From Streptomyces venezuelae (lineage in GTDB: Bacteria > Actinomycetota > Actinomycetes > Streptomycetales > Streptomycetaceae), in NCBI RefSeq assembly GCF_008642355.1, contig NZ_CP029193.1:5294001-5358000 (forward strand): a stretch of 64,000 nt of DNA, read 5' to 3'. The notes beneath the pieces were generated by a model, which was given only the letters and a program-made list of their open reading frames with translations, did no database searches and was not told the origin of the DNA. Shown piece by piece: positions 1 to 64,000 of the stretch. Positions within the stretch are counted from its first letter, which is position 1. Every line of letters begins with the position of its first letter. A program made the translations under genes and the position numbers.

Positions 1-2
1 CC

Positions 3-1526
3 CGCCTGATGGACGGGCGCGGTAACGCCATGCTCGTGGGCGAGAGCATCTACCAGGCATGCAAGTTCTACGAGCTGTTCTGCAACGCGGGCTTCCGAGG
101 GAAGTGCGCCATCGTCACCAGTTACGCCCCGAGTCCCGGAGATATCTCCAAGGAGGACTCCGGCGCAGGCCAGACGGAGAAGCTGCGTCAGTACGACATC
201 TATCGAAGGATGCTCGCCGACCACTTCGGAGAGTCCGAAGACGCTGCCATGACGAGGGTTGACGAGTTCGAGAAAGAGGTCAAGCGACAGTTTGTCGAGG
301 AGCCTGGCCGGATGCGCCTGCTCATCGTGGTCGACAAGCTTCTGACCGGGTTCGATGCGCCGAGCGCCACGTACCTCTACATCGACAAGAAGATGAGCGA
401 TCACGGCCTGTTCCAGGCGATCTGCCGGGTCAACCGACTCGACGGAGACGACAAGGAGTTCGGCTGCATCGTCGACTACCGCGACCTGTTCAACTCCCTA
501 CAGGACGCCATCACCGACTACACGTCTGGTGCACTCGACGGGTACGAGCCACAGGACATCGAGGGCCTGCTGACTGACCGGATCGAGAAGGCGCGAGAGG
601 CTCTCGATGAGGCGCTGGAACGAATCCGCGCGCTCTGCGAGGTGGTTGCGCAGCCCCGGAACACGCTCCAGTACCAGCAGTACTTCTGTGCGGCCGATCC
701 CGGTAATGCCGAGCAGCTCAAGGCCAACGAGCCCAAGCGTGTCGAGCTCTACAAGGCCGTTGCCGCGGTCACGCGGGCCTTCGCCAACCTGGCCAACGAC
801 ATGGAAGCTGCCGGATACACCAGCCAGGAGGCAGAGGACATCCGCGCTGAGATCCGGCATTACACGGATGTCCGCGACGAGGTGAAGCTCGGAGCCGGCG
901 AGGACGTTGACTTCAAGCAGTACGAGGCCGGTATGCGGTTCCTTCTGGACACCTACATCCAGGCGGACGCGTCCGAGACCGTGTCCGACTTCGAGGACAC
1001 CGGCCTCGTTCAACTCATCGTCGAACTGGGTGCCGGGGCCCTCGACAAGCTGCCAAAGGGAATCAAGAGCAGCCCTGAGGCCGTCGCCGAGACGGTCGCC
1101 AACAACATGCGCAAGCTGATCATTGAAGAGCATGCGACGAACCCGAAGTACTTCGACAAGATGTCGGAGCTGCTCGACGCCATAATCGAGAAGCGGCGCC
1201 AGGGCGCGATCGAGTACCAGGACTACCTCGCCAAACTGTTGGAGACTGCCGCGCAGCTCGGTAGAGGAGAGTCCGACGAAACGTACAAGTACCCCGCCTG
1301 GGCCAACAACGGGGCGAAGCGGGCCTTGGTCGACTTTTTCCTCCCCGATGAGCGACTGGCTGTCGAGGTCGACACCGCGGTGCTCCACTCGAAGCCGCAT
1401 GCATGGGTGGGTAACCCGTTAAGGGAGCGGAAGGTTCGGAACGCGCTGAAGCGAGCGCTGCCCGACGATTTCGACCGGCTTGATGAGCTCCTTGAACTGG
1501 TGAAGGCAAGGCATGAATACCACTAG
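3..1526 (+). CDS. hsdR: Type I restriction endonuclease R subunit, C-terminal part (cut by window edge)
   Basis: This is the motor subunit of a type I restriction system, which translocates DNA with ATP and cuts it far from the recognition site. Only the C-terminal ~505 residues are visible. The reading frame is open to the left edge, so the Met at base 9 is probably internal and the N-terminal PD-(D/E)XK nuclease and first RecA lobe lie outside the window. The second helicase lobe is clear: motif V-like LLIVVDKLLTGFDAP (about residues 104-118 from base 9) and motif VI-like QAICRVNRLDG (136-146). A long helical C-terminal domain follows. The next gene overlaps the end by 14 bp, which suggests translational coupling. 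No hsdM or hsdS is visible, so they would have to lie upstream. Confidence 0.88.
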   Translation, partial: RLMDGRGNAMLVGESIYQACKFYELFCNAGFRGKCAIVTSYAPSPGDISKEDSGAGQTEKLRQYDIYRRMLADHFGESEDAAMTRVDEFEKEVKRQFVEEPGRMRLLIVVDKLLTGFDAPSATYLYIDKKMSDHGLFQAICRVNRLDGDDKEFGCIVDYRDLFNSLQDAITDYTSGALDGYEPQDIEGLLTDRIEKAREALDEALERIRALCEVVAQPRNTLQYQQYFCAADPGNAEQLKANEPKRVELYKAVAAVTRAFANLANDMEAAGYTSQEAEDIRAEIRHYTDVRDEVKLGAGEDVDFKQYEAGMRFLLDTYIQADASETVSDFEDTGLVQLIVELGAGALDKLPKGIKSSPEAVAETVANNMRKLIIEEHATNPKYFDKMSELLDAIIEKRRQGAIEYQDYLAKLLETAAQLGRGESDETYKYPAWANNGAKRALVDFFLPDERLAVEVDTAVLHSKPHAWVGNPLRERKVRNALKRALPDDFDRLDELLELVKARHEYH

Positions 1527-2241
1527 CGCCCGTTTCGCGGTCCGGGGCATTGACGTCCACGTGGTCTACAAGGACATCAAGAACCTGCACATCGGTGTGT
1601 ACCCCCCCATAGGGCGCGTTCGGGTGGCCGCGCCTCAGCAGCTGGATGACGATCAGGTCCGCCTGGCCGTCATCCAGCGGTTGCCGTGGATCAAGCGTCA
1701 GCAGGATCAACTGCGCTCGGCTGAGCGTCAGTCCGTGCGCGAGATGGTCAGCGGAGAGTCCCACTACGTGTGGGGTGTGCGACGACGCTTGAAGGTCATC
1801 GAGCGGCCCGGACGCCCGCATGTAGAACTCGACGGCGACCGAATGGTGCTCTACGTGCCGAGCGGGACGAGTGAGGAGCGCCGTCGCGACCTGCTCGACC
1901 GGTGGTGTCGTGAGCAACTCCGTCAGGCGATCCCTGCGCTCATCGAGCGCTGGGAGACCAAGCTCGGGGTTTCGGTGCCGTGGTGGGGTATCCGCCGGAT
2001 GAAGACCAAGTGGGGCTCCTGCAACCGAGAGACCCGCCGCCTGTGGTTCAACTCCGAACTGGCCAAGAAGCATCCAGAGTGCCTTGAGTACGTCGTCGTT
2101 CACGAGATGGTCCACTATCTCGAACGGGGACACGGCCAGCGCTTCGCCCAGCTGATGGATGGCTTCCTGCCGGACTGGCGTAGTCGCCGTGATCGCCTGA
2201 ATGACGCACCGCTCTCTGACGAGCTATGGACGGGGCGTTGA
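1513..2241 (+). CDS. YgjP-like zinc metallopeptidase (M48/SprT-type)
   Basis: A 242-residue protein of the YgjP/DUF45 metallopeptidase family. The zinc site is HEMVH at residues 197-201 with a further His at 207 (ERGHGQRF). Upstream is the family's KWGSC motif (about 163-167) in a region rich in basic and aromatic residues. The ATG overlaps the hsdR end by 14 bp, so the two genes are probably co-translated. YgjP-type proteins are often found in type I restriction operons, but their role there is not settled; a housekeeping or regulatory proteolysis role for the restriction complex is only inference. Length is typical of the family and all metal ligands are intact. Confidence 0.85.
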   Translation: MNTTSARFAVRGIDVHVVYKDIKNLHIGVYPPIGRVRVAAPQQLDDDQVRLAVIQRLPWIKRQQDQLRSAERQSVREMVSGESHYVWGVRRRLKVIERPGRPHVELDGDRMVLYVPSGTSEERRRDLLDRWCREQLRQAIPALIERWETKLGVSVPWWGIRRMKTKWGSCNRETRRLWFNSELAKKHPECLEYVVVHEMVHYLERGHGQRFAQLMDGFLPDWRSRRDRLNDAPLSDELWTGR

Positions 2242-2382
2242 ATGCAGCGAGGACTACTTGTGTCCGACGGGGCCTTCTCCACGGCAACAGCCCCATGTCT
2301 GCTCTGAAGCCCGTAGGGACAGTGGACGCATTTCCGTTGCTCGAAAATATCGAGTGACGTTTATCAGCTATGCGAGTTAAAG

Positions 2383-4443
2383 ATGGGGGAGGTGTTCAGC
2401 TTCCCCTCAGTCCCATTAGATGACGATGACGCGGAAGGTGCTGACCCCATGGCGAAGCTTCGGTTGACCGTAGGGCGGGGGCACGTCGAGGAGCTGGCAC
2501 GCCTGCGCCATCCCGTCGGAGCCGTCGAGGAGCTGATCTGGAACTCTCTCGACGCGGACGCCGAGACTGTCACCGTCGTGCTTGAGCGCAACGACTTCGG
2601 TGGAGTCGACCGGGTCGCCGTGATCGACGACGGCACTGGTATCGCGGCGGAGAAGTGCGGCGACTACTTCGAGCAGATCGGTACGTCCTGGAAGAAGCGC
2701 ACGCAGGTCAGCGAGGTCAAGAAGCGCGTGCTGCACGGGAAGAACGGGCGAGGCCGTGTCCGGGCCTTCGCGCTCGGCAGTGAGGTGCGCTGGACCAGCG
2801 TGAGCGGTACGCAGGGGATCCGCCGTCGTGTGGTCATCGAGTCCGACCGCAGCTCTATGGACGAGTTCGACGTCAGCGATCCCGAGCCGACGGCCGACGC
2901 AACGGGGACGGTCTTCGAGGCGTTCGGCGGTGAGGACCTCCAGAAGCTGACCGAGGACGCCGCCCGTACCGCGCTCACTGCCGCCTTCGCGCTCCACCTG
3001 GAGGCGTACCCGGACATCTGCATCACCTATGACGGGACGCGGCTGGACCCGGCTTCGGAGCAAGTGCACGTCGATACGTACGAGGTGGCGACTCCACCGG
3101 GCAGTTCTCACCCGCCGGCCCAGCTGAAGATCATCGAATGGTCGCGTCCGTACTCCCGGGCTCTGATCCTCTGCGACGGCCGAGGTATGTCCTTGGCGCA
3201 GCTGAAGCCGGAGATCCAGGCTCCCGGCTTCCACTTCACGGCGTACCTGTCCTGGTCGGGGTTCGAGGACGATTCGGTCGGCGACCTCGCCTTCGCCGAT
3301 TGGACACCGGAGGGGCCCGCTGCCGAGGTGCTGGCCGAAGCCCGGGAGCGTATGCGTGAGCACTTCCGCTCCCGCGCCGACGAACGTCGTCGTGAGCTCG
3401 TCGACTCGTGGCGTGCGGAGGGTTTCTACCCGTATACAGGTGAGCCCGCCAACGACCAGGAGCGTGCGGAGCGCGAGACCTTTGACGCCGTGGCGACCGC
3501 GGTCGTCCGGCACTTGCCGGCGAGCAAGAGGGCCCAGAAGGTGTCCTTCGCGCTTCTGCGCTCCGTCTTGACCCACGAACCGGGCGAAGTGCTGCGCATC
3601 GCCGAGGAGCTATTCGCGCTTTCCAAGCAGGAGCAGGCAGAACTCAGTCGGCTGCTGGATCGTACGCCGCTGTCCGCCCTGATCAAGGCGTCGACCGCGA
3701 CAACCGGACGCCTCGATTTCCTGTCTGCCCTGGAGCACCTCGTCTTCGACCCCGTGGCCAAGGGGCGGGTTAAGGAACGCACGGAGCTGCACCGGATCCT
3801 GGAGAACGAGTGCTGGATCTTCGGCGAGGAGTACGGACTGCACGTCAGCGACCGCAGTCTGACCGAGGTGCTGAGACAGCACTGTCGTCTTCTCGATCGG
3901 GACACACCCGCACCGGCCCCCGTTCTGAGGGAGGACGGGAGCCGGGGGATCGTCGACCTCATGCTGTCCCGTGCTGCCCGGCAGCGGAAAGGGGAGCGTC
4001 ACCACCTCGTGATCGAACTCAAGAGGTCGAGTGTTACCCTCGGCATGTCCGAGTTCACGCAGATCAACAGCTATGCGCAAGCGGTTATGAACGACGACCG
4101 GTTCCGGGACCCCAAGGTAACCTGGGACTTCTGGCTCGTCGGCAATGCCATGGACGACGGTCTTCGCCAACTCGCCCACCAGCAAGACCGGATGCCTGGA
4201 TGTGCTGTCAACCAGCCCACGTACCGGATCTGGGTACGGACCTGGGGCGAGATTATCGAGGACGCGCAGGAGCGGCTCCGCTTCTACAGCGAGCAGCTTG
4301 AGTACCAGTCGTCGACCGAGCACGCCATGGACTATCTGATCAGGGAACACACTGACACGGTCATGGATCTGGTGAGTGACGGTACGGTGCCCGCGGCCAG
4401 GGCGGGGGACAGCGGATCGATCGGAGCCGCCACCACCTCGTGA
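2383..4443 (+). CDS. GHKL ATPase fused to Shedu-like (DUF4263) nuclease, probable defence protein
   Basis: A 686-residue protein. The N-terminus is an Hsp90/histidine-kinase-type ATPase: N-box EELIWNSLDADA (49-60), G1 box IDDGTGI (81-87) and a glycine-rich lid GKNGRGR (119-125). The C-terminal third (about 465-560) resembles the DUF4263 nuclease core of Shedu defence proteins: ENECWIFGEEYGL, then an acidic residue in GIVDLML (about 521-527), then HLVIELKRSS (about 541-550), giving the D...ExK pattern of PD-(D/E)XK nucleases. An internal ATG at base 2449 is a possible alternative start. It lies 141 bp after the metallopeptidase gene in the same island. Function as an anti-phage effector is inferred from domains and neighbourhood. 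The ATPase could instead resemble MORC or MutL-type clamps. Confidence 0.75.
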   Translation: MGEVFSFPSVPLDDDDAEGADPMAKLRLTVGRGHVEELARLRHPVGAVEELIWNSLDADAETVTVVLERNDFGGVDRVAVIDDGTGIAAEKCGDYFEQIGTSWKKRTQVSEVKKRVLHGKNGRGRVRAFALGSEVRWTSVSGTQGIRRRVVIESDRSSMDEFDVSDPEPTADATGTVFEAFGGEDLQKLTEDAARTALTAAFALHLEAYPDICITYDGTRLDPASEQVHVDTYEVATPPGSSHPPAQLKIIEWSRPYSRALILCDGRGMSLAQLKPEIQAPGFHFTAYLSWSGFEDDSVGDLAFADWTPEGPAAEVLAEARERMREHFRSRADERRRELVDSWRAEGFYPYTGEPANDQERAERETFDAVATAVVRHLPASKRAQKVSFALLRSVLTHEPGEVLRIAEELFALSKQEQAELSRLLDRTPLSALIKASTATTGRLDFLSALEHLVFDPVAKGRVKERTELHRILENECWIFGEEYGLHVSDRSLTEVLRQHCRLLDRDTPAPAPVLREDGSRGIVDLMLSRAARQRKGERHHLVIELKRSSVTLGMSEFTQINSYAQAVMNDDRFRDPKVTWDFWLVGNAMDDGLRQLAHQQDRMPGCAVNQPTYRIWVRTWGEIIEDAQERLRFYSEQLEYQSSTEHAMDYLIREHTDTVMDLVSDGTVPAARAGDSGSIGAATTS

Positions 4444-4566
4444 GGCCCCATCCCTACGACGGTGAAGGGCAACGGTGGAAGGGCATGGGCAAGGAGCAAC
4501 GGCGTCAGAAACTGGACGTGAGCCTGGACTCCTGACGAGAGGGCCGCCCCCGCGGCCCCGAGGAAG

Positions 4567-4687
4567 GCAGCGGCGAAGAGCAAGTACGCGAGTCGAGCCT
4601 CGTCAGTCGTCTACATCAAGAACGGCCGATAGGCCGCTTCCTGGTTGGACCACTTCGCGGCTTCGCGTACTTGCTCTTCGCCGCTGC
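4567..4687. repeat. 24-bp perfect inverted repeat with 73-bp spacer
   Basis: The arms at 4567-4590 and 4664-4687 are exact reverse complements. The spacer is too long for a simple terminator. Its inner part includes a further TCGCGTACTTG-type unit that recurs at 4718-4728. Confidence 0.8.
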
Positions 4688-4859
4688 ACAGGCTTACGGC
4701 TTCGCCGCTGGACGCAATCGCGTACTTGCGTAAGTCGTCTTGCTCGTTCGGGGAGCCGCTGCCTTTGTCAGGCGGGCTTCGAGGCTTCGGGCTTTCGTAG
4801 TCCCCCAGTGGCCTGCGTGCTGGTCGGCCACAGGCCGCCAGTGTCCAGATGTCCTGACG

Positions 4860-4873
4860 TACTTACGTAAGTA
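4860..4873. repeat. 14-bp palindrome TACTTACGTAAGTA
   Basis: A perfect palindrome with an ACGT core, sharing the CGTACTT word with three upstream positions. It could be a protein-binding site; no gene start lies immediately downstream on the plus strand. Confidence 0.6.
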
Positions 4874-4961
4874 GAAGGAGGAGCGAGGCTTGCCGAGCGG
4901 AGCGAGGTAGCTGGTGGTGGTGACACTTCCTGTAAGGGGGCTGCATCACCACCACCACAGA

Positions 4962-5996
4962 TCAGGCGGGCTCGGAGCGCCTCAGGGTCCAGCGCCCACC
5001 GACGTACTCCAGGGCATCCCTGAGCTTGGGGCGAATGGTCTCCACGCTCTTGCCGACCGTCGGGGCGTACCGCTGGGCGAGCGGCCTGTAGTTCGTCTCC
5101 TCCGGCTGCTCCTCGATGATCCGCGCTGCGAGCACTTCGTCCCAGGGCTTCGCCTTCGGCATGTCGACGGCCTTAATCTGGGGCCTCGCCCGCTTCCAGA
5201 CAGGGACCTCGCTGGTCGCGCTGGCCCGGTACACGGTGACGTCGAGGTTGAGGTCTTCTCGGGCGCGATTCATCTTGACTTCGATGCGCCGCCCGCGCTT
5301 GCCGGAGTTCCTCAAGGTGATGATGCCGCGAGCGCCGGCCGCGATCGCCCGTCCGCCGATGGGAGAGGACGCGACGCTCATTCCCTCCGCCGTTCCCTTC
5401 GGGGTGTGCGTCACCACCAGCACGGGGATGCCCATGTCCGTGATCGGACGCAAGCTGTGCCCGAACCGTTGCGCTGTCACCGGGGACGAGATGTCCTCAC
5501 CCGGTGCGAGCGCGCCGAGCATGTTGTCCAGGACGAACAGGCCCGGCCTGATGTCCGCGAGGTCTTCGTAGATGCCCTTCCAGTAGCCGGAGTCCCGCGC
5601 GTCCCGGACGGGGAAGATGGTCACAGAGTCGTCCGGTACGGCACCGTCCAGCCGCTCCTTCAATTCCTCCGCCGCGCCGTCGTCGGTCAGGCCGTAGACG
5701 ATGTGGTCGATTCTTCGATGTACCGGCAGGCCGAGGAACGTCGGCTCGCCGTTGAGCAGGGCTATGCCCATGCCCGCGCTGAGCAGTGTCTTGCCCGCCT
5801 TGGGCTCGCCCGCCAGCAATGTTGTCCGGGTGGTGAGGAGGTCGCCGATCAGGAACGCGTCTTCGTACGGGACCCGCTCGATTTCGTGGAGCTGCCGCCC
5901 CTTGTCCTTGGTGGCTCCCACCGTGCGTGGCCGTCCTTCCTTTGAGCGGAGCGGCACAGGTATGCGCCGCTGTCTCCCGCCGGATGGCGGGATCAT
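4962..5996 (-). CDS. RecA/DnaB-like AAA ATPase of a mobile element (RepA-like)
   Basis: A 344-residue AAA_25/RepA-type ATPase. Walker A is GEPKAGKT (residues 63-70 from the chosen start), Walker B-like GLFVLDN follows around 140-150, and a VVTHTPKG segment corresponds to the sensor strand. The C-terminus looks like a small DNA-binding tail (YRPLAQRYAPTVGKSVETIR). I chose the ATG at 5996 rather than the longer frame because GGAGG lies 4 bases upstream. Proteins like this work as hexameric helicases or replication initiators in plasmids and integrative elements. It is downstream of the excisionase gene by 41 bp on the same strand, near the integrase, so it most likely belongs to the integrated element. 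Confidence 0.8.
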   Translation of the reverse strand: MIPPSGGRQRRIPVPLRSKEGRPRTVGATKDKGRQLHEIERVPYEDAFLIGDLLTTRTTLLAGEPKAGKTLLSAGMGIALLNGEPTFLGLPVHRRIDHIVYGLTDDGAAEELKERLDGAVPDDSVTIFPVRDARDSGYWKGIYEDLADIRPGLFVLDNMLGALAPGEDISSPVTAQRFGHSLRPITDMGIPVLVVTHTPKGTAEGMSVASSPIGGRAIAAGARGIITLRNSGKRGRRIEVKMNRAREDLNLDVTVYRASATSEVPVWKRARPQIKAVDMPKAKPWDEVLAARIIEEQPEETNYRPLAQRYAPTVGKSVETIRPKLRDALEYVGGRWTLRRSEPA

Positions 5997-6037
5997 GTGA
6001 CCTCCATTCGGTCGGGTACGGATGAGAGGTCCGCAGG

Positions 6038-6220
6038 TCAGGCGGAGGCCGGGCATCCCCGGTCGAGCCAGCGGTCGACTTCGGACATGCGGAAGCGCAG
6101 GCTGCCGCCGACCTTCCGGGACGGGAGGCCGAGTATCCGGTGGTTGTTGTAGATCCAGGCGGGCTTCTTGCCCAGGTACTCAGCCAGTTCGTCAACGGTC
6201 ATCAGGCGGTTGTCGTGCAA
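6038..6220 (-). CDS. Excisionase-like helix-turn-helix protein (AlpA/MerR-type)
   Basis: A short DNA-binding protein with the layout of excisionases: MTVDELAEYLG, then KKPAWIYNNH, then LPSRKVGGSLRFRMSEVDRW. I chose the TTG at 6220 because AAGGAG lies 8 bases upstream (6229-6234) and it gives a 60-residue protein, the usual size for the family. An ATG at 6202 is also possible, and an in-frame ATG at 6253 would give a longer N-terminus. It would direct the integrase towards excision and may repress its own operon. It is co-oriented with the ATPase gene and divergent from the gene at 6321. Confidence 0.78.
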   Translation of the reverse strand: MHDNRLMTVDELAEYLGKKPAWIYNNHRILGLPSRKVGGSLRFRMSEVDRWLDRGCPASA

Positions 6221-6320
6221 AGGCGGATCTCCTTCGGTTCGTCGTACCGGCATCATCCTGAGCAATGCATCTGGTTCTGTCAAAGCTGGATGTGTCACCT
6301 CTAGACTTGACTGGGGCTGA

Positions 6321-6908
6321 ATGGGTTCGTACGTTCCTCGCATGGAGATCACACGTAGCCCTGACGGTCCGCCGTCGCGTGCGGGCATCGAGATTCACCG
6401 GCGTATCGGCTCATGGAAGGTGACGATGTGGCGGCCAGCCGACTCCGTGGGCGGTGGGCCGCAGGAGATTCGGATCGAGCCTCACGAAGACGGCGACCCG
6501 CAGGAGATCGCCCGCGGCCTGTCCAGCACGGTGCTCCGGCAGATCGACACCAGATCGTTCGTGGAGATGCTCGACGCAGCTCCGACCGGTATTGACCAGG
6601 CCGTGGAGGAGGAAGCAGGACTCCTGCGTGGGTGGCTCGCCGACGCGCCCAGAGGGGTCACCGATAGGTACCTGGCCATGCTCTCGGCGGTCTATGTGCG
6701 GGTCGTCGAGATCGGTGAGCGGGCCCCGATCCAGGCGCTTGAGGAGATTACGAACATCAAGCAGGCCACGCTCAAGGGGCACCTGCGCGCTGCACGGAAA
6801 CGCGGCTTCCTGACCAAGGTCGAGGGCAAGGCGGGCGGACAGCTGACGGAGAAGGCCGACGAGGTGCTCAGGGGGATGAAGAGTGGCGCAGGTACTGAAG
6901 AAGTGTGA
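6321..6908 (+). CDS. Hypothetical protein with probable winged-helix C-terminus
   Basis: A 195-residue protein I do not recognise by name. The C-terminal half looks like a winged helix-turn-helix: VVEIGERAPIQALEEITNIK, then TLKGHLRAARKRGFL, then a basic wing GKAGGQLTEKADEVL. The N-terminal half is acidic and without a clear motif. Its end overlaps the integrase start by 26 bp, so the two are probably translated together. Position and fold suggest a regulator of the mobile element. An alternative start is the ATG at 6342. Confidence 0.7.
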   Translation: MGSYVPRMEITRSPDGPPSRAGIEIHRRIGSWKVTMWRPADSVGGGPQEIRIEPHEDGDPQEIARGLSSTVLRQIDTRSFVEMLDAAPTGIDQAVEEEAGLLRGWLADAPRGVTDRYLAMLSAVYVRVVEIGERAPIQALEEITNIKQATLKGHLRAARKRGFLTKVEGKAGGQLTEKADEVLRGMKSGAGTEEV

Positions 6909-8061
6909 CTGCCGGAACAAGACCCGGTGCGCGCACCTGTGGACAGTCCGGTACCGCGAGCCCGGTGGGCGGACGGGGCGTCAGCGGGAGAAGTCGTTCC
7001 CCACGAAGCGGGAGGCCGAGAGCTTCGGCGTCAAGGCGGAGAACGACAAGCGGGCCGGGGTCTACATCGACCACCAGCTCGGGCAGATCTCCATGCGCAA
7101 GTGGGCGGAAGAGTGGCTCGCGCAGCACCAGGTGAACGAGTCGACCCGACGGAACTACCAGGGCTTCATCTCGAACCACCTGGTTCCCGCGCTCGGTGCC
7201 CGCACCCTCGCCAGCGTCACCATCCCGGATGTGAAGAAGCTTCAGACGGCCATGGTGAACGGCGGATTGGCGGCATCGACAGTCAATGACCGCATGAACA
7301 TCCTGCGCGCCATGATGGCGACCGCCGTCAAGGAACGGCGCATATACGAGAGCCCGTGCGACGGGGTGCCCCCGATCAAGATGGCAGGCGCTGCCGTCGA
7401 CCCGGACGAGATACCGACGCTCACGGAGGTGTACGCCATCGCCGCCGCCATGTCCGATCAATACCGGCTCACGGTGTGGCTCCAGGCGGGTGCTGGGCTG
7501 CGTATCAGTGAGGCTCTGGGGCTGACCTCCGACTGTCAGCGGGAAGGCTTCCTGCGGCTGCGTAGGCAGATCAGCGCCAAGGCGAACCAGGGTGACTGCG
7601 TGACGCGGTTTGTGCCGCTCAAGCACCGCACGGCGGACGAGTACCGGGACGTGCCCACGCCGACGTTCCTTGACCGGGAGATCGGTAACCACCTGAAGCG
7701 CTGGGGCACGGTCGAGGTCGACGGCGTAGAGGCGTTGTTCGCGCCGCGTGAGCGGGGCAAGGGGAAGATGCCCACGGCGTCGACGTACGGCTATCACTGG
7801 CGGAAGGCGTGCGCGGCGGCGGGCGTAGTCACCCCGGACAAGAAGCCGAAGTACACCCCGCACTCCCTGCGCCACTTCTTCGCCTCGGCCGCGCTCGCGA
7901 ACAGCGTTCCGATCCACGAAGTGAGCCGCTGGCTCGGTCACCGGAACATCAAGACGACCGTCGACACGTACGGGCACCTGGTGCCGGAGGCGTGGGACCG
8001 GTGCCGGGACGGGATGCAGCAGGCGCTTCGGCCGTCGCCGGTACTCGCCGTGGCGGCGTGA
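6883..8061 (+). CDS. int: Tyrosine site-specific integrase
   Basis: A 392-residue tyrosine recombinase that catalyses integration and excision. It has a C/H-rich N-terminus (CDCRNKTRCAH), a core-binding SAM-like domain (about 65-155) and a catalytic domain (about 170-380). The catalytic residues are Arg207 (GAGLRISEAL), His327-Arg330 (HSLRH), His353 (LGHRN) and nucleophile Tyr363 (VDTYGH). The set is complete, so the enzyme should be active. It follows the gene at 6321 with overlap, and an excisionase lies upstream on the other strand. No tRNA gene or clear attachment core is visible within 300 bp downstream, so the att site is not assigned. Confidence 0.95.
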   Translation: MAQVLKKCDCRNKTRCAHLWTVRYREPGGRTGRQREKSFPTKREAESFGVKAENDKRAGVYIDHQLGQISMRKWAEEWLAQHQVNESTRRNYQGFISNHLVPALGARTLASVTIPDVKKLQTAMVNGGLAASTVNDRMNILRAMMATAVKERRIYESPCDGVPPIKMAGAAVDPDEIPTLTEVYAIAAAMSDQYRLTVWLQAGAGLRISEALGLTSDCQREGFLRLRRQISAKANQGDCVTRFVPLKHRTADEYRDVPTPTFLDREIGNHLKRWGTVEVDGVEALFAPRERGKGKMPTASTYGYHWRKACAAAGVVTPDKKPKYTPHSLRHFFASAALANSVPIHEVSRWLGHRNIKTTVDTYGHLVPEAWDRCRDGMQQALRPSPVLAVAA

Positions 8062-8370
8062 CGTGCTGACTCGACGACACGGTGCTGACCCTGCACCCCT
8101 CGAAGGGGCGGAAAGCCTTGGGAACACTGGGAAGAAAGGGGTTCCATGAACGTTCCGCTTCAATGTGTAGCGGCTGATCCAGCACCACGTCGCTGATCTG
8201 GCGAACGTGCAGGTCAGGTGGGGTCCGGCTCTTCGGGGTCGGGCCCTTGGTTTTTTTCCCGTGCTGGGATGGGGGTGCCCGTGCCGGGATTTGTGTGAGC
8301 GGGGCGCCGACCGAGCTGTGACGGTAGTGCGGACGTGGCACTTTTCCTACTCGTTTGACACACTCGGGGT
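8062..8370. other. Intergenic region between integrase and toxin-antitoxin pair
   Basis: 309 bp without a gene. It holds a small hairpin (CCCCT at 8096-8100 with AGGGG at 8104-8108), the terminator at 8221-8257 and a short direct repeat (8258-8270 and 8278-8290). A TTGACA-like hexamer lies just before the antitoxin start. The attachment site may be here, but I cannot define it. Confidence 0.5.
8221..8257 (+). terminator. Probable rho-independent terminator
   Basis: GGGTCCG (8221-8227) pairs with CGGGCCC (8240-8246), with one G-U pair, and is followed by a T-rich tract ending in seven T residues (8251-8257). It would end integrase transcription before the toxin-antitoxin pair. A near copy of the hairpin occurs at about 9526-9552. 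Confidence 0.6.
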
Positions 8371-8655
8371 ATGGGTGAGACGACGTACAGCATCGGGGAA
8401 GGTCCGGCGACGCGGGTGAGCCTGTCGCTGCCCGAAGGGACCGCGGAGGCGATCCGGGCGCGGGTGGGGAAACGGGAGTTCTCCGCGTTCATCACCCAGG
8501 CGGTCGAGCGTGAGCTGCGCGGGCAGATCCTGGACGAGTACCTGGCGGACTACGAGAGCCGCAAGGGGCCGGTCTCCGAGCAGGCTCGGCAGGGGGCGCG
8601 GCAGGTCTTCGACGAAGTGTTCGCCGAGGAGGCGGAGTGGCCCGCCGCAGGCTGA
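8371..8655 (+). CDS. CopG/RHH-type antitoxin
   Basis: A 94-residue antitoxin partner of the PIN toxin that follows. The start region TRVSLSLPEGTAEAIRARVG fits a ribbon-helix-helix DNA-binding N-terminus, and FSAFITQAVERELRG is the second helix. The acidic C-terminus (EVFAEEAEWPAAG) would bind the toxin. The stop overlaps the toxin gene by 19 bp, the usual arrangement for such pairs. Autorepression is expected from the family. Confidence 0.82.
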   Translation: MGETTYSIGEGPATRVSLSLPEGTAEAIRARVGKREFSAFITQAVERELRGQILDEYLADYESRKGPVSEQARQGARQVFDEVFAEEAEWPAAG

Positions 8656-9050
8656 GTCACGAGGGGACGTTGGTCCTCGACAGCGAGGGACTCTCGAAGC
8701 TGCTCGCCGACGACGAGCAGGTGGTGGCTCTGATCGCCGAGGCACGCTCGCGCGGCATGGAGGTCGTGATCAGTGCGCTCGCCATCATCGAAGCGGTCCA
8801 TGCCCGTACGAACAAGTCCCGCCTGAATTGGGTGCTTTCCGGGCTGCGGGTCGTCCCGGTCGGTGACGAGGAGGCGAGGGCGGCCTCGAAGCTGCTGACG
8901 AATGCCGGGTTGCACGGGCACAAGTACGCGATCGATGCGGCGGTCGCCGAGGCGGCGCTGCGGCAGCACCGTCCCGTGGTCATGCTGACGTCCGATATCG
9001 ACGACATGGCCAAGCTGTGCGGTGAGCGGGTCCGGCTCGTGGCGGTGTGA
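8637..9050 (+). CDS. PIN-domain ribonuclease toxin (VapC-like)
   Basis: A 137-residue PIN-domain protein, probably a metal-dependent RNase held in check by the preceding antitoxin. The acidic metal-binding residues are visible: LDSEGLSKLL (N-terminal Asp), a Glu in SALAIIEAV, HKYAIDAAVAEAA (central Asp) and TSDIDDM (C-terminal Asp). The start is GTG with a GAGGAGG-type ribosome site inside the antitoxin gene. Length is normal for VapC. Confidence 0.85.
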   Translation: MARRRLSHEGTLVLDSEGLSKLLADDEQVVALIAEARSRGMEVVISALAIIEAVHARTNKSRLNWVLSGLRVVPVGDEEARAASKLLTNAGLHGHKYAIDAAVAEAALRQHRPVVMLTSDIDDMAKLCGERVRLVAV

Positions 9051-9084
9051 TTTCGCTTGGTTCGGCTCAGTAGGAGCGGGGCCC

Positions 9085-9489
9085 CTAGGGGCTCCAGTGG
9101 CCGAGGAAGGGCTTGAGGTCGTCGCCGCTGGGCTTCGGCGGCGTGGGCAGCTTTGGTGCTGAGACGGACTCGGTGAGGTGTTGGAGGTGCGCGTCCGCGA
9201 ATGCGAGCCACGCCCCGATCTCGGTCCGTCCCTGTCCGGGCGGCAGTGATGTGGCGCGGTCGCGTACTGCTGTGACGTATTCGGTCAGGTGGTTGGCCTT
9301 GTGCCAGGCGTCTGCCTGTTCTCCGAGGTGTTTGACGCGACAGGCGTGGGCGTCGTCGGCGCGGGCTTCCTGCATGGCGGCCTCCCACCGCTTTTGCCGC
9401 ACCTCTCTGGCTTGTCGGTCTGCGAGAGGTTTACGTTCCGCGGCTTCGCCGCGCAGGCCGACCGGACACGGGGTCCGTCTGCCGCACAC
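9085..9489 (-). CDS. Small hypothetical protein, possibly the C-terminal remnant of a larger one
   Basis: A 134-residue charged, helical protein with many Arg, Lys and Glu residues (QAREVRQKRWEAAMQEARAD). It starts at a GTG with AAAGGA upstream. The sequence (HLTEYVTAVRDRA ... WLAFADAHLQHL) resembles the C-terminal end of longer Streptomyces proteins of unknown function that I recall from plasmid-like regions. It may therefore be a remnant. No function can be assigned. It lies on the strand opposite the toxin-antitoxin pair and ends 35 bp from it. Confidence 0.55.
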   Translation of the reverse strand: MCGRRTPCPVGLRGEAAERKPLADRQAREVRQKRWEAAMQEARADDAHACRVKHLGEQADAWHKANHLTEYVTAVRDRATSLPPGQGRTEIGAWLAFADAHLQHLTESVSAPKLPTPPKPSGDDLKPFLGHWSP

Positions 9490-9523
9490 CGATCATCCTT
9501 TCCCCCGGCTCAACGCGCCCGGC

Positions 9524-9553
9524 ACGGGCCCGGCTCCTCGGAGTCGGGCCCGT
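9524..9553. terminator. Strong hairpin downstream of rsgA
   Basis: A 14-bp stem (9524-9537 with 9540-9553, one mismatch) with a 2-nt turn, in the gap between rsgA and the hypothetical gene on the same strand. There is no T tract, so it could be a transcript-stabilising hairpin or a Streptomyces-type terminator. Confidence 0.55.
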
Positions 9554-9587
9554 CTCGTTGCCCCGGTGAGGCGCCCCCCGAGGCGGC

Positions 9588-10661
9588 TCACGACCCGCGT
9601 TTCCAGTCGCGGCGTACCTGTTCGCGCTGGCGGGCGTCGATGCGTTCGCCGATCCACTCGTTCTCCGCGGTCAGTTTGCGGAAGCTCTCCAGGCGGCGTC
9701 GGGAGATCTCGCCCTCCTCGACCGCGGCCAGCACCGCGCACCGGGGTTCCGAGGTGTGGGAGCAGTCGTGGAAGCGGCAGGAGGCGGCCAGTTCCTCGAT
9801 CTCCGAGAAGAGCATGGCCAGGCCGTCCGCCGCGTCCCACAGGCCGACGCCACGCAGGCCGGGGGTGTCGATCAGGGTGCCGCCGCCCGACAGGAGGAGC
9901 AGGTCCCTGCGGGTCGTGGTGTGCCGGCCCTTGCCGTCGCTGTCCCGGGCCGCCCTCACCTCCTGGATCTCCTCGCCGACCAGTACGTTGGCGAGGGTCG
10001 ACTTGCCCGCGCCCGACTGGCCGAGCAGCACGGACGTGCCGTGCGACACGTGCGAGCGCAGGGTGTCGAGGCCGTGCCCCGTCCGTGCGCTGACGGCGAG
10101 CACCGGTACGTTCGGGGCCGCGCCGCGGATGTCCGAGGCGAGGTGGTCCAGGGTCTGCTCGTCGTCGACGAGGTCGGACTTCGTCATGACGACCATCGGC
10201 TGCGCACCGCACTCCCAGGCCAGCGCCAGGAAGCGTTCGATCCGCTCCAGTTCGAGCTCCACTGCGAGCGACACGGCGATGACGGCGTGATCGACGTTGG
10301 CCGCGAGGACCTGGCCCTCGGAGCGTTTCGTCGAGGTGGAGCGCACGAAGGCGGTGCGGCGGGGCAGCAGGGCGCGGATCGCGGGCGGTTCGGTGTCGCG
10401 GTCGAGTGCGACCCAGTCGCCGGCGCAGACGGCCCACATGGGGTCGCGGGGGGCGACGGGGTTCGGGTCGGATCCGAGCAGCACGGTGGAGCGTCCGTCG
10501 GCGGCGGGGGTCACCACCTCGCAGAGGCCGCGTTCGACCCTGACGACCCGTCCGGGCGACAGCCCCTTCGCGGCGTACGGAGCGAAATCGGCTTCGACCC
10601 CGGCGTTCCAGCCGTACGCGGCCAGTGGGTGAGAGGCCTCGGGCTCTGTCAACGAATCCAC
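9588..10661 (-). CDS. rsgA: Ribosome small-subunit-dependent GTPase A
   Basis: A 357-residue circularly permuted GTPase that assists late 30S maturation. The order of motifs shows the permutation: an N-terminal OB fold (about 30-100), then the G4 motif MTKSDLVD, then the P-loop GQSGAGKST, then DTPGLRGVGLW (G3). A C-terminal zinc finger follows (CRFHDCSHTSEPRC). The start is uncertain: the GTG at 10661 has no room for a ribosome site, while a TTG at 10652 has GAAGGG 8 bases upstream. This is a housekeeping gene and not part of the island. Confidence 0.93.
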   Translation of the reverse strand: MDSLTEPEASHPLAAYGWNAGVEADFAPYAAKGLSPGRVVRVERGLCEVVTPAADGRSTVLLGSDPNPVAPRDPMWAVCAGDWVALDRDTEPPAIRALLPRRTAFVRSTSTKRSEGQVLAANVDHAVIAVSLAVELELERIERFLALAWECGAQPMVVMTKSDLVDDEQTLDHLASDIRGAAPNVPVLAVSARTGHGLDTLRSHVSHGTSVLLGQSGAGKSTLANVLVGEEIQEVRAARDSDGKGRHTTTRRDLLLLSGGGTLIDTPGLRGVGLWDAADGLAMLFSEIEELAASCRFHDCSHTSEPRCAVLAAVEEGEISRRRLESFRKLTAENEWIGERIDARQREQVRRDWKRGS

Positions 10662-10981
10662 CCTTCATACGGCAGTTTCGTCCGAGCGTACCCGCGGTCC
10701 GGATTGCGTCGGCAGGTCCGCTGATTACGGCTGTTGTCATCGCTCTGCTTATGGGGAGTGAACGCCGTACGCGCCGTGCGGTCAACATATGGGGCCGGGC
10801 CGTCCATTCGTCATTACTCCGCCGTTTCATCGACAGTGACGTGTTTTCCGTTTGCTCCCGTTTCGGCACCTGAAGTGTTGCCGCGTAACAGAAACGTGAT
10901 GTCAGTCCGGGTGTTCCCGGAGGTCGGGCCTTTCCATAGTTGGCGGCCGTGGGGCGGGTTACCGAGGAGACGGGGAACTGC

Positions 10982-12619
10982 ATGCGTGCAATAAGGGTCA
11001 CTGGATGGATGGCAGGGGTGGGGGCCCTGGTTCTGACCATGTCGGCTTGCGGCGGCGGGGAGACCCAGCGGACCGCAGCCGACGGCGGGACCTTCCGCTT
11101 CGGCTTGACCGAACCGGCCGCGATCGACCCCGGTCTCGCGTCGGAGACAACGGGACTCATCGTCTCCGAGGTGCTGTTCTCCGGCCTGTACCGGGTCAAT
11201 CCGAAGGGTGAACTCGAGCCGCGGCTCGCCACGTCGGCCAGCACGAACGACGACTGCACGCAGTGGAAGTTCACCATCAAGGGCGGCACGAAATTCACCA
11301 ACGGTGAGACCGTCGACGCGGAATCCTTGATTCGTGGCTGGAACCGTACGGTGAGCCCGGCACTCGCCTCCGATGTCTCGTACCACCTCGACGGCATCAA
11401 GGGGTACGAAAAGGTCCGCAGCGGAAAAGCGAAGCGGATGAGCGGACTGACCGCACCCGACGCCACCTCGCTGCGGGTCGACCTCTCCGCGAGTGACTGT
11501 GAGTTCGACAAGAAGACGGCGCACACGGCCTTCAGCCCCATTCCCGAGGCGGCCGCGAAGAGCGACAAGGAGTTCGCGGACCTGCCCATCGGGAACGGGC
11601 CGTTCAAGATGGCGGGCAAGTGGGACCACAACAAGAAGATCTCCCTCGTCCGCAATGACGCCTATGGACTCAAGAAGGCGAAGCTCGGCGGGATCGACAT
11701 CACGCTCGTCAACAGCCAGAGCATGTTCGACCTCGAGTACCAGGGCTTCCAGACGGGGATCTTCGACTACGCGCACGTGCCGCCGGGGCAGCTCTCCAAG
11801 GCCGAGGCGCAGTACAAGCCCGCCGGCAAGTGGATGTCCCAGGACGTCAACGGCATGAACTACCTCCTGCCGATCACCGACCAGGGGCCGCTCAAGAGCC
11901 GGGACGCCCGCCTCGCGATCTCGTACGCCATCGACCGGCAGGCCATCACCAAGGGCCTGTACAAGGGGTACCAGCGCCCGGCCTCGTCCATCGTCCCGCC
12001 CGCACTGCCGAAGTCGTACCAGGACGGGCTGTGCACGTCGTGCCTCAAGCAGGACGCCGCGAAGGCGAAGGCACACGCGAAGAAGGCGGGCCTGAAGCCG
12101 GGGGACGAACTGTCCCTCGTGTTCAACACCGGTGTCGGGCACGACCAGTGGATCCAGGCCGCGGCCAAGCAGATCGAGGACACCCTCGGGCTCAAGGTGA
12201 AGGTGAAGGGAACGACCTTCACGGAAGGGCTCGAGAAGGAACAGAGCGCCGAGGCCACCGGCCTGTTCCGTTACTCCTGGGGCGCCGACTACCCGACGCC
12301 GGACAACTATCTCTACCCCTTGCTGCACTCGAACTCGATCGCCAAGGACAAGTCCGGAAAGGTCATGGGCGACAACCGCAGCCGCTACCACAACCCCGAG
12401 TTCGACGAACTGGTGGAGCGGGGCCGTGCCACGAAGGACGAGAAGAAGCGCATCGCCGTCTACAAGCAGGCCGAGAAGGTCGCGATGGACGACATGGCGC
12501 TGATCCCCACCTTCCAGAGGTCCGAGTACCGGCTCGCGGACAAGAAGAAGTTCGCCGGCCTCGACGTCCTGTCGTTCGGTGAGAGCCCGTACTTCGAGGG
12601 GATCGAGCTGCGGAAGTAA
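10982..12619 (+). CDS. Oligopeptide ABC transporter substrate-binding lipoprotein
   Basis: A 545-residue extracellular binding protein of the OppA/DppA family (SBP_bac_5). The start at ATG 10982 gives a proper signal peptide with lipobox MSAC before a glycine-rich linker, so the protein is anchored outside the membrane. The body has the family's features: PAIDPGLASET near the start, LEPRLATS, FTIKGGTKFTNGETVDAES and AISYAIDRQAITKGL. It is the first gene of a five-gene operon with two permeases and two ATPases. Substrate is inferred to be peptides. An upstream in-frame ATG at 10940 would spoil the signal peptide. Confidence 0.92.
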   Translation: MRAIRVTGWMAGVGALVLTMSACGGGETQRTAADGGTFRFGLTEPAAIDPGLASETTGLIVSEVLFSGLYRVNPKGELEPRLATSASTNDDCTQWKFTIKGGTKFTNGETVDAESLIRGWNRTVSPALASDVSYHLDGIKGYEKVRSGKAKRMSGLTAPDATSLRVDLSASDCEFDKKTAHTAFSPIPEAAAKSDKEFADLPIGNGPFKMAGKWDHNKKISLVRNDAYGLKKAKLGGIDITLVNSQSMFDLEYQGFQTGIFDYAHVPPGQLSKAEAQYKPAGKWMSQDVNGMNYLLPITDQGPLKSRDARLAISYAIDRQAITKGLYKGYQRPASSIVPPALPKSYQDGLCTSCLKQDAAKAKAHAKKAGLKPGDELSLVFNTGVGHDQWIQAAAKQIEDTLGLKVKVKGTTFTEGLEKEQSAEATGLFRYSWGADYPTPDNYLYPLLHSNSIAKDKSGKVMGDNRSRYHNPEFDELVERGRATKDEKKRIAVYKQAEKVAMDDMALIPTFQRSEYRLADKKKFAGLDVLSFGESPYFEGIELRK

Positions 12620-12674
12620 CCGGCAGCCGGACAGGGAGTGCAGAGAACCATTCGCGTACGGGAGTAGGGACAAC

Positions 12675-13601
12675 ATGGGACGCTATATCGCCCGGCGCCT
12701 CGGACAGATGGTGCTCGTCCTCATCGGGACGACGGTGGTTCTCTTCCTCTGCCTCTTCGTGTTGCCGGGGGACCCGGCCAGCTCTCTCGCCGGCGGCGAG
12801 AACGCCCATGACCCGGTCGTCGTGGCCGAGTTGAAGGAGCGATTCGGCCTCGGCGAGCCGCTCTACCAGCAGTACTTCCACTATCTGGTCAACCTTCTCT
12901 CCGGCGACCTGGGCGAGGATTACGTACAGCGGCGTGAAGTGAGCGAGATTCTCGCGCCGAAGCTGCTGAACACCGCTCAGCTCGCCCTCGCCGCGATCGT
13001 GGTCAACGCCGTCGTCGGAGGGACGGTCGGCATGATCGCGGCCCTGCGGCGGAACAGCATCTGGGACGTCTCGGCGACGTTCGTCTCCACGCTGGCGATC
13101 GGCTTCCCCACGTTCGTCATCGGCTTCCTGCTGCAGAAGTTCTTCGTCGTCGAACTGGGGTGGTTCCCGCTGCTCAGCACCGGCGACCTCCGATCCCTGG
13201 TGCTGCCGGCGGTGAGTCTGGCCATCGTCGACGCGGCGCTCGTGGCCCGGCTCATGCGCGGAACCATGGTGGAGGTGATGCGGGCCGACTACATCAAGAC
13301 GGCCGTCGCCAAGGGGTTGCCGCCCCGGGTCGTGCTGGTCCGGCACGTGCTGCGCAACTCCGTCATCCCCGTGGTCACGTATCTGGGCATCTCCCTCGGC
13401 CTGCTGATGGGTGGAGCCCTGATCACCGAGGCGATCTTCAACTGGGACGGAGTGGGCCTGGCCCTGGTCGACGCGGTCCGTCAGCAGAACAACCCCATCA
13501 TCCTGGGGGTGGTGACGTACGGCGTCGCGGTGTTCGTCGTACTCAGCATGCTCGTGGACCTGCTCTGCGCGGCCCTCGATCCGCGCATCCGGGAAAGCTG
13601 A
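12675..13601 (+). CDS. Oligopeptide ABC transporter permease (DppB/OppB-like)
   Basis: A 308-residue inner-membrane permease of the binding-protein-dependent transport family. It begins at ATG 12675 (MGRYIARRLGQMVLVLIGTT), which places the first membrane segment at the N-terminus as expected. About six membrane segments are visible. The EAA-type coupling loop is TMVEVMRADYIKTAVAKGL. The end AALDPRIRES matches the family ending LDPR. It lies 55 bp after the binding-protein gene. A longer in-frame start at 12579 overlaps that gene and is unlikely. Confidence 0.92.
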   Translation: MGRYIARRLGQMVLVLIGTTVVLFLCLFVLPGDPASSLAGGENAHDPVVVAELKERFGLGEPLYQQYFHYLVNLLSGDLGEDYVQRREVSEILAPKLLNTAQLALAAIVVNAVVGGTVGMIAALRRNSIWDVSATFVSTLAIGFPTFVIGFLLQKFFVVELGWFPLLSTGDLRSLVLPAVSLAIVDAALVARLMRGTMVEVMRADYIKTAVAKGLPPRVVLVRHVLRNSVIPVVTYLGISLGLLMGGALITEAIFNWDGVGLALVDAVRQQNNPIILGVVTYGVAVFVVLSMLVDLLCAALDPRIRES

Positions 13602-13637
13602 CGACGGCCGTGGCACCGGCCCCGACGAAGGAACCCC

Positions 13638-14591
13638 ATGAGTGAGCTGATCAAGAGTCCGGTCGAGCTCCCGGACGTCCCGTCACCGGCGCGCCCGCGC
13701 ACCGCGGGCGGAACGGCGGAGCAGGCGGGTGAGGAGACGACCGCCGGGCCGGCGACGTCCTACTGGAAGGTCGTGTGCAGCACCTATCTGCACAACAAGC
13801 TTGCCGTGCTGGGCCTCGTCATCGTCACCGTCCTGGCCCTGACGGCCGCCTTCGGCCCCTTCCTGACACCGCACGACGCCTACGCGCAGGATCTGAACAA
13901 CACGATGGCGGGGCCGTCGGCCGAGCACTGGTTCGGGACGGACGGACTGGGGCGTGACCTGTTCGCGCGGCTGGTCGTCGGCACACGTCTCGCCCTGCTG
14001 ATCGGACTGGCATCCATCGCGCTGACCTGCGGCGTCGGCGTGCTGCTCGGAGCTCTCGCCGGATACGCGGGCCGCTGGATCGACTCTGTGATCATGCGGA
14101 CGGCCGATGTCTTCCTGGCGTTTCCGCTGCTGGTCGGTGCGATCACCATCATCCTCGTGACCGGTCAGGGAGTCTGGCCGGTCATCGTCGCGCTGGCGCT
14201 GTTCTCCTGGGCGACGGTGGCTCGCCTGCTGCGCAGCTCGATCCTCACCGTCCGCGAGGCCGATTACGTCGCCGCGGCGCGCGCCTTGGGCGCCGGCCAC
14301 ACCCGGATCGTGCTGCGGCACATCCTGCCCAACTCGATCTCCCCGGTCCTCATCTACGCCGCGTTCAACACCGGAACCGCGATCGTCGGCGTGGCCTCCC
14401 TCTCCTTCCTCGGCATCGGAGTCGCACCCGGCGTCCCGGAGTGGGGGAACATCCTGGCCGAGGGTCGCCAGTTCATCGGCGTCAGCGATCACCTGTGGGT
14501 CTTCCCCAGTCTGGCGATCATCCTGACCGTGCTGGGCTTCGTCTTTGTCGGTGACGGGCTGCGCGACGCCCTTGACCCCAAGCTGCGCTGA
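13638..14591 (+). CDS. Oligopeptide ABC transporter permease (DppC/OppC-like)
   Basis: A 317-residue permease, partner of the preceding one. A hydrophilic N-terminus of about 50 residues precedes the first membrane segment (NKLAVLGLVIVTVLALTAAF). The family motif HWFGTDGLGRDLFARL is present, then six membrane segments in total. The coupling loop is VREADYVAAARALGAGH, and the end is GDGLRDALDPKLR. The start has a GAAGGA-type ribosome site. Confidence 0.93.
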   Translation: MSELIKSPVELPDVPSPARPRTAGGTAEQAGEETTAGPATSYWKVVCSTYLHNKLAVLGLVIVTVLALTAAFGPFLTPHDAYAQDLNNTMAGPSAEHWFGTDGLGRDLFARLVVGTRLALLIGLASIALTCGVGVLLGALAGYAGRWIDSVIMRTADVFLAFPLLVGAITIILVTGQGVWPVIVALALFSWATVARLLRSSILTVREADYVAAARALGAGHTRIVLRHILPNSISPVLIYAAFNTGTAIVGVASLSFLGIGVAPGVPEWGNILAEGRQFIGVSDHLWVFPSLAIILTVLGFVFVGDGLRDALDPKLR

Positions 14592-14602
14592 AGGAGGAGG
14601 AC

Positions 14603-15661
14603 GTGAAGACCATCTTTGAGAAGGCTCCCGCGCCGAGCCCGCGCGGCACGGACGAGAGGGGACTGCCCCTGCTCGAGGTCCGCGACCTGCACGTGGAGTT
14701 CACGACCCGGGACGGTGTGACCAAGGCCGTCAACGGCGTGAACTACAGCGTCGGCGCGGGTGAGACGCTCGCGGTGCTCGGTGAGTCGGGCTCCGGCAAG
14801 TCCGTGACCGCCCAGGCGATCATGGGCATCCTCGACATGCCGCCCGGCAAGATCCCGCAGGGCGAGATCCTCTACCGCGGTCAGGACATGCTGAAGATGA
14901 GCGGGGAGGAGCGCCGGAAGATCCGCGGCCGGAAGATCGCGATGATCTTCCAGGACGCGCTCTCCGCCCTGAACCCGGTCCTCACCGTCGGTTTCCAGCT
15001 CGGTGAGATGTTCCGGGTGCACCAGGGCTTGTCCAAGAGGGAAGCGAGGCACAAGGCCGTCGAGCTGATGGACCGGGTGCGGATTCCGGCGGCCGAGGAG
15101 CGGGTCGGCGACTATCCGCACCAGTTCTCCGGCGGTATGCGCCAGCGTGTCATGATCGCGATGGCGCTGGCCCTGGAGCCGGATCTGATCATCGCGGACG
15201 AGCCCACCACGGCGCTCGACGTGACGGTCCAGGCGCAGGTCATGGACCTGCTCGCGGAGCTCCAGCGCGAGTACGACATGGGCCTGATCCTGATCACGCA
15301 CGACCTCGGCGTCGTCGCCGACGTGGCGGACAAGATCGCCGTCATGTACGCGGGCCGGATCGTCGAGACCGCTCCGGTGCACGAGCTGTACCGGAGCCCG
15401 GCGCATCCGTACACCCGTGGCCTTCTCGACTCGATCCCGCGCCTGGACCAGAAGGGCCGCGAGCTCTACGCGATCAAGGGGCTGCCGCCCAACCTCACGC
15501 GTGTGCCCAGTGGTTGTGCCTTTCACCCTCGCTGCCCGCGGGCGCAGGACATCTGTCGCGCGGACGTTCCGGTGCTGCTGCCGGTGACGGAGCGGGACGG
15601 CGTGGCACCGGCCGGCCGGGCCAGTGCGTGCCACTTCCCGGAGGAGACGATCCATGGCTGA
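14603..15661 (+). CDS. Oligopeptide ABC transporter ATP-binding protein (DppD/OppD-like)
   Basis: A 352-residue ABC ATPase. Walker A is GESGSGKSV, the Q-loop is [12 protein letters not shown], the signature is [12 protein letters not shown] and Walker B is [12 protein letters not shown]. The C-terminal OppD/F extension has the cysteine-containing segment [15 protein letters not shown]. It starts 11 bp after the permease stop behind a GGAGG site (AAGGAGGAGG). It would form a heterodimer with the following ATPase on the inner face of the membrane. Confidence 0.94.
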
Positions 15662-16739
15662 GACGTCGGCCGAGCGTGGTGAGCCGATCCTGCAGGTCCG
15701 CAACCTGGTGAAGCACTTTCCTCTGACGCAGGGAATCCTGTTCAAGCGGCAGATCGGTGCGGTCAAGGCCGTCGACGGTGTCTCCTTCGACCTGTACCAG
15801 GGCGAGACGCTGGGCATCGTGGGCGAGTCCGGTTGTGGCAAGTCCACGGTCGCCAGACTGTTGATGACCCTGGAGCGGGCGACGGCGGGTGAGGTGTTCT
15901 ACAAGGGTCAGGACATCACGAAGCTGTCCGGGCGGGCGTTGAAGGCGGTCCGCCGGAACATCCAGATGGTGTTCCAGGACCCGTACACGTCCCTCAACCC
16001 CCGTATGACGGTGGGTGACATCATCGGGGAGCCCTTCGAGATCCACCCGGAGGTGGCCCCGAAGGGTTCGCGCCGTCAGAAGGTCCAGGACCTCCTGGAC
16101 GTGGTGGGTCTCAACCCGGAGTACATCAACCGCTACCCGCACCAGTTCTCGGGTGGTCAGCGTCAGCGCATCGGCATCGCGCGCGGTCTGGCCCTGAATC
16201 CTGAGATCATCATCTGCGACGAGCCGGTCTCGGCCCTGGACGTGTCCGTCCAGGCGCAGGTCATCAACCTGATGGCCAAGCTCCAGGACGAGTTCAACCT
16301 GTCCTACCTCTTCATCGCGCACGACCTGTCGATCGTCCGGCACATCTCGGACCGCGTGGGCGTGATGTACCTCGGGAAGATGGCGGAGATCGGCTCGGAC
16401 GAGCAGATCTACGAGCACCCGACGCACCCGTACACGCAGGCCCTGCTGTCCGCGGTGCCGGTTCCGGACCCGGAGTCGCGTGAGGGGCGTGAGCGGATCA
16501 TCCTCACCGGTGATGTGCCGTCCCCGGCGAATCCGCCGTCGGGCTGCCGCTTCCGCACGCGGTGCTGGAAGGCGGAGGACAAGTGCGCGAAGGAGATCCC
16601 GCTCCTGGCGATCCCCGAGCGTTTCAAGGGTCAGGACACCCCGGCGGCACACGAGTCGGCCTGCCACTTCGCCGAAGAGAGAACGGTTCTCGTCAGTCAG
16701 GGAAGTGGCCGTGCCACGACAGGAGGTTCATCCGCCTGA
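15654..16739 (+). CDS. Oligopeptide ABC transporter ATP-binding protein (DppF/OppF-like)
   Basis: A 361-residue ABC ATPase. Walker A is GESGCGKST, the signature is FSGGQRQRIGIA, Walker B is IIICDEPVSALD and the H-loop is LFIAHDLSIVRH. The C-terminal extension includes GCRFRTRCWKAEDKC. Its ATG overlaps the preceding stop by 8 bp. The gene ends 2 bp before the converging LuxR regulator, with no obvious terminator between them. Confidence 0.94.
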   Translation: MAETSAERGEPILQVRNLVKHFPLTQGILFKRQIGAVKAVDGVSFDLYQGETLGIVGESGCGKSTVARLLMTLERATAGEVFYKGQDITKLSGRALKAVRRNIQMVFQDPYTSLNPRMTVGDIIGEPFEIHPEVAPKGSRRQKVQDLLDVVGLNPEYINRYPHQFSGGQRQRIGIARGLALNPEIIICDEPVSALDVSVQAQVINLMAKLQDEFNLSYLFIAHDLSIVRHISDRVGVMYLGKMAEIGSDEQIYEHPTHPYTQALLSAVPVPDPESREGRERIILTGDVPSPANPPSGCRFRTRCWKAEDKCAKEIPLLAIPERFKGQDTPAAHESACHFAEERTVLVSQGSGRATTGGSSA

Positions 16740-16741
16740 GG

Positions 16742-17419
16742 TCACCGCGCGGACGCCGACATCTGCATCACACCGGAGCGGTAGGCGAACGAGACCAGCT
16801 GGGCCCTGTCCTTGAGTTCGAGTTTGTTGCGCAGCCGGTAGACATGCGTGCGTACGGTGGCGATGCCGATGGCGAGATCGATGGCCACCTGCTCCGTCGA
16901 CAGGCCCTTCGCGATCAGCGACAGCACCTGGCGCTCCCGGGGCGTCAACGCGGCGGCGACAGGCTGCAGTTGACCCTCGGGCCTGCTGTCCTGCCGCCGG
17001 AACCAGTTGACCAGCCGCTCGGCGACCCTGGGTGCCAGCATCATCTGTCCTTGGGCCGCCGAGTGGACCGCCGAGACCAGCTCGGCGCGGTCCACCTCCT
17101 TGACGAGCAGACCGGTCACCCCCGCGTGCAGGACCGCGGAGATCACTTCGTCGCTGTCGTCCATCGTGAAGGCGACGACCTGAGGGGCGGGCGAGAACTT
17201 CTCCTCGTGGAGTCGCTTGACCATTTCCAGGCCGGAGATCCCCACCAGGTCGAGACTGGTGATGATGACGTGCGGACGGCGCGTACGCGCAATCATCATC
17301 GCGTGTATGCCGGAATCGGTTGAGTCGATGACCCGAATTCCTTCTTCGGAAGCCAGAATCGCACTGATTCCGTTCCGCACGACCGGCAATTGGTCGCAGA
17401 CGAGAACATCTATGGGCAT
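16742..17419 (-). CDS. LuxR/NarL-type response regulator with atypical receiver, candidate cluster regulator
   Basis: A 225-residue protein with an N-terminal receiver-like domain (1-120) and a C-terminal LuxR helix-turn-helix (LTPRERQVLSLIAKGLS through VRTHVYRLRNKL). Alignment by eye to NarL proteins puts Ser55 where the phospho-accepting Asp should be (PHVIITSLDLVGISG). Only one acidic residue remains in the N-terminal pocket (VCDQ, Asp9); the Thr and Lys positions are kept (FTMDD, LVKE). No kinase gene is nearby. This points to a regulator working without phosphorylation, perhaps by ligand binding. Its position at the edge of the NRPS cluster suggests a pathway-specific role. Confidence 0.85.
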   Translation of the reverse strand: MPIDVLVCDQLPVVRNGISAILASEEGIRVIDSTDSGIHAMMIARTRRPHVIITSLDLVGISGLEMVKRLHEEKFSPAPQVVAFTMDDSDEVISAVLHAGVTGLLVKEVDRAELVSAVHSAAQGQMMLAPRVAERLVNWFRRQDSRPEGQLQPVAAALTPRERQVLSLIAKGLSTEQVAIDLAIGIATVRTHVYRLRNKLELKDRAQLVSFAYRSGVMQMSASAR

Positions 17420-17678
17420 TCTCTATTTCGCCTCCCGTGAGTGGGTTCCACGGGAATACGCACGGCGTTGCCGGAATGACTACACGCACTGTTCGGGCAG
17501 CCGCACACGTCCCCAATGATTTCGCGGCTGTGTGCGGTGTGGCCCCCCGTGACCGAACTCCCAGTTTTCCCCCGTGTGCACCTTTCGTAACTGCAAAGGT
17601 GTGACAGGTTCAAGCATTGCGGAACGAAGTAGCCAGGTCAAGGCTTGACTTTCATGGAAGAGGGTTCGAAGGCGGCCT
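17420..17678. other. Upstream region of the LuxR-type regulator
   Basis: 259 bp between the regulator and the end of the MFS gene on the same strand. The base composition is more AT-rich than its surroundings, as expected for a promoter. I do not find the GTAA-N9-TTAC palindrome seen at the two other cluster promoters. Confidence 0.4.
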
Positions 17679-19022
17679 TCAGGGCGTGGAAGTGACGCTC
17701 GCCGACGGCTTGATCTCGCCCTCTTCCTCGTCCGCTCCGTGGGACTCGTGGACCGCCTCCAGGTTCCGCGCATCCCGCACGACGAACAACAGTGCAGGTG
17801 TGAGGAACATCCAGACCGCACCCACGACGAGAACCGAGGTGGCGGACGACAGTCCGCCGGCCGGTCCGACGAGGGCCTGCCCCACCGGCAGAAGGCCGAT
17901 GCTTCCCAGCCACTCGTACGAACTGACCCTGCTCATCGAGCCGATGGGGACATTCTGCTGCATTGCGGTCAGCGAAAAAACGTTGAACATGGAAAGACCG
18001 ATGTTGCTGATGACCGCGCAAACCGCGATCACCGGTACAGGTGCGACAAGTGCAAGGGCCAGGAGTTGCAATCCGTACAAGCCCAGGGGAATGAATGAGG
18101 CGCGCATGATGAAACGCGGTCGCATACGGAGCGCGATGACGCCGCCCAGTATGGATCCGAGTCCCGTGCACGCACTGATGATCGCCCACGCGGACGCGCC
18201 ACCGAGATCGTCACGGGCCACCGCGGGGCCGAACACCTGCCAGGCGGGCAGCACCAGGAGATGGAACGAGGCGGCCCAGGCGACCATCGTCCAGAGCCAG
18301 GTCCTGGAACGGAATTCCTCCCAGCCCAGCTTGAGATCCTGAAAGATCGACGACGACTTCTCGTCCTCGGTCCCGGCCTTCGGCTTGTCCGCGCCGGGAG
18401 CGAGACGGATGAGGAAGAGCGCCAGCGCGCTGACGGCGAAGGTCGCCGCGTCGAAGATCAGAGCCGCGCCCGGGGAGAAGGCCACCACGAGGACACCGGC
18501 GATCGCGGGACCGATGGTGTAGGCGGTGTTCTCGCTCAGGCCCATCAGGCCGTTCGCCCGCTGGAGTTGCGCGGGCTTGACCACTTCTGGCAGCAGACCC
18601 GTGGCGGCGGGATGGAAGAACGCGCCGGCGGAACCCGCGATCAACTGAAGGACGATCATGGACGGGAGCGACGCGGTGCCGGTGAGCAGCATGACGCCCT
18701 GGGCCAGCTGGGACAGGAAGCACGCCGCGTCGCACAGCACCATCAGGCTGCGCCGCGACATGCGGTCCGCGATCACCCCGCCGAGCAGGAGCAGCAGCAC
18801 CGTCGGAACCACGCGTGCGGCCAGCACCAGACCGAGGGCCGAGGCCGACTCGGTCAGTTCGAGCACGGCGAAGGCGAGTGCGACGGGCACGATGGCGTCG
18901 CCGATGATCGAGCTCGTCTGGCCTATGTAGAGGAGCCTGAACTCTCGTTGGCCGAGCAGCTCACGGAGTTCCCCCCGTCGTTTGTCGCGCCGTGACGTCG
19001 CCTTGTCGCTCGGAATGCTCAT
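17679..19022 (-). CDS. MFS transporter, probable exporter of the cluster product
   Basis: A 447-residue major facilitator of the MFS_3 type, related to enterobactin exporter-like and drug efflux proteins. The N-terminus is charged, then about 12 hydrophobic segments follow. The loop 2-3 motif is GGVIADRMSRRSLM, and the central cytoplasmic loop lies around residues 205-230 (KPKAGTEDEKSSS). Its ATG overlaps the preceding NRPS stop as ATGA, so it is translated with the biosynthetic operon. Export or self-resistance is inferred from this coupling. Confidence 0.9.
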   Translation of the reverse strand: MSIPSDKATSRRDKRRGELRELLGQREFRLLYIGQTSSIIGDAIVPVALAFAVLELTESASALGLVLAARVVPTVLLLLLGGVIADRMSRRSLMVLCDAACFLSQLAQGVMLLTGTASLPSMIVLQLIAGSAGAFFHPAATGLLPEVVKPAQLQRANGLMGLSENTAYTIGPAIAGVLVVAFSPGAALIFDAATFAVSALALFLIRLAPGADKPKAGTEDEKSSSIFQDLKLGWEEFRSRTWLWTMVAWAASFHLLVLPAWQVFGPAVARDDLGGASAWAIISACTGLGSILGGVIALRMRPRFIMRASFIPLGLYGLQLLALALVAPVPVIAVCAVISNIGLSMFNVFSLTAMQQNVPIGSMSRVSSYEWLGSIGLLPVGQALVGPAGGLSSATSVLVVGAVWMFLTPALLFVVRDARNLEAVHESHGADEEEGEIKPSASVTSTP

Positions 19023-20986
19023 GCCGTCCTTTTCTCGGGTGCCGTTTCGTGGGAACCGTCCGCATGCTCTTCCTCCGCGGTCAGGAGGGCCTCGAGTTCC
19101 GCGGGATCCATCTCCGCGACCAACGTCTCGGTCACGACTGCCGCGAGCTGTGCCACGGTGGGTGCTTCGAGCAGGGCACGGACCTGCAGCCGCAGTCCGA
19201 ACACGCGGCGCACCCTGGCCATGAGTCGAATGGCGAGCAGGGAGTCTCCGCCGATGTCGAAGAAACCGTCGTGGATGCCGATCCGCTGGACGCCGAGCAC
19301 CTCCGTGAACAGTTCGGCGACGCTCGCCTCGATGTCGTCGCGCGGCCCGTCGACCGGCCCCGCATCATGCCATGCCCGGATGGGCGTCGGGAGTTGGGCC
19401 GGGTCGAGCTTGCCGTTCGGTGTGGTGGGGAGCGCGGGGAGCGGAGTGATGGTGCTGGGGATCATGTGGGGCGGCAGGTGCTGCGCGAGATGGTCGTGCA
19501 GTTCTCTGTGCGTGGCGGGGGCGGCCGGGGTGGCGTCGGCGAGCACGGCGTACGCGGCGAGCTGGGGGTGCGCGGGGTCCGTGCGGTCGAGGGTGACGGC
19601 GGCCGCGTGGATGAACGGATGGGCGAGGAGGATGCGCTCGATCTCGCCGGGCTCGATGCGGAAGCCGCGGAGTTTGATCTGGTGGTCCGAACGGCCGTGG
19701 TGGTGGTACCGGCCGTCGGGGGTGCGGTGGGCCAGGTCACCGCTGCGGTAGAGGCGGCCGCCCGGCCGGTGCGGATCGGGCAGGAAACGGCCGGCGGTGA
19801 GGGCGGGGCGGTCCAGGTAGCCCTGGGCGACCCCGGGCCCGGAGACGTAGATCTCGGCGACGGTCAGGTCTTCGACGGGGTCGAGGTGCTCGTCGAGGAG
19901 GTGGAGCGTCAGGTCGGGCAGCGGCGTTCCGATGGGGCTGCCGTGGGGGTGCGGGTCGTGGATGTCGGCGTCGGTGACCCGGTGGTGCGTGACGTGCACG
20001 GTGGTCTCCGTGATGCCGTACATGTTGACGAGCTCGGGGGTGTCCGTGCCGTAGTGGGCGGCCCATTCGGCGAGCTGGGCGGGGTTCAGGGCCTCGCCGC
20101 CGAACACCACGTGCGTGAGGGAGGTGGGCGGGTGGCCCGCCCGCGCGGCGGCGTGGGTGAGATGGGCGAACGCCGTCGGGGTCTGGGAGAGCATGGTGAT
20201 GCTCTCGTCGCGAACCAGTCTCCACATGGCGTCGGGGTCGCGGGTGGTGGCGTACGGGATGACGTGGACGCGGCCGCCGTGCAGGAGGGCCCCGTAGATC
20301 TCCCAGACGGAGAAGTCGAAGGCGGCGGAGTGGAACATGCTCCACACGCCGTGCTCGTCGAAGCCGAACAGCCCGGCGCTGGTGGTGAAGAGCCGCAGGA
20401 GGTTGTCGTGGCTGACGCGGACGCCCTTGGGGCGGCCCGTGGAACCGGAGGTGTAGATCACGTACGCGGTGTCCTGGCCGGACACCCGCGCGCACCCGGT
20501 GAACGGCGTCTCCCCGACGCTCCCGTCGCCGTCCGTGCCCGGTGTACGCGCGTCCGCGGCGGGCAGCGGCTCGTCGAGGTCGACGAAGGCGCCCGCGGCG
20601 CCCGCCAGCTCCCCCGCGAGGCGGCCCGGCGCGGCCACCGCCACGCACTTGGCGTCCTCCACCGTCAGCCGCAGCCGCTCGCCCGGATACCCCGGGTCCA
20701 GCGGCACATAGCCCGCACCTGTCCGCAGCGTGGCGATCAGTGCGACGATCAGCCCCACGCCCCGGTCGGCGCAGACCCCCACGAGCGCTCCGCGCCGGGC
20801 GCCCGCCGCCCGCAGCTGCTCCGCCAGCGCACCGGAACGACGGTCCAGTTCGCGATACGTCAGGGACTCCACGCCGTCCGAGACGGCCTCTCGGTCCGGC
20901 CACCGGCTCACCACCCCGGCCAGCACCCCGCACACACCCGCCTGGGCGGTCGGCTCGTCCGCCGTATTCGTGGACGCGTTCAGCAC
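19019..20986 (-). CDS. NRPS A-PCP didomain, predicted to activate threonine
   Basis: A 655-residue NRPS protein with only adenylation and carrier domains. The start is GTG at 20986 with AAGGAGG just upstream. A-domain motifs are A3 YTSGSTGRPKG, A4 FDFSVWEI, A5 NMYGITETT, A8 LRGFRIEPGEIE and A10 NGKLD. Reading the specificity positions against GrsA gives DFWSVGMVHK, two changes from the classic threonine code DFWNIGMVHK. The carrier site is DIGGDSLLAI (Ser near 582). There is no condensation domain, so the loaded residue must be handed on in trans. It overlaps the methyltransferase gene by 7 bp and the MFS gene by 4 bp. Confidence 0.93.
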   Translation of the reverse strand: MLNASTNTADEPTAQAGVCGVLAGVVSRWPDREAVSDGVESLTYRELDRRSGALAEQLRAAGARRGALVGVCADRGVGLIVALIATLRTGAGYVPLDPGYPGERLRLTVEDAKCVAVAAPGRLAGELAGAAGAFVDLDEPLPAADARTPGTDGDGSVGETPFTGCARVSGQDTAYVIYTSGSTGRPKGVRVSHDNLLRLFTTSAGLFGFDEHGVWSMFHSAAFDFSVWEIYGALLHGGRVHVIPYATTRDPDAMWRLVRDESITMLSQTPTAFAHLTHAAARAGHPPTSLTHVVFGGEALNPAQLAEWAAHYGTDTPELVNMYGITETTVHVTHHRVTDADIHDPHPHGSPIGTPLPDLTLHLLDEHLDPVEDLTVAEIYVSGPGVAQGYLDRPALTAGRFLPDPHRPGGRLYRSGDLAHRTPDGRYHHHGRSDHQIKLRGFRIEPGEIERILLAHPFIHAAAVTLDRTDPAHPQLAAYAVLADATPAAPATHRELHDHLAQHLPPHMIPSTITPLPALPTTPNGKLDPAQLPTPIRAWHDAGPVDGPRDDIEASVAELFTEVLGVQRIGIHDGFFDIGGDSLLAIRLMARVRRVFGLRLQVRALLEAPTVAQLAAVVTETLVAEMDPAELEALLTAEEEHADGSHETAPEKRTA

Positions 20987-21786
20987 GGCTGGTCCTCCTT
21001 CCGGCCCTCCACCGTGGCCACCCACACGAAGTCCTCGGACTCCTCGGTGTAGGGACCGCGGTCGTAGTCGCCGTACTCGGCCTCGATCCGGAAGCCCGCC
21101 TGTTCGAGCAACTTCCGCATCTCCGGCGGGAACCGGTAGATGTTCTTGCGGATGTCGTGGCGCCGCTCGATCACGAGACCCTGCTCGTCCAGGACCTCGC
21201 TGACCCGGCGGCGGGTGATGGACTGCTTCTCGAAGTCGAAGGTGCTGTAGTCCCACAGGGCGATGCGCAGGCCCGTCCGCGGGTGCCGGATCTCGTCCAC
21301 GAAGAGCTGCTTCTTGTGGTAGTCCCTGAAGTCGGCCTCCTGGAATACCGGAACCCCGGCGACGAACCGGCCGCCGGGCTGCAGGTGGTCGCGGATCGTG
21401 GCGAGCGCCGCGAGCCAGTCGTCGTCGGTCTCCAGGTGGAACATCGTCTGCCCGCCCGCGAGCACGAGGTTGAAACGCTCGCCCAGGTCGAAGGAGCGCA
21501 GATCGGCCTCGACGAGCCGGACCCGCTCCTCGGGAACCCCGGACGCCGACAGGTTCGCGCGGCCCTGTTCCAGCATCGACGGCGAGCGGTCGACGCCCAC
21601 CGCACGGTCCACGTGCTCCATGCAGGGCAGCAGGACGCGTCCCGTGCCGCAGCCGATCTCCAGCAGAGGGCCACCGAACTCGGCCGCCATGGAGAGCAGG
21701 AAGGGCAGATCGAAGCTGTTCAGATCGGCCCAGAGGACGTCGTAGATTTCCGCTTCGTGGAGGTAGTCGTCTGTGGTGCCGGTCAC
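20980..21786 (-). CDS. SAM-dependent class I methyltransferase
   Basis: A 268-residue methyltransferase. Motif I is LLEIGCGTGRVLLP (about 40-53), followed by AVGVDRSPSMLEQGR and EADLRSF, the usual Rossmann-fold SAM-binding series. The GTG at 21786 overlaps the thioesterase stop as GTGA, which decides the start. The target atom cannot be told from sequence. Since it lies between the thioesterase and the A-PCP protein, it may act on the carrier-bound threonyl unit or on the finished peptide. Confidence 0.88.
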   Translation of the reverse strand: MTGTTDDYLHEAEIYDVLWADLNSFDLPFLLSMAAEFGGPLLEIGCGTGRVLLPCMEHVDRAVGVDRSPSMLEQGRANLSASGVPEERVRLVEADLRSFDLGERFNLVLAGGQTMFHLETDDDWLAALATIRDHLQPGGRFVAGVPVFQEADFRDYHKKQLFVDEIRHPRTGLRIALWDYSTFDFEKQSITRRRVSEVLDEQGLVIERRHDIRKNIYRFPPEMRKLLEQAGFRIEAEYGDYDRGPYTEESEDFVWVATVEGRKEDQPC

Positions 21787-22736
21787 CGGTGCTCCCAGAG
21801 GTCGTTGACGGAGTGCAGCAGAAGGCGGGCGACGTCGCGCACGGTCCCACCTGTCAGCAGGCTGAAGTGGTCGCCGGGCAGCGGATGCGGGACGAGCGGG
21901 GCTCCCGTGCTGAGCGGGCGCCACATCCCGGGGCCGACGCCGGACGCCGTCGCGTACAGGAGCGCCACCGGCCCCGCGTACTCGCCCGGCGCGTGGCGCT
22001 GCATGGCGCGGGTCATGGCCTCGAACACCGTGTACCGGCGCCGGAGTTCGTCCACTCCGAGGGCGAGGTCGAAGCCCCGCTCGGCCAGCTCGTGGGACGC
22101 CCGGTCCAGGGCTTCGGGCACCGGGAGGCGCCAGAGGGTGTCCGGCAGCGACGCCACGTCGACGTCGGCGCCGCCGGATCCGACCAGATCGTCGATGTAG
22201 GCGCGCAGGGTCTCCGCGGTCGACCATGCTCCGGTGCCGGGCGGCCAGGGAGCGGAATCGATCAGGGTGACCGGCACGGGCCGCTCGACGCCGGCCGGGT
22301 GGCGGCGTGCCATCTCGTGGGCGACCAGACCGCCGAAGGACCAGCCGCCGAGCAGGCCGGGACGCCGGACCCCGCGTCCGGCGAGGAGTTCCAGGTAGTG
22401 CTCCGCCAACTCCGCGACGGTACGGCCGTTTTCAGCGGATGGTGAGGTGTCGGCGGCGATGGCCCACACCGGGCGCGGTCCGTCGAGCAGCCGGGCCAGG
22501 GGCCCGTAACAGAAGACGCCGCCGCCGATGGGATGAACGAGCACGACCGGATCGGTGCGACCGGGCGCCCCCTCGCGGAGGACCACGACACCGTCGCCCA
22601 CGTCGCCCACGTCGCCCGCCCGCGCGGGCCGGGCGTTCGCCCGCTCCCGGAGCAGCCGCAGGTACAGCTCGCGTCGCGCCGGGGACAGCGAGTCGATCCG
22701 GGCGTCCGGGGAAGGAGTGCCGCCGCCCCGGGTCAC
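21783..22736 (-). CDS. Thioesterase / acyltransferase-like alpha/beta hydrolase
   Basis: A 317-residue stand-alone protein of the NRPS thioesterase type. The N-terminus (IDSLSPARRELYLRLLRERA) resembles the linker helices that precede NRPS domains. The nucleophile elbow is GGWSFGG and the C-terminal His is in PGDHFSLL. Unlike type II editing thioesterases (about 250 residues), it is closer to type I releasing domains. It could release a product or move an aminoacyl group between carrier proteins; SyrC-type transferases normally have Cys instead of Ser. It overlaps both neighbours as GTGA. Confidence 0.85.
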   Translation of the reverse strand: MTRGGGTPSPDARIDSLSPARRELYLRLLRERANARPARAGDVGDVGDGVVVLREGAPGRTDPVVLVHPIGGGVFCYGPLARLLDGPRPVWAIAADTSPSAENGRTVAELAEHYLELLAGRGVRRPGLLGGWSFGGLVAHEMARRHPAGVERPVPVTLIDSAPWPPGTGAWSTAETLRAYIDDLVGSGGADVDVASLPDTLWRLPVPEALDRASHELAERGFDLALGVDELRRRYTVFEAMTRAMQRHAPGEYAGPVALLYATASGVGPGMWRPLSTGAPLVPHPLPGDHFSLLTGGTVRDVARLLLHSVNDLWEHR

Positions 22737-23500
22737 ACGGCCCCCCGAACCGCTCCTCGGGGCCGCAGCCGCCGCTCGTGGAGGTAGGTGTAGAAGGGCA
22801 GTTCGGCCCGGTAGTGCTCGGCGAGCACGGGATGGTTGTCGACGGTGTCGGGGTAGTTCTTGCGGCTCTTCACGAAACCGTTGGTGGTGCTCGCGTCCTG
22901 GTGCCAGCGCGCCGTGAGCTTCCAGTCGTCCGGCATTCCCGGGGACCAGGACAGCGACGTGGCGTCGAAGGGCAGACCCACGCTCTCGCAGTACGCCCGA
23001 ACCGTGTCCTCCGGACGTTCGATCAGGTCGTCGGAGTCCACCACGACCGGTTCGGCGCCCTGAGCCTCCGTGACGGCCAGGAACAGCTCGTGCAGCCTGG
23101 CGAACCCCACCTCGTCACGCCGAAGCTCAGGATTCAGCGCGAAATGCGAGGCGATGACTTCCTTCGGGTCCCTGATGATGAACGTATGGCACACGTTCCG
23201 CAGGAAATCCTGATCGGCGAGCACGCCTGGATAGTGGAAATCCGTGGTGTCCTTGAAGAACAGCCGTGATTTTCCGCCCAGCGTCGTGATGGCGTCGATC
23301 AGCTCCGCCTCGGAGTGCACCGTACGGTCCTCGATCTCCGCCGATCCGAAGTCGGCGAGACGGGAGAACGGCTCGTGCACGGCCGCGACGTCGTCCCTCC
23401 CCATCATCATGCGCAGGAACGCGGTCGAACGGGACCTGGGCGCACTCCACAGGGCGATGACCTGCTCGCCCGAACTCCCGCCGCGCGGTGAGTCGTTCAT
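22733..23500 (-). CDS. PAPS-dependent sulfotransferase family protein
   Basis: A 255-residue P-loop sulfotransferase. The 5'-phosphosulfate loop is WSAPRSRSTAFLRMMM near the N-terminus (about residues 18-33), and the 3'-phosphate region fits TFIIRDPKEVIASH. It would move sulfate from PAPS to a hydroxyl or amine. It is the first gene of the minus-strand operon and is preceded by a palindrome in the divergent promoter. The cluster also holds cysC-cysD-cysN, which make PAPS, and the two together strengthen the call. The acceptor is unknown. Confidence 0.85.
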   Translation of the reverse strand: MNDSPRGGSSGEQVIALWSAPRSRSTAFLRMMMGRDDVAAVHEPFSRLADFGSAEIEDRTVHSEAELIDAITTLGGKSRLFFKDTTDFHYPGVLADQDFLRNVCHTFIIRDPKEVIASHFALNPELRRDEVGFARLHELFLAVTEAQGAEPVVVDSDDLIERPEDTVRAYCESVGLPFDATSLSWSPGMPDDWKLTARWHQDASTTNGFVKSRKNYPDTVDNHPVLAEHYRAELPFYTYLHERRLRPRGAVRGAV

Positions 23501-23595
23501 GTCCGGCTCCTCTTCCTCGAGGAGGCAGACTAATCTCGGGACCCGTCCGCGGAATACTGAATCCCTTTACGCAGTCGCTCATCATTGGTCCACCG

Positions 23596-23620
23596 ACGTG
23601 TAAGCGTTGTGCTTACGCGT
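23596..23620. promoter_or_regulatory. Candidate operator in divergent promoter (palindrome 1)
   Basis: The core GTAAGCGTTGTGCTTAC (23600-23616) is a perfect GTAAGC-N5-GCTTAC palindrome, extended to 10-bp arms with one mismatch (23596-23605 and 23611-23620). It lies 96 bp before the sulfotransferase start and 91 bp before the NRPS start. A related 17-mer occurs at 37523-37539. Confidence 0.6.
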
Positions 23621-23706
23621 ATTGAACTGCGAGGGTGAGGACAGCCGCCGCGGCGCCTCTTATCGTTCCGGACCGTACCCGAAGTCCGGGCGAATGGAGA
23701 TCTGCC

Positions 23707-26700
23707 ATGAGCGAGCTCGTCAAGCGGCTGGCCAAACTGCCCGAGGGGCGCAGGGCCGCCTTCCTTGCGCAGCTCCGCTCGGGGGCGGGGAAGCCCGCAC
23801 AGGACACACTCGTCCCGCGCGACGCGACAGGACCCGCCCGGCTGTCCTACGCCCAGGAGACCCTCTGGTTCATCGACCGGCTGGCACCGGGCCGCGCCAC
23901 CTACAACGTCGCGAGCGGCTACCGGATCCGGGGAGCACTCGACACGGACGCCCTGGGCCGGGCCCTGCGGACCCTGGTCGCGCGCCACGAGACGCTGCGC
24001 ACCGCGCTCGCCGACACGCACACCGGTGTCGTCCAGAGCGTGCTGGCCACGGACGACCCGCGCGTCCGCGACGCCGTGACGGTGCACGACCTGTCCGCCG
24101 CCGGGGAGGAGGCCCGCGAGGAGACCGCGCGGAGCTTCGCCGCCGAGCGGGCCCGCGTCCCCTTCGTCCTCACCGAGGGGCCGCTGTGGCGCGCGGATCT
24201 GGCCCGCCTGGGCGACGACGACCACCTCCTCGTCTTCGTCGTCCACCACGTGGTGTTCGACGGCTGGTCCTCCGGAGTGTTCAGCAAGGAGCTCTCGGCC
24301 GCCTACGCCGCGGAGACCACAGGACAGGCCGCGGCCCTTGAGCCGCTGCCCGTCCAGTACGGCGACTACGCGGAATGGCAGCGCCGCCGGCTGACCGGCG
24401 ACACCTACGACGAGCTGGCCGCGTACTGGCGCGAGACCCTCGCGGGCGCCTCACACCTGGAGCTGCCCGCCGACCGGCCGAGGCCACCCGAGGTGACGTA
24501 CGACGGCACGTACCTGCGCAGGAACCTCGCACCCGAACTGACCGCCTCGGTTGCCGGACTCGCACGCTCCCACGGCGTCACTCCGTACGTGGTCCACCTC
24601 GCCGCCTTCCTGCTGCTCATGCACCGCCACACCGGCCAGGACGACCTGGTCGTCGGCACGCCCACGGCCAACCGCGACCAGCTCGAACTGGAGGAGCTGA
24701 TCGGCTTCTTCGTGAACATGCTGCCGCTGCGCACCGACCTGAAGGGCGACCCGAGCTTCCGGACGCTGCTCGACCGGGTCGGTGACGTGACGCGCGAGGC
24801 GTTCGCCCACGGCGAGCTGCCCTTCGAGAAGATCGTGGAAGTGGCCCGCCCCCGGCGCGACCCGTCGCGTTCCCCGCTGTTCGGCGTCGTGTTCGCGCTG
24901 CACAACACGGCGGACGACGGCCTCTCCCTGGGCGGACTCGACGTCCGACAGGAGAGCCTCGACGCGGGCACCTCACGCTTCGAGCTGAGCTGGAACGTCT
25001 CCGTACGCCCGCAAGGCACCGTGCTGGAGGCGGAGTTCAACACCGACCTGCTCGACCCGGAGACCGTGGAGGCCCTCCTCGTCCAGTACGAGCACGTCCT
25101 GACGGCGGTGCTCGCGGACCCGGAACTGACCGTGACCGGGGCACCGCTGCTCACGGCAGAGGACCGCGAGGACATGCTGACGCGGTGGAACGGCCCCGCG
25201 CTTCCCGTCCCCGACCTGTCCGTTCCCGCGGCGTTCGAGCGGCGGGTGCGGGCCGCTCCCCACACCGTGGCCCTGGTCGCGGGCGCGGAACGCCTCACGT
25301 ACGACGAACTGGACCGGCGGGCCAACCGGCTCGCGCGTGTGCTCGTCGCCCGCGGCGCCGCACCCGGCGAGCGGGTGGCGCTGTGCCTGCGCCGCACCCC
25401 CGACCTCGTCGTGAGCATCCTCGCCGTGCTGAAGACGGGCGCCGCCTACGTGCCCGTCGACCCCGGCTATCCCACGGCCCGCATGGCGGCCATCCTCGAC
25501 GACGCGACGCCGGTCACGGTCGTCGCGCACGCGGAGTGCGCCGCCGGCCTGCCGGGCGACCGCGGTGACGTGCTTGTCCTCGACGAGCAGCCACAGGCCA
25601 GCCAGGACGACTCCGGTCTCGGCATCGCCGTGTCCCCGCGCGACGTGGCCTACGTCCTGTACACCTCCGGGACGACCGGCCGCCCCAAGGGCGTACTCAT
25701 CGAGCACCACTCGGTGGTGGGGTTCGTCGAGGCCATGCGGGACCTCTTCGACCTCACCCCCGACGACCGCGTGCTCGGTTACGCGTCGGCGAACTTCGAC
25801 GTCTCCGTCGGCGAGATGTTCAACGCCCTGCTGACCGGGGCGCAGTTGCACCTGGTCCCCGACGAGGTGCGACTCGATGTCATCCTTCTCCAGGAGCTCC
25901 TGGAGAAGGAGCGGATCAGCCTCGTGGACCTGCCGCCCGCCGTACTGGCCCTGCTGGAGCCCGACCGGCTGCCCGACCTGAGGATCGTCTTCGTGGGCGG
26001 CGAGGCGTTCCCCGGCGAACTCGTCAACCGCTGGAACCGCGACGGCCACCGCTTCTTCAACGGCTACGGCCCCACCGAGTGCACCGTCACCATGGTCGTG
26101 CACGAGTGCCCCGGCCAGTGGGACGCGTCCCCGCCCATCGGCCTGCCCATCGCCAACCACGTGGCCCACGTCGTGGACGAGCGGCTGGAACCCGTGCCGT
26201 TCGGCGTGGTCGGCGAGCTGCTCGTCGGCGGCGAGGGACTGACCCGCGGATACCTGGGCGCGCCGGAGCTCACCCGGGAGAAGGTGATCGCCGACCCCTT
26301 CGGCAGCACCGCCGACGGCCGCCTCTACCACACCGGCGACCTGGTCCGCAGGCGCCGGGACGGCAGCCTCGTCTTCGTGGGCCGCAAGGACCAGCAGGTC
26401 AAGATCCGCGGCCTGCGGATCGAGCTCGGCGACGTGGAGGCCGCGACCGCGACCTGCCCCGGAGTCGGCCAGGTGGCCGTGGTGCCGTGGACGGACCCGC
26501 ACGGCGAGCGGCACCTGGTGGCCTACACCGCCCCGGCGGCGGGAGCGGCCGTCGACCCGGCCGCGGTACGGGCCCACACCGCCGCCCAACTCCCCGCCTA
26601 CATGGTGCCGTCGTACTTCGTCGTCCTGCCGACCCTGCCGCTCACCGTCAGCGGCAAGGTCGACCACCGGGCCCTGCCCGCACCGGATCCGGACGCGGGG

Positions 26701-27054
26701 GTCGCGGGGGGCGACACTCCGCCTCGTACGGAGACCGAACGGATCCTGGCCGAAGAGGTCTTCGCCCAGGTCCTGCGGCTCGACCGGGTCGGCGTCCATG
26801 ACGACTTCTTCGCGATCGGGGGCAACAGCCTCCAGGCCGCCCAGCTGATGACGCTGCTCACCGAACGGTGCCAGGTCCGTGTCCCGCTGTCCGACTTCTT
26901 CCGGTCGCCCACGGTGGCCCACCTCGCGGAGGCCGTGGACCGGCTGCGCACCCCCACCGCTGACGACGACGACCTGCTCGCCCTCATCGAGAGCATGTCG
27001 GACGACGACGCGGCGCGGTGGACGGACGGGCAAGGGCACGCCGGCCGCGCCTGA
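23707..27054 (+). CDS. NRPS C-A-PCP module, code suggests a basic amino acid
   Basis: A 1115-residue NRPS. The condensation domain spans about 35-480, with LSYAQETLWF (C1) and the active site HHVVFDGWS (C3). The adenylation domain spans about 500-1000, with YTSGTTGRPKG (A3), NFDVSVGEM (A4) and SGKVDH (A10). The carrier domain ends the protein, with the phosphopantetheine site FAIGGNSLQA. Positions read against GrsA give DVGDFGGVTK; an Asp in the pocket together with D-V-G at the start resembles codes for Orn, Arg or other basic residues, but I know no exact match. The ATG at 23707 has a GGAG site; longer frames upstream have none. Confidence 0.93.
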   Translation: MSELVKRLAKLPEGRRAAFLAQLRSGAGKPAQDTLVPRDATGPARLSYAQETLWFIDRLAPGRATYNVASGYRIRGALDTDALGRALRTLVARHETLRTALADTHTGVVQSVLATDDPRVRDAVTVHDLSAAGEEAREETARSFAAERARVPFVLTEGPLWRADLARLGDDDHLLVFVVHHVVFDGWSSGVFSKELSAAYAAETTGQAAALEPLPVQYGDYAEWQRRRLTGDTYDELAAYWRETLAGASHLELPADRPRPPEVTYDGTYLRRNLAPELTASVAGLARSHGVTPYVVHLAAFLLLMHRHTGQDDLVVGTPTANRDQLELEELIGFFVNMLPLRTDLKGDPSFRTLLDRVGDVTREAFAHGELPFEKIVEVARPRRDPSRSPLFGVVFALHNTADDGLSLGGLDVRQESLDAGTSRFELSWNVSVRPQGTVLEAEFNTDLLDPETVEALLVQYEHVLTAVLADPELTVTGAPLLTAEDREDMLTRWNGPALPVPDLSVPAAFERRVRAAPHTVALVAGAERLTYDELDRRANRLARVLVARGAAPGERVALCLRRTPDLVVSILAVLKTGAAYVPVDPGYPTARMAAILDDATPVTVVAHAECAAGLPGDRGDVLVLDEQPQASQDDSGLGIAVSPRDVAYVLYTSGTTGRPKGVLIEHHSVVGFVEAMRDLFDLTPDDRVLGYASANFDVSVGEMFNALLTGAQLHLVPDEVRLDVILLQELLEKERISLVDLPPAVLALLEPDRLPDLRIVFVGGEAFPGELVNRWNRDGHRFFNGYGPTECTVTMVVHECPGQWDASPPIGLPIANHVAHVVDERLEPVPFGVVGELLVGGEGLTRGYLGAPELTREKVIADPFGSTADGRLYHTGDLVRRRRDGSLVFVGRKDQQVKIRGLRIELGDVEAATATCPGVGQVAVVPWTDPHGERHLVAYTAPAAGAAVDPAAVRAHTAAQLPAYMVPSYFVVLPTLPLTVSGKVDHRALPAPDPDAGVAGGDTPPRTETERILAEEVFAQVLRLDRVGVHDDFFAIGGNSLQAAQLMTLLTERCQVRVPLSDFFRSPTVAHLAEAVDRLRTPTADDDDLLALIESMSDDDAARWTDGQGHAGRA

Positions 27055-27086
27055 GCGGACCGCACGAGCGAGAAGAGAGCAGCAGC

Positions 27087-29300
27087 ATGGACTTCGGCTT
27101 CACCCCTGCCCAGGACGCGTTCCGCGCCGGGATACGCGAGGAACTGCGCGGCGCGGACATCCGTGCCGAGCTGGACGCGCTGGACACGGACGGCAGCAGA
27201 GAACCGGACGTCCGCCCCCTCTACCGGGCGCTCGGCCGCCGCGGCCTGCTCGCCGTCGACTGGCCGCGGCCGTACGGAGGCCGGGGCGCGGGCACCGTCG
27301 AGGCGTCGATCGCCGCCGAGGAACTGACCCGCGCGGGCGTACCGGACACCCTGCACGTCAACACGGTGCAGATCGTCGGGATGTTCCTGCTGCACGCAGG
27401 CACCGAGCGGCTCAAGGACCGCTACCTGCCCGCCATCGGGGAGGGCCGGAGCTTCGCGAGCGTGCTCTACACCGAGCCGGAGGCCGGTTCGGACCTGGCG
27501 GGGCTGCGCACCACGGCGGTGCGCGACGGCGACGACTTCGTCCTCGACGGCGTGAAGGCGTACAACCTCAAGAGCGACCTCACCGACGTCGCGCTGTGCG
27601 CGGCGCGTACCGACCGGGACGCGGGCCGCTACCAGGGGATCACGCTCTTCATGGTCGCCATGGACGCTCCGGGCGTCCGCCGCGAGACCATCCCCGGAAT
27701 CGCCGACGAACAGTTCCACCGCGTGGTCCTCGACGGCGTGCGGGTTCCGGCGGACGACGTCGTGGGAGCGGTCGGGCAGGGCTGGGAACTGCTCACCCAG
27801 GCGCTCGCCGTCGAACGCACCGGCCTGGACTACTCACTGAAGGCGGAGCGCTGGTACGCCGCCACGCTCGCCCGGGGCCTCGACCCCGAGGAACTCGAAC
27901 GCTGCGGACGGTACGGCGCTTTGGTCGAGGCCTCCCGCCTGCACGCCTGGCGGGTGCTCGGACAGCTGGCGGACGGGCTGGACATCGACCCCACCTGCGC
28001 GGCGACGGCGAAGTACGTCACCAGCGAACTGGCGCGGTCCGTGGCCGCCTGGGCGAACATGACGTCGCCGACGCCCACCGGCGTGCTGGAGGCCGCCTAC
28101 CGGGAGGCGCCGGGCCTCACCTTCTCCGCCGGAACCTCCGAGATGATGCTGCAGCTCATCGCCTCGGGCGAGGGCGGCGGCGTGGCAGCCGCCTGGGAGG
28201 CCGGCGAGGACGCGCTCACCCGTCAGCTGCGCCAGACGTTCCGCACACGCTTCGCGGCGGTCACGGCCGCCCGCGACCACGGCGGGGCCGACGCGGTCCA
28301 GGGCCCGCCCGCGGCCGACGGCGCGTCCTGCCCCGGCTGGCCCGCGCTCGTCGAACTCGGCGCCCCCTTGTTCGAGGTGGCGGCGGACCGCGGCGGGTTC
28401 GATCTCGGGCTGCCCGCGTCGCTGGTGACGTGCGAGGAGCTCGGCCGTGCCGCCCTCGGCGGCCCGTACCGGGCCACGGCCCTGACCGCGGACGTGCTGC
28501 GGGCCTGCGCGGCGGACGGCGCGCACCAGGACCTCATGGACGCCGTCGGGTCCGGCGAGCTCACCGTGTCCGCCGACGCGTTCGGCGCCTGCGACCCGCC
28601 GAAGGCACGCGAGGACCGGCACGGCTGGCTCGTGGAGGCACCGGCCGGGGTGCCGGAGACCCCGGACACCACGCACCGGCTGCTCTTCCTGCGCACGGCG
28701 GACGGCATCGCGCCCGCACTCGTCCCGGCCGCCCCGACAGAGCGGCGACCCGACGCGCGGGACGGCGACATCGTCGTCCCGCACGAGTCCGTGCTCGGCC
28801 TGCTCCAGGAAGACCTGTGGACACAGGTCACGGCACGCGCCCGGCTCCGGCAGGCCGCGCACCTGCTGGGTCTGGCCGAGGGCGCCCACGGGGCGGCCCG
28901 CGCGTACGCACTGCGCCGACAGCAGTTCGGCAGCGCGCTCCACGACTTCCAGGGCGTGTCGTTCACGCTCGCGCGGGCCGCGACGGAGACGGAGACGGTA
29001 CGCCTCGCCGTCCACCGCGCGGGCCGTCTCGCGGAGGAGGGCAGGCCGTGCGAGCGGGCCGCGGTCGACGCCCTCGCCCTGGCGGCCGAGACCGCGGCCC
29101 GGGTGACGGCCGCTGCCGTGCACCTGTGCGGCGTACGCGGACTGACGGCCGGACTCCCCGTGCAGCGTTACTACCGCCTGGCCCGCACCGAGGCCGTCCG
29201 GATGGGGACGGCGGCGCGCCTGTTCCGCGAGGCGGGACGGCTGAGGCTGTCCGGTCGGACCGACCTCGAGCTCCTGACCGCGCCGGCCGACAGCGACTGA
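27087..29300 (+). CDS. Double (tandem-fused) acyl-CoA dehydrogenase
   Basis: A 737-residue flavoprotein, about twice the family length. The first half (1-390) is a recognisable acyl-CoA dehydrogenase: [26 protein letters not shown] and a C-terminal helix bundle ending at [15 protein letters not shown]. The second half (about 400-737) is a more divergent copy ([37 protein letters not shown]). Such enzymes in NRPS clusters oxidise acyl or aminoacyl groups held on carrier proteins or CoA. It lies 32 bp after the C-A-PCP gene and before mbtH, so it belongs to the operon. Substrate unknown. Confidence 0.88.
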
Positions 29301-29340
29301 CGCACAGCCCCACACCCGACCGAGAACCCAGGAGAGACCC

Positions 29341-29592
29341 ATGCCCGAACCCGTCGCAGCCGACGCCCCGCAGTCGGAGAGCGAGCCGCACTACCGCGTG
29401 GTCGTCAACGACGAGGAGCAGTACTCGATCTGGCCGCTCACCCGTGACGTGCCCGCGGGCTGGCACTCGCTGGAGGTCAGCGGCCCGGAGTCGCGGTGCC
29501 TCGACCACATCGCCGAGGTGTGGACCGACATGCGCCCCCTCAGCCTGCGCCAGGACACCGCCGCCGGGGCCCCCGCGGTCCGGCACGCGTGA
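29341..29592 (+). CDS. MbtH-like adenylation-domain chaperone
   Basis: An 83-residue MbtH-family protein that binds and activates adenylation domains. The family signature is visible: [23 protein letters not shown], then [18 protein letters not shown] short N-terminal extension replaces the usual NPFDD start. It overlaps the next gene as GTGA. The cluster has four A domains, any of which could need it. Confidence 0.93.
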
Positions 29593-30368
29593 ACGCCGAC
29601 CCGATGGCGGGCCGCTGGCTCTCCGGCACCCGGAAACCGCAGGCCCGTGCCCGGGTGATCGCCTTCCCGCACGCCGGCGGCACCTGCGGCGCGTACCGGC
29701 AGTGGCAGGCCTGGGCGGACCCCGGGCTCGACGTGCGCGCCGTGCGGTACCCGGGCAGGGCCGGACGGTTCACCGAACCGCCGTACACCCGCTGCGAGCC
29801 GCTCGCGCGCGACATCGCCGCCTGCCTGCAGATGGTCGCGGACCTGCCACTGGTGCTCTTCGGCCACAGCATGGGGGCCCTGGTCGCCTTCGAGGTCGCC
29901 GTCGAGCTGGAACGCACCTACGGGATCCGGCCCGCGCGCCTGATCGTCTCCGGCGCGCCCGCGCCCCACCTGCCGTCCGTGACCCCGGGCATGCGCTCCG
30001 ACGCCAGTGACGCGGAACTCGTCGCGGCCATGCGGGCCATGGGCGGCAGCTCGGAGGACGTGCTCGCCGACCCCGACCTCGTCGGGCTGCTGCTCCCGGC
30101 GATGCGCGCGGACCTGGCGATCGGCGAGGCCTACCGGCCCCGCACCAGGACCCGGATCGCCGCCCCGCTGACGGCCATGTCGGGGACCGACGACGGCGAC
30201 GCCACCGCCGACGCCATGCAGGAGTGGCAGGCGTACACCGAGGGGACGTTCCGGCGGAGGAGCTTCTCCGGAGCCCACTTCTACCTGCACGACGAGCAGG
30301 CACGGCAGGTCTTCGACTGCGTACGGGAGCAGGCCTGCGAACGGCCGAGGAGCGAGCGGATCCAGTGA
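29589..30368 (+). CDS. Type II thioesterase
   Basis: A 259-residue editing thioesterase that frees misprimed carrier proteins. Key features are [14 protein letters not shown] at the N-terminus, the nucleophile elbow [12 protein letters not shown] and the catalytic His in [10 protein letters not shown]. The GTG overlaps the mbtH stop; an ATG five codons later (29604) is an alternative. It overlaps the next NRPS gene by 4 bp, so the operon is tightly coupled. Confidence 0.93.
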
Positions 30369-33300
30369 GCGAAGCGCAACGTATGGTGCACCGCCTCTTC
30401 GAGGCGCGGGCCGCGGCGTCCCCGGACGCCCCTGCCGTACTCGGCGACGGCATGCCCGTGAACTACGCGGAGCTGGACGCACGCGCCGACGCCGTGGCCC
30501 GGAGCCTGCGGTCCATGCTCCGGGAGCCCGGCCGGGGCGACGGCCCGCCGGCCCCGCACACCCCGGGCGACGAACCCGTGATCGCCGTGCGTCTCCCGCG
30601 CGGCGCCGGGCTCGTCACCGCGCTGCTCGCCGCCGCCAAGTCCGGTGCCGCCTACCTTCCGCTCGACCCCGGACTGCCGCCGGAACGCACCCGTGCGCTG
30701 CTGGAATCCGCCGGGGCCCGACTGGTGATCAGCGACAGGAGGCGGCTTCCCGACGCGGGATCCACGGACGTCCTCGGCACGCTCCCCCTGCTGGATCTGT
30801 CCGACGACGCCCACGCCACACCACCCGCCGCCGGGGACGGTCCCGCCGCGCACCACGACGACTACCCGGGGCGACTCGCGTACCTCATCCACACCTCAGG
30901 GTCCACGGGTCGCCCGAAGCCCGTCGCCGTCGAGCACCGCTCCCTCGCCAACCACGCCCAGGCCGTACGAGCGTGCTTCGGACTGACGGAGACGGACCGG
31001 GTCCTGCAGTTCACCAACCCCGGATTCGACGTGCTCGGCGAGGAGGTCTTCCCGACGCTGGCCGCCGGCGGCGCCGTCGTCGTGCTCGACGACACCACGG
31101 TCGCCCCCGACGCGCTCGCCGAGTTCATCCGGGACCACCGGGTGACGGTCGCGAACCTGCCCACGCCCTACTGGGCCCAGTGGTGCACCGAACTGGACCG
31201 TGCTCCCCGCGACCTGCCGCCGACCCTGCGCCTCCTCGTCATCGGCAGCGACACCGCACGGACGCACCACCTGGCCGCCTGGCGGCGGCACAGTGCCGTC
31301 CCGGTCATCAACGCGTACGGACTGACCGAGACCACCATCACGGCCACCACCGCGTTCTACCCGCCCGACGCCCCGCTCCCGGACTGCAGCACGCTGCCGA
31401 TCGGCACCCCCCTCGACGGGGTCGACGCCCACGTCCTCGGACCCGCGATGGAACCGTGCCCGCCCGGGACGACCGGCGAACTGTTCATCGGCGGACAGGC
31501 GGTGGCCCGCGGCTACCCCGGCAGGCCCGGCCTCACCGCACAACGCTTCGTTCCCGACCCGTTCGCCGCCCGGCCCGGCGCACGCCTCTACCGCACCGGC
31601 GACCTGGCCCGCCGCACCCAGGACGGCTCGATCGAGTTCCTGGGCCGGGACGACCACCAGGTGAAGATCCGCGGCCACCGCGTCGAGCCCGCGGAGACGG
31701 AGGCGGTCCTGGCAGGCGAGCCGGGAGTCCGGGAGTGCGCCGTCGTGCCGCACCGGTCCCCGTCGGGCGACGTACGGCTGATCGCCTACGTGGTCGGGGA
31801 GGCCGACCCGCGACGACTGCGCGAGGCGGCCGCCCGGACCCTGCCCGACTACGCCGTCCCGGCGGCGTACGTCACGCTGCCCGCGCTGCCCGTCACGCCC
31901 CAGGGCAAGCTGGACCGCGCGGCCCTGCCCGCGCCGCGGGACGTGAGGGACGGCGAACGCCCCTACGCCCGCCCCGAGGGACCGGACGAGGAGCGGCTCG
32001 CCGCCCTGTGGGGCGAGGTCCTCGGCGTGGACCGCGTCGGGCGCACCGACGACTTCTTCGCGCTGGGCGGCGACTCCCTGCACATGACCCGCATCCTCGG
32101 GCGCCTCACCCAGACCCACGGGACCCGGATCACCGCGCGGGAGTTCATGGCGGCCCGCACCGTCCGGGATCTCGCGGCGCGCCTGGGCGGCAGTGCTTCC
32201 GGACCGGCCGCGGCCCGCCGGTGCGCCGCACCCGCCGACGCGGTCTCGCACGGCGAGCAACGCCTTTGGTTCCTGGCGCAGTTGAAGGAGTCCGCGACCA
32301 CCGCCTACAACGTGCCGAGCGCGTTGCGGCTGCGGGGCGACCTGGATGTCGCGGCGCTCGAACAGGCGGTGCGGGATGTCGTGGGCCGCCACGAACGGCT
32401 GCGCACCACGTTCCACTTCCGGTCCGGGCGCCTGGTCGCGGAGATCGCCGACGACGTGCCGCCCCTCGCCCTCCAGGTGATCGACCTCGGGGCGTCCGGG
32501 GACGGCGAGTCCGCCGCGCTGAAGCACGCCGAGGAATTCGCCCGCCGCCCCTTCGACCTGACGTGTGCCCCTCTGCTGCGTGCCGCGCTCATCGGGACGG
32601 CGCCCGGCGAACACCTCCTCGTCCTGGTCACGCACCACATCGTGTCGGACGGAGTGAGCAGCGACCTCCTGGACCGCGAGCTCGCCCTCGCGTACGCGCA
32701 CCGCACCGGGCAGGGCCCCGCCCCGGCGACCGCGAACCCGCACGGATACCGCGAGTTCATCCGCGCCCAGCGGGAACTCGCCGCGTCCCCGGACGTGGAC
32801 GCGCTGGTGGGGCGCGTCGTGGACCGGTTGCGCGGCGCCCCGACGACGCTCGCCCTCCCCACGGACCACCCCCGCCCCCGGTCCATGAGCTACCGCGGCG
32901 ACCAGGTCACACGCGCCACCCCCGCGGGGCTCCGCGACGCGGTCGCCCGGCTCGCGGCGCAGGAGGGCACCACCCCGTACAGCGTCGTCCTCACCGCGCT
33001 CGGGTCCGTACTCCGGGACCTCTGCGGCCAGGACGAACTGCTCATCGGGTCGCCGACGGCGGGACGGGCCGACCCGGCGCACGAGGACGTCATCGGGTTC
33101 TTCGTGAACACGGTCGTCCTGCGGCTCGACTTCCGCGGCACGAACGGCTTCCGCGACGCGCTGCTCAGGACGCACAGCCAGGTCCTCGACGCCATCGAGG
33201 ACGAGTACGCGCCGTTCGACCGGCTGGTGCCGCACCTCGTCACGGAACGTGGCCTGGCCGTGCCGCCACTCGTGCAGGTCGCCCTCGCCTACCAGGGCCC

Positions 33301-33526
33301 GCGCCGGCCGGAGGCGCGCCTCGCGGGCATCGAGGCCGCACCCGTGCCGTTGCACAACGGGGGCGCGAAGTTCGACCTCACGCTGGAGGTCGAGGAGGTC
33401 GACGGGGAGATGGTGACGACCGCCGAGTACAGCACGGACCTGTTCCGCCGGGACACCGTGCGCAACCTGCTGGACTCCTGGGTCGCGGTGCTCGCCGCGG
33501 CCGTCATCGACTACGACGGAGCATGA
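30365..33526 (+). CDS. NRPS A-PCP-C protein
   Basis: A 1053-residue NRPS that begins with adenylation (about 1-520), then a carrier (FFALGGDSLHM) and ends with a condensation domain (HHIVSDGVS). It therefore looks like a loading protein whose C domain works on the next carrier. The A3 motif is HTSGSTGRPKPV, with Pro after Lys instead of Gly. A4 is GFDVLGEEVF. The specificity reading is DVENVGAITK, which I cannot match; Glu and Asn in the pocket hint at a polar or basic substrate. The start is GTG overlapping the type II thioesterase stop. Confidence 0.92.
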   Translation: MSEAQRMVHRLFEARAAASPDAPAVLGDGMPVNYAELDARADAVARSLRSMLREPGRGDGPPAPHTPGDEPVIAVRLPRGAGLVTALLAAAKSGAAYLPLDPGLPPERTRALLESAGARLVISDRRRLPDAGSTDVLGTLPLLDLSDDAHATPPAAGDGPAAHHDDYPGRLAYLIHTSGSTGRPKPVAVEHRSLANHAQAVRACFGLTETDRVLQFTNPGFDVLGEEVFPTLAAGGAVVVLDDTTVAPDALAEFIRDHRVTVANLPTPYWAQWCTELDRAPRDLPPTLRLLVIGSDTARTHHLAAWRRHSAVPVINAYGLTETTITATTAFYPPDAPLPDCSTLPIGTPLDGVDAHVLGPAMEPCPPGTTGELFIGGQAVARGYPGRPGLTAQRFVPDPFAARPGARLYRTGDLARRTQDGSIEFLGRDDHQVKIRGHRVEPAETEAVLAGEPGVRECAVVPHRSPSGDVRLIAYVVGEADPRRLREAAARTLPDYAVPAAYVTLPALPVTPQGKLDRAALPAPRDVRDGERPYARPEGPDEERLAALWGEVLGVDRVGRTDDFFALGGDSLHMTRILGRLTQTHGTRITAREFMAARTVRDLAARLGGSASGPAAARRCAAPADAVSHGEQRLWFLAQLKESATTAYNVPSALRLRGDLDVAALEQAVRDVVGRHERLRTTFHFRSGRLVAEIADDVPPLALQVIDLGASGDGESAALKHAEEFARRPFDLTCAPLLRAALIGTAPGEHLLVLVTHHIVSDGVSSDLLDRELALAYAHRTGQGPAPATANPHGYREFIRAQRELAASPDVDALVGRVVDRLRGAPTTLALPTDHPRPRSMSYRGDQVTRATPAGLRDAVARLAAQEGTTPYSVVLTALGSVLRDLCGQDELLIGSPTAGRADPAHEDVIGFFVNTVVLRLDFRGTNGFRDALLRTHSQVLDAIEDEYAPFDRLVPHLVTERGLAVPPLVQVALAYQGPRRPEARLAGIEAAPVPLHNGGAKFDLTLEVEEVDGEMVTTAEYSTDLFRRDTVRNLLDSWVAVLAAAVIDYDGA

Positions 33527-33538
33527 GGGGTGGGGGAC

Positions 33539-35128
33539 ATGGACGTATCGCGGGACGAGATGTTCGAGCGGCTGGAGGACGTCTGGCTGCGGGTGCTCGG
33601 CCGGGACGCGATCGGGGCGGACGACAACTTCTTCGCTCTCGGCGGTGATTCGATCATCGCCATCCGGCTGGTCGCCGAGGCGCGCGCGGCAGGCCTGGAG
33701 TTCGGGGTGGAAGAGGTGTTCCTGCACCCGACGCTCGGGGAACTCGCCCGGGCGGCAGCGGGCCCCGGAGAGACACCCGCCGAGGCCGGCGGTGTCCCGC
33801 AGGACGCGGGGCCGCCGATGACGTCGCTCACCGACCTCGATCCCGGCCTCGTCCCGCAGGGAGTGGAGGACGCCTATCCGCTGTCCTCGCTCCAGCTGGG
33901 CATCCTGTACCACTGCGAGTTGAGCGAGGACGCGGGGCTCTATCACGACCTGACCGGCGTGCGTGTCACGGGACCGTGGGACGAGGCGGCGCTGCGGGGC
34001 GCCCTGGCGGATCTCGTCGCACGCCACGACATCCTCAGGACCTCCTTCGAGCTCGCCGACTTCCAGGAGCCGGTCCAGCTCGTGCACTCCACGGCCACGG
34101 TCCCCGTGGAGACCGAGGATCTGCGTGGCCTCGGAGGGCCGGAGCAGCGCCGGGCCCTGGACGCGTGGTGGCGGCGGGAGTCCGCCACGCCCTTCGACGT
34201 GACGGCGGCTCCGCTGCTGCGCATCCACGTCGGTCTCCTGGACGACCGGTCCTTCCGGCTCTCGCTGTCGGTACACCATGTCCTCCTCGACGGCTGGAGT
34301 TTCGCCCGGCTGGCCACCGAGCTGCTGATCGCGTACGACCACCGGATCGGCGGCGACGGGCTCGCGCCCATGCCGGCGTCCCGCTACCGGGACTTCGTGG
34401 CCGCCGAACGGCGAGCGGCACGGGACACCGCCTCCCGTTCGTACTGGAGCGAACTGCTCAAGGGCATGCGGCCGTTGGCGCTCCCGGAACCGTCCGGCAC
34501 GGCGGCGGACGCCGACGCGTGCGAACTGGTGGAGGAGGTTCCGGCGGAGCTGGCGGACGGGGCGCAGCGGGTCTCCGCCGCCCTGGGCGTGCCGGTGAAG
34601 AGCGTCTTCCTGGCCGCTCACCTCTGGGCGATGGGGCAGCTGTGCGATGCCGGGGACGTGGTGACGGGGCTCTGCGGGAACGGGCGTCCGGAGACCGCGG
34701 GCGCGGACCTCGTGCTCGGGGTGTTCCTCAACGTGGTCCCGGTGCGGGTACAGGTGACGGACCACAGCTGGAAGGGGCTGGTCCAGGCCGCCTTCGACGC
34801 GGAGCGTGAGCACCTGCCGCACCGCTCGTATCCGCTGGCCCGCGTCACGAAGGAGTTGGGGCAGGCGCCGTTCGAGGCGATGTTCAACTACACGGATTTC
34901 CACGTGTTCGGCGCCGCGGAGTCGTTGCGCCGCATCACCGCGGACGGGTGGAGCTTCGCCGACCGCACGAACTTCCCGGTGCTCGTCGAGGTGAACCGGC
35001 TCCAGGAGCGGACGGCCTACGAGCTGAGCATTCGGGTGGACCCGGCGGAGGTGGCGGCGGATGTGCCCGCGCGGCTGCGGGAACTGTGGACGAACGCTCT
35101 GTCCGCGATCGTGCGGGAAACGCTCTGA
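33539..35128 (+). CDS. NRPS PCP-C protein without adenylation domain
   Basis: A 529-residue NRPS protein with a carrier domain (about 10-75, FFALGGDSIIAI) and a condensation domain (about 115-520, YPLSSLQLGILYH and HHVLLDGWS). It has no adenylation domain, so its carrier must be charged by another protein. The threonine-type A-PCP protein is the obvious candidate. The ATG at 33539 follows a GAGGGG site; a GTG at 33530 is an alternative. It lies 12 bp after the A-PCP-C gene. The condensation motif is intact, so it should form a peptide bond. Confidence 0.92.
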   Translation: MDVSRDEMFERLEDVWLRVLGRDAIGADDNFFALGGDSIIAIRLVAEARAAGLEFGVEEVFLHPTLGELARAAAGPGETPAEAGGVPQDAGPPMTSLTDLDPGLVPQGVEDAYPLSSLQLGILYHCELSEDAGLYHDLTGVRVTGPWDEAALRGALADLVARHDILRTSFELADFQEPVQLVHSTATVPVETEDLRGLGGPEQRRALDAWWRRESATPFDVTAAPLLRIHVGLLDDRSFRLSLSVHHVLLDGWSFARLATELLIAYDHRIGGDGLAPMPASRYRDFVAAERRAARDTASRSYWSELLKGMRPLALPEPSGTAADADACELVEEVPAELADGAQRVSAALGVPVKSVFLAAHLWAMGQLCDAGDVVTGLCGNGRPETAGADLVLGVFLNVVPVRVQVTDHSWKGLVQAAFDAEREHLPHRSYPLARVTKELGQAPFEAMFNYTDFHVFGAAESLRRITADGWSFADRTNFPVLVEVNRLQERTAYELSIRVDPAEVAADVPARLRELWTNALSAIVRETL

Positions 35129-35165
35129 GACATCATTCGGGGACAAGCAGAAAAGAGAGTGGAAC

Positions 35166-36149
35166 ATGGAGTACCGGCGCTTCGGCAGGCTCGGGTGGCA
35201 GGTCAGTGAGGTCGGCTATGGCATGTGGGGCATAGCAGGCGGGGAGGGCGGCTGGACCGGCGCGGACGACGCGACGGGACAAGAAGCGCTCGATAAGAGC
35301 GTCGAGCTGGGCTGCACCTTCTTCGACACGGCCTGGATTTACGGACGCGGGCACAGCGAGGAGTTGCTCGGTGACCTGTTGCGCAGGCACGAGGAGAAGC
35401 GCCTGTACGTAGCGACGAAGATTCCTCCGAAGGACCGGAACTTTCCGTCGCGGCGCGACTCACGGCTCCAGGACGTCTTTCCCGAGGACCATATTCTCGA
35501 ATACACGAAGAATAGCCTCGAAGGGCTCGGAACGGACTCCATAGATCTGCTCCAGTTCCACGTGTGGGAGGACGCCTGGGCCGATGACGCGGCCTGGCAG
35601 GAACCGATCCGCCGGCTGCGGGACGAGGGCGTCGTCAAGGGGGTGGGGATCAGCGTCAACCGCTGGGAGCCCACCAACGTGCTCAAGGCCCTCGACACCG
35701 GGCTCATCGACTCGGTGCAGGTCATCTACAACATCTTCGACCAGGCCCCGGAGGACGAGCTGTTCACCGCGTGCCAGGAGCGGGACATCGCCGTGATCGC
35801 CCGGGTCCCGTTCGACGAGGGCTCCCTGACCGGCACGCTGACCCGCGGGACGACCTGGCCGCAGGACGACTGGCGAGCCTCGTACTTCGTCCCGGAGAAC
35901 CTGGAAGCCAGTGTCGAGCACGCGGACCGGCTGAAGACCGTGGTGCCCGACGGCATGACGATGCCGGAGCTGGCGCTGCGGTTCATCCTGCAGCATCCCG
36001 CGGTGAGCACGGTGATCCCCGGCATGCGCAGTGTCCGGCACGTCGCTTCGAACCTCGGCGTGAGCGGTCGGGAGCCGCTGTCGCCGGAGCTCTACGCGGA
36101 GCTGCGCAGGCACCGGTGGGACCGCACGCCCACTGCGTGGTCGCAGTGA
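35166..36149 (+). CDS. Aldo/keto reductase
   Basis: A 327-residue NADPH-dependent aldo/keto reductase. The catalytic tetrad is visible: Asp and Tyr in FFDTAWIYGRGHSEELLG, Lys in VATKIPPK and His in LLQFHVWED. The coenzyme region is near the C-terminus (VSTVIPGMRSVRHVASNL). It is the last gene of the plus-strand NRPS operon, starts 37 bp after the PCP-C gene and ends at a strong terminator. It could reduce the aldehyde released by the reductase-ended NRPS, or act on a precursor. Confidence 0.92.
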   Translation: MEYRRFGRLGWQVSEVGYGMWGIAGGEGGWTGADDATGQEALDKSVELGCTFFDTAWIYGRGHSEELLGDLLRRHEEKRLYVATKIPPKDRNFPSRRDSRLQDVFPEDHILEYTKNSLEGLGTDSIDLLQFHVWEDAWADDAAWQEPIRRLRDEGVVKGVGISVNRWEPTNVLKALDTGLIDSVQVIYNIFDQAPEDELFTACQERDIAVIARVPFDEGSLTGTLTRGTTWPQDDWRASYFVPENLEASVEHADRLKTVVPDGMTMPELALRFILQHPAVSTVIPGMRSVRHVASNLGVSGREPLSPELYAELRRHRWDRTPTAWSQ

Positions 36150-36176
36150 GCGGGGGCTGATGCCGCGCACATGAGG

Positions 36177-36220
36177 GGGGCGGGCGACACCGGACGCTGT
36201 CGTCCGGTGTCGCCCGCCCC
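36177..36220. terminator. Strong bidirectional terminator hairpin
   Basis: A 19-bp perfect stem (36177-36195 with 36202-36220) with a 6-nt loop lies between the converging aldo/keto reductase and argininosuccinate-synthase-like genes. It has no long T tract, as is common in Streptomyces. Confidence 0.85.
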
Positions 36221-36243
36221 TCACTCGTGCGGCCCGCTGTTCC

Positions 36244-37422
36244 TCAGGCCGCGTGCACGGGCTGGGTGATCCAGTGGTGGCCGCCGTGGGTGAAGCGCGT
36301 CTGACGGGCCGTGCCCGGGGCCTCCGTGAGCTCAAACAGGCGTGTGACCTGGATGTTCCCTCGGTACAGGGTCGCCTCCACAGTGCCGCTGACGCCGCCC
36401 GCGAGGAGGTCGACGGCGCTTGCCGCGGCCCGGCCGTACGTGTCGTGGAAGCGGCCTTCGTAGACGGCGGTCCCCAGCTCGGTGGAGAGCCTGCGGAAGA
36501 GCTGGGACGACGGCTTGTCCAGGCAGGCGTGGTAGAGCGCGTCCAGGCACGGGCTCAGGACGTCGAGCCCGGGAGCCTCGTAGACGCCCCGGCACTTGGT
36601 TCCGTTGACACGGTTCTCGACCACCGTGCGCAGTGAGACGCCGTGTCGGCCCCCCAGCGCGTTGGCCCGCTGGACGGCGTCGAGCGGGGAGACCCCGACC
36701 CCGTCCATCGCGACCGGCCGGCCCCCCTCGAACCGTACGGTGAACGTCTCCGGTTCGGCGGCCGCGGCCTGGGGCCATACCGTCATCAGAGGTGCAACGG
36801 AGGCGGGCGGGTTGCCCAGGTCCTCCAGCAGATCGCTCTCGTGCGAGCAGCCGGCGAGGTTGCCGTCGATCGAGTAGTCGGCCCAGTCCGTGAGCTCCTT
36901 GGGGTAGCCGAGCTCCCTCAGGTACGTGCTCATGGCGGCGCGGGTCGGGAAGCGCTCCAGCATCCACGACGCCGTCCACGGCGTGAAGACCGTGAGGTCA
37001 GGGGTGAAGCGGGCGGCGTAGCGGGCGAACCGCGACTGATCGTTGCCGCCTCCCACGCACCCGTGGGCGAGTATGTCGCACCCTTCCTCGCGCAGCACGG
37101 GACCGAGGCCGGCCACCAGGACCGCACGCGCGGCACCCGTCGTGTTCCAGTACCCGCCCTCGTACGTGGCCTGGTACGTCACCAGGTCCAGCGCCATGTC
37201 CGCCATCTCCGCACGGAGGTCGACGGTCCTGGTCTTCAGGCCCAGTCCTGCGAGGTGGCGGGCGAGTTCGCCGGGGGGCAGCGGCGCCCGCTGGCCGATG
37301 TCCGCGACGTAGCAGGTGACGTCGACGTCGTTCGCGGCGAGCCAGGCCGCGACGGCGGTGCCGGAAAGCCCGCCGGACGTGAACAGACCCACCCGCAGAC
37401 CCTTGAGCTGTTTCAAATCCAT
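36244..37422 (-). CDS. Argininosuccinate synthase-like ligase with altered active site
   Basis: A 392-residue ArgG-fold protein. Recognisable family positions are FTSGGLSGTAVA (ATP loop), HGCVGGGNDQSRFA, YSIDGNLAGCSHES and the C-terminal GRFHDTYGRAAAS. Key residues differ from the housekeeping enzyme, as I recall its motifs: the Asp of SGGLDTS is Ser, the TGKGNDQ segment reads VGGGNDQ, and the Arg of WGRSIE is Cys. It is therefore probably not the arginine-pathway enzyme but a relative adapted to another substrate, or one without adenylating activity. It stands alone on its strand, with its promoter shared with the reductase-ended NRPS. Confidence 0.85.
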   Translation of the reverse strand: MDLKQLKGLRVGLFTSGGLSGTAVAAWLAANDVDVTCYVADIGQRAPLPPGELARHLAGLGLKTRTVDLRAEMADMALDLVTYQATYEGGYWNTTGAARAVLVAGLGPVLREEGCDILAHGCVGGGNDQSRFARYAARFTPDLTVFTPWTASWMLERFPTRAAMSTYLRELGYPKELTDWADYSIDGNLAGCSHESDLLEDLGNPPASVAPLMTVWPQAAAAEPETFTVRFEGGRPVAMDGVGVSPLDAVQRANALGGRHGVSLRTVVENRVNGTKCRGVYEAPGLDVLSPCLDALYHACLDKPSSQLFRRLSTELGTAVYEGRFHDTYGRAAASAVDLLAGGVSGTVEATLYRGNIQVTRLFELTEAPGTARQTRFTHGGHHWITQPVHAA

Positions 37423-37709
37423 CTGTGCATTACCCCCGCGACGATGCGTCGAGATGTGGAGACTGAATTTCCATGATGGCGGGAGCCGTGAACGTTGGTG
37501 TCCCTATTACCCGGCCACCTCTGTAATTGCGGTGATTACGTGATTGGTAAGCGCAGAGAGGTATCGCGGCGCCGGAAGGCGGTCTTACCTTGTTCCGGAA
37601 TGCTCGGGAGAACGGTCATTCGCTTTCCCGGTCCGGAAATTTGGTCGAGCCCGAACTTTCGGGGCACAGTAGGCCGCCCATAAGGCGGCCCGTCAAGGGG
37701 GCGTCCGCT
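37423..37709. promoter_or_regulatory. Divergent promoter region of the ArgG-like and A-PCP-R genes
   Basis: 287 bp between two divergent cluster genes. It contains palindrome 2 (37523-37539) and a further half-site GTAAGC at 37547-37552. The stretch is AT-rich compared with the genes around it. Confidence 0.6.
37523..37539. promoter_or_regulatory. Candidate operator in divergent promoter (palindrome 2)
   Basis: GTAATTGCGGTGATTAC is a GTAAT-N7-ATTAC palindrome. It shares 12 of 17 positions with palindrome 1 at 23600-23616, including GTAA...G..GTG.TTAC. It lies about 100 bp before the ArgG-like start and 170 bp before the NRPS start. Confidence 0.6.
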
Positions 37710-40700
37710 ATGTCCGAGGCGTATCGAATCCGGTCGCAGAGTGGCGTCGCGGGACAGTCCTTCGACCACCCGGACCACCATACGGTTCTGCAACTCTTCG
37801 AAACGCGGGTCGCGCTGACGCCCGAGGCACCGGCCGCCACGCACGGCGCGGTGACCCTCTCGTACCGGGAGCTCGACGAGCGGGCGAACGCCGTCGCCCA
37901 CGTGCTCCACGAGCACGGTGTCGGACGCGGGGACTTCGTGCCGCTCGTCGTCGACGGCGGCCTGGAGCTGCTTCTGTCGATGGTCGCCTCGATGAAGCTC
38001 GCCGCGGCGTTCGTGCCCGTCGACGACACCAGCCCCGTCGAACGCGTGGTCCGCATGATCGCCACGCTCGACGCCAAGGTGGTGCTGCGCTCCCAGCGGG
38101 CACCCGAACCTCCGGTCGACGTCCCGGTGCTGACCGTCCACCCCCTGGACCTCGCACCCCGCGCGGAGCCCCCGTCTGTTCCCGCCGCCACCCTGGACGA
38201 CGTCGTGTACGGCTTCTACACGTCGGGCTCCACCGGGTTGCCCAAATGCACCGTCAACGTCCACCGGGGGCTCCGCAACCGCTTCGCGTACATGAGCCGA
38301 CGGCTCAGTTCCCGCGCCGACGAGGTGGTGCTGCAGAACAGCAGGCACCAGTTCGACTCGTCCCTCTGGCAGATGCTGTGGCCCCTCACGACCGGCAGCC
38401 AGGTGGTGATCCCCGAGCGCTCGGGCATCCTCGACCTGGAGGCGACCGTGGACGTCATCCACCGGCACGCCGTCACCACCACCGACTTCGTCCCCTCCAT
38501 CTTCAACACCCTGGTGGAGCTGCTGCACGCGGAACCCGACCTCATCCGGCGCCTCTCGTCGCTGCGCCGCCTCCTCATCGGGGGCGAGGAGATGACCGCG
38601 GACGCCGTGCGCGCCTTCCGGTCGTACCTGCCGGACGTGTCGATCATCAACACCTACGGCCCGACCGAGGCCTCGATCGGCAGCGTCTTCCACGTCGTGT
38701 GCGACACCGACCGCGACCCCGTCCCGATCGGCACCCCCATCGACAACACCTATGCCGTGATCGTGGACGACCTCATGCGGCCGGTCCCCGGGGGAGAGAC
38801 CGGCGAGATCTGCATCGGCGGCGAGTGCCTCGGCCTCGGCTACGTCAGGGACCCGGGGAAGACCGCACGCGTGTTTGTGCCCAACCCCTTCCCGGAGATA
38901 CCGGGCGACCGCCTCTACCGCACCGGCGATCTCGGCTACCGGCGTCCGGACGGGCTCCTGCAGTTCGTCGGGCGCCGCGACCACCAGGTCAAGATCGGCG
39001 GAGTGCGCATCGAACTGTCCGAGGTGGAGGCGGGGCTGCTGCGTCATCCGCAGGTGCGCGAGGCCAAGGTCATCGTCCATGGCGAGGGCGACCTCCGCGC
39101 GCTGGTCGCCTTCGTCACCGTACGGTCCCCGGAAACGGGTCCGACGGAGCTCAGGGAGCACGCGCGCGCCCAGTTGCCGCCCGCACTGGTGCCGCGTCGG
39201 CACGTCGTCCTGCAGTCCATGCCGCTGACGCCGAACGGCAAGGCCGACCGCAAGGAACTCCAGCGGCTCGCCGCGGAGTCCCCCGCGCAGCCCGCGGCGG
39301 AGGCGGGGCCGGGGCAGCACGACGGGGAACACGGGCCCGGGACGCCGGAACAGTCGACGGCGGCCGAGATCCGCGCCATCTGGCAGGACTTCCTGCCCGT
39401 CAAGAACGTCGACCCCGGGGCCGACTTCTTCGACCTGGGTGGCGATTCGCTCGGCGCGCAGCGCCTCGCCGTGGCACTGACCGAGCGCTTCGGCATCCGT
39501 GTGTCGGTCCGGGACGTCTTCGAGCGGCCGACCGCGCCCCAACTGGCCGCCCTGCTCGCCGGCGGAGCGCAGTCACCGCGCGCCGACGCACCGGAGGAGC
39601 AAGCGGCCCGGGAGGGCTTGGCGCTTCTGGCGCCCGACACGGTGCTTCCCGAGGACATCGTGGCCCTCGGTACCCCTTGCGGACCGTCGGAACCGCGGGA
39701 GGTGCTGCTCACCGGCGCCACGGGATTCGTCGGCGGTCAGCTCCTGCACGACCTGCTCGAGCGCACCACGGCCGACGTGCACTGCCTGGTGCGCGCCGAG
39801 AACCCCGAGACCGCCCGCCACCGCGTCGTGGCCAACCTGCGGGAGTACCGCCTCTGGGACGACGCGTACGAGGACCGCATCAAGGCCGTCCCGGGAGATC
39901 TGCGCCTTCCCCGACTGGGTCTCACGGAAGCGGAGTTCACGGATCTCGCACGACACGCCGACACCATCGTCCACAACGGCGCGATGGTCCACCTCGCACG
40001 CGGCTACCAGGCCCACCGGGGCGCCAACGTCGCCGGCACCCTGGAGATCCTCCGGCTCACCTCGGCCCACCGCCGCAAGCAACTGCACTTCATCTCCACC
40101 CTGGGCGTGTTCCCGCACGGCGAGTACGGGACACGGCTGATCCCCGAAGGCCCCGTGCACGACGACCTCGTCCCCGACGACGGCTACAGCCAGTCCAAAT
40201 GGGTGGCCGAGCGTCTTCTCGCCGAAGCGGCCGACCGCGGACTCGACATCACCGTCCACCGCTTCGGGGAGGTGACCCCGCACTCCACGACGGGCGTCCC
40301 CAGCCGCCGGGGCCTGCACGACCTCCTCGTCAAGGCGTGGCTGCAGACGGGCATGTCGTTCGCCAGCCCCATAGCCACCGACTACACGCCGGTGGACTGG
40401 GTGAGCGCGCTGGTCGTCGCCGCCGTCCGGCGGGGGGAGAGGGGCTGGCTGCACGCGGTACAGCCGCACGCCGTCGGATTCGACGCGCTGATGGCGGTGT
40501 TCCAGCGGGAGTTCGGGCTCACCGAGGTGCCGTACTCCGTGTTCCACGAACAGCTGCGCCGCAGCTCCGCCGAGGCACCGGACGACCACGACCTGGTGCG
40601 GGTCCTCGCGCTGCTCCCTTCGCCCGCCGACGACGAAGCACACGTCAAGGAGAGTCTGGCCGAGCTCTTCCGGCAGGACCCGGCGGAGGTCGCCAGGGAA

Positions 40701-40802
40701 CGGGCCGGGGAGCTGGCCGCCGCGTCCGGCATGACGTGGCCGCCCGTCGGCGAGGAACTCTTCCGCCGGTACGCCGCCTACTACCGGTCGGTGGGGTGGT
40801 GA
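37710..40802 (+). CDS. NRPS A-PCP-reductase termination module
   Basis: A 1030-residue NRPS with adenylation (about 20-525), carrier (FFDLGGDSLGAQ, Ser near 575) and a C-terminal thioester reductase (about 660-1030). The reductase has the NADPH loop LLTGATGFVGGQLL and the Tyr-Lys pair in YSQSKWVAE, so the peptide should be released reductively as an aldehyde or alcohol. A4 is QFDSSLWQM and the code reads DSWDLGTIGK, unmatched; an Asp in the pocket suits a basic substrate. A3 is YTSGSTGLPKC, with Cys after Lys. The start is ATG 37710 with AAGGGGG upstream. It overlaps cysC as GTGA. Confidence 0.94.
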   Translation: MSEAYRIRSQSGVAGQSFDHPDHHTVLQLFETRVALTPEAPAATHGAVTLSYRELDERANAVAHVLHEHGVGRGDFVPLVVDGGLELLLSMVASMKLAAAFVPVDDTSPVERVVRMIATLDAKVVLRSQRAPEPPVDVPVLTVHPLDLAPRAEPPSVPAATLDDVVYGFYTSGSTGLPKCTVNVHRGLRNRFAYMSRRLSSRADEVVLQNSRHQFDSSLWQMLWPLTTGSQVVIPERSGILDLEATVDVIHRHAVTTTDFVPSIFNTLVELLHAEPDLIRRLSSLRRLLIGGEEMTADAVRAFRSYLPDVSIINTYGPTEASIGSVFHVVCDTDRDPVPIGTPIDNTYAVIVDDLMRPVPGGETGEICIGGECLGLGYVRDPGKTARVFVPNPFPEIPGDRLYRTGDLGYRRPDGLLQFVGRRDHQVKIGGVRIELSEVEAGLLRHPQVREAKVIVHGEGDLRALVAFVTVRSPETGPTELREHARAQLPPALVPRRHVVLQSMPLTPNGKADRKELQRLAAESPAQPAAEAGPGQHDGEHGPGTPEQSTAAEIRAIWQDFLPVKNVDPGADFFDLGGDSLGAQRLAVALTERFGIRVSVRDVFERPTAPQLAALLAGGAQSPRADAPEEQAAREGLALLAPDTVLPEDIVALGTPCGPSEPREVLLTGATGFVGGQLLHDLLERTTADVHCLVRAENPETARHRVVANLREYRLWDDAYEDRIKAVPGDLRLPRLGLTEAEFTDLARHADTIVHNGAMVHLARGYQAHRGANVAGTLEILRLTSAHRRKQLHFISTLGVFPHGEYGTRLIPEGPVHDDLVPDDGYSQSKWVAERLLAEAADRGLDITVHRFGEVTPHSTTGVPSRRGLHDLLVKAWLQTGMSFASPIATDYTPVDWVSALVVAAVRRGERGWLHAVQPHAVGFDALMAVFQREFGLTEVPYSVFHEQLRRSSAEAPDDHDLVRVLALLPSPADDEAHVKESLAELFRQDPAEVARERAGELAAASGMTWPPVGEELFRRYAAYYRSVGW

Positions 40803-41377
40803 CCGCGATGCCCGGCACCGGGACCACAGCCGCGGGGCCGGCGACCGGGGGAACCACCCTCTGGCTCACCGGGCTGCCGAGCGCGGGAAAGACCACCCTG
40901 GCGTACGGGCTGGCCGCGCGGCTGCGCGCCGAGGGCCGCCGGGTCGAGGTGCTCGACGGTGACGAGGTCCGCTCGTTCCTCTCGGCGGGCCTCGGCTTCG
41001 GCCGGGCGGACCGGGAGACCCATGTGCGGCGCGTCGGCTTCGTCGCCGAACTCCTCGCCTCGCACGGCGTACTGGTCCTCGTGCCGGTGATCGCCCCGTA
41101 CGCCGACGGAAGGGCGGCGGTGCGCCGCCACCACGAGAAGGAAGGCACCCGCTACCTGGAGGTGCACGTCGCGACACCGGTCGAGGTGTGCTCGGCGCGG
41201 GACGTGAAGGGTCTCTACGCCCGGCAGGCGGCCGGTGAGATCTCCGGTCTGACCGGGGTCGACGACCCGTACGAGGTGCCGGAGTCACCTCAGCTGCGGA
41301 TCGAGGCCCACGAGCAGTCGGTGGAGGAGTCGGTGGGGGCGCTGTACGCACTGCTGGGTGAGAGAGGTTTGCTGTGA
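40799..41377 (+). CDS. cysC: Adenylylsulfate (APS) kinase
   Basis: A 192-residue kinase that phosphorylates APS to PAPS, the sulfate donor for sulfotransferases. The P-loop is TGLPSAGKTTLA, followed by LDGDEVRSFLSAGLGF and RRVGFVAELLASHG, all typical of APS kinase. The GTG at 40799 overlaps the NRPS stop; an ATG at 40808 is possible. It overlaps cysD by 4 bp. Direct coupling to an NRPS gene links PAPS synthesis to this cluster. Confidence 0.94.
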   Translation: MTAMPGTGTTAAGPATGGTTLWLTGLPSAGKTTLAYGLAARLRAEGRRVEVLDGDEVRSFLSAGLGFGRADRETHVRRVGFVAELLASHGVLVLVPVIAPYADGRAAVRRHHEKEGTRYLEVHVATPVEVCSARDVKGLYARQAAGEISGLTGVDDPYEVPESPQLRIEAHEQSVEESVGALYALLGERGLL

Positions 41378-42330
41378 CGACCGCGACGACCGCGACGACC
41401 GTGTCCGAGGGGGCCGACAGCCGGGGCGGTCACCCTTTCCGGCTCTCGCACCTGGACGTGCTGGAGTCGGAGGCGGTGCACATCTTCCGCGAGGTGGCGG
41501 GTGAGTTCGAGAACCCGGTGCTGCTGTTCTCGGGCGGCAAGGACTCGATCGTGATGCTGCACCTGGCGCTGAAGGCGTTCGCCCCCGCGGCGATCCCCTT
41601 CTCGCTGCTGCACGTCGACACGGGACACAACTTCCCCGAGGTGCTGGAGTACCGCGACCGGGTGGTGGCCCGGCACGGGCTGCGGCTGCATGTCGCCTCC
41701 GTGCAGGACTACATCGACCGCGGAGTGCTGCGCGAGCGCCCGGACGGCACCCGCAACCCCCTCCAGACGCTGCCGCTGACGGAGAAGATCCAGAGCGAGC
41801 GGTTCGACGCGGTCTTCGGCGGGGGCCGCCGGGACGAGGAGAAGGCGCGGGCGAAGGAGCGGGTGTTCTCGCTGCGCGACGAGTTCTCGCAGTGGGACCC
41901 GCGCCGCCAGCGCCCCGAGCTGTGGCAGCTCTACAACGGCCGCCACGCGCCCGGCGAACACGTGCGCGTGTTCCCGTTGTCGAACTGGACCGAGCTGGAC
42001 GTGTGGCAGTACATCGCCCGCGAGGACATCGAGCTGCCCGGGATCTACTTCGCCCACGAGCGCGAGGTGTTCGAGCGTGCGGGGATGTGGCTGACGGCGG
42101 GTGAGTGGGGCGGGCCGAAGGCGGGTGAGACGGTCGAGACGCGGCTCGTGCGGTACCGCACGGTCGGTGACATGTCCTGCACCGGCGCCGTCGACTCCGA
42201 CGCGACGACGCTGGACGCCGTCATCACCGAGATCGCCGCGTCCCGGCTCACCGAGCGCGGCGCGACCCGCGCCGACGACAAGATGTCCGAGGCCGCGATG
42301 GAAGACCGCAAGCGCGAGGGGTACTTCTAA
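41374..42330 (+). CDS. cysD: Sulfate adenylyltransferase subunit 2
   Basis: A 318-residue PP-loop subunit of ATP sulfurylase, which makes APS from ATP and sulfate with CysN. The PP motif is LFSGGKDSIV, and the family region GGGRRDEEKARAKER is present. The ending EDRKREGYF is typical of CysD. The start is GTG, overlapping cysC. An Ala/Thr-rich N-terminal tail of about 20 residues is extra to the core. CysN follows with no gap. Confidence 0.96.
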   Translation: MTTATTATTVSEGADSRGGHPFRLSHLDVLESEAVHIFREVAGEFENPVLLFSGGKDSIVMLHLALKAFAPAAIPFSLLHVDTGHNFPEVLEYRDRVVARHGLRLHVASVQDYIDRGVLRERPDGTRNPLQTLPLTEKIQSERFDAVFGGGRRDEEKARAKERVFSLRDEFSQWDPRRQRPELWQLYNGRHAPGEHVRVFPLSNWTELDVWQYIAREDIELPGIYFAHEREVFERAGMWLTAGEWGGPKAGETVETRLVRYRTVGDMSCTGAVDSDATTLDAVITEIAASRLTERGATRADDKMSEAAMEDRKREGYF

Positions 42331-43623
42331 ATGACCATCAGCACCGAGCAGCCCGCCCGCCGGGCGGCCCCCGCGGAGGCAACCCTGCTGCGGTTCGCCA
42401 CGGCGGGCTCCGTCGACGACGGCAAGTCCACCCTGGTGGGACGGCTCCTGCACGACTCCAAGTCGGTCTTCGCCGACCAGTTGGAGGCGGTGGAGCAGGT
42501 CTCCGCGAGCCGCGGCCAGGACGTGCCCGACCTCGCGCTGCTCACCGACGGGCTGCGTGCGGAGCGGGAGCAGGGCATCACCATCGACGTGGCGTACCGC
42601 TACTTCGCCACGGCCCGGCGCCGGTTCATCCTGGCCGACACCCCCGGCCACGTGCAGTACACCCGGAACATGGTCACCGGTGCCTCCACGGCCGAGCTGA
42701 CGGTGATCCTGGTGGACGCCCGCCACGGCGTCGTCGAGCAGACCCGCAGGCATGCCGCCATCGCCGCGCTGCTGGGCGTGCCGCACGTGGTCCTCGCCGT
42801 GAACAAGATGGACCTCGTCGACTACGCCGAGCCCGTCTTCGCCGGCATCGCTGAGACGTTCACCGCGTACGCCCTGGGGCTCGGCGTCCCGGAGATCACC
42901 GCGATCCCGATCTCGGCGCTCGCCGGCGACAACGTGGTCGAGCCGTCCGCCGCCATGGACTGGTACGGCGGTCCGACCGTCCTCGAACATTTGGAATCCG
43001 TGCCGACCGGACGTGAGTCGGCCGCCCGCCACGCCCGCCTGCCCGTGCAGGTCGTGATCAGGCCGCGCACCCCGGAGCACCCGGACTACCGGGGGTACGC
43101 GGGTCAGATCGCCACCGGCACCTTCCGCGTCGGCGACGAGGTGAAGGTCCTCCCCTCCGGCATCGGATCGCGCATCAGCGGCATCGACCTGCTCGGTGTG
43201 GGCGTCGACGTCGCAAGCGCCCCGCAGTCCGTGACGCTCCTCCTGGAGGACGACATCGACATCTCCCGCGGCGATCTGATCGTGCCCGCGCACGACGTCC
43301 CCGCGCTCGGCCGGAACATCGAGGCGACCGTCTGCCACCTGGCCGACACCCCGCTCACCGCGGGCCGGCGGGTCCTGCTCAAGCACACCACCCGCACGGT
43401 CAAGGCGACTGTCGAGGAGATCACCTCACGGCTCGCCCTGGACGACCTGACGCACCACGCCGACCCTGGGCAGCTGGTGGCGAACGACATCGGCCGGGTA
43501 CGGGTGCGCACCGCCGAACCAGTCGCCCTCGACGCCTACGCGGACTCCCGGCACACCGGCTCCTTCCTGCTGATCGACCCGGCCGACGGGACCACGCTGG
43601 CGGCGGGCATCGTCACGGACTGA
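42331..43623 (+). CDS. cysN: Sulfate adenylyltransferase subunit 1 (GTPase)
   Basis: A 430-residue regulatory GTPase of ATP sulfurylase, related to EF-Tu. G motifs are GSVDDGKST (G1), DTPGHVQY (G3) and NKMD (G4), followed by two beta-barrel domains (from about residue 225). There is no C-terminal APS kinase fusion, which agrees with the separate cysC. It begins right after the cysD stop and is the last gene of the operon. No PAPS reductase or sulfite reductase genes follow, so the operon looks devoted to PAPS supply. Confidence 0.96.
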   Translation: MTISTEQPARRAAPAEATLLRFATAGSVDDGKSTLVGRLLHDSKSVFADQLEAVEQVSASRGQDVPDLALLTDGLRAEREQGITIDVAYRYFATARRRFILADTPGHVQYTRNMVTGASTAELTVILVDARHGVVEQTRRHAAIAALLGVPHVVLAVNKMDLVDYAEPVFAGIAETFTAYALGLGVPEITAIPISALAGDNVVEPSAAMDWYGGPTVLEHLESVPTGRESAARHARLPVQVVIRPRTPEHPDYRGYAGQIATGTFRVGDEVKVLPSGIGSRISGIDLLGVGVDVASAPQSVTLLLEDDIDISRGDLIVPAHDVPALGRNIEATVCHLADTPLTAGRRVLLKHTTRTVKATVEEITSRLALDDLTHHADPGQLVANDIGRVRVRTAEPVALDAYADSRHTGSFLLIDPADGTTLAAGIVTD

Positions 43624-43643
43624 CCGGACTCACCCGTCGCCGT

Positions 43644-44024
43644 TCACTCCACCCGCTCCGCGGGCCCCACCTCCAGCCAGGTGCAGCGGTCCGCCGGGGT
43701 GGCCCGGCCGAGGGTCTTGTGCGTCGTCTCCAGGAGGAGGCCCGTGTCGGGGGCGATGATGCAGCGGTCCTGCGTGTGGAGTGTCAGGTCGTCGCCCGCG
43801 CCCTCGCCCATCCTCACCCACGACTTCTGCGTGATCTCCACCGCGACCCCCGCCCGGCCCTCGCTGTCCCGCGCGTCGCCCGCCAGCTTCATGCCGGGCG
43901 TGCCCGCGAGGATCCGGAACAGGGCCGCCCGCAGGTCCGGGCTCGCGGGGGAGTCCTCCAGCATGATCGTGACCTGGTCGAAGCGGCTGTGTGCGTCCTT
44001 CGGGAAGAGGGCCGCCAGCGCCAT
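43644..44024 (-). pseudogene. C-terminal remnant of a CU044_5270-family protein
   Basis: This 126-residue frame (DLRAALFRILAGTPGMKLAG, then a beta-rich end) resembles, as I recall them, the C-terminal part of CU044_5270-family proteins, which are normally about 350 residues with a membrane anchor. There is no room for the missing N-terminus because the threonine-synthase-like gene ends only 52 bp upstream. I take it as a leftover from a deletion, just outside the NRPS cluster. A short independent gene is less likely. Confidence 0.5.
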
Positions 44025-44075
44025 CTCGTCGGTCGGGGGTTTCTCCAGGTCCGGTCCAGGTCCCCCTGCTTTGCG

Positions 44076-45221
44076 TCAGCCCTCCACCGCGTTCGCGAGC
44101 CCTGTCTTCGCGCCCGCCCCGCAGAGCGGGACCACCGCCGTCCGCTCCCCGAGCGCCCCGTCCCGCACGGCCGCCCAGCAGGCGACGCCCGTGGACTCGA
44201 CGTACAACCCGCGTGCGGCCAGATCCCGTTGAGCCGTCACGATCTGTTCCTCCGTCACCGTCAGGAAGCCGCCGCCCGAGGCCCGTACCGCGTGCAGGAT
44301 CTGGCGGGCGCGCGGGGGGCGGGGGATCGCGATGCCCTCGGCGAAGGTCGGCGCCGTCGGGCTCTCGCCGACCAGGTCGTCGGCGCCGGCCCGCCACGCC
44401 TCGGCGAGCGGGGCGACCGCCGCGGACTGCACGGAGTACAGCGCGGGCCGGCGCGCGATGAGTCCCGCCGTGTGCAGCTCCCGGATCGCGAGTGCCGCGC
44501 CGAGCAGCAGCGTGCCGTTGCCGACGGGGACGACGAGGGCGTCGGGGAGGTGGCCGCCGAGGTCTTCCCAGAGCTCGTGGACGTACGTCTTGGTGCCGTG
44601 GAGGAAGTAGGGGTTGTGGACGTGGGAGGCGTAGAACGTGCCGGGTTCGTCGGCGGCGGCGCGGGCGGCGCGTGCCGTGGACTCCCGGTCGCCGTCGACG
44701 ATGTGGAGGCGGGCGCCGTGTGCGGTGATCTGCTCCAGCTTTTTCGGTGACGTACCGGAGGGGACGTACACGGTGCAGTCGAGGCCCGCCCGCGCGCAGT
44801 AGGCGGCGACGGCCGTGCCCGCGTTGCCGCTGCTGTCGGCGATCACCCGGTCGGGGCCGAGACGCCGCGCGAGGGCGGCGAGCATGACCGCGCCGCGGTC
44901 CTTGAAGGACAGCGTGGGCATCAGGAAGTCCAACTTGGCCGAAATCGGCCCCGCCAGCTCCACGAGAGGGGTGCGGCCCTCGCCGAGGGAGATCGCGGGG
45001 GCGGGCAGCGGCAGGCACTCCGCGTACCGCCACAGGGAGTTCACCCGGCCCGTCAGCGCCTTCAGGGGCGCGGGCGCGGGGGAGAAGTCCAGGTCGAGGG
45101 GGCCGCGGCAGGCCGGGCACGACCATGCGAGGGAGTCCGCGGGGACGCGCGTCCCGTCGGCGGGGCAGCAGCGGTCGGGCAGGGCGGTCGCCTCTGTGGT
45201 GTGCGTGGGCATGTCTGTCAT
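44076..45221 (-). CDS. Threonine synthase-like PLP enzyme
   Basis: A 381-residue fold-type II PLP enzyme. It has a CxxC-type zinc-finger-like N-terminus (CCPADG, CPACRGPL). The PLP lysine is in LSFKDRGAV, and the phosphate loop and Asn/Gly region in DSSGNAGTAVAAY and VPVGNGTLLLG. Threonine synthase makes threonine from O-phosphohomoserine; related enzymes act as threonine or cysteine-type lyases. It may be a paralogue of the housekeeping enzyme. Placement next to a cluster with a threonine-type A domain is suggestive but could be chance. The ATG at 45221 was taken as start. Confidence 0.8.
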   Translation of the reverse strand: MTDMPTHTTEATALPDRCCPADGTRVPADSLAWSCPACRGPLDLDFSPAPAPLKALTGRVNSLWRYAECLPLPAPAISLGEGRTPLVELAGPISAKLDFLMPTLSFKDRGAVMLAALARRLGPDRVIADSSGNAGTAVAAYCARAGLDCTVYVPSGTSPKKLEQITAHGARLHIVDGDRESTARAARAAADEPGTFYASHVHNPYFLHGTKTYVHELWEDLGGHLPDALVVPVGNGTLLLGAALAIRELHTAGLIARRPALYSVQSAAVAPLAEAWRAGADDLVGESPTAPTFAEGIAIPRPPRARQILHAVRASGGGFLTVTEEQIVTAQRDLAARGLYVESTGVACWAAVRDGALGERTAVVPLCGAGAKTGLANAVEG

Positions 45222-45578
45222 GCGCGCAGGTTATGGGGGGTGATTGTTGAAGGTGGGACGTATGGGGGGTGGGGGGTGAGGGCGTTGTGGTGGCGGGGCG
45301 CCATGAGGGGTTCGTGGCGGGCGTGTTACGTCCTGTCCTGACCCTTGTGGGATTCCTATGGATCAGCCAATCTTTCGTCCGGGCGGAGGCAAGGGCCCAC
45401 AAGGGATCGGCAAGGTTCGGCAAACCGCATGAACAGATTGTCATGGCCCTGCCCTGATGCTGCCGTGCGCCGCGACCCTGCCGTGCGACTTCACCCTGCC
45501 GCGCGCCTCCCCCGTGAGTGTGGGCACCACAGCACCATTCCCCCACCAGCGCACCACCTATTGAGGAGGACCCCTCAG
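45222..45578. other. Divergent intergenic region before the subtilisin gene
   Basis: 357 bp between the threonine-synthase-like gene and the protease gene. It includes an 18-bp tandem repeat (45460-45513) and a GAGGAGG ribosome site at 45564-45570. An upstream in-frame ATG at 45345 is not supported by any signal peptide. No RNA gene is seen. Confidence 0.5.
45460..45513. repeat. Three imperfect 18-bp tandem repeats
   Basis: The units begin at 45460, 45478 and 45496, each with CTGCCGYGCG followed by a less conserved half. They lie in the presumed 5' region of the protease gene. Confidence 0.65.
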
Positions 45579-47153
45579 ATGGCAGTGATGCGTCACAACC
45601 GCCGAAGACTGGCCGGGATCAGCGCGACAGCGGTCGCGGCCCTCGCCCTCGGCGTCGTCTCCGCCCTTCCGGCGAACGCCCGGCCGGACCGGGCGGAGGG
45701 CACGATAGAGAACGCCGGGACTCCCGGCGCGATCAAGAACAGCTACATCGTGAGCCTCGACAAGGACGGCCCCAAGGCCCGTTCCGCCGCGGGCAAGGCC
45801 CTCGCCAAGGAGTACGGCGCGAAGATCGAGCGGACCTACGACAAGGCGCTCAACGGCTACGCGGTCGAGCTCTCCGAGGCCGAGGCGAAGAGGTTCGCGG
45901 CCGATCCGGCCGTCGACGCGGTCGTCCAGAACCGGACGTTCACTGCCTCCGCGACCCAGACGAACCCGCCGTCCTGGGGCCTGGACCGCATCGACCAGAA
46001 GACCCTGCCGCTGGACCAGAAGTACACCTACCCGGACTCCGCGGGCGAGGGCGTCACCGCGTACGTCATCGACACCGGCGTCCGCATCAGCCACACCGAC
46101 TTCGGCGGCCGCGCCTCCTACGGCTACGACGCCATCGACAACGACAACACCGCGCAGGACGGCCACGGCCACGGCACGCACGTCGCCGGGACCGTCGCGG
46201 GCACCCTGCACGGTGTCGCCAAGAAGGCCAAGATCGTCGGCGTCCGCGTCCTGAACAACCAGGGTTCGGGCACCACGGCGCAGGTCGTCGCGGGCATCGA
46301 CTGGGTGACCAAGAACGCGGTCAAGCCCGCCGTGGCCAACATGTCGCTCGGCGGCGGTGCCGACAGCGCGCTCGACACGGCGGTCCGCAACTCCATCGCG
46401 TCCGGCATCACCTACGCCGTGGCGGCGGGCAACGAGTCGACCGACGCGTCGACCAAGTCGCCCGCGCGCGTGGCGGAGGCCATCACCGTCGGTGCCACGA
46501 CCAGCACCGACGCGAGGGCGAGCTACTCGAACTACGGCAGCATCCTCGACATCTTCGCCCCCGGCTCCTCGATCACCTCGACGTGGAACTCCGGCGACAG
46601 CGCGACGAACACCATCTCCGGTACGTCGATGGCGTCCCCGCACGTGGCGGGCGCGGCAGCGATCTACCTGGGCCAGAACCCCTCGTCGACCCCGGCCCAG
46701 GTGTCCTCGGCCCTCGTCAGCGCCTCCTCGACGGGCGTCGTCACCAGTCCGGGTTCGGGCTCGCCGAACCGTCTCCTGAACGTCACCGGGGGTACGACCA
46801 ACCCGCCGGGCAAGAAGTTCACGAACGACACGGACTACCCGATCAGGGACAACGCCACCGCCGAGTCCCCGGTGACCGTGACCGAGGTCCCGGGCAACGC
46901 GCCCGCCGCCCTGAGCGTGCCGGTGACCATCCAGCACACGTACATCGGCGACCTCCAGGTCCAGCTGATCGCCCCCGACGGGACCGCCTACACCCTCAAG
47001 GGCTACGGCACCGGCGGCAGCTCGGACAACATCAACACCACGTACACGGTGAACGCCTCCTCGGAGACGGCCAACGGCACGTGGAAGCTGCGGGTCAGCG
47101 ACAACGCGGCGCAGGACACCGGGAAGATCGACTCCTGGAGTCTGCAGTTCTGA
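45579..47153 (+). CDS. Secreted subtilisin-like serine protease with P-domain
   Basis: A 524-residue S8 protease. The start at ATG 45579 follows GAGGAGG and gives a signal peptide ([17 protein letters not shown]). An I9 propeptide follows ([13 protein letters not shown] to about residue 125). The catalytic triad is Asp in AYVIDTGV, His in [10 protein letters not shown] and Ser in [11 protein letters not shown]. The C-terminal ~100 residues are a proprotein-convertase P-domain ([31 protein letters not shown]). It is secreted and self-processed. It converges with a serpin gene 14 bp away. Confidence 0.95.
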
Positions 47154-47166
47154 CCGCTGAAGTACC

Positions 47167-48399
47167 TCAGTGATGCTCGTCCTCGCGGTACGGCTCCGGG
47201 TCGGTGACCCAGCCCGCCGCGAGGACGAGGCGTGAGGTGCGGTGGACGGCGAGGAAGCCGAAAGGGCGGTCGAAGGTGGCGTTCACGTCGGTGGTGACGT
47301 AGCGCTCCTCGGGCAGGCCCGCGCCGTACGCCATGAAGACCGTGACGGCGGCGGCCCGGAAGCCGAGTGCGCTGAACGTCGCGGTCGCCGCCTGCTCGCC
47401 CCTCTGCAGCGCCAGGGGTTCGACCGCGATCCCCGGGAAGTGGCCCTCCGCCGCGTCCGTCATGTCCTTCGCGGTGGTCAGGCCGAACAGTTCGTGCCGC
47501 GCCATCAGGTCGTGCCGCGCCGTCGACGTGAACGGCACGGTGGCGACGTGCAGCGTCGCCGGGCGCGGCGACATGGCGCGCACCCGGCGGACCTCCAGAC
47601 CGGGGCCGGCCTCGCCGTACGGCATGTGGGTTCCCGGTACCACCGGGATTCTGCGCGCCAGCGCGTCCACACCCGCCCCGAGCACCGCCCCCGGCCCCAT
47701 GTGGTCCTCGCCGAGCAGCAGGTGGACGTCGACCCCGGTGTCGCCGAGCACCTTCAACTCGGTCACGGATCCCGTGGCGGACCGCGCGACGCCGACACGG
47801 TCGAGCAGCGACGTCGACCGGTGGAGGCCGGCCAGGGAACGGCCCTGCCACGGCCCCGTTTCGGGGACCATCAGGCCGTCGTCGAAGGGCTGGAGCCATG
47901 CGGTGCGCAGCGCCAGCGCACTCGCCAGGACGAACTCCGTGTCCTTGTCGGGACGGGCCGGCATCCGTGGGATCTGCCCGCCCGTCCGCTCCGCCGCCCA
48001 CGCGTCGAGCGCCGCGGCGTCCACGGCCGGGTCACCGGTCAGCACCCCCAGCGCGTCCACCGGCACCCCCTCGCGCCACGCGTCCCGCAGGGTCAGGGTG
48101 CGCCTGGTCCACAGGCCGAGGGCCGCGTCCATGCCGCGCACGCGGTCCATCGCGGCCAGCAACTCGCGCGCGCCCGACGCCGCTTCGTCCGCGGGGAGTC
48201 CCACCGCCTCGGAGAGCTCCGCGCGGGCCGCGCCGGTCGCGCCGTCGGCGAGGAACGCCAGGAGGGGCCAGACGCCGGGCGCCGAGAAGACCGTGCCGCG
48301 GTCGGCGGAGGCCGTGGCGGCCCACTTCGCGGTCAAGTCGTTGACGGCCCGAACGGTGCTCCGCGTGGCTGACCGAGTTGTCGAGCTTTGTCGCCGCAT
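47167..48399 (-). CDS. Serpin-family protein
   Basis: A 410-residue serpin-like protein. The start resembles the serpin core (NDLTAKWAAT ... GTVFSAPGVWPLLAFL), and the C-terminal signature is FDRPFGFLAVHRTSRLVLAAGWV. No clear signal peptide is visible, so it is probably cytoplasmic. The reactive loop lies before the signature (about 360-385) and is hard to align; inhibitory function is not certain. It converges with the subtilisin gene, which suggests a protease-inhibitor pair, but other targets are possible. Confidence 0.8.
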   Translation of the reverse strand: MRRQSSTTRSATRSTVRAVNDLTAKWAATASADRGTVFSAPGVWPLLAFLADGATGAARAELSEAVGLPADEAASGARELLAAMDRVRGMDAALGLWTRRTLTLRDAWREGVPVDALGVLTGDPAVDAAALDAWAAERTGGQIPRMPARPDKDTEFVLASALALRTAWLQPFDDGLMVPETGPWQGRSLAGLHRSTSLLDRVGVARSATGSVTELKVLGDTGVDVHLLLGEDHMGPGAVLGAGVDALARRIPVVPGTHMPYGEAGPGLEVRRVRAMSPRPATLHVATVPFTSTARHDLMARHELFGLTTAKDMTDAAEGHFPGIAVEPLALQRGEQAATATFSALGFRAAAVTVFMAYGAGLPEERYVTTDVNATFDRPFGFLAVHRTSRLVLAAGWVTDPEPYREDEHH

Positions 48400-48532
48400 T
48401 ACTTTTTATCCCCCACCCCGATTACGATGCGCCAGGCTCTCCGTACGCCCTGCGCGGCCTGCACGACCCCCGCATGACGCCGCTGACGGCACCCCAGCAC
48501 CACCCGTACCAGAATCCAGGAGCACGTTACCC

Positions 48533-49762
48533 GTGGACATACCGCCGCCCCCCGGCCCGAACGCCCCTCCTGGAGGCGCACCGGGTCAGCCGGACCAGCC
48601 GGGCGCCCCCTGGCCGCCGCAGCCCCCGCACGGACAGCTCCCGTACCAGGCCTGGCCCGGCCCGTACTCGCCGTACTCCCGGCCGCCGGTGAACGGCTTC
48701 GCGATCGCGTCGCTCGTGTTCGGGATCTTCTGCTTCGTGCCCGCCGTGGGCCTCGTCCTCGGCCTCGTCGGGCTCGCGCAGATCAAGAGGAAGGGCGAGC
48801 GCGGCAAGGGCCTCGCGATCGCAGGCGGCATCCTCTCCGTGGTGGGCGTCGTCCTGCTCGTGCTCTCCGTCGCCACGGGCGCCGCCCGCGACTTCGCCGA
48901 GGGGTTCAAGGACGCGGCCCGCGAGTCCCGGCAGAGCGGTACCGGTTTCCCGGTCGACAAGGGCGGCTGTTTCGACGCGCCCGACGGGAAGATCGACTCC
49001 ATGGAGTACGCCGCCCAGGTGGACGAGGTCCCCTGCGCCGGGAAGCACGACGGCGAGGTCTTCGCGTCGTTCCGCGTGACCGGTGCGGAGTACCCGGGGG
49101 AGGACGCCATGATCGACCTCGCGGAGTCCAAGTGCACCGACCTGCAGTGGGCGTACGTCATGGACACCTGGGCGGACTTCGGCGACGCCCAGATCTACTA
49201 CTTCATGCCCGACCGGACCACCTGGCGACACGGTGACCGCCACGGGACGTGCATCTTCGGTGCCGTCGACGCGGGGGAACGGCTCGAAGGCTCCCTGCGC
49301 AGCGACGCGACGACGCTCGACGCGGACCAGCTCGCCTACGTGAAGGCGGACCGCGCCTTCAGCAAGGAGTACCTCGCGGCGCCCGCCGAGGAGCGGATCG
49401 AGGACGACCTCGACGGGCACAAGAAGTGGGCCGCCCGCGTCGACAAGGGCCTCGCCGAACAGGCACGGCAGTTGCGCGCGCACGACTGGCCGACGGGCAC
49501 ACAGAAGCACATCGACAGGCTTGTCACCGAGATCGAGAAGGGCCGCAAGGAGTGGGCGAAGGCGGCCGAGGCCTCCGATGCCGACACCTTCGACAAGCAC
49601 TACCTGGCGGGCTTCCGGAAAATGGGTGACAAGAGCGCCATCCCCGCTCGCAAGTCCCTGCGTCTGGGGACGACTTCGCCGCGTGACGCGACTCCGTGGG
49701 ACGGCCCGGAGACCGGTCTCGACGAGGACCACGGAGCGGGCGGGGACAGCGAGGAGGCGTGA
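48533..49762 (+). CDS. Proline-rich membrane protein, DUF4190 / septum-formation-like
   Basis: A 409-residue protein. The N-terminus is rich in Pro, Gly and Gln (about 1-50). Two membrane segments follow in a DUF4190-like hairpin (NGFAIASLVFGIFCFVPAVG and GLAIAGGILSVVGVVLLVLS). A long outside or inside domain comes next, with Cys residues in KGGCFDAP, VPCAGKHDGEVFASF and ESKCTDLQW, similar to the septum formation/DUF4190 family. The C-terminal ~150 residues are charged and helical. The start is GTG 48533 with AGGAG upstream; the upstream frame overlaps the serpin gene and is rejected. Confidence 0.75.
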   Translation: MDIPPPPGPNAPPGGAPGQPDQPGAPWPPQPPHGQLPYQAWPGPYSPYSRPPVNGFAIASLVFGIFCFVPAVGLVLGLVGLAQIKRKGERGKGLAIAGGILSVVGVVLLVLSVATGAARDFAEGFKDAARESRQSGTGFPVDKGGCFDAPDGKIDSMEYAAQVDEVPCAGKHDGEVFASFRVTGAEYPGEDAMIDLAESKCTDLQWAYVMDTWADFGDAQIYYFMPDRTTWRHGDRHGTCIFGAVDAGERLEGSLRSDATTLDADQLAYVKADRAFSKEYLAAPAEERIEDDLDGHKKWAARVDKGLAEQARQLRAHDWPTGTQKHIDRLVTEIEKGRKEWAKAAEASDADTFDKHYLAGFRKMGDKSAIPARKSLRLGTTSPRDATPWDGPETGLDEDHGAGGDSEEA

Positions 49763-49776
49763 GCGGACCGCACCCC

Positions 49777-49811
49777 GGGTGACCGTTCGGGCAACCCCTG
49801 AACGGTCACCC
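49777..49811. terminator. Intrinsic-type terminator after the DUF4190-like gene
   Basis: A 12-bp perfect stem (49777-49788 with 49800-49811) with an 11-nt loop, followed by TAAGGGGCTTTTG. It separates this gene from the esterase gene. Confidence 0.8.
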
Positions 49812-49849
49812 TAAGGGGCTTTTGTCTGCTTCTGTGATAGTTCTTCGGC

Positions 49850-51064
49850 GTGACGTCCGTCGTGCCGCCGCCCGCCGTGGCCCGGGTCCTGCTCCTGACC
49901 ACCGGCCTGCTGAACGCGGCGCTCGCCGTCCTCGTCGCCGCCCCGCTGCCCCGCGTCCCGCTCCTGGTGCTCGCCGCCGGTGCCATCACCTCCTGGGGGC
50001 TCCTGCTGTTGCCGCCGGGGCTGCTCGGCCTCGTGGGCGCCGCGCTCGCGGGGCGACGCCACCCCTGGTGCGCGGGGCTCGCCGCGCTCGCCTCCTTCGC
50101 GGCCCTCGTCCACGGAGTGATGCCGTACGCCGCCGCGTCCGGCACCGCGCGACAGCAGGGGCTCCATCTCGCGCCCGCGCGGTACTTCGACGGCGTCAAC
50201 TACGCCGAGGTGCCCGACCGCGCCCGCACCCTCACCTACGCGCGCGTGGGCCGCGGTGACAGGGCCCGCGCCAAGGGGCTGAAGTTGCGGCTCGACCTGT
50301 GGGCGCCGCCCAAGCGGACCGACGCGCCGCGACCCGCCGTCGTGTGGGTGCACGGCGGCGGCTGGAACAAGGGCCACCGCAGCCAGACCCCCGCGTGGAA
50401 CCGCTGGTTCAACGCGCGCGGGTGGTCGGTCTTCGACATCGACTACCGCCTCGCACCCCGTGCCACCCAGCTCGACCAGATCGGCGACGTCAAGTGCGCC
50501 GTCGGCTGGGTGCGGCGGCACGCGCGGGTGTACGGCGTCGACCCCGACCGCCTGCTCCTCGCGGGCAGTTCGGCCGGCGGCAACCTCGCGCTCGCCGCCG
50601 CCTACACGGAGGGGGACGGCAGGGTCCCGGCGTCCTGCGGGGTGCGGGACAGTTCCGTCGCCGGTGTCCTCTCCCTCTACGGGCCCACCGACATGCGGCG
50701 CCTGATCGCGGGCACCGCGCTGCGCCGCGACCCCATGATCCCGCTCCTGATGGGCGGTTCGGCCGCCACCGCTCCAGCCCGCTACCGCCTCGGCTCGCCC
50801 GCCCGGCTCGTCCGGGGCGACGTACCGCCCACGCTGCTCCTGCACGGGAGCGCGGACCGCGCGGTGCCGGTCGCGCAGGCGCGCGAGCTGGCCCGGCGCC
50901 TCGAAGAGGCCGGCGCTCCGGCGACGTACGTCGAACTGCCGTGGGCCGACCATTGTTTCGACGTGAACTGGGGAGGATGGGGGAGCCAGATCGCGCGGGC
51001 GGCGACCGAACGTTTCCTCAAGGTCGTCGGCCGTCCGCCATATCCGGGGAAAGGTCCTGCGTAA
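49850..51064 (+). CDS. Membrane-anchored alpha/beta hydrolase (esterase/lipase, HSL-like)
   Basis: A 404-residue hydrolase. The first ~95 residues contain three hydrophobic segments (VARVLLLTTGLLNAALAVLV and two more), so the enzyme sits in the membrane. The catalytic part starts near 125. The oxyanion motif is VWVHGGGW, the nucleophile is in AGSSAGGNLAL, the Asp in LLHGSADRAVPV and the His in WADHCFDV. These fit the hormone-sensitive-lipase/esterase branch. The GTG at 49850 was taken as start. The natural substrate is unknown. Confidence 0.85.
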   Translation: MTSVVPPPAVARVLLLTTGLLNAALAVLVAAPLPRVPLLVLAAGAITSWGLLLLPPGLLGLVGAALAGRRHPWCAGLAALASFAALVHGVMPYAAASGTARQQGLHLAPARYFDGVNYAEVPDRARTLTYARVGRGDRARAKGLKLRLDLWAPPKRTDAPRPAVVWVHGGGWNKGHRSQTPAWNRWFNARGWSVFDIDYRLAPRATQLDQIGDVKCAVGWVRRHARVYGVDPDRLLLAGSSAGGNLALAAAYTEGDGRVPASCGVRDSSVAGVLSLYGPTDMRRLIAGTALRRDPMIPLLMGGSAATAPARYRLGSPARLVRGDVPPTLLLHGSADRAVPVAQARELARRLEEAGAPATYVELPWADHCFDVNWGGWGSQIARAATERFLKVVGRPPYPGKGPA

Positions 51065-51110
51065 AGACCTGCGCCAGCAGAAATCATCACTTCGGGTGAT
51101 TCCTTGGCCT

Positions 51111-51131
51111 TGGGTTGCATGCAACAACCCA
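51111..51131. promoter_or_regulatory. Candidate operator upstream of the GntR regulator
   Basis: TGGGTTG (51111-51117) and CAACCCA (51125-51131) form an inverted repeat around a palindromic GTTGCATGCAAC. It lies about 45 bp before the GntR start, a good place for autoregulation. Confidence 0.5.
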
Positions 51132-51176
51132 CGGTTGCCAGGCTGTTGCTGTCTGTCAACCTGATGGGAGTGGCCA

Positions 51177-51932
51177 GTGACTTTCGGTGAACAGCCGGCG
51201 TATCTGCGGGTCGCGGGTGATCTCCGCAAGAAGATCGCCGACGGTTCGCTGCCGCCGCACACCCGCCTCCCCTCGCAGGCCAGAATCCGCGAGGAGTACG
51301 GGGTGTCGGACACGGTCGCCCTGGAGGCGCGCAAGGTCCTGATGGCCGAGGGCCTGGTCGAAGGCCGCTCCGGATCGGGCACCTATGTGCGCGAGCGCCC
51401 CGTCCCGCGCAAGATCGCCCGCACCGGGTACCGCGCGGTGAACGGCGGCTCGACCCCCTTCCGCCAGGAGCAGGCCGCCGACGGCGTGCGCGGCACCTGG
51501 GAGTCCCGCAGCGAGCAGATCGAGGCGGACGCCGGGGTGGCCGAGCGCCTCGGCATCCGCGTCGGCGACCGCGTGATGTGCACCAAGTACGTCTTCCGGG
51601 ACGCCGGCGAGACCATGATGCTCTCCACCTCCTGGGAGCCCCTCGCCGTCACCGGTCGCACACCCGTGATGCTCCCCGAGGAGGGCCCGCTGGGCGGCTG
51701 CGGAGTGGTGGACCGGATGGCCGCCATCGACGTGATCGTGGACAACGTCGCGGAGGAAGTGGGCGCCCGCCCCGGCCTCGCGGAGGAGCTCACGGCGCTC
51801 GGCGGCGTCCCCGGGCACGTGGTCATCGTCGTCCACCGCACGTACTACGCATCGGGCCGTGCCGTGGAAACGGCCGACATCGTGGTGCCGGCCGACCGCT
51901 ACCGCATCGCGTATCACCTGCCCGTGAGGTAG
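51177..51932 (+). CDS. GntR-family regulator (HutC/UTRA type)
   Basis: A 251-residue repressor-type protein. The N-terminal winged helix is YLRVAGDLRKKIADGSLPPH, then TRLPSQARIREEYGVSD and GLVEGRSGSGTYV. The C-terminal domain is UTRA-like (about 95-245), the small-molecule-binding domain of the HutC branch. The start is GTG 51177 behind GATGGGAG. An inverted repeat upstream may be its own operator. The ligand is unknown. Confidence 0.9.
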   Translation: MTFGEQPAYLRVAGDLRKKIADGSLPPHTRLPSQARIREEYGVSDTVALEARKVLMAEGLVEGRSGSGTYVRERPVPRKIARTGYRAVNGGSTPFRQEQAADGVRGTWESRSEQIEADAGVAERLGIRVGDRVMCTKYVFRDAGETMMLSTSWEPLAVTGRTPVMLPEEGPLGGCGVVDRMAAIDVIVDNVAEEVGARPGLAEELTALGGVPGHVVIVVHRTYYASGRAVETADIVVPADRYRIAYHLPVR

Positions 51933-52251
51933 CCGGGCCCTCCAGTCCTCCGCATTCCCCGTCCGCCGCGCACGCCCCATCGGCGCGTGCGCGCACACCT
52001 CCGCTCCTCCCGGCCCGCCCCCCGTTTCGCTTCGCGCGGGGGCGGGTTTCGGCTGTCACCGCACGGCCCCTGCGCTCCTCCTGTTGCACGCGTAGCCGGG
52101 GTCTTGGCCGATAGCGGCCCTCTTGCGTATCTCCTTGTGCAAAGTCGTATCCGCTGCGTAAAGGTCGGGCGTAGGCTCGGGCATATGCGGACTGCGGTTT
52201 CCTTACAGACCGAGGCGTGGGCGCGCCGGGGGTGGCGAACGGAGGGGCGCA
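51933..52251. other. Intergenic region before the small SPOR-like gene
   Basis: 319 bp without a gene I can support. The right part is less GC-rich and probably holds the promoter of the gene at 52252; a GGAGG site lies at 52241-52245. Other frames here look like shadows. Confidence 0.45.
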
Positions 52252-52437
52252 ATGAATGACGGAACAGTTCTGCTGCCCTGGTTCGTGATACGTCAGGACG
52301 ACAACGGCAACCGCTATCGCGTGGGCAGGTACGCGACGAAGGCCGAGGCCCAGAAGATCGCCGACAGCCTCCACGACCGCGGGCACAAGCAGCTCTACTC
52401 CATCGAGAAACTGAGCCAGAACGGCAGCGGCCGCTAG
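52252..52437 (+). CDS. Small conserved-looking protein, SPOR-like
   Basis: A 61-residue protein. The segment RYRVGRYATKAEAQKIADSL resembles half of a SPOR domain, which binds peptidoglycan in other proteins, but the rest is too short to be sure. It starts at ATG behind GGAGGGG. No signal peptide is present. A function cannot be given. Confidence 0.7.
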   Translation: MNDGTVLLPWFVIRQDDNGNRYRVGRYATKAEAQKIADSLHDRGHKQLYSIEKLSQNGSGR

Positions 52438-52479
52438 GGACGTCCGGCGCGGGCCCAGGGTTTCCGTACGCTCTCCCGC

Positions 52480-52878
<399 letters not shown>

Positions 52879-53006
52879 CCCGGCGTACGCCGTTCGTGCC
52901 ACAGCGCGCTCCAATACGCGGTAAAGCAGACCGGATATCGGGTATGTGCCCATTAACCCCATGAAACCGGACAGGTTCCCGGGCAGGTTCCGCTACTGGT
53001 CTGGAA

Positions 53007-53423
53007 GTGATCGGCGTGATCGACACCGAAGGCGACTGCGCCGAGTGGGCCTTCCCCGCGGACCCCGGCGCCGTCCGCACCGCCCGCACGGCCGTCCGCA
53101 AACAGCTCGCCGACTGGGGTCTCACGTCCGTCGCCGACATCACCGTGTTGCTCGTGAGCGAGCTGGTGACCAACTCCCTGCGTCATGCCTCCGGGCCCAT
53201 CGGCGTACGCCTCGTACGCCCCGTCGACCCCGACGGCACCCTCCTCGTAGAGGTGTCCGATCCACTCCCCGACCCGCCCCTGGAGCGCGTCGCCGCCCTC
53301 GACGACGAGGGCGGCCGCGGTCTCCAGCTGGTGTCCCGATCGTCACGGCGCTGGGGCACACGTCCGGGTCGTACGGGCAGGACGGGGAAGACGGTGTGGT
53401 TCGAGCTGGCGCTGCCGGGTTAG
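53007..53423 (+). CDS. RsbW-like ATP-binding regulator (anti-sigma kinase type)
   Basis: A 138-residue HATPase_c_2 protein. The N-box is LLVSELVTNSLRHA, then VSDPLPDPP (G1-like) and DDEGGRGLQLVSRSSRRWG (G2 region). The ending GKTVWFELAL is typical of the Streptomyces RsbW-like family. Such proteins bind sigma or anti-sigma partners and may phosphorylate them. The start is GTG 53007. The next gene carries a closely similar C-terminal domain, so the two may share partners. Confidence 0.9.
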   Translation: MIGVIDTEGDCAEWAFPADPGAVRTARTAVRKQLADWGLTSVADITVLLVSELVTNSLRHASGPIGVRLVRPVDPDGTLLVEVSDPLPDPPLERVAALDDEGGRGLQLVSRSSRRWGTRPGRTGRTGKTVWFELALPG

Positions 53424-53596
53424 AAGACTGGCAGTGTGCGAGAGGCGTCCTGCACAAGGGCGGCACGGGCCGGAAAGCGTCGAGTCCGTGCTGTGATCGT
53501 GAACGCCGTGTGGCGCGGCACCGTAGTGCTGGATACTGCGGTCAGCCGTATGCGGTGACCGGTGCCGGACGCGGTGAGCTGGAGGGGACGGTTCGC

Positions 53597-56347
53597 GTGA
53601 GCGAGATACCAGCGAAGGCGACGGAGAGCGACGGTCCGTCGGGCGACGCGACGGCCGAGGACGCGACGGTCGGCGACGAGCCGAACGCTGACGTACCGAA
53701 CGCTGACGCGCCGAGCGCCGAGGTGTCGAACGCCGAGGTGTCGAACGCCGACGTGCCGGCGGTGGACGTGCCGGTCGACGAGACGTGGCAGAGCAACCCA
53801 CCCGGTTCGATCTACGACTACATCAAGGTCGCGTCGTTCTCGATCGGGGCCGACGGCCTCATCGACCAGTGGAGCGTGCGCGCCGAGCGCCTGTTCGGCG
53901 TGGCCGCGCGGGACGCCGTCGGCAAGGACCCCATCGAGGCCTTCGTCCCGCCCGAACTGCGTTCGGGCGGCCACCGCAAGATGGCGGAGATCCTCGACGG
54001 ACGCGAGTGGACGGGCGTGGTGCCCTTCAGGCTGCCCGAGGACGTCCTGACGCCCGGCGGTCCCGACGACCCGCGCACGGGCCGTGAGCGGGGCACGGGC
54101 GGCCTGGAAGGCGTCGCCGAGGTGTACGTGATGCCGACCGTGACCGAGGAGGGCGAGCGGGCCGCGGTCTGCATCGTCGTCGATGTCCGGGTGCTCCGGC
54201 AGATCGAGACCGACCTCGCCGCGTCCCAGGCCATTTTCGGCCAATCTCCCTTCGGCTTCCTGCTGTTCGGCACGGACCTGAAGGTGCAGCGCGCCAACCG
54301 TCGGTTCGCCGCCGTCTTCGGCGGGGGCGTCGAGGACCAGCGGGGCCGCACCGTCCACGACTACCTGCCGCGCCACGAGGCCGACCGCATGGCCGCCGCC
54401 CTCAAGCGTGTCCTCGAGACCGGCGACTCCGTGACGGACATGCAGATCGTGGGACCCGCACCCGGCAGCACCGACCGACGGCACTGGTCGATCAACCTGT
54501 ACCGCGTGCACAGCGGTTCGGGCCGCCCCATCGGCGTCGCCGGCCTCGGCACCGACGTGACCCGCCGGCACGCCGCCGCGCGGGAGGCCGCCCACGCCCG
54601 GCGCAACCTCGCGCTGCTGAACGAGGCCGGGGCCCGCATCGGCAACTCGCTGGACCTGGAGACCACCGCGCGGGAACTGCTCGACGTCGCCGTCCCCGGC
54701 TTCTGCGACCTCGCCTCCGTGGACCTGTACCAAGGCCTCCTCGACGGCGACGAGACGCCGCCGGGGCTCGCCGACGGCAGCGCGGACCTGCGCCGCGTGG
54801 CCTTCGCGAGCGCCGTCGCCGACGCCCCGTTCCCGGACGGCAGCGCGCCCATAGACGTGGGCGCCGTGCACCGGTTCGCCTTCACGTCACCCTGCGCCGA
54901 CGCCCTCCGCGCGGCCCGGCCCCGCCTGGTCACGGGGGCCGACGACGAATCGGCGAGCCGCCTCACCAAGGGCCTCGTCCAGTCGACGCTCGCCGTGCCG
55001 ATGGTCGCCCACGACACCGTGGTCGGCCTCGCCCAGTTCTCCCGTACGAAGGGAAGCGAGCCGTTCGGGGAGCGCGACCGGGCGCTCGCCGTCGAACTGG
55101 CCGCGCGAGCCGCCGTCTGCATCGACAACGCCCGCCTCTACCGCCGCGAGCACGAGCGCGCGCTGATACTGCAACGCTCCCTGCTGCCGCCCGGCGACCC
55201 GGAGGCGTCCGGACTCGACATCGCCTGCCGCTATCTGCCGGGCAACGCCGCCACGGAGGTCGGCGGCGACTGGTTCGACGTCATCGAGCTGCCCGGCCAC
55301 CGCACCGCGCTCGTCGTCGGTGACGTCATGGGACGCGGTCTGCGCGCCGCCGTCGCCATGGGGGAGCTGCGCACCGCCGTCCGCACGCTGGCCCTCCTCG
55401 ACCTGGAACCCGCCGAGGTGCTCTCCGCCCTCGACGAGATCGCCCAGGGCCTCGGCAACCCCGCGGGGCTCCAGCGGGCCACCAGGGGCGCCCGCAAGGC
55501 GGCGGACGCGGACGCGGACCTCAGCGAGGTCTACCTCGCCACGTGCGTGTACGCGGTCTACGACGCCGTCACGCGCCGCTGCACGTTCGCCAACGCGGGC
55601 CACCTCCCGCCCGTCCTCGTCGAGCCGGGCGAATCCGCGCTCATGCTCGACGTACCGCCGGGCATGCCGCTCGGCGTCGGGGGCGAACCCTTCGAGGACG
55701 TCGAGGTCGAAATCCCCGAGGGCGCCCTGCTCGCGCTCTACACCGACGGGCTCGTCGAATCCCGCGACCACCCGCTCGACGAGGGCCTGAACGCGTTCGT
55801 ACGCGCCCTGAACGACGCGCCGACGACCCTGGAGGACGCCTGCGACCACGTCCTGAACACGCTGGACACCCACCACGGGGAGGACGACATCGCCCTCCTG
55901 ATGGCCCGCGTCGAAGGACTGCCCACCGACCACGTCGGTGACTGGACGCTGCCACGCGACCTGAAGTCGGTCGGCCGCGCCCGTGAACTCGCCTGCGACC
56001 AGCTGCGCGACTGGGACCTCGAACGGCTCTGCGACACGGCGGAACTGCTGGTCAGTGAGCTCGTCACCAACGCACTGCGGTACGGCGACGGCGACATCCG
56101 GCTGCGTCTCCTGCTCGACCGGACGCTGGTGTGCGAGGTGTGGGACGCGAGCTTCGTGCAGCCGCGCCGCCGCCGTGCGCGGGACACCGACGAGGGCGGT
56201 CGCGGACTCCAGCTGGTGGGGCTGCTCAGCGCGGCGTGGGGCTCGCGCAGGACACCGCGCGGCAAGACGGTGTGGTTCGAACTGGCGCTGCCGGACGGGG
56301 ACTCGGAGCCGATGGACGCGGCGGAGGCGTTGCTGAGCCTGTTCTGA
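53597..56347 (+). CDS. PAS-GAF-SpoIIE phosphatase with C-terminal HATPase
   Basis: A 916-residue sensor-phosphatase. After a repetitive acidic N-terminus (about 30-60, NADVPNADAPSAEV-like units) come two PAS domains (about 75-200 and 210-330), a GAF domain (about 340-510), a PP2C/SpoIIE phosphatase (about 530-770) with GGDWFDVIEL, GDVMGRGLRAA and GEDDIAL, and a final HATPase_c_2 domain (VSELVTNALRYG, GGRGLQLVG). It would dephosphorylate anti-sigma antagonists in response to a signal. The start is GTG 53597 after GGAGGGG. The upstream frame overlaps the RsbW-like gene and is not used. Confidence 0.92.
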   Translation: MSEIPAKATESDGPSGDATAEDATVGDEPNADVPNADAPSAEVSNAEVSNADVPAVDVPVDETWQSNPPGSIYDYIKVASFSIGADGLIDQWSVRAERLFGVAARDAVGKDPIEAFVPPELRSGGHRKMAEILDGREWTGVVPFRLPEDVLTPGGPDDPRTGRERGTGGLEGVAEVYVMPTVTEEGERAAVCIVVDVRVLRQIETDLAASQAIFGQSPFGFLLFGTDLKVQRANRRFAAVFGGGVEDQRGRTVHDYLPRHEADRMAAALKRVLETGDSVTDMQIVGPAPGSTDRRHWSINLYRVHSGSGRPIGVAGLGTDVTRRHAAAREAAHARRNLALLNEAGARIGNSLDLETTARELLDVAVPGFCDLASVDLYQGLLDGDETPPGLADGSADLRRVAFASAVADAPFPDGSAPIDVGAVHRFAFTSPCADALRAARPRLVTGADDESASRLTKGLVQSTLAVPMVAHDTVVGLAQFSRTKGSEPFGERDRALAVELAARAAVCIDNARLYRREHERALILQRSLLPPGDPEASGLDIACRYLPGNAATEVGGDWFDVIELPGHRTALVVGDVMGRGLRAAVAMGELRTAVRTLALLDLEPAEVLSALDEIAQGLGNPAGLQRATRGARKAADADADLSEVYLATCVYAVYDAVTRRCTFANAGHLPPVLVEPGESALMLDVPPGMPLGVGGEPFEDVEVEIPEGALLALYTDGLVESRDHPLDEGLNAFVRALNDAPTTLEDACDHVLNTLDTHHGEDDIALLMARVEGLPTDHVGDWTLPRDLKSVGRARELACDQLRDWDLERLCDTAELLVSELVTNALRYGDGDIRLRLLLDRTLVCEVWDASFVQPRRRRARDTDEGGRGLQLVGLLSAAWGSRRTPRGKTVWFELALPDGDSEPMDAAEALLSLF

Positions 56348-56373
56348 CACAGGGTCCTTCGGGGGCCGGGGAC

Positions 56374-56640
56374 TCAGGTGGTCGCCTTGAGGGCGGAGAG
56401 ACGGGCGGTGATCTCCGCCTCGTCCCCCAGCGCGTCCAGCTCCTCGAACTGCGCGTCGAGCGAGGACGCGGCCAGCTCCTGCTTGCCGAGGGCCCGTGCC
56501 TCCTCGCGCCGGACCTGCTCCTCGAAGCGGTTCAGCTCGCCGGTCGGGTCCAGGACGTCGATGCTCCGGGCCGCGTCCATCATCTGGTTCTGCGTCTGGG
56601 CGGTCTTCGCGCGGGCCACCGCCTGATCGCGCCGCGATCG
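56374..56640 (-). pseudogene. pspA/IM30 C-terminal fragment
   Basis: The frame reads as the end of a PspA-family membrane-stress protein: ARAKTAQTQNQMMDAARSID, then FEEQVRREEARA and SSLDAQFEELDALGDEAEI. About 150 N-terminal residues are missing. The upstream sequence belongs, out of frame, to the TPM-domain gene, so a deletion removed the pspA start. The fragment has no plausible start of its own except a GTG at 56619. Function is presumably lost. Confidence 0.72.
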
Positions 56641-57407
56641 GCCTCCGCGTCGAGGCGGCGGCCCGCCTCCGTGCAGCGCGCCACGATCTCCTCCAGCATG
56701 CGGCGCCTGGTGGGATCGTCCTCGGGGAAGGCGTCGTCGAGCTCCTGGCGGAGCCGGAACGCCGCCGTCAGCTCCGTCCGGGCGTACGCGAGCGCGTCGG
56801 CGAAGGGCCTGGCCGCGTCCTCGCCGAACTGCGCCGCGGCGAAGCCGAGCTCCTCGGTGCTGGCGCGGACCGCGTCATCGGTCTCCATGAGCAGCAGGCG
56901 GGCCTGCGCGTCGAGGTCGGGGAGCGGGGTCGGTTGTTTGCCGGTGTCGCCCTGCCCCCAGCCGCCGCCGGGGGTCGTGCGGGTGGTGGTGCGCTTCCTG
57001 CGCCGCCTGTACGCGAGGGTGGCGGCGACCCCGGCGGCGCACGCCGCCGCCACGGGGAGGACGAGGTCACCCGTCGCGGAGTCGTCCGCTCCGGACACGT
57101 CTGCGCCCGGGTCCGCCGTGCCCGGCGTGACGGACGGGGTGGGCACGGGGCGCCCGGCGAGCAGCACGTCGTCGAGCCCGAGGCCGTTGCGGTCGGCCGT
57201 GGCGTCCGCCCGGCTCCGCGGGGGACGCCCGGAGAGGTCACGTACGCAGACGACGAAGAGCTGCACGCGCCGGTCGTCGTACAGCCGGTCGAGTGCGACC
57301 GGGGCGTCGGCGGCCGCGGGGGAGGCGCTCAGCGGCGGAAACCAGGCGAGCAGCACGGCCACCGCGACCGCTGCTGCCCGTGCGGCTGTCGACGAGGGCG
57401 GCGTCAC
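56600..57407 (-). pseudogene. TPM-domain membrane protein, truncated by deletion
   Basis: The frame starts with a signal peptide (from GTG 57407: AVAVAVLLAWFPPLSASPAAA), then a shortened TPM domain (ALDRLYDDRRVQLFVVCVRD, ADATADRNGLGLDDVLL), a membrane segment and a coiled coil (TEELGFAAAQFGEDAARPF, RRRMLEEIVARCTEAGRRLD). The full Streptomyces protein, as I know it, is about 680 residues and ends in a Gly-rich tail. Here the middle of the TPM domain and everything after the first coiled coil are missing, and the frame runs into pspA DNA. A secreted short product may still be made, but the protein is probably non-functional. Confidence 0.7.
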
Positions 57408-57809
57408 ATCTGGGAGCGTATGGGGGTGTGGGGGGCTTCGCGACCTGGGGAGGGGTGGCTTTCGGTGGGGGTGGGAGGGGTCGGGAGCGGGTCCGGGCGG
57501 CGCCCGGACGTACCGGGGTGCACGCCTGAGCGCGTTGCGGGGACTGGGCACGGCGCGGCAACTCCGAGACGAGTCGAGTTACGGGGAGATGCCGTGGCGG
57601 TCGGGGGCACCGCCGGGCGTGCCGGGTCTGTCCGCCGACCCTGGGGGCGCGGGCGTGCAGGGTTTCTCCGGAGATCCCGGGGGGCTCCGGGAACTGTGTT
57701 CCGGTCCGTCCCGTTGACGGTTTGCCGAGGTTCGAGGGTTCGAGGGTTCGAGGGTTCGAGGGTTCGAGGTTCGGGATTTCGGGAGTTGGGAGAGGCGGGG
57801 GCTTTGAGC
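57408..57809. other. Intergenic region before the MoxR gene
   Basis: 402 bp without a gene I can support. It is G-rich on the plus strand, has a hairpin (57491-57498 with 57502-57509) and an 8-bp tandem repeat at 57731-57770. Long frames crossing it look like shadows. Confidence 0.5.
57731..57770. repeat. Five tandem copies of an 8-bp unit (TTCGAGGG)
   Basis: Four exact copies of TTCGAGGG and a fifth ending in T lie 40-80 bp before the MoxR start. A partial CGAGG precedes them. The array could vary in length between strains. Confidence 0.85.
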
Positions 57810-59018
57810 GTGGGGGCGACGGGCGGGCAGGGCCCCGGGGGTACCGCGGGGCGGCTTCGGGCGATCAGCGACGAGCTCTCCGACCGCTTCCTCGAGCGCG
57901 CCGACGTCGTGCGGACCCTGCTGGTGACGCTGCTGGCCGGGCAGCACTCCCTCGTGCTCGGCCCGCCGGGAACGGCCAAGTCCGAGCTGGCCAGGGAGCT
58001 CACGGGCCGGATCGACGGCGCGGCGTACTGGGAGATCCTGCTGTCGAAGTTCACCGCGCCGACGCGGATGTTCGGCCCCATCGACGTCGCCGCGCTCGCC
58101 CGGGGCGAGTACCGACAGGTCTACGAAGGCCGCGCCACGACCGCGCACATCGCGTTCATCGACGAGATATTCAAGTGCTCCACGGCGGCGCTGAACGAGA
58201 CGCTGGGCTACCTCAACGAACGGATCTACCACCCGGAGAACGGCGGCGAACCGATCCACTGCCCCCTCATCGGGGCCATCACGGCGAGCAACGAGCTGCC
58301 CACCGGCGAGGATTCGGCCGCGATCTACGACCGGCTCCTCGTACGGATCGAGGTCGGCTACCTCGAAGACCCCTCGAACTTCGCCTCCCTGGTCCGCTCC
58401 GCCGTCAGCCGCCCGACGGCACCGCGGCGGACCACCGTCGAACTGGCCGCGTTGCAGGAGGCCGTGGCGGAGGGCGTCCCCTCCGTAGAGGTCCCCGACG
58501 CGATCGTGGACGCGGTGTGCACGTTGCGGGCCGCCCTGCGCCGCAAGGAACTCGTCGCCTCCGACCGCCGTTGGCGGCAGGCTGTGGGCCTGCTCCAGGC
58601 GTCCGCGTACCTCGACGGACGCCCGGCGGTCGCGGAGACCGACCTGTCGGTGCTCACGCACGTGCTGTGGAACTCGCCGGCCGAGCGGCCGACCGTCGAG
58701 CGCGAGGTACTGCACCTGGTCAACCCCGACGCCAAGGAAGCACTCGACCTGGCCGACACCATCGACGAGTTGGAGGCCCAGCTCGACGCGATGGCCGGGC
58801 AGTCGCGCGAGGCGCTGAGCGACTGGGTCATCAAAAAGGCCCACAACAAGCTCGCCACGGCGGGGCAGCGGCTGGAGAAGCTGCGCGAGGAGGCGGCGAA
58901 CGCCGGGCGCTCCACGTCCGCCATCGACCGTGTCACCGGCCGCCAGCGCGCCGTCCGTGCCCGCGTCCTCACCGAGGCGCTCGGCGTGGACGCGAGCGCG
59001 GTGCAGGCGCGGTTCTGA
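57810..59018 (+). CDS. MoxR-family AAA+ ATPase
   Basis: A 402-residue AAA+ ATPase of the MoxR/RavA group. Walker A is GPPGTAKSELA and Walker B is IAFIDEIFK, followed by the sensor-1 region AITASNELP. A helical C-terminal part (about 290-400) contains a coiled coil. MoxR ATPases act as chaperones with VWA-domain partners, and the next gene is such a protein. The start is GTG 57810; a TTG two codons earlier is possible. An 8-bp tandem repeat lies in its leader. Confidence 0.9.
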   Translation: MGATGGQGPGGTAGRLRAISDELSDRFLERADVVRTLLVTLLAGQHSLVLGPPGTAKSELARELTGRIDGAAYWEILLSKFTAPTRMFGPIDVAALARGEYRQVYEGRATTAHIAFIDEIFKCSTAALNETLGYLNERIYHPENGGEPIHCPLIGAITASNELPTGEDSAAIYDRLLVRIEVGYLEDPSNFASLVRSAVSRPTAPRRTTVELAALQEAVAEGVPSVEVPDAIVDAVCTLRAALRRKELVASDRRWRQAVGLLQASAYLDGRPAVAETDLSVLTHVLWNSPAERPTVEREVLHLVNPDAKEALDLADTIDELEAQLDAMAGQSREALSDWVIKKAHNKLATAGQRLEKLREEAANAGRSTSAIDRVTGRQRAVRARVLTEALGVDASAVQARF

Positions 59019-59040
59019 GCGGGCGCGGGCCGACGGAACC

Positions 59041-60627
59041 ATGGACGAGGCGGCGAGCGGACGCGGCGAGGTGCCCGCACCCGTCCCTGTGACCGGTCCT
59101 GTCACGGGGGCCGATCCCGCCCCGGTACCCGTTCCCGTCTCGGTACCCGTCCCCGTTCCCCTTCCCCTTCCCGAGAGGCACACCGCCGCCGTGGTCGTGG
59201 ACCGGTTCGACCGGCTCACCTGGCGCGACACCTACGAGCAGTCGGCGGCCCTGCGCGAGCTGACCGATGAGCTGAGCGCACGACACGAGTGCGCCGCCGA
59301 CCTCCTGGCCGACGTGTTCCTGGCGGCCTACCAGGCCCGGCCCCGGTTGCGTGAGCGCACGGACATGGCCCTCTCCAGGATGGCCAACCACCAGGTGGTC
59401 GCCTCCCTGATGGAGTCACCGGCCTTCGCCGAGCTGCACCGCGAGACGGTCGGTGACCCCTACGCCGCCGCCATGGCCGTACTCGCACAGGCCACCGCGC
59501 TGCGCCGCCTGCTGGACGACACCCGGGACGCCCAGGAACGGGCTGAGCGGGCGGACAGAACGGAGAGCGCGGCGCAGGAGACCGACGGGGCACCGGACAC
59601 CGAACGTACGGCACACCAGGCCGCCGAGGACGCCGCCCGGGACGCCGCCCAGGCCCTGGGAGCCGCGGCACCCGGCATCCGGACCGTCACGCGCGTCGCG
59701 GGGGCGCGGGCCGCCGAAGCCGTGCGCGAGGAGGCCGCCCTCATGCGGGCATGGGGTGTCGGGGCCGGGGAGTTGGAGCGGATGCCCTTCGACCGGCGTG
59801 CCCGGCTCGCCGAACGGCTGCGCAGCAGCCGCCTCGCCGCGTGGGCGGAGCTGATCGGCCGCTTCCGGCAGATGGCAGACGGGGAGCGCGCCCGCAAGGT
59901 GGAGCACACCTCCGGGGAGCTGATCGGTGTCACGCTCGGCGACGACCTCTCGCGTGTCGTCCCCTCGGAACTCGCCCATCTCGGACTGCCCGCATCACGC
60001 GCGGTGTTCGCCGCCCGCTACGCCGCCGGGCAGCTGATGCTCTACGACAGCGAGGGCGAGCGGACCACCGGGCGGGGCGCCGTCATCGCGTGCGTCGACA
60101 CGTCGCACTCCATGTACGCGGAGGGGCCCGGTGGAGTCACCCGCGAGGCGTGGGCCAAGGCGTGCGCCCTGGCGCTCCTCGACCAGGCACGCCACGGTGG
60201 GCGGGACTTCGTGGGCATCCTGTTCGCCGCCGCCGACAAGCTCCAGGTCTTCCGCTTCCCGGCCGACGAGGCCGCCGACGCCGACCGTGTCGTCGACTTC
60301 GCGGAGACCTTCCTGGGAGGCGGCACCAGCTATCAGAAGCCGTTGTCGGCCGCCCTGGAGCTGCTGGCGGAGGAGTTCGACGCCGCCGCCCGCACGCGCG
60401 GCGACATCGTGATGCTCACGGACGACGAGTGCGACGTGACGGAGGAGTGGATGCGCGGCTGGAACGACGCCAAGCACCGGCTGGGCTTCCGGGTCTTCGG
60501 CCTGGCGGTGGGCGCGCCGCCCGCCGCGGAGGCCGGTTCGGTGCTGGACGCGCTGTGCGACAACCTCCGTGTCGTGGAGGACTTCACCGATGTGCACGCC
60601 GCGGCCGACCTCTTCCGCGTCATCTGA
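59041..60627 (+). CDS. VWA-domain protein (CoxE-like), partner of MoxR
   Basis: A 528-residue protein. After a Pro/Val-rich stretch (about 12-45, VPVPVSVPVPVPLPLP) comes a helical region, a short acidic linker (about 165-200), and a C-terminal von Willebrand A domain from about 340. Its metal-ion site is CVDTSHSMYA, with the second motif GGGTSYQKPL and LTDDECD later. VWA-MoxR pairs assist folding or metal insertion in large complexes, but the client here is unknown. It starts 22 bp after the ATPase gene. Confidence 0.9.
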   Translation: MDEAASGRGEVPAPVPVTGPVTGADPAPVPVPVSVPVPVPLPLPERHTAAVVVDRFDRLTWRDTYEQSAALRELTDELSARHECAADLLADVFLAAYQARPRLRERTDMALSRMANHQVVASLMESPAFAELHRETVGDPYAAAMAVLAQATALRRLLDDTRDAQERAERADRTESAAQETDGAPDTERTAHQAAEDAARDAAQALGAAAPGIRTVTRVAGARAAEAVREEAALMRAWGVGAGELERMPFDRRARLAERLRSSRLAAWAELIGRFRQMADGERARKVEHTSGELIGVTLGDDLSRVVPSELAHLGLPASRAVFAARYAAGQLMLYDSEGERTTGRGAVIACVDTSHSMYAEGPGGVTREAWAKACALALLDQARHGGRDFVGILFAAADKLQVFRFPADEAADADRVVDFAETFLGGGTSYQKPLSAALELLAEEFDAAARTRGDIVMLTDDECDVTEEWMRGWNDAKHRLGFRVFGLAVGAPPAAEAGSVLDALCDNLRVVEDFTDVHAAADLFRVI

Positions 60628-60662
60628 CCCGACCCGGGGCGGGTCGGGGGAGCGCGTACGGT

Positions 60663-60971
60663 GCCTGTGACGGCCGCGACGACGAACTCCTCGACTCACT
60701 GACCGAAGACGCGCTCCACGTGTCACTGACCGAAGGCGCGCTCCACGTGAGCGAACAGGGCTGCGCCTCCTACACGCTGCTGGTGCTGACCGGCCCCGAG
60801 CGCGGCACGATGTGGCAGGACGTCCGCGCGGCAGGGGAGGACGTGGTCCCGTTCGAGTTCCTCGACAGCACGGCCCGGGTCACCTTCGCCGAGCGGTACA
60901 CCCACTGGCAGACCCGCGCGGAACGGGTGGCGTGGCAGACACCCGAGGCAGCGAGGCGGCACCCCGCCCCT
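60663..60971 (+). pseudogene. SUKH (SMI1/KNR4) family C-terminal remnant with tandem duplication
   Basis: The frame reads ASYTLLVLTGPERGTMWQD and later RVTFAERYTHWQTRAERVAW, as in the C-terminus of SMI1/KNR4 immunity-type proteins. No start codon with a ribosome site and no N-terminal half are present. Inside it a 27-bp direct repeat with one mismatch (60696-60722, 60723-60749) duplicates nine residues (SLTEDALHV, SLTEGALHV). It runs towards the converging sdhB end. Confidence 0.6.
60696..60749. repeat. 27-bp tandem duplication
   Basis: Units 60696-60722 and 60723-60749 differ at one base. They keep the reading frame of the SUKH remnant. Confidence 0.9.
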
Positions 60972-61745
60972 CTACTCCGTCCTCCTGCGGATCTTGTTCC
61001 CCAGCCACACCAACGGGTCGTACTTCCGGTCGACGGCCCGTTCCTTCAGCGGGATCAGCGCGTTGTCCGTGATCTTGATGCCCTCCGGGCACACCTCCGT
61101 GCAGCACTTCGTGATGTTGCAGTAGCCGAGCCCGTGCTCGTCCTGCGCCGTGCGCTTGCGGTCGAGGCCGGTCTCCGCTGCCGCGTCCAGCGGATGCATG
61201 TCCAGTTCGGCGACGCGCATCAGGAACCGCGGGCCCGCGAAGGCACCCTTGTTCTCCTCGTGGTCGCGCACCACGTGGCACGTGTCCTGGCACAGGAAAC
61301 ACTCGATGCACTTGCGGAACTCCTGCGGACGGTCCACGTCCGACTGCTGCATGCGGTACTCGCCGGGACCGAGGTCCGCGGGCGGTACAAACGCCGGGAC
61401 CTCGCGCGCCTTCGTGTAGTTGAAGCCGACGTCCGTCACCAGGTCGCGCACCACGGGGAACGCGCGCAGCGGCGTCACCGTGATGACCTCGTCGCGGTCG
61501 AAGACCGACATCCGCGTCATGCACATCAGGCGGGGGCGCCCGTTGATCTCGGCCGAGCACGAACCGCACTTGCCCGCCTTGCAGTTCCAGCGCACCGCGA
61601 GGTCGGGGGCCTGCGTGGCCTGGAGGCGGTGGATGATGTCGAGGACGACCTCCCCCTCGTTGACCTCGATCTTGAAGTCCTCCAGGTCCCCGCCGCTCAG
61701 GTCCCCGCGCCAGACCTTGAATCGCGCGTCGTACGACGAACTCAT
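60972..61745 (-). CDS. sdhB: Succinate dehydrogenase/fumarate reductase iron-sulfur subunit
   Basis: A 257-residue electron-transfer subunit. The [2Fe-2S] cysteines are in CKAGKCGSCSAEINGRPRLMC, read from about residue 55, and the [4Fe-4S]/[3Fe-4S] cysteines in CIECFLCQDTCHV and CNITKCCTEVCPEG. It passes electrons from SdhA to the membrane subunit. It overlaps sdhA by 4 bp. The type with this layout is the actinobacterial SdhA-SdhB with a single-type membrane anchor. Confidence 0.96.
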   Translation of the reverse strand: MSSSYDARFKVWRGDLSGGDLEDFKIEVNEGEVVLDIIHRLQATQAPDLAVRWNCKAGKCGSCSAEINGRPRLMCMTRMSVFDRDEVITVTPLRAFPVVRDLVTDVGFNYTKAREVPAFVPPADLGPGEYRMQQSDVDRPQEFRKCIECFLCQDTCHVVRDHEENKGAFAGPRFLMRVAELDMHPLDAAAETGLDRKRTAQDEHGLGYCNITKCCTEVCPEGIKITDNALIPLKERAVDRKYDPLVWLGNKIRRRTE

Positions 61746-63694
61746 TCGTACAGCTCCTCTTCAGAGAGGTACTTGACCAGCTCCTCCTTGTCGAAGAGGG
61801 CGAGCAGGTCCGGGCGGATGGGCTCGGTCGTCACGCGGACGAGGTCGATCTGGCCGCGTACGGGATCGGTGGCCGCCAGGCCGCCCGTCGGGTCGGCGAG
61901 CCGGCAGAGGAGATTGACCCGCCGCCACTCGCGGTTCATCGCCGGGTGGTCCTCGCGGGTGTGACCGCCGCGGCTCTCCGTGCGCTCCAGGGCGGCCCGT
62001 GCGATGCACTCGCTGACCAGGAGCATGTTCCGCAGGTCCAGGGCGAGGTGCCAGCCCGGGTTGAACTGCCGGTGGCCCTCGACGCCCGCGCGCCGCGCCC
62101 GTACCCGGAGTTCGGCGAGCTTATCCAGGGCCTGCTCCATCTCCGCCTCGCGGCGGATGATGCCGACCAGGTCGTTCATGGTCTGCTGCAGCTCCTGGTG
62201 GAGGGTGTACGGGTTCTCCGGGGTCACCCCGTCCTCCCGGCCCTCGGCGCTGAACGGCCGCAGCGCCTCCGCGGCCGCCGTGTCCACCTGCACCTCGTCC
62301 GGCACGGGGCGTGCGGTGAGCCCCGCGGCGTACCTGGCCGCGTGCAGGCCCGCGCGCCGGCCGAAGACCAGCAGGTCGGAGAGGGAGTTGCCGCCGAGCC
62401 GGTTGGAGCCGTGCATGCCGCCCGCGACCTCGCCCGCGGCGAAGAGCCCCGCCACGCGGCGCGTGGCCGCGGTGTCGGAGTCGACCGCGACGCCGCCCAT
62501 CACGTAGTGACAGGTCGGCCCGACCTCCATCGCCTCCGCGGTGATGTCGACGTCCGCGAGCTCCTTGAACTGGTGGTACATCGACGGCAGTCGGCGTTTG
62601 ATGACGTCCGCGGGCATGCGCGTCGACACGTCGAGGAAGACACCGCCGTGCGGGGAGCCGCGGCCCGCCTTCACCTCGGCGTTGATGGCGCGCGCGACCT
62701 CGTCGCGGGGGAGGAGTTCGGGCGGGCGCCGGTTGTGGTCCGGGTCCTCGTACCAGCGGTCGCCCTCCTCCTCCGACTGCGCGTACTTCTCCTTGAAGAC
62801 GTCGGGCACGTAGTCGAACATGAACCGTTTGCCCTCGGAGTTGCGCAGCACCCCGCCGTCGCCGCGCACGGACTCGGTGACGAGGATGCCCTTGACCGAC
62901 GGCGGCCAGACCATCCCCGTCGGGTGGAACTGCACGAACTCCATGTTCAGCAGGGGCGCCCCGGCGAGCAGCGCGAGCGCGTGCCCGTCACCCGTGTACT
63001 CCCACGAGTTCGACGTCACCTTGAAGGACTTGCCGATGCCGCCGGTCGCGAGGACGACGCTGGGCGCTTCGAGCACGAAGAAGCGGCCCGACTCCCGGTC
63101 GTAGCAGAAGGCACCGCCGACACGGCCGCCCTCGGCCCCGTCGTCCCCCGACTCGTCCTTCAGCACGCGCGTGACCGTGCACTCCTGGAAGACCTTCAGG
63201 CGTGCTTCGTAGTCGCCGAATTCCTTGTGGTCCTGCTGCTGCAGCGCGACGATCTTCTGCTGCAGCGTGCGGATCAGCTCCAGGCCGGTGCGGTCGCCGA
63301 CGTGCGCGAGCCTCGGGTACTCGTGGCCGCCGAAGTTGCGCTGCGAGATCCGGCCGTCCGGAGTGCGGTCGAAGAGCGCGCCCCACGTCTCCAGTTCCCA
63401 CACGCGGTCCGGCGCCTCCCGGGCGTGCAGCTCCGCCATGCGCCACTGGTTGAGGAACTTGCCGCCGCGCAGGGTGTCGCGGAAGTGGACCTGCCAGTTG
63501 TCGCCCGAGTTCACATTGCCCATGGAGGCCGCGATGCCGCCCTCGGCCATCACCGTGTGGGCCTTGCCGAACAGCGACTTGCAGATCACGGCCGTACGGG
63601 CACCCTGCTCGCGCGCCTCGATCGCGGCCCGCAGACCCGCGCCCCCGGCCCCCACCACGACGACGTCCCACTGCTGTCGTTCCACTTGAGACAT
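61742..63694 (-). CDS. sdhA: Succinate dehydrogenase/fumarate reductase flavoprotein subunit
   Basis: A 650-residue flavoprotein that oxidises succinate to fumarate. The FAD loop is VVVVGAGGAGLRAAIEA, the covalent-flavin His region is KAHTVMAEGGIAASMGN, the substrate site includes QFHPTGMVWP and the second FAD segment is GEVAGGMHGSNRLGGNSL. The ATG at 63694 was taken as start. It lies 16 bp after the membrane subunit gene. Length is normal for the actinobacterial type. Confidence 0.96.
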   Translation of the reverse strand: MSQVERQQWDVVVVGAGGAGLRAAIEAREQGARTAVICKSLFGKAHTVMAEGGIAASMGNVNSGDNWQVHFRDTLRGGKFLNQWRMAELHAREAPDRVWELETWGALFDRTPDGRISQRNFGGHEYPRLAHVGDRTGLELIRTLQQKIVALQQQDHKEFGDYEARLKVFQECTVTRVLKDESGDDGAEGGRVGGAFCYDRESGRFFVLEAPSVVLATGGIGKSFKVTSNSWEYTGDGHALALLAGAPLLNMEFVQFHPTGMVWPPSVKGILVTESVRGDGGVLRNSEGKRFMFDYVPDVFKEKYAQSEEEGDRWYEDPDHNRRPPELLPRDEVARAINAEVKAGRGSPHGGVFLDVSTRMPADVIKRRLPSMYHQFKELADVDITAEAMEVGPTCHYVMGGVAVDSDTAATRRVAGLFAAGEVAGGMHGSNRLGGNSLSDLLVFGRRAGLHAARYAAGLTARPVPDEVQVDTAAAEALRPFSAEGREDGVTPENPYTLHQELQQTMNDLVGIIRREAEMEQALDKLAELRVRARRAGVEGHRQFNPGWHLALDLRNMLLVSECIARAALERTESRGGHTREDHPAMNREWRRVNLLCRLADPTGGLAATDPVRGQIDLVRVTTEPIRPDLLALFDKEELVKYLSEEELYE

Positions 63695-63710
63695 CAGAAG
63701 GCCCCGTCCA

Positions 63711-64000
63711 TCAGAAGAAGCGCGGATCGTCGAAGGCGCCGCTCGCGACCAGGTAGACGTAGAGGTCGGCGAGCGCCACGCTCGCCAACGACGTCCACGC
63801 GAGCAGCATGTGCCGGTTGGTCAGCTTCCCGGTCCACTGCCACATGCGGTACCGCACGGGGTGCCGGGAGAAGTGCTTGAGCTTGCCGCCGATGACGTGG
63901 CGGCAGGAGTGGCAGGAGAGGGTGTAGATCCAGATCAGGACGACGTTGACGAGCAGGACGAGCGTGCCGAGCCCCATGTGGCCCCACTCGTAGTTCTCGT
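63711..64000 (-). CDS. Succinate dehydrogenase membrane subunit, C-terminal part (cut by window edge)
   Basis: The visible part has two hydrophobic segments (LGTLVLLVNVVLIWIYTL, HMLLAWTSLASVALADLYVY) and a CHSCRH motif between them. The frame is open past the Met at 63977 to the window edge, so the gene probably continues beyond it. By position it is the heme/quinone-binding anchor of the succinate dehydrogenase. Confidence 0.8.
   Translation of the reverse strand, partial: ENYEWGHMGLGTLVLLVNVVLIWIYTLSCHSCRHVIGGKLKHFSRHPVRYRMWQWTGKLTNRHMLLAWTSLASVALADLYVYLVASGAFDDPRFF

Follow-up and report, generated by a model that had tools for sequence, protein, structure and literature searches.

Results

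A nonribosomal peptide synthetase cluster with its own sulfate supply

What does a nonribosomal peptide synthetase (NRPS) cluster make when it combines a terminal reductase with a sulfotransferase (ST)? This question is raised by positions 16742-43623 of a 64,000-nt stretch of Streptomyces venezuelae (GCF_008642355.1, NZ_CP029193.1, 5,294,001-5,358,000), hereafter the window. A preliminary description had read the region as the source of a sulfated peptide released by reduction. Our analysis indicates that it very probably encodes a ring-forming core of the ficellomycin/azinomycin type, predicted to be fed by a different supply line.

The region contains 18 genes, mostly arranged as overlapping runs (Table 1). 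Pfam and motif analysis bore out the gene content previously listed: an ST, cysC-cysD-cysN, four A domains, a reductase-ended NRPS, a methyltransferase (MT), a double acyl-CoA dehydrogenase, an ArgG-like protein, an aldo/keto reductase (AKR), MbtH, two thioesterases (TEs), an exporter and a regulator. The exporter, A-T, MT, TE and ST genes overlap by 4-7 bp, and the spacing within A-T-R/cysC/cysD/cysN is -4, -4 and 0 bp. The 4-bp overlap between A-T-R and cysC, together with A-T-R homologs P0274 and P0284, which are fused to an APS kinase domain, supports the earlier view of a single NRPS cluster coupling reduction with sulfation. The motif check found HHxxxDG in all three C domains. The TE at 21783..22736 is related to the TE domain fused to the C-A-T protein in L026, a locus of the ficellomycin/azinomycin/vazabitide kind. 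The A-T signature is presumably a threonine code, and the genes for A-T and MT overlap; a modified threonine in the product is thus possible.

Table 1 Genes of the S. venezuelae cluster (positions in the window)
Predicted product	Position	Strand	Basis
LuxR-type response regulator	16742..17419	-	Pfam Response_reg + GerE; counterparts 47-53% in 19/30 oxidase loci, 59% in L091
MFS exporter	17679..19022	-	Pfam MFS_1/MFS_3; 68% to L016 copy
NRPS A-T, signature DFWSVGMVHK	19019..20986	-	Pfam, A-domain code; 62% to L016 copy
Class I SAM methyltransferase	20980..21786	-	Pfam Methyltransf_25; 65% to L016 copy
Thioesterase, GxSxG motif	21783..22736	-	Pfam; 28-48% counterparts in ArgG-type loci
PAPS-type sulfotransferase (Sulfotransfer_5)	22733..23500	-	Pfam; trees
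NRPS C-A-T, signature DVGDFGGVTK	23707..27054	+	Pfam, A-domain code, tree
Fused two-subunit flavin oxidase, Fic32-Fic33 type	27087..29300	+	8hk0 best match of both halves
MbtH-like protein	29341..29592	+	Pfam
Type II thioesterase	29589..30368	+	Pfam; motif GHSMG
NRPS A-T-C, signature DVENVGAITK	30365..33526	+	Pfam, A-domain code
NRPS T-C, without own A domain	33530..35128	+	Pfam; 54% to L016 copy
Aldo/keto reductase	35166..36149	+	Pfam; 65-77% in 12 other ArgG-type loci
ArgG-like ligase, altered ATP loop and aspartate site	36244..37422	-	Profile matches, PDB search, residue alignment
NRPS A-T-R, signature DSWDLGTIGK	37710..40802	+	Pfam, A-domain codes, reductase motifs
cysC, APS kinase	40799..41377	+	Pfam; A-T-R-APS kinase fusions in P0274, P0284
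cysD, ATP sulfurylase subunit	41374..42330	+	Pfam PAPS_reduct-type domain; gene order
cysN, ATP sulfurylase subunit	42331..43623	+	Pfam GTP_EFTU + GTP-eEF1A_C; gene order

In Streptomyces sp. NRRL WC-3618 (loci L016 and L091), 17 of the 18 genes have a counterpart, with 47-79% identity in the best segments, so this gene set is not a chance assembly. The two clusters share the signatures DVGDFGGVTK and DSWDLGTIGK. Gene order in NRRL WC-3618 is partly rearranged, and its A-T-C protein retains the domain order with an identity of only 28% and the signature DAWYMGAVIK. Judged by sequence, the NRRL WC-3618 cluster is a near-complete sister of the S. venezuelae cluster. More compact clusters (family f19) occur in 8 of the 250 genomes searched, for example G920 and G986. 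They share cysDN-ST-AKR-ArgG and A-T-R-MbtH-C-A-T-TE-oxidase with S. venezuelae, including both oxidase subunits, but carry the C-A-T code DVSDFGGVTK, and their proteins are 28-72% identical to those of S. venezuelae. The f19 stretches read yielded no match to the Thr-type A domain or the MT.

The ring oxidase and its partner module

The 737-amino acid protein previously described as a double acyl-CoA dehydrogenase consists of both halves of Fic32-33 fused into one chain. In a PDB sequence search, its N-terminal half matched 8hk0_A at 7.5e-117 (393.7 bits; next match 144) and its C-terminal half matched 8hk0_C at 114.8 bits (next 77.9). The title of entry 8hk0 names the Fic32-33 complex of S. 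ficellus. By structure too, 8hk0 was the top row, with other entries less than 2 Z away.

A scan of genome contigs with a single oxidase sequence as query found no relative; with an oxidase alignment as query, it returned 30 loci of the ficellomycin/azinomycin/vazabitide kind. At 26 of these, the A-domain code DVFDFGGVTK adjoins the oxidase, and no such code was found in the stretches covered of L036, L039 and L041. The code DVGDFGGVTK of S. venezuelae and L016 agrees with it at nine of ten positions. The C-A-T protein of S. venezuelae is nearest to that of L016 in the tree, followed by G148; support for the S. venezuelae branch in the oxidase tree is only 88/79. G148 keeps the unchanged DVFDFGGVTK in a genome with no LysX, so the C-A-T code alone does not reveal the precursor.

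We compared the cluster with ficellomycin (fic), azinomycin (azi) and vazabitide (vzb), the 1-azabicyclo[3.1.0]hexane type, using loci that resemble these pathways rather than deposited clusters, except for the PDB chains of Fic32-33, AziU3 and AziU2. Shared features are the Fic32-33-type oxidase with its NRPS, the A-domain signature family, and a related ST with PAPS supply. S. venezuelae differs in the one changed position of the A-domain code and in its additional A-T, A-T-C, T-C and MT genes. A core composed of C-A-T NRPS, Fic32-33-type oxidase, TE, ST and PAPS supply is well supported by these sequence comparisons.

Neither LysX nor AziU3 in the genome

To our knowledge, the characterised pathways with a Fic32-33-type oxidase are all fed by amino-group-carrier proteins. 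A whole-genome search of S. venezuelae found neither LysX, which belongs to the amino-group-carrier pathway, nor a relative of AziU3; A-T-R, AKR and the ArgG-like gene are present instead. Within positions 8001-52000 of the window, none of LysX, LysZ, M20 peptidase, transketolase, AziU3 and AziU2 was found, and the LysW tail motif had no match in the window. By comparison, L026 encodes relatives of AziU3 (5.1e-73) and AziU2 (3.6e-48) and a LysX-type ligase.

Across 13 genomes searched, LysX was absent from S. venezuelae and G223 (the genome of L016) and present in the other 11, while AziU3, likewise absent from these two, was present in eight. The ArgG-like gene never occurred with AziU3 (0 of 13, Fisher p 0.035) and occurred with LysX once (1 of 13, p 0.038), both being weak evidence from few and non-independent genomes. 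Four of the eight f19 genomes do have LysX, on another contig in a separate gene set, and G250 and G427 encode weak LysX-like proteins. G227 carries ArgG alongside carrier-pathway genes and without AKR and A-T-R, so replacement of the carrier pathway by A-T-R, AKR and ArgG is not strict.

An ArgG-like ligase with an altered aspartate site

We aligned the S. venezuelae ArgG-like protein with the best 120 of its 260 matches and compared these 121 sequences with eight canonical ArgG rows, one of which shows gaps or unusual residues at most positions and was counted as missing there. The protein shares the sequence family of argininosuccinate synthase and six residues that we assign to the citrulline site, which are invariant across all 121. 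Positions 92 and 189, likewise attributed to that site, vary, also among canonical ArgG. The differences lie in the ATP loop, where SGGLD becomes SGGLS (116 of 121), and in the aspartate site, where Thr is replaced by Val (T119V, all 121) and Lys by Gly (K121G, 118). The protein scored below the NCBIfam cutoff for argininosuccinate synthase (238.6 vs 268.2). In the PDB its match to canonical ArgG reached 181.9 bits, and the nitrile synthetases 9lei and 9leh matched weakly (E 4.5e-4, 22.7 bits). The aspartate-site and ATP-loop changes mark a family distinct from ordinary argininosuccinate synthase. We dropped canonical arginine supply as its role because the family deviates at three conserved sites.

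A-T-R as a putative amino-acid reductase

The A-T-R protein contains the reductase motifs TGATGF and YSQSK, and its terminal domain scored 275.2 bits against Thioester-redct TIGR01746 (cutoff 213.35). A-T-R, AKR, ArgG and ST co-occur in 13 of the 14 ArgG-type loci read. The A-T-R code is identical in all 13 ArgG-type loci that carry the protein; of 610 homologs, 120 were listed, and 110 of these share it. The Trp at code position 239 presumably shortens the pocket and favors a small substrate. The 19.9 kb read around G250 and G427 contained, next to ST, AKR and ArgG, no match to the cluster's NRPS proteins other than A-T-R. The protein could therefore act as a stand-alone amino-acid reductase; it probably makes an amino alcohol, and the reductive release of a peptide proposed earlier is not the reading we favor.

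The sulfotransferase and the fate of sulfate

The S. venezuelae ST clusters with those of L016 and the ficellomycin-type loci (97/84 in one tree, 85/87 in a second, where the S. venezuelae branch itself has 95/69). Against the PDB, the ST sequence returned only noise, mostly antibody chains. Monophyly of the STs from ArgG-type loci was rejected (AU p 0.032), so the gene set did not move as a single unit, and the idea that A-T-R, AKR, ArgG and ST travel together was not upheld for ST. Excerpts of PMC9570651 and PMC11880133 describe sulfate as a leaving group in the nearest characterised relatives, its departure closing the aziridine in compounds of the ficellomycin/azinomycin/vazabitide kind. 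On this analogy we lean towards sulfate being attached only transiently and lost before the final product, and away from the sulfated product previously proposed. We also considered a monobactam/sulfazecin type and dropped it, since the core oxidase indicates ficellomycin.

Discussion

On balance we favor a ficellomycin-type core with an alternative supply line, operating in five steps. Given its domain content and the gene sets that lack another NRPS, A-T-R would load an amino acid and, with AKR, reduce it to a 1,2-amino alcohol. The ArgG-like enzyme may then adenylate a citrulline-like ureido group and couple it with an amine that is not aspartate, the amino alcohol being a plausible candidate, to give a guanidine. 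ST would activate the hydroxyl, and an internal nitrogen would displace the sulfate to form a ring. By analogy with the characterised Fic32-33 relative, the basic amino acid so formed would be loaded on C-A-T and desaturated at the alpha,beta position by the oxidase, and attack of an internal nitrogen on the beta carbon would close a second ring. The A-T (Thr), A-T-C and T-C proteins may assemble the remainder, and the exporter would secrete the product. That the ring is a citrulline-derived guanidine is a doubtful detail of this scheme. Equally speculative is its fullest form, a route to bicyclic guanidine amino acids free of carrier protein and aziridine synthase, in which the ArgG-derived ligase would join citrulline to the A-T-R/AKR amino alcohol, the guanidine would close a 2-aminoimidazoline ring as sulfate leaves, and the ficellomycin-type oxidase would close the second ring on the NRPS.

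A-T-R could alternatively be the last module, releasing a peptide aldehyde that AKR reduces to an alcohol for O-sulfation, with the sulfate kept. The reductase motifs, the possibility that T-C and A-T-C pass a chain to A-T-R, and the cysC overlap and APS kinase fusions are consistent with this, and sulfate could be retained because, without AziU3 and AziU2, no aziridine synthase or other catalyst for its displacement is known here. The 19.9-kb stretches around G250 and G427, where these genes lack a further cluster-type NRPS match, and the grouping of ST with relatives from pathways that, according to the same excerpts, eliminate sulfate argue against such release, which we regard as a minority reading. 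The A-domain signature family, the oxidase and the ST grouping would also suit a ficellomycin-precursor analogue, in which a diamino diacid (e.g. diaminopimelate) undergoes reduction at one carboxylate by A-T-R and AKR, ST activates the hydroxyl to give an azabicyclic amino acid, and ArgG adds a guanidine. The precursor of known ficellomycin-type pathways ends in an amino alcohol, and G148 has the unchanged signature without LysX. However, the pocket presumed to be shortened by Trp 239, the absence of AziU3 from the genome and of both U3 and U2 from the region, and the pairing of ArgG and A-T-R at 13 of 14 loci, which it leaves unexplained, make this analogue quite improbable.

A variant of the retained-sulfate release would have the ArgG-like enzyme form a nitrile or amidine on an amide. 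A paper on an ArgG-like nitrile synthetase does appear among the references of PMC13060819, and 9lei and 9leh are weak structural-database matches, but canonical ArgG matches far better. The six retained residues, presumed to form the citrulline site, also speak against the variant, which is very unlikely. A product already described in subscription journals or MIBiG is distinctly unlikely, although the literature comparison covered open-licence full text without a BGC reference collection. No title or opening of an abstract among the papers listed dealt with such a gene set, and within this scope the earlier remark that no characterised cluster with this set is known was borne out, as no whole-cluster match was found.

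The S. venezuelae cluster and its relatives suggest that one ring-forming core draws on two or more unrelated precursor routes and that activation by sulfation may not be confined to aziridine formation. Two protein families also stand out from the comparison: a coherent group of ArgG-like ligases whose nucleophile site has changed, and A-T-R proteins sharing a signature that hardly varies. For new reactive or guanidine-bearing peptides, clusters with this core are sensible places to search.

Gene content and surroundings of the cluster

We found 18 genes between the two ends of the cluster in the window (G000:C1:5294001-5358000), whose source genome is a single contig of 8,018,484 bases, and the gene kinds named in the preliminary description were all borne out. 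On the minus strand, the MFS, A-T, methyltransferase (MT), thioesterase (TE) and sulfotransferase (ST) genes overlap by 4 to 7 bases, while on the plus strand A-T-R, cysC, cysD and cysN are spaced by -4, -4 and 0 bases. Both flanks look unrelated to the cluster: upstream lies an oligopeptide-transporter-like set (judged by eye), and downstream a PALP enzyme, a subtilase and a GntR regulator.

Coordinates of the cluster, its neighbours and genes at related loci
Feature	Coordinates	Strand	Position
Cluster under study	window 16742-43623
126-aa protein without Pfam match	window 43644-44024		between cysN and the PALP-family gene
PALP-family PLP enzyme	window 44076-45221	opposite cysN	directly past cysN; may belong to the cluster
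bpMoxR (MoxR-vWA-beta-propeller ternary system) and vWA genes	window 56496-60627		next to each other
LysE-type exporter gene	L097 11806-12432		close to the ArgG-AKR-ST-A-T-R set of G250
ArgG-like gene of G227	L093 10447-11607

The oxidase and sulfotransferase point to ficellomycin-type pathways

An alignment of 14 oxidases was used as query against genome contigs and yielded 30 loci; the window's proteins were mapped onto 55 loci. A neighbouring A domain carried the signature DVFDFGGVTK at 26 of the 30 oxidase loci, including L042 and L043, where no matched C domain lies beside it. The window and L016 carry DVGDFGGVTK, and no such signature was found near the oxidase in the stretches examined of L036, L039 and L041. 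At L026 (Streptomyces niger), a LysX-type ligase and an M20 peptidase are encoded together with two proteins matching the aziridine synthase proteins AziU3 (5.1e-73) and AziU2 (3.6e-48). Because of these genes and the shared signature, we took the oxidase loci as pathways of the ficellomycin/azinomycin/vazabitide kind. Counting against the overall reading given at the end, the window's branch in the oxidase tree was only moderately supported (88/79), and G148 retains an unchanged DVFDFGGVTK despite having no LysX in its genome. At L036 (Streptomyces sp. SPB162) and L039 (S. rishiriensis), the oxidase adjoins large NRPS genes; neither stretch examined gave a sulfotransferase match, and neither genome an AziU3.

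For azinomycin biosynthesis, PMC9570651 describes sulfation of a hydroxyl, followed by displacement of the sulfate by the neighbouring amine to give the aziridine. The window's ST clustered with those of L016 and a Kitasatospora member (support 97/84 and 85/87 in two trees), near other STs of ficellomycin/azinomycin/vazabitide-kind loci. The STs of ArgG-type loci do not form a single clade (AU p 0.032), which also counts against the overall reading.

LysX and the aziridine synthase AziU3 were not found in the genome

LysX was matched in 11 of 13 genomes, all but G223 (the source of L016) and the window's own, and AziU3 in 8 of 13, without a match in these two, G227, G228 or G229. Within window 8001-52000, the scope for LysZ, M20, transketolase and AziU2, neither these nor LysX and AziU3 were matched at E 1e-5. 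Whole-genome searches gave no LysX in G000, G223, G148, G891, G952, G986 or G990. G250 and G427 matched weakly (30-32%), and G671, G815, G853 and G920 matched at 60%; in these last four the gene lies on a contig other than that of the ArgG set, amid LysZ, M20, transketolase and cysDN relatives. In these four genomes, all of the G671 family, the carrier-pathway genes (loci L130-L133) stand apart from the ArgG set and are accompanied by their own cysD, cysN, transketolase and acyl-CoA dehydrogenase relative. No AziU3 was matched in the stretches read around ArgG in G148, G250, G427 and the G671 family. The ArgG-like gene tended to exclude AziU3 (p 0.035) and LysX (p 0.038), both weak results from 13 non-independent genomes.

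A recurrent ArgG-type gene set

The ArgG-like gene was present in 4 of 392 genus genomes (E 1e-90) and 2 of 394 class genomes (E 1e-85), the window's own included in each, and in 8 of 250 genomes of the G671 family, G671 being common to this and the class search. We read the surroundings in 14 genomes, namely these finds plus G223 and G227. ArgG, the aldo/keto reductase (AKR), ST and A-T-R all lay within the stretches read in 13 of them, some kilobases separating ST from ArgG in the window and L016. The sole exception was G227 (Pseudosporangium ferrugineum), where L093 and L094 combine the ArgG-like gene with LysX, LysZ, M20 and transketolase genes. AKR and A-T-R were both missing there from the stretch read, and AziU3 from the whole genome; this may be a hybrid pathway. 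All eight G671-family genomes with the ArgG-like gene have the four genes in a compact cluster with MbtH, C-A-T (signature DVSDFGGVTK, 8/8), TE, cysD, cysN and both oxidase subunits, the second a weak match (36-46%); cysC was seen in six, the contig ending there in G671 and G990. Of the window's NRPS proteins, only A-T-R was matched in the 19.9 kb read around G250 and G427. Near the ArgG set of G250 lie a regulator, the LysE-type transporter and an MFS transporter, with counterparts in G427 at 90-96%; the LysE-type exporter would fit a basic amino-acid-like product.

Putative roles of the ArgG-like protein and A-T-R

The ArgG-like protein had an ArgG equivalog score of 238.6 bits, under the 268.2 cut-off, and canonical ArgG structures matched it at up to 181.9 bits. 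The best 120 of 260 matches and the window's own sequence, 121 in all, were compared with eight canonical copies, residue numbering and substrate assignment following human ASS1. In the ATP loop, 116 of 121 have SGGLS, against SGGLD in 8/8 canonical copies. The aspartate-site Thr (canonical 7/8, one gap) is Val in all 121, and a nearby Lys is Gly in 118. Tyr87, Asn123, Arg127, Ser180, Glu270 and Tyr282, taken as citrulline-site residues, are unchanged in all 121; two more such positions, 92 and 189 (Ser 67, Ala 54 at the latter), vary, as they do among canonical copies. In the simplest reading of these residues, the ligase would still activate a ureido group but accept a different amine. Nitrile synthetases also matched, weakly at 22.7 bits, and the protein may have that activity instead.

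The A-T-R signature DSWDLGTIGK was identical in all 13 ArgG-type genomes having A-T-R, and occurred in 110 of the 120 listed homologs (of 610), the window's own protein counted among the 110. Relatives from Sorangium (P0299) and a Scytonema metagenome-assembled genome (P0315) were among the matches listed, and not among the ten listed homologs departing from this signature. APS kinase domains occur in the homologs P0274 (named Amycolatopsis aidingensis) and P0284, which together with the overlap of A-T-R and cysC in the window ties reduction to sulfation. The preliminary description had favoured a sulfated peptide released reductively by A-T-R; its observed gene set stands, and we judge this product to be one of several readings and not the best. 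Since A-T-R can be encoded with no further NRPS protein close by (G250, G427), we read it as an amino-acid reductase that, with the AKR, would convert an amino acid to an amino alcohol rather than serve as a peptide-releasing module.

Sister clusters and overall reading

In Streptomyces sp. NRRL WC-3618 (L016 together with L091), 17 of the 18 genes have counterparts, with best-segment identities of 47-79%. Like the window, it encodes a Thr-type A-T (62%), MT (65%) and T-C (54%); the A-T-C proteins agree in domain order but are 28% identical. Streptomyces sp. NPDC029674 (putative assignment) has the oxidase (74%), ArgG (83%) and A-T-R (74%) on a 550,135-base contig. Unlike the ficellomycin/azinomycin kind, the cluster yielded no aziridine synthase (AziU3 genome-wide; AziU2 within window 8001-52000). 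Judged by sequence comparison, the cluster is a variant of the ficellomycin/azinomycin kind that has the ring-forming core in common and apparently differs in its precursor supply.
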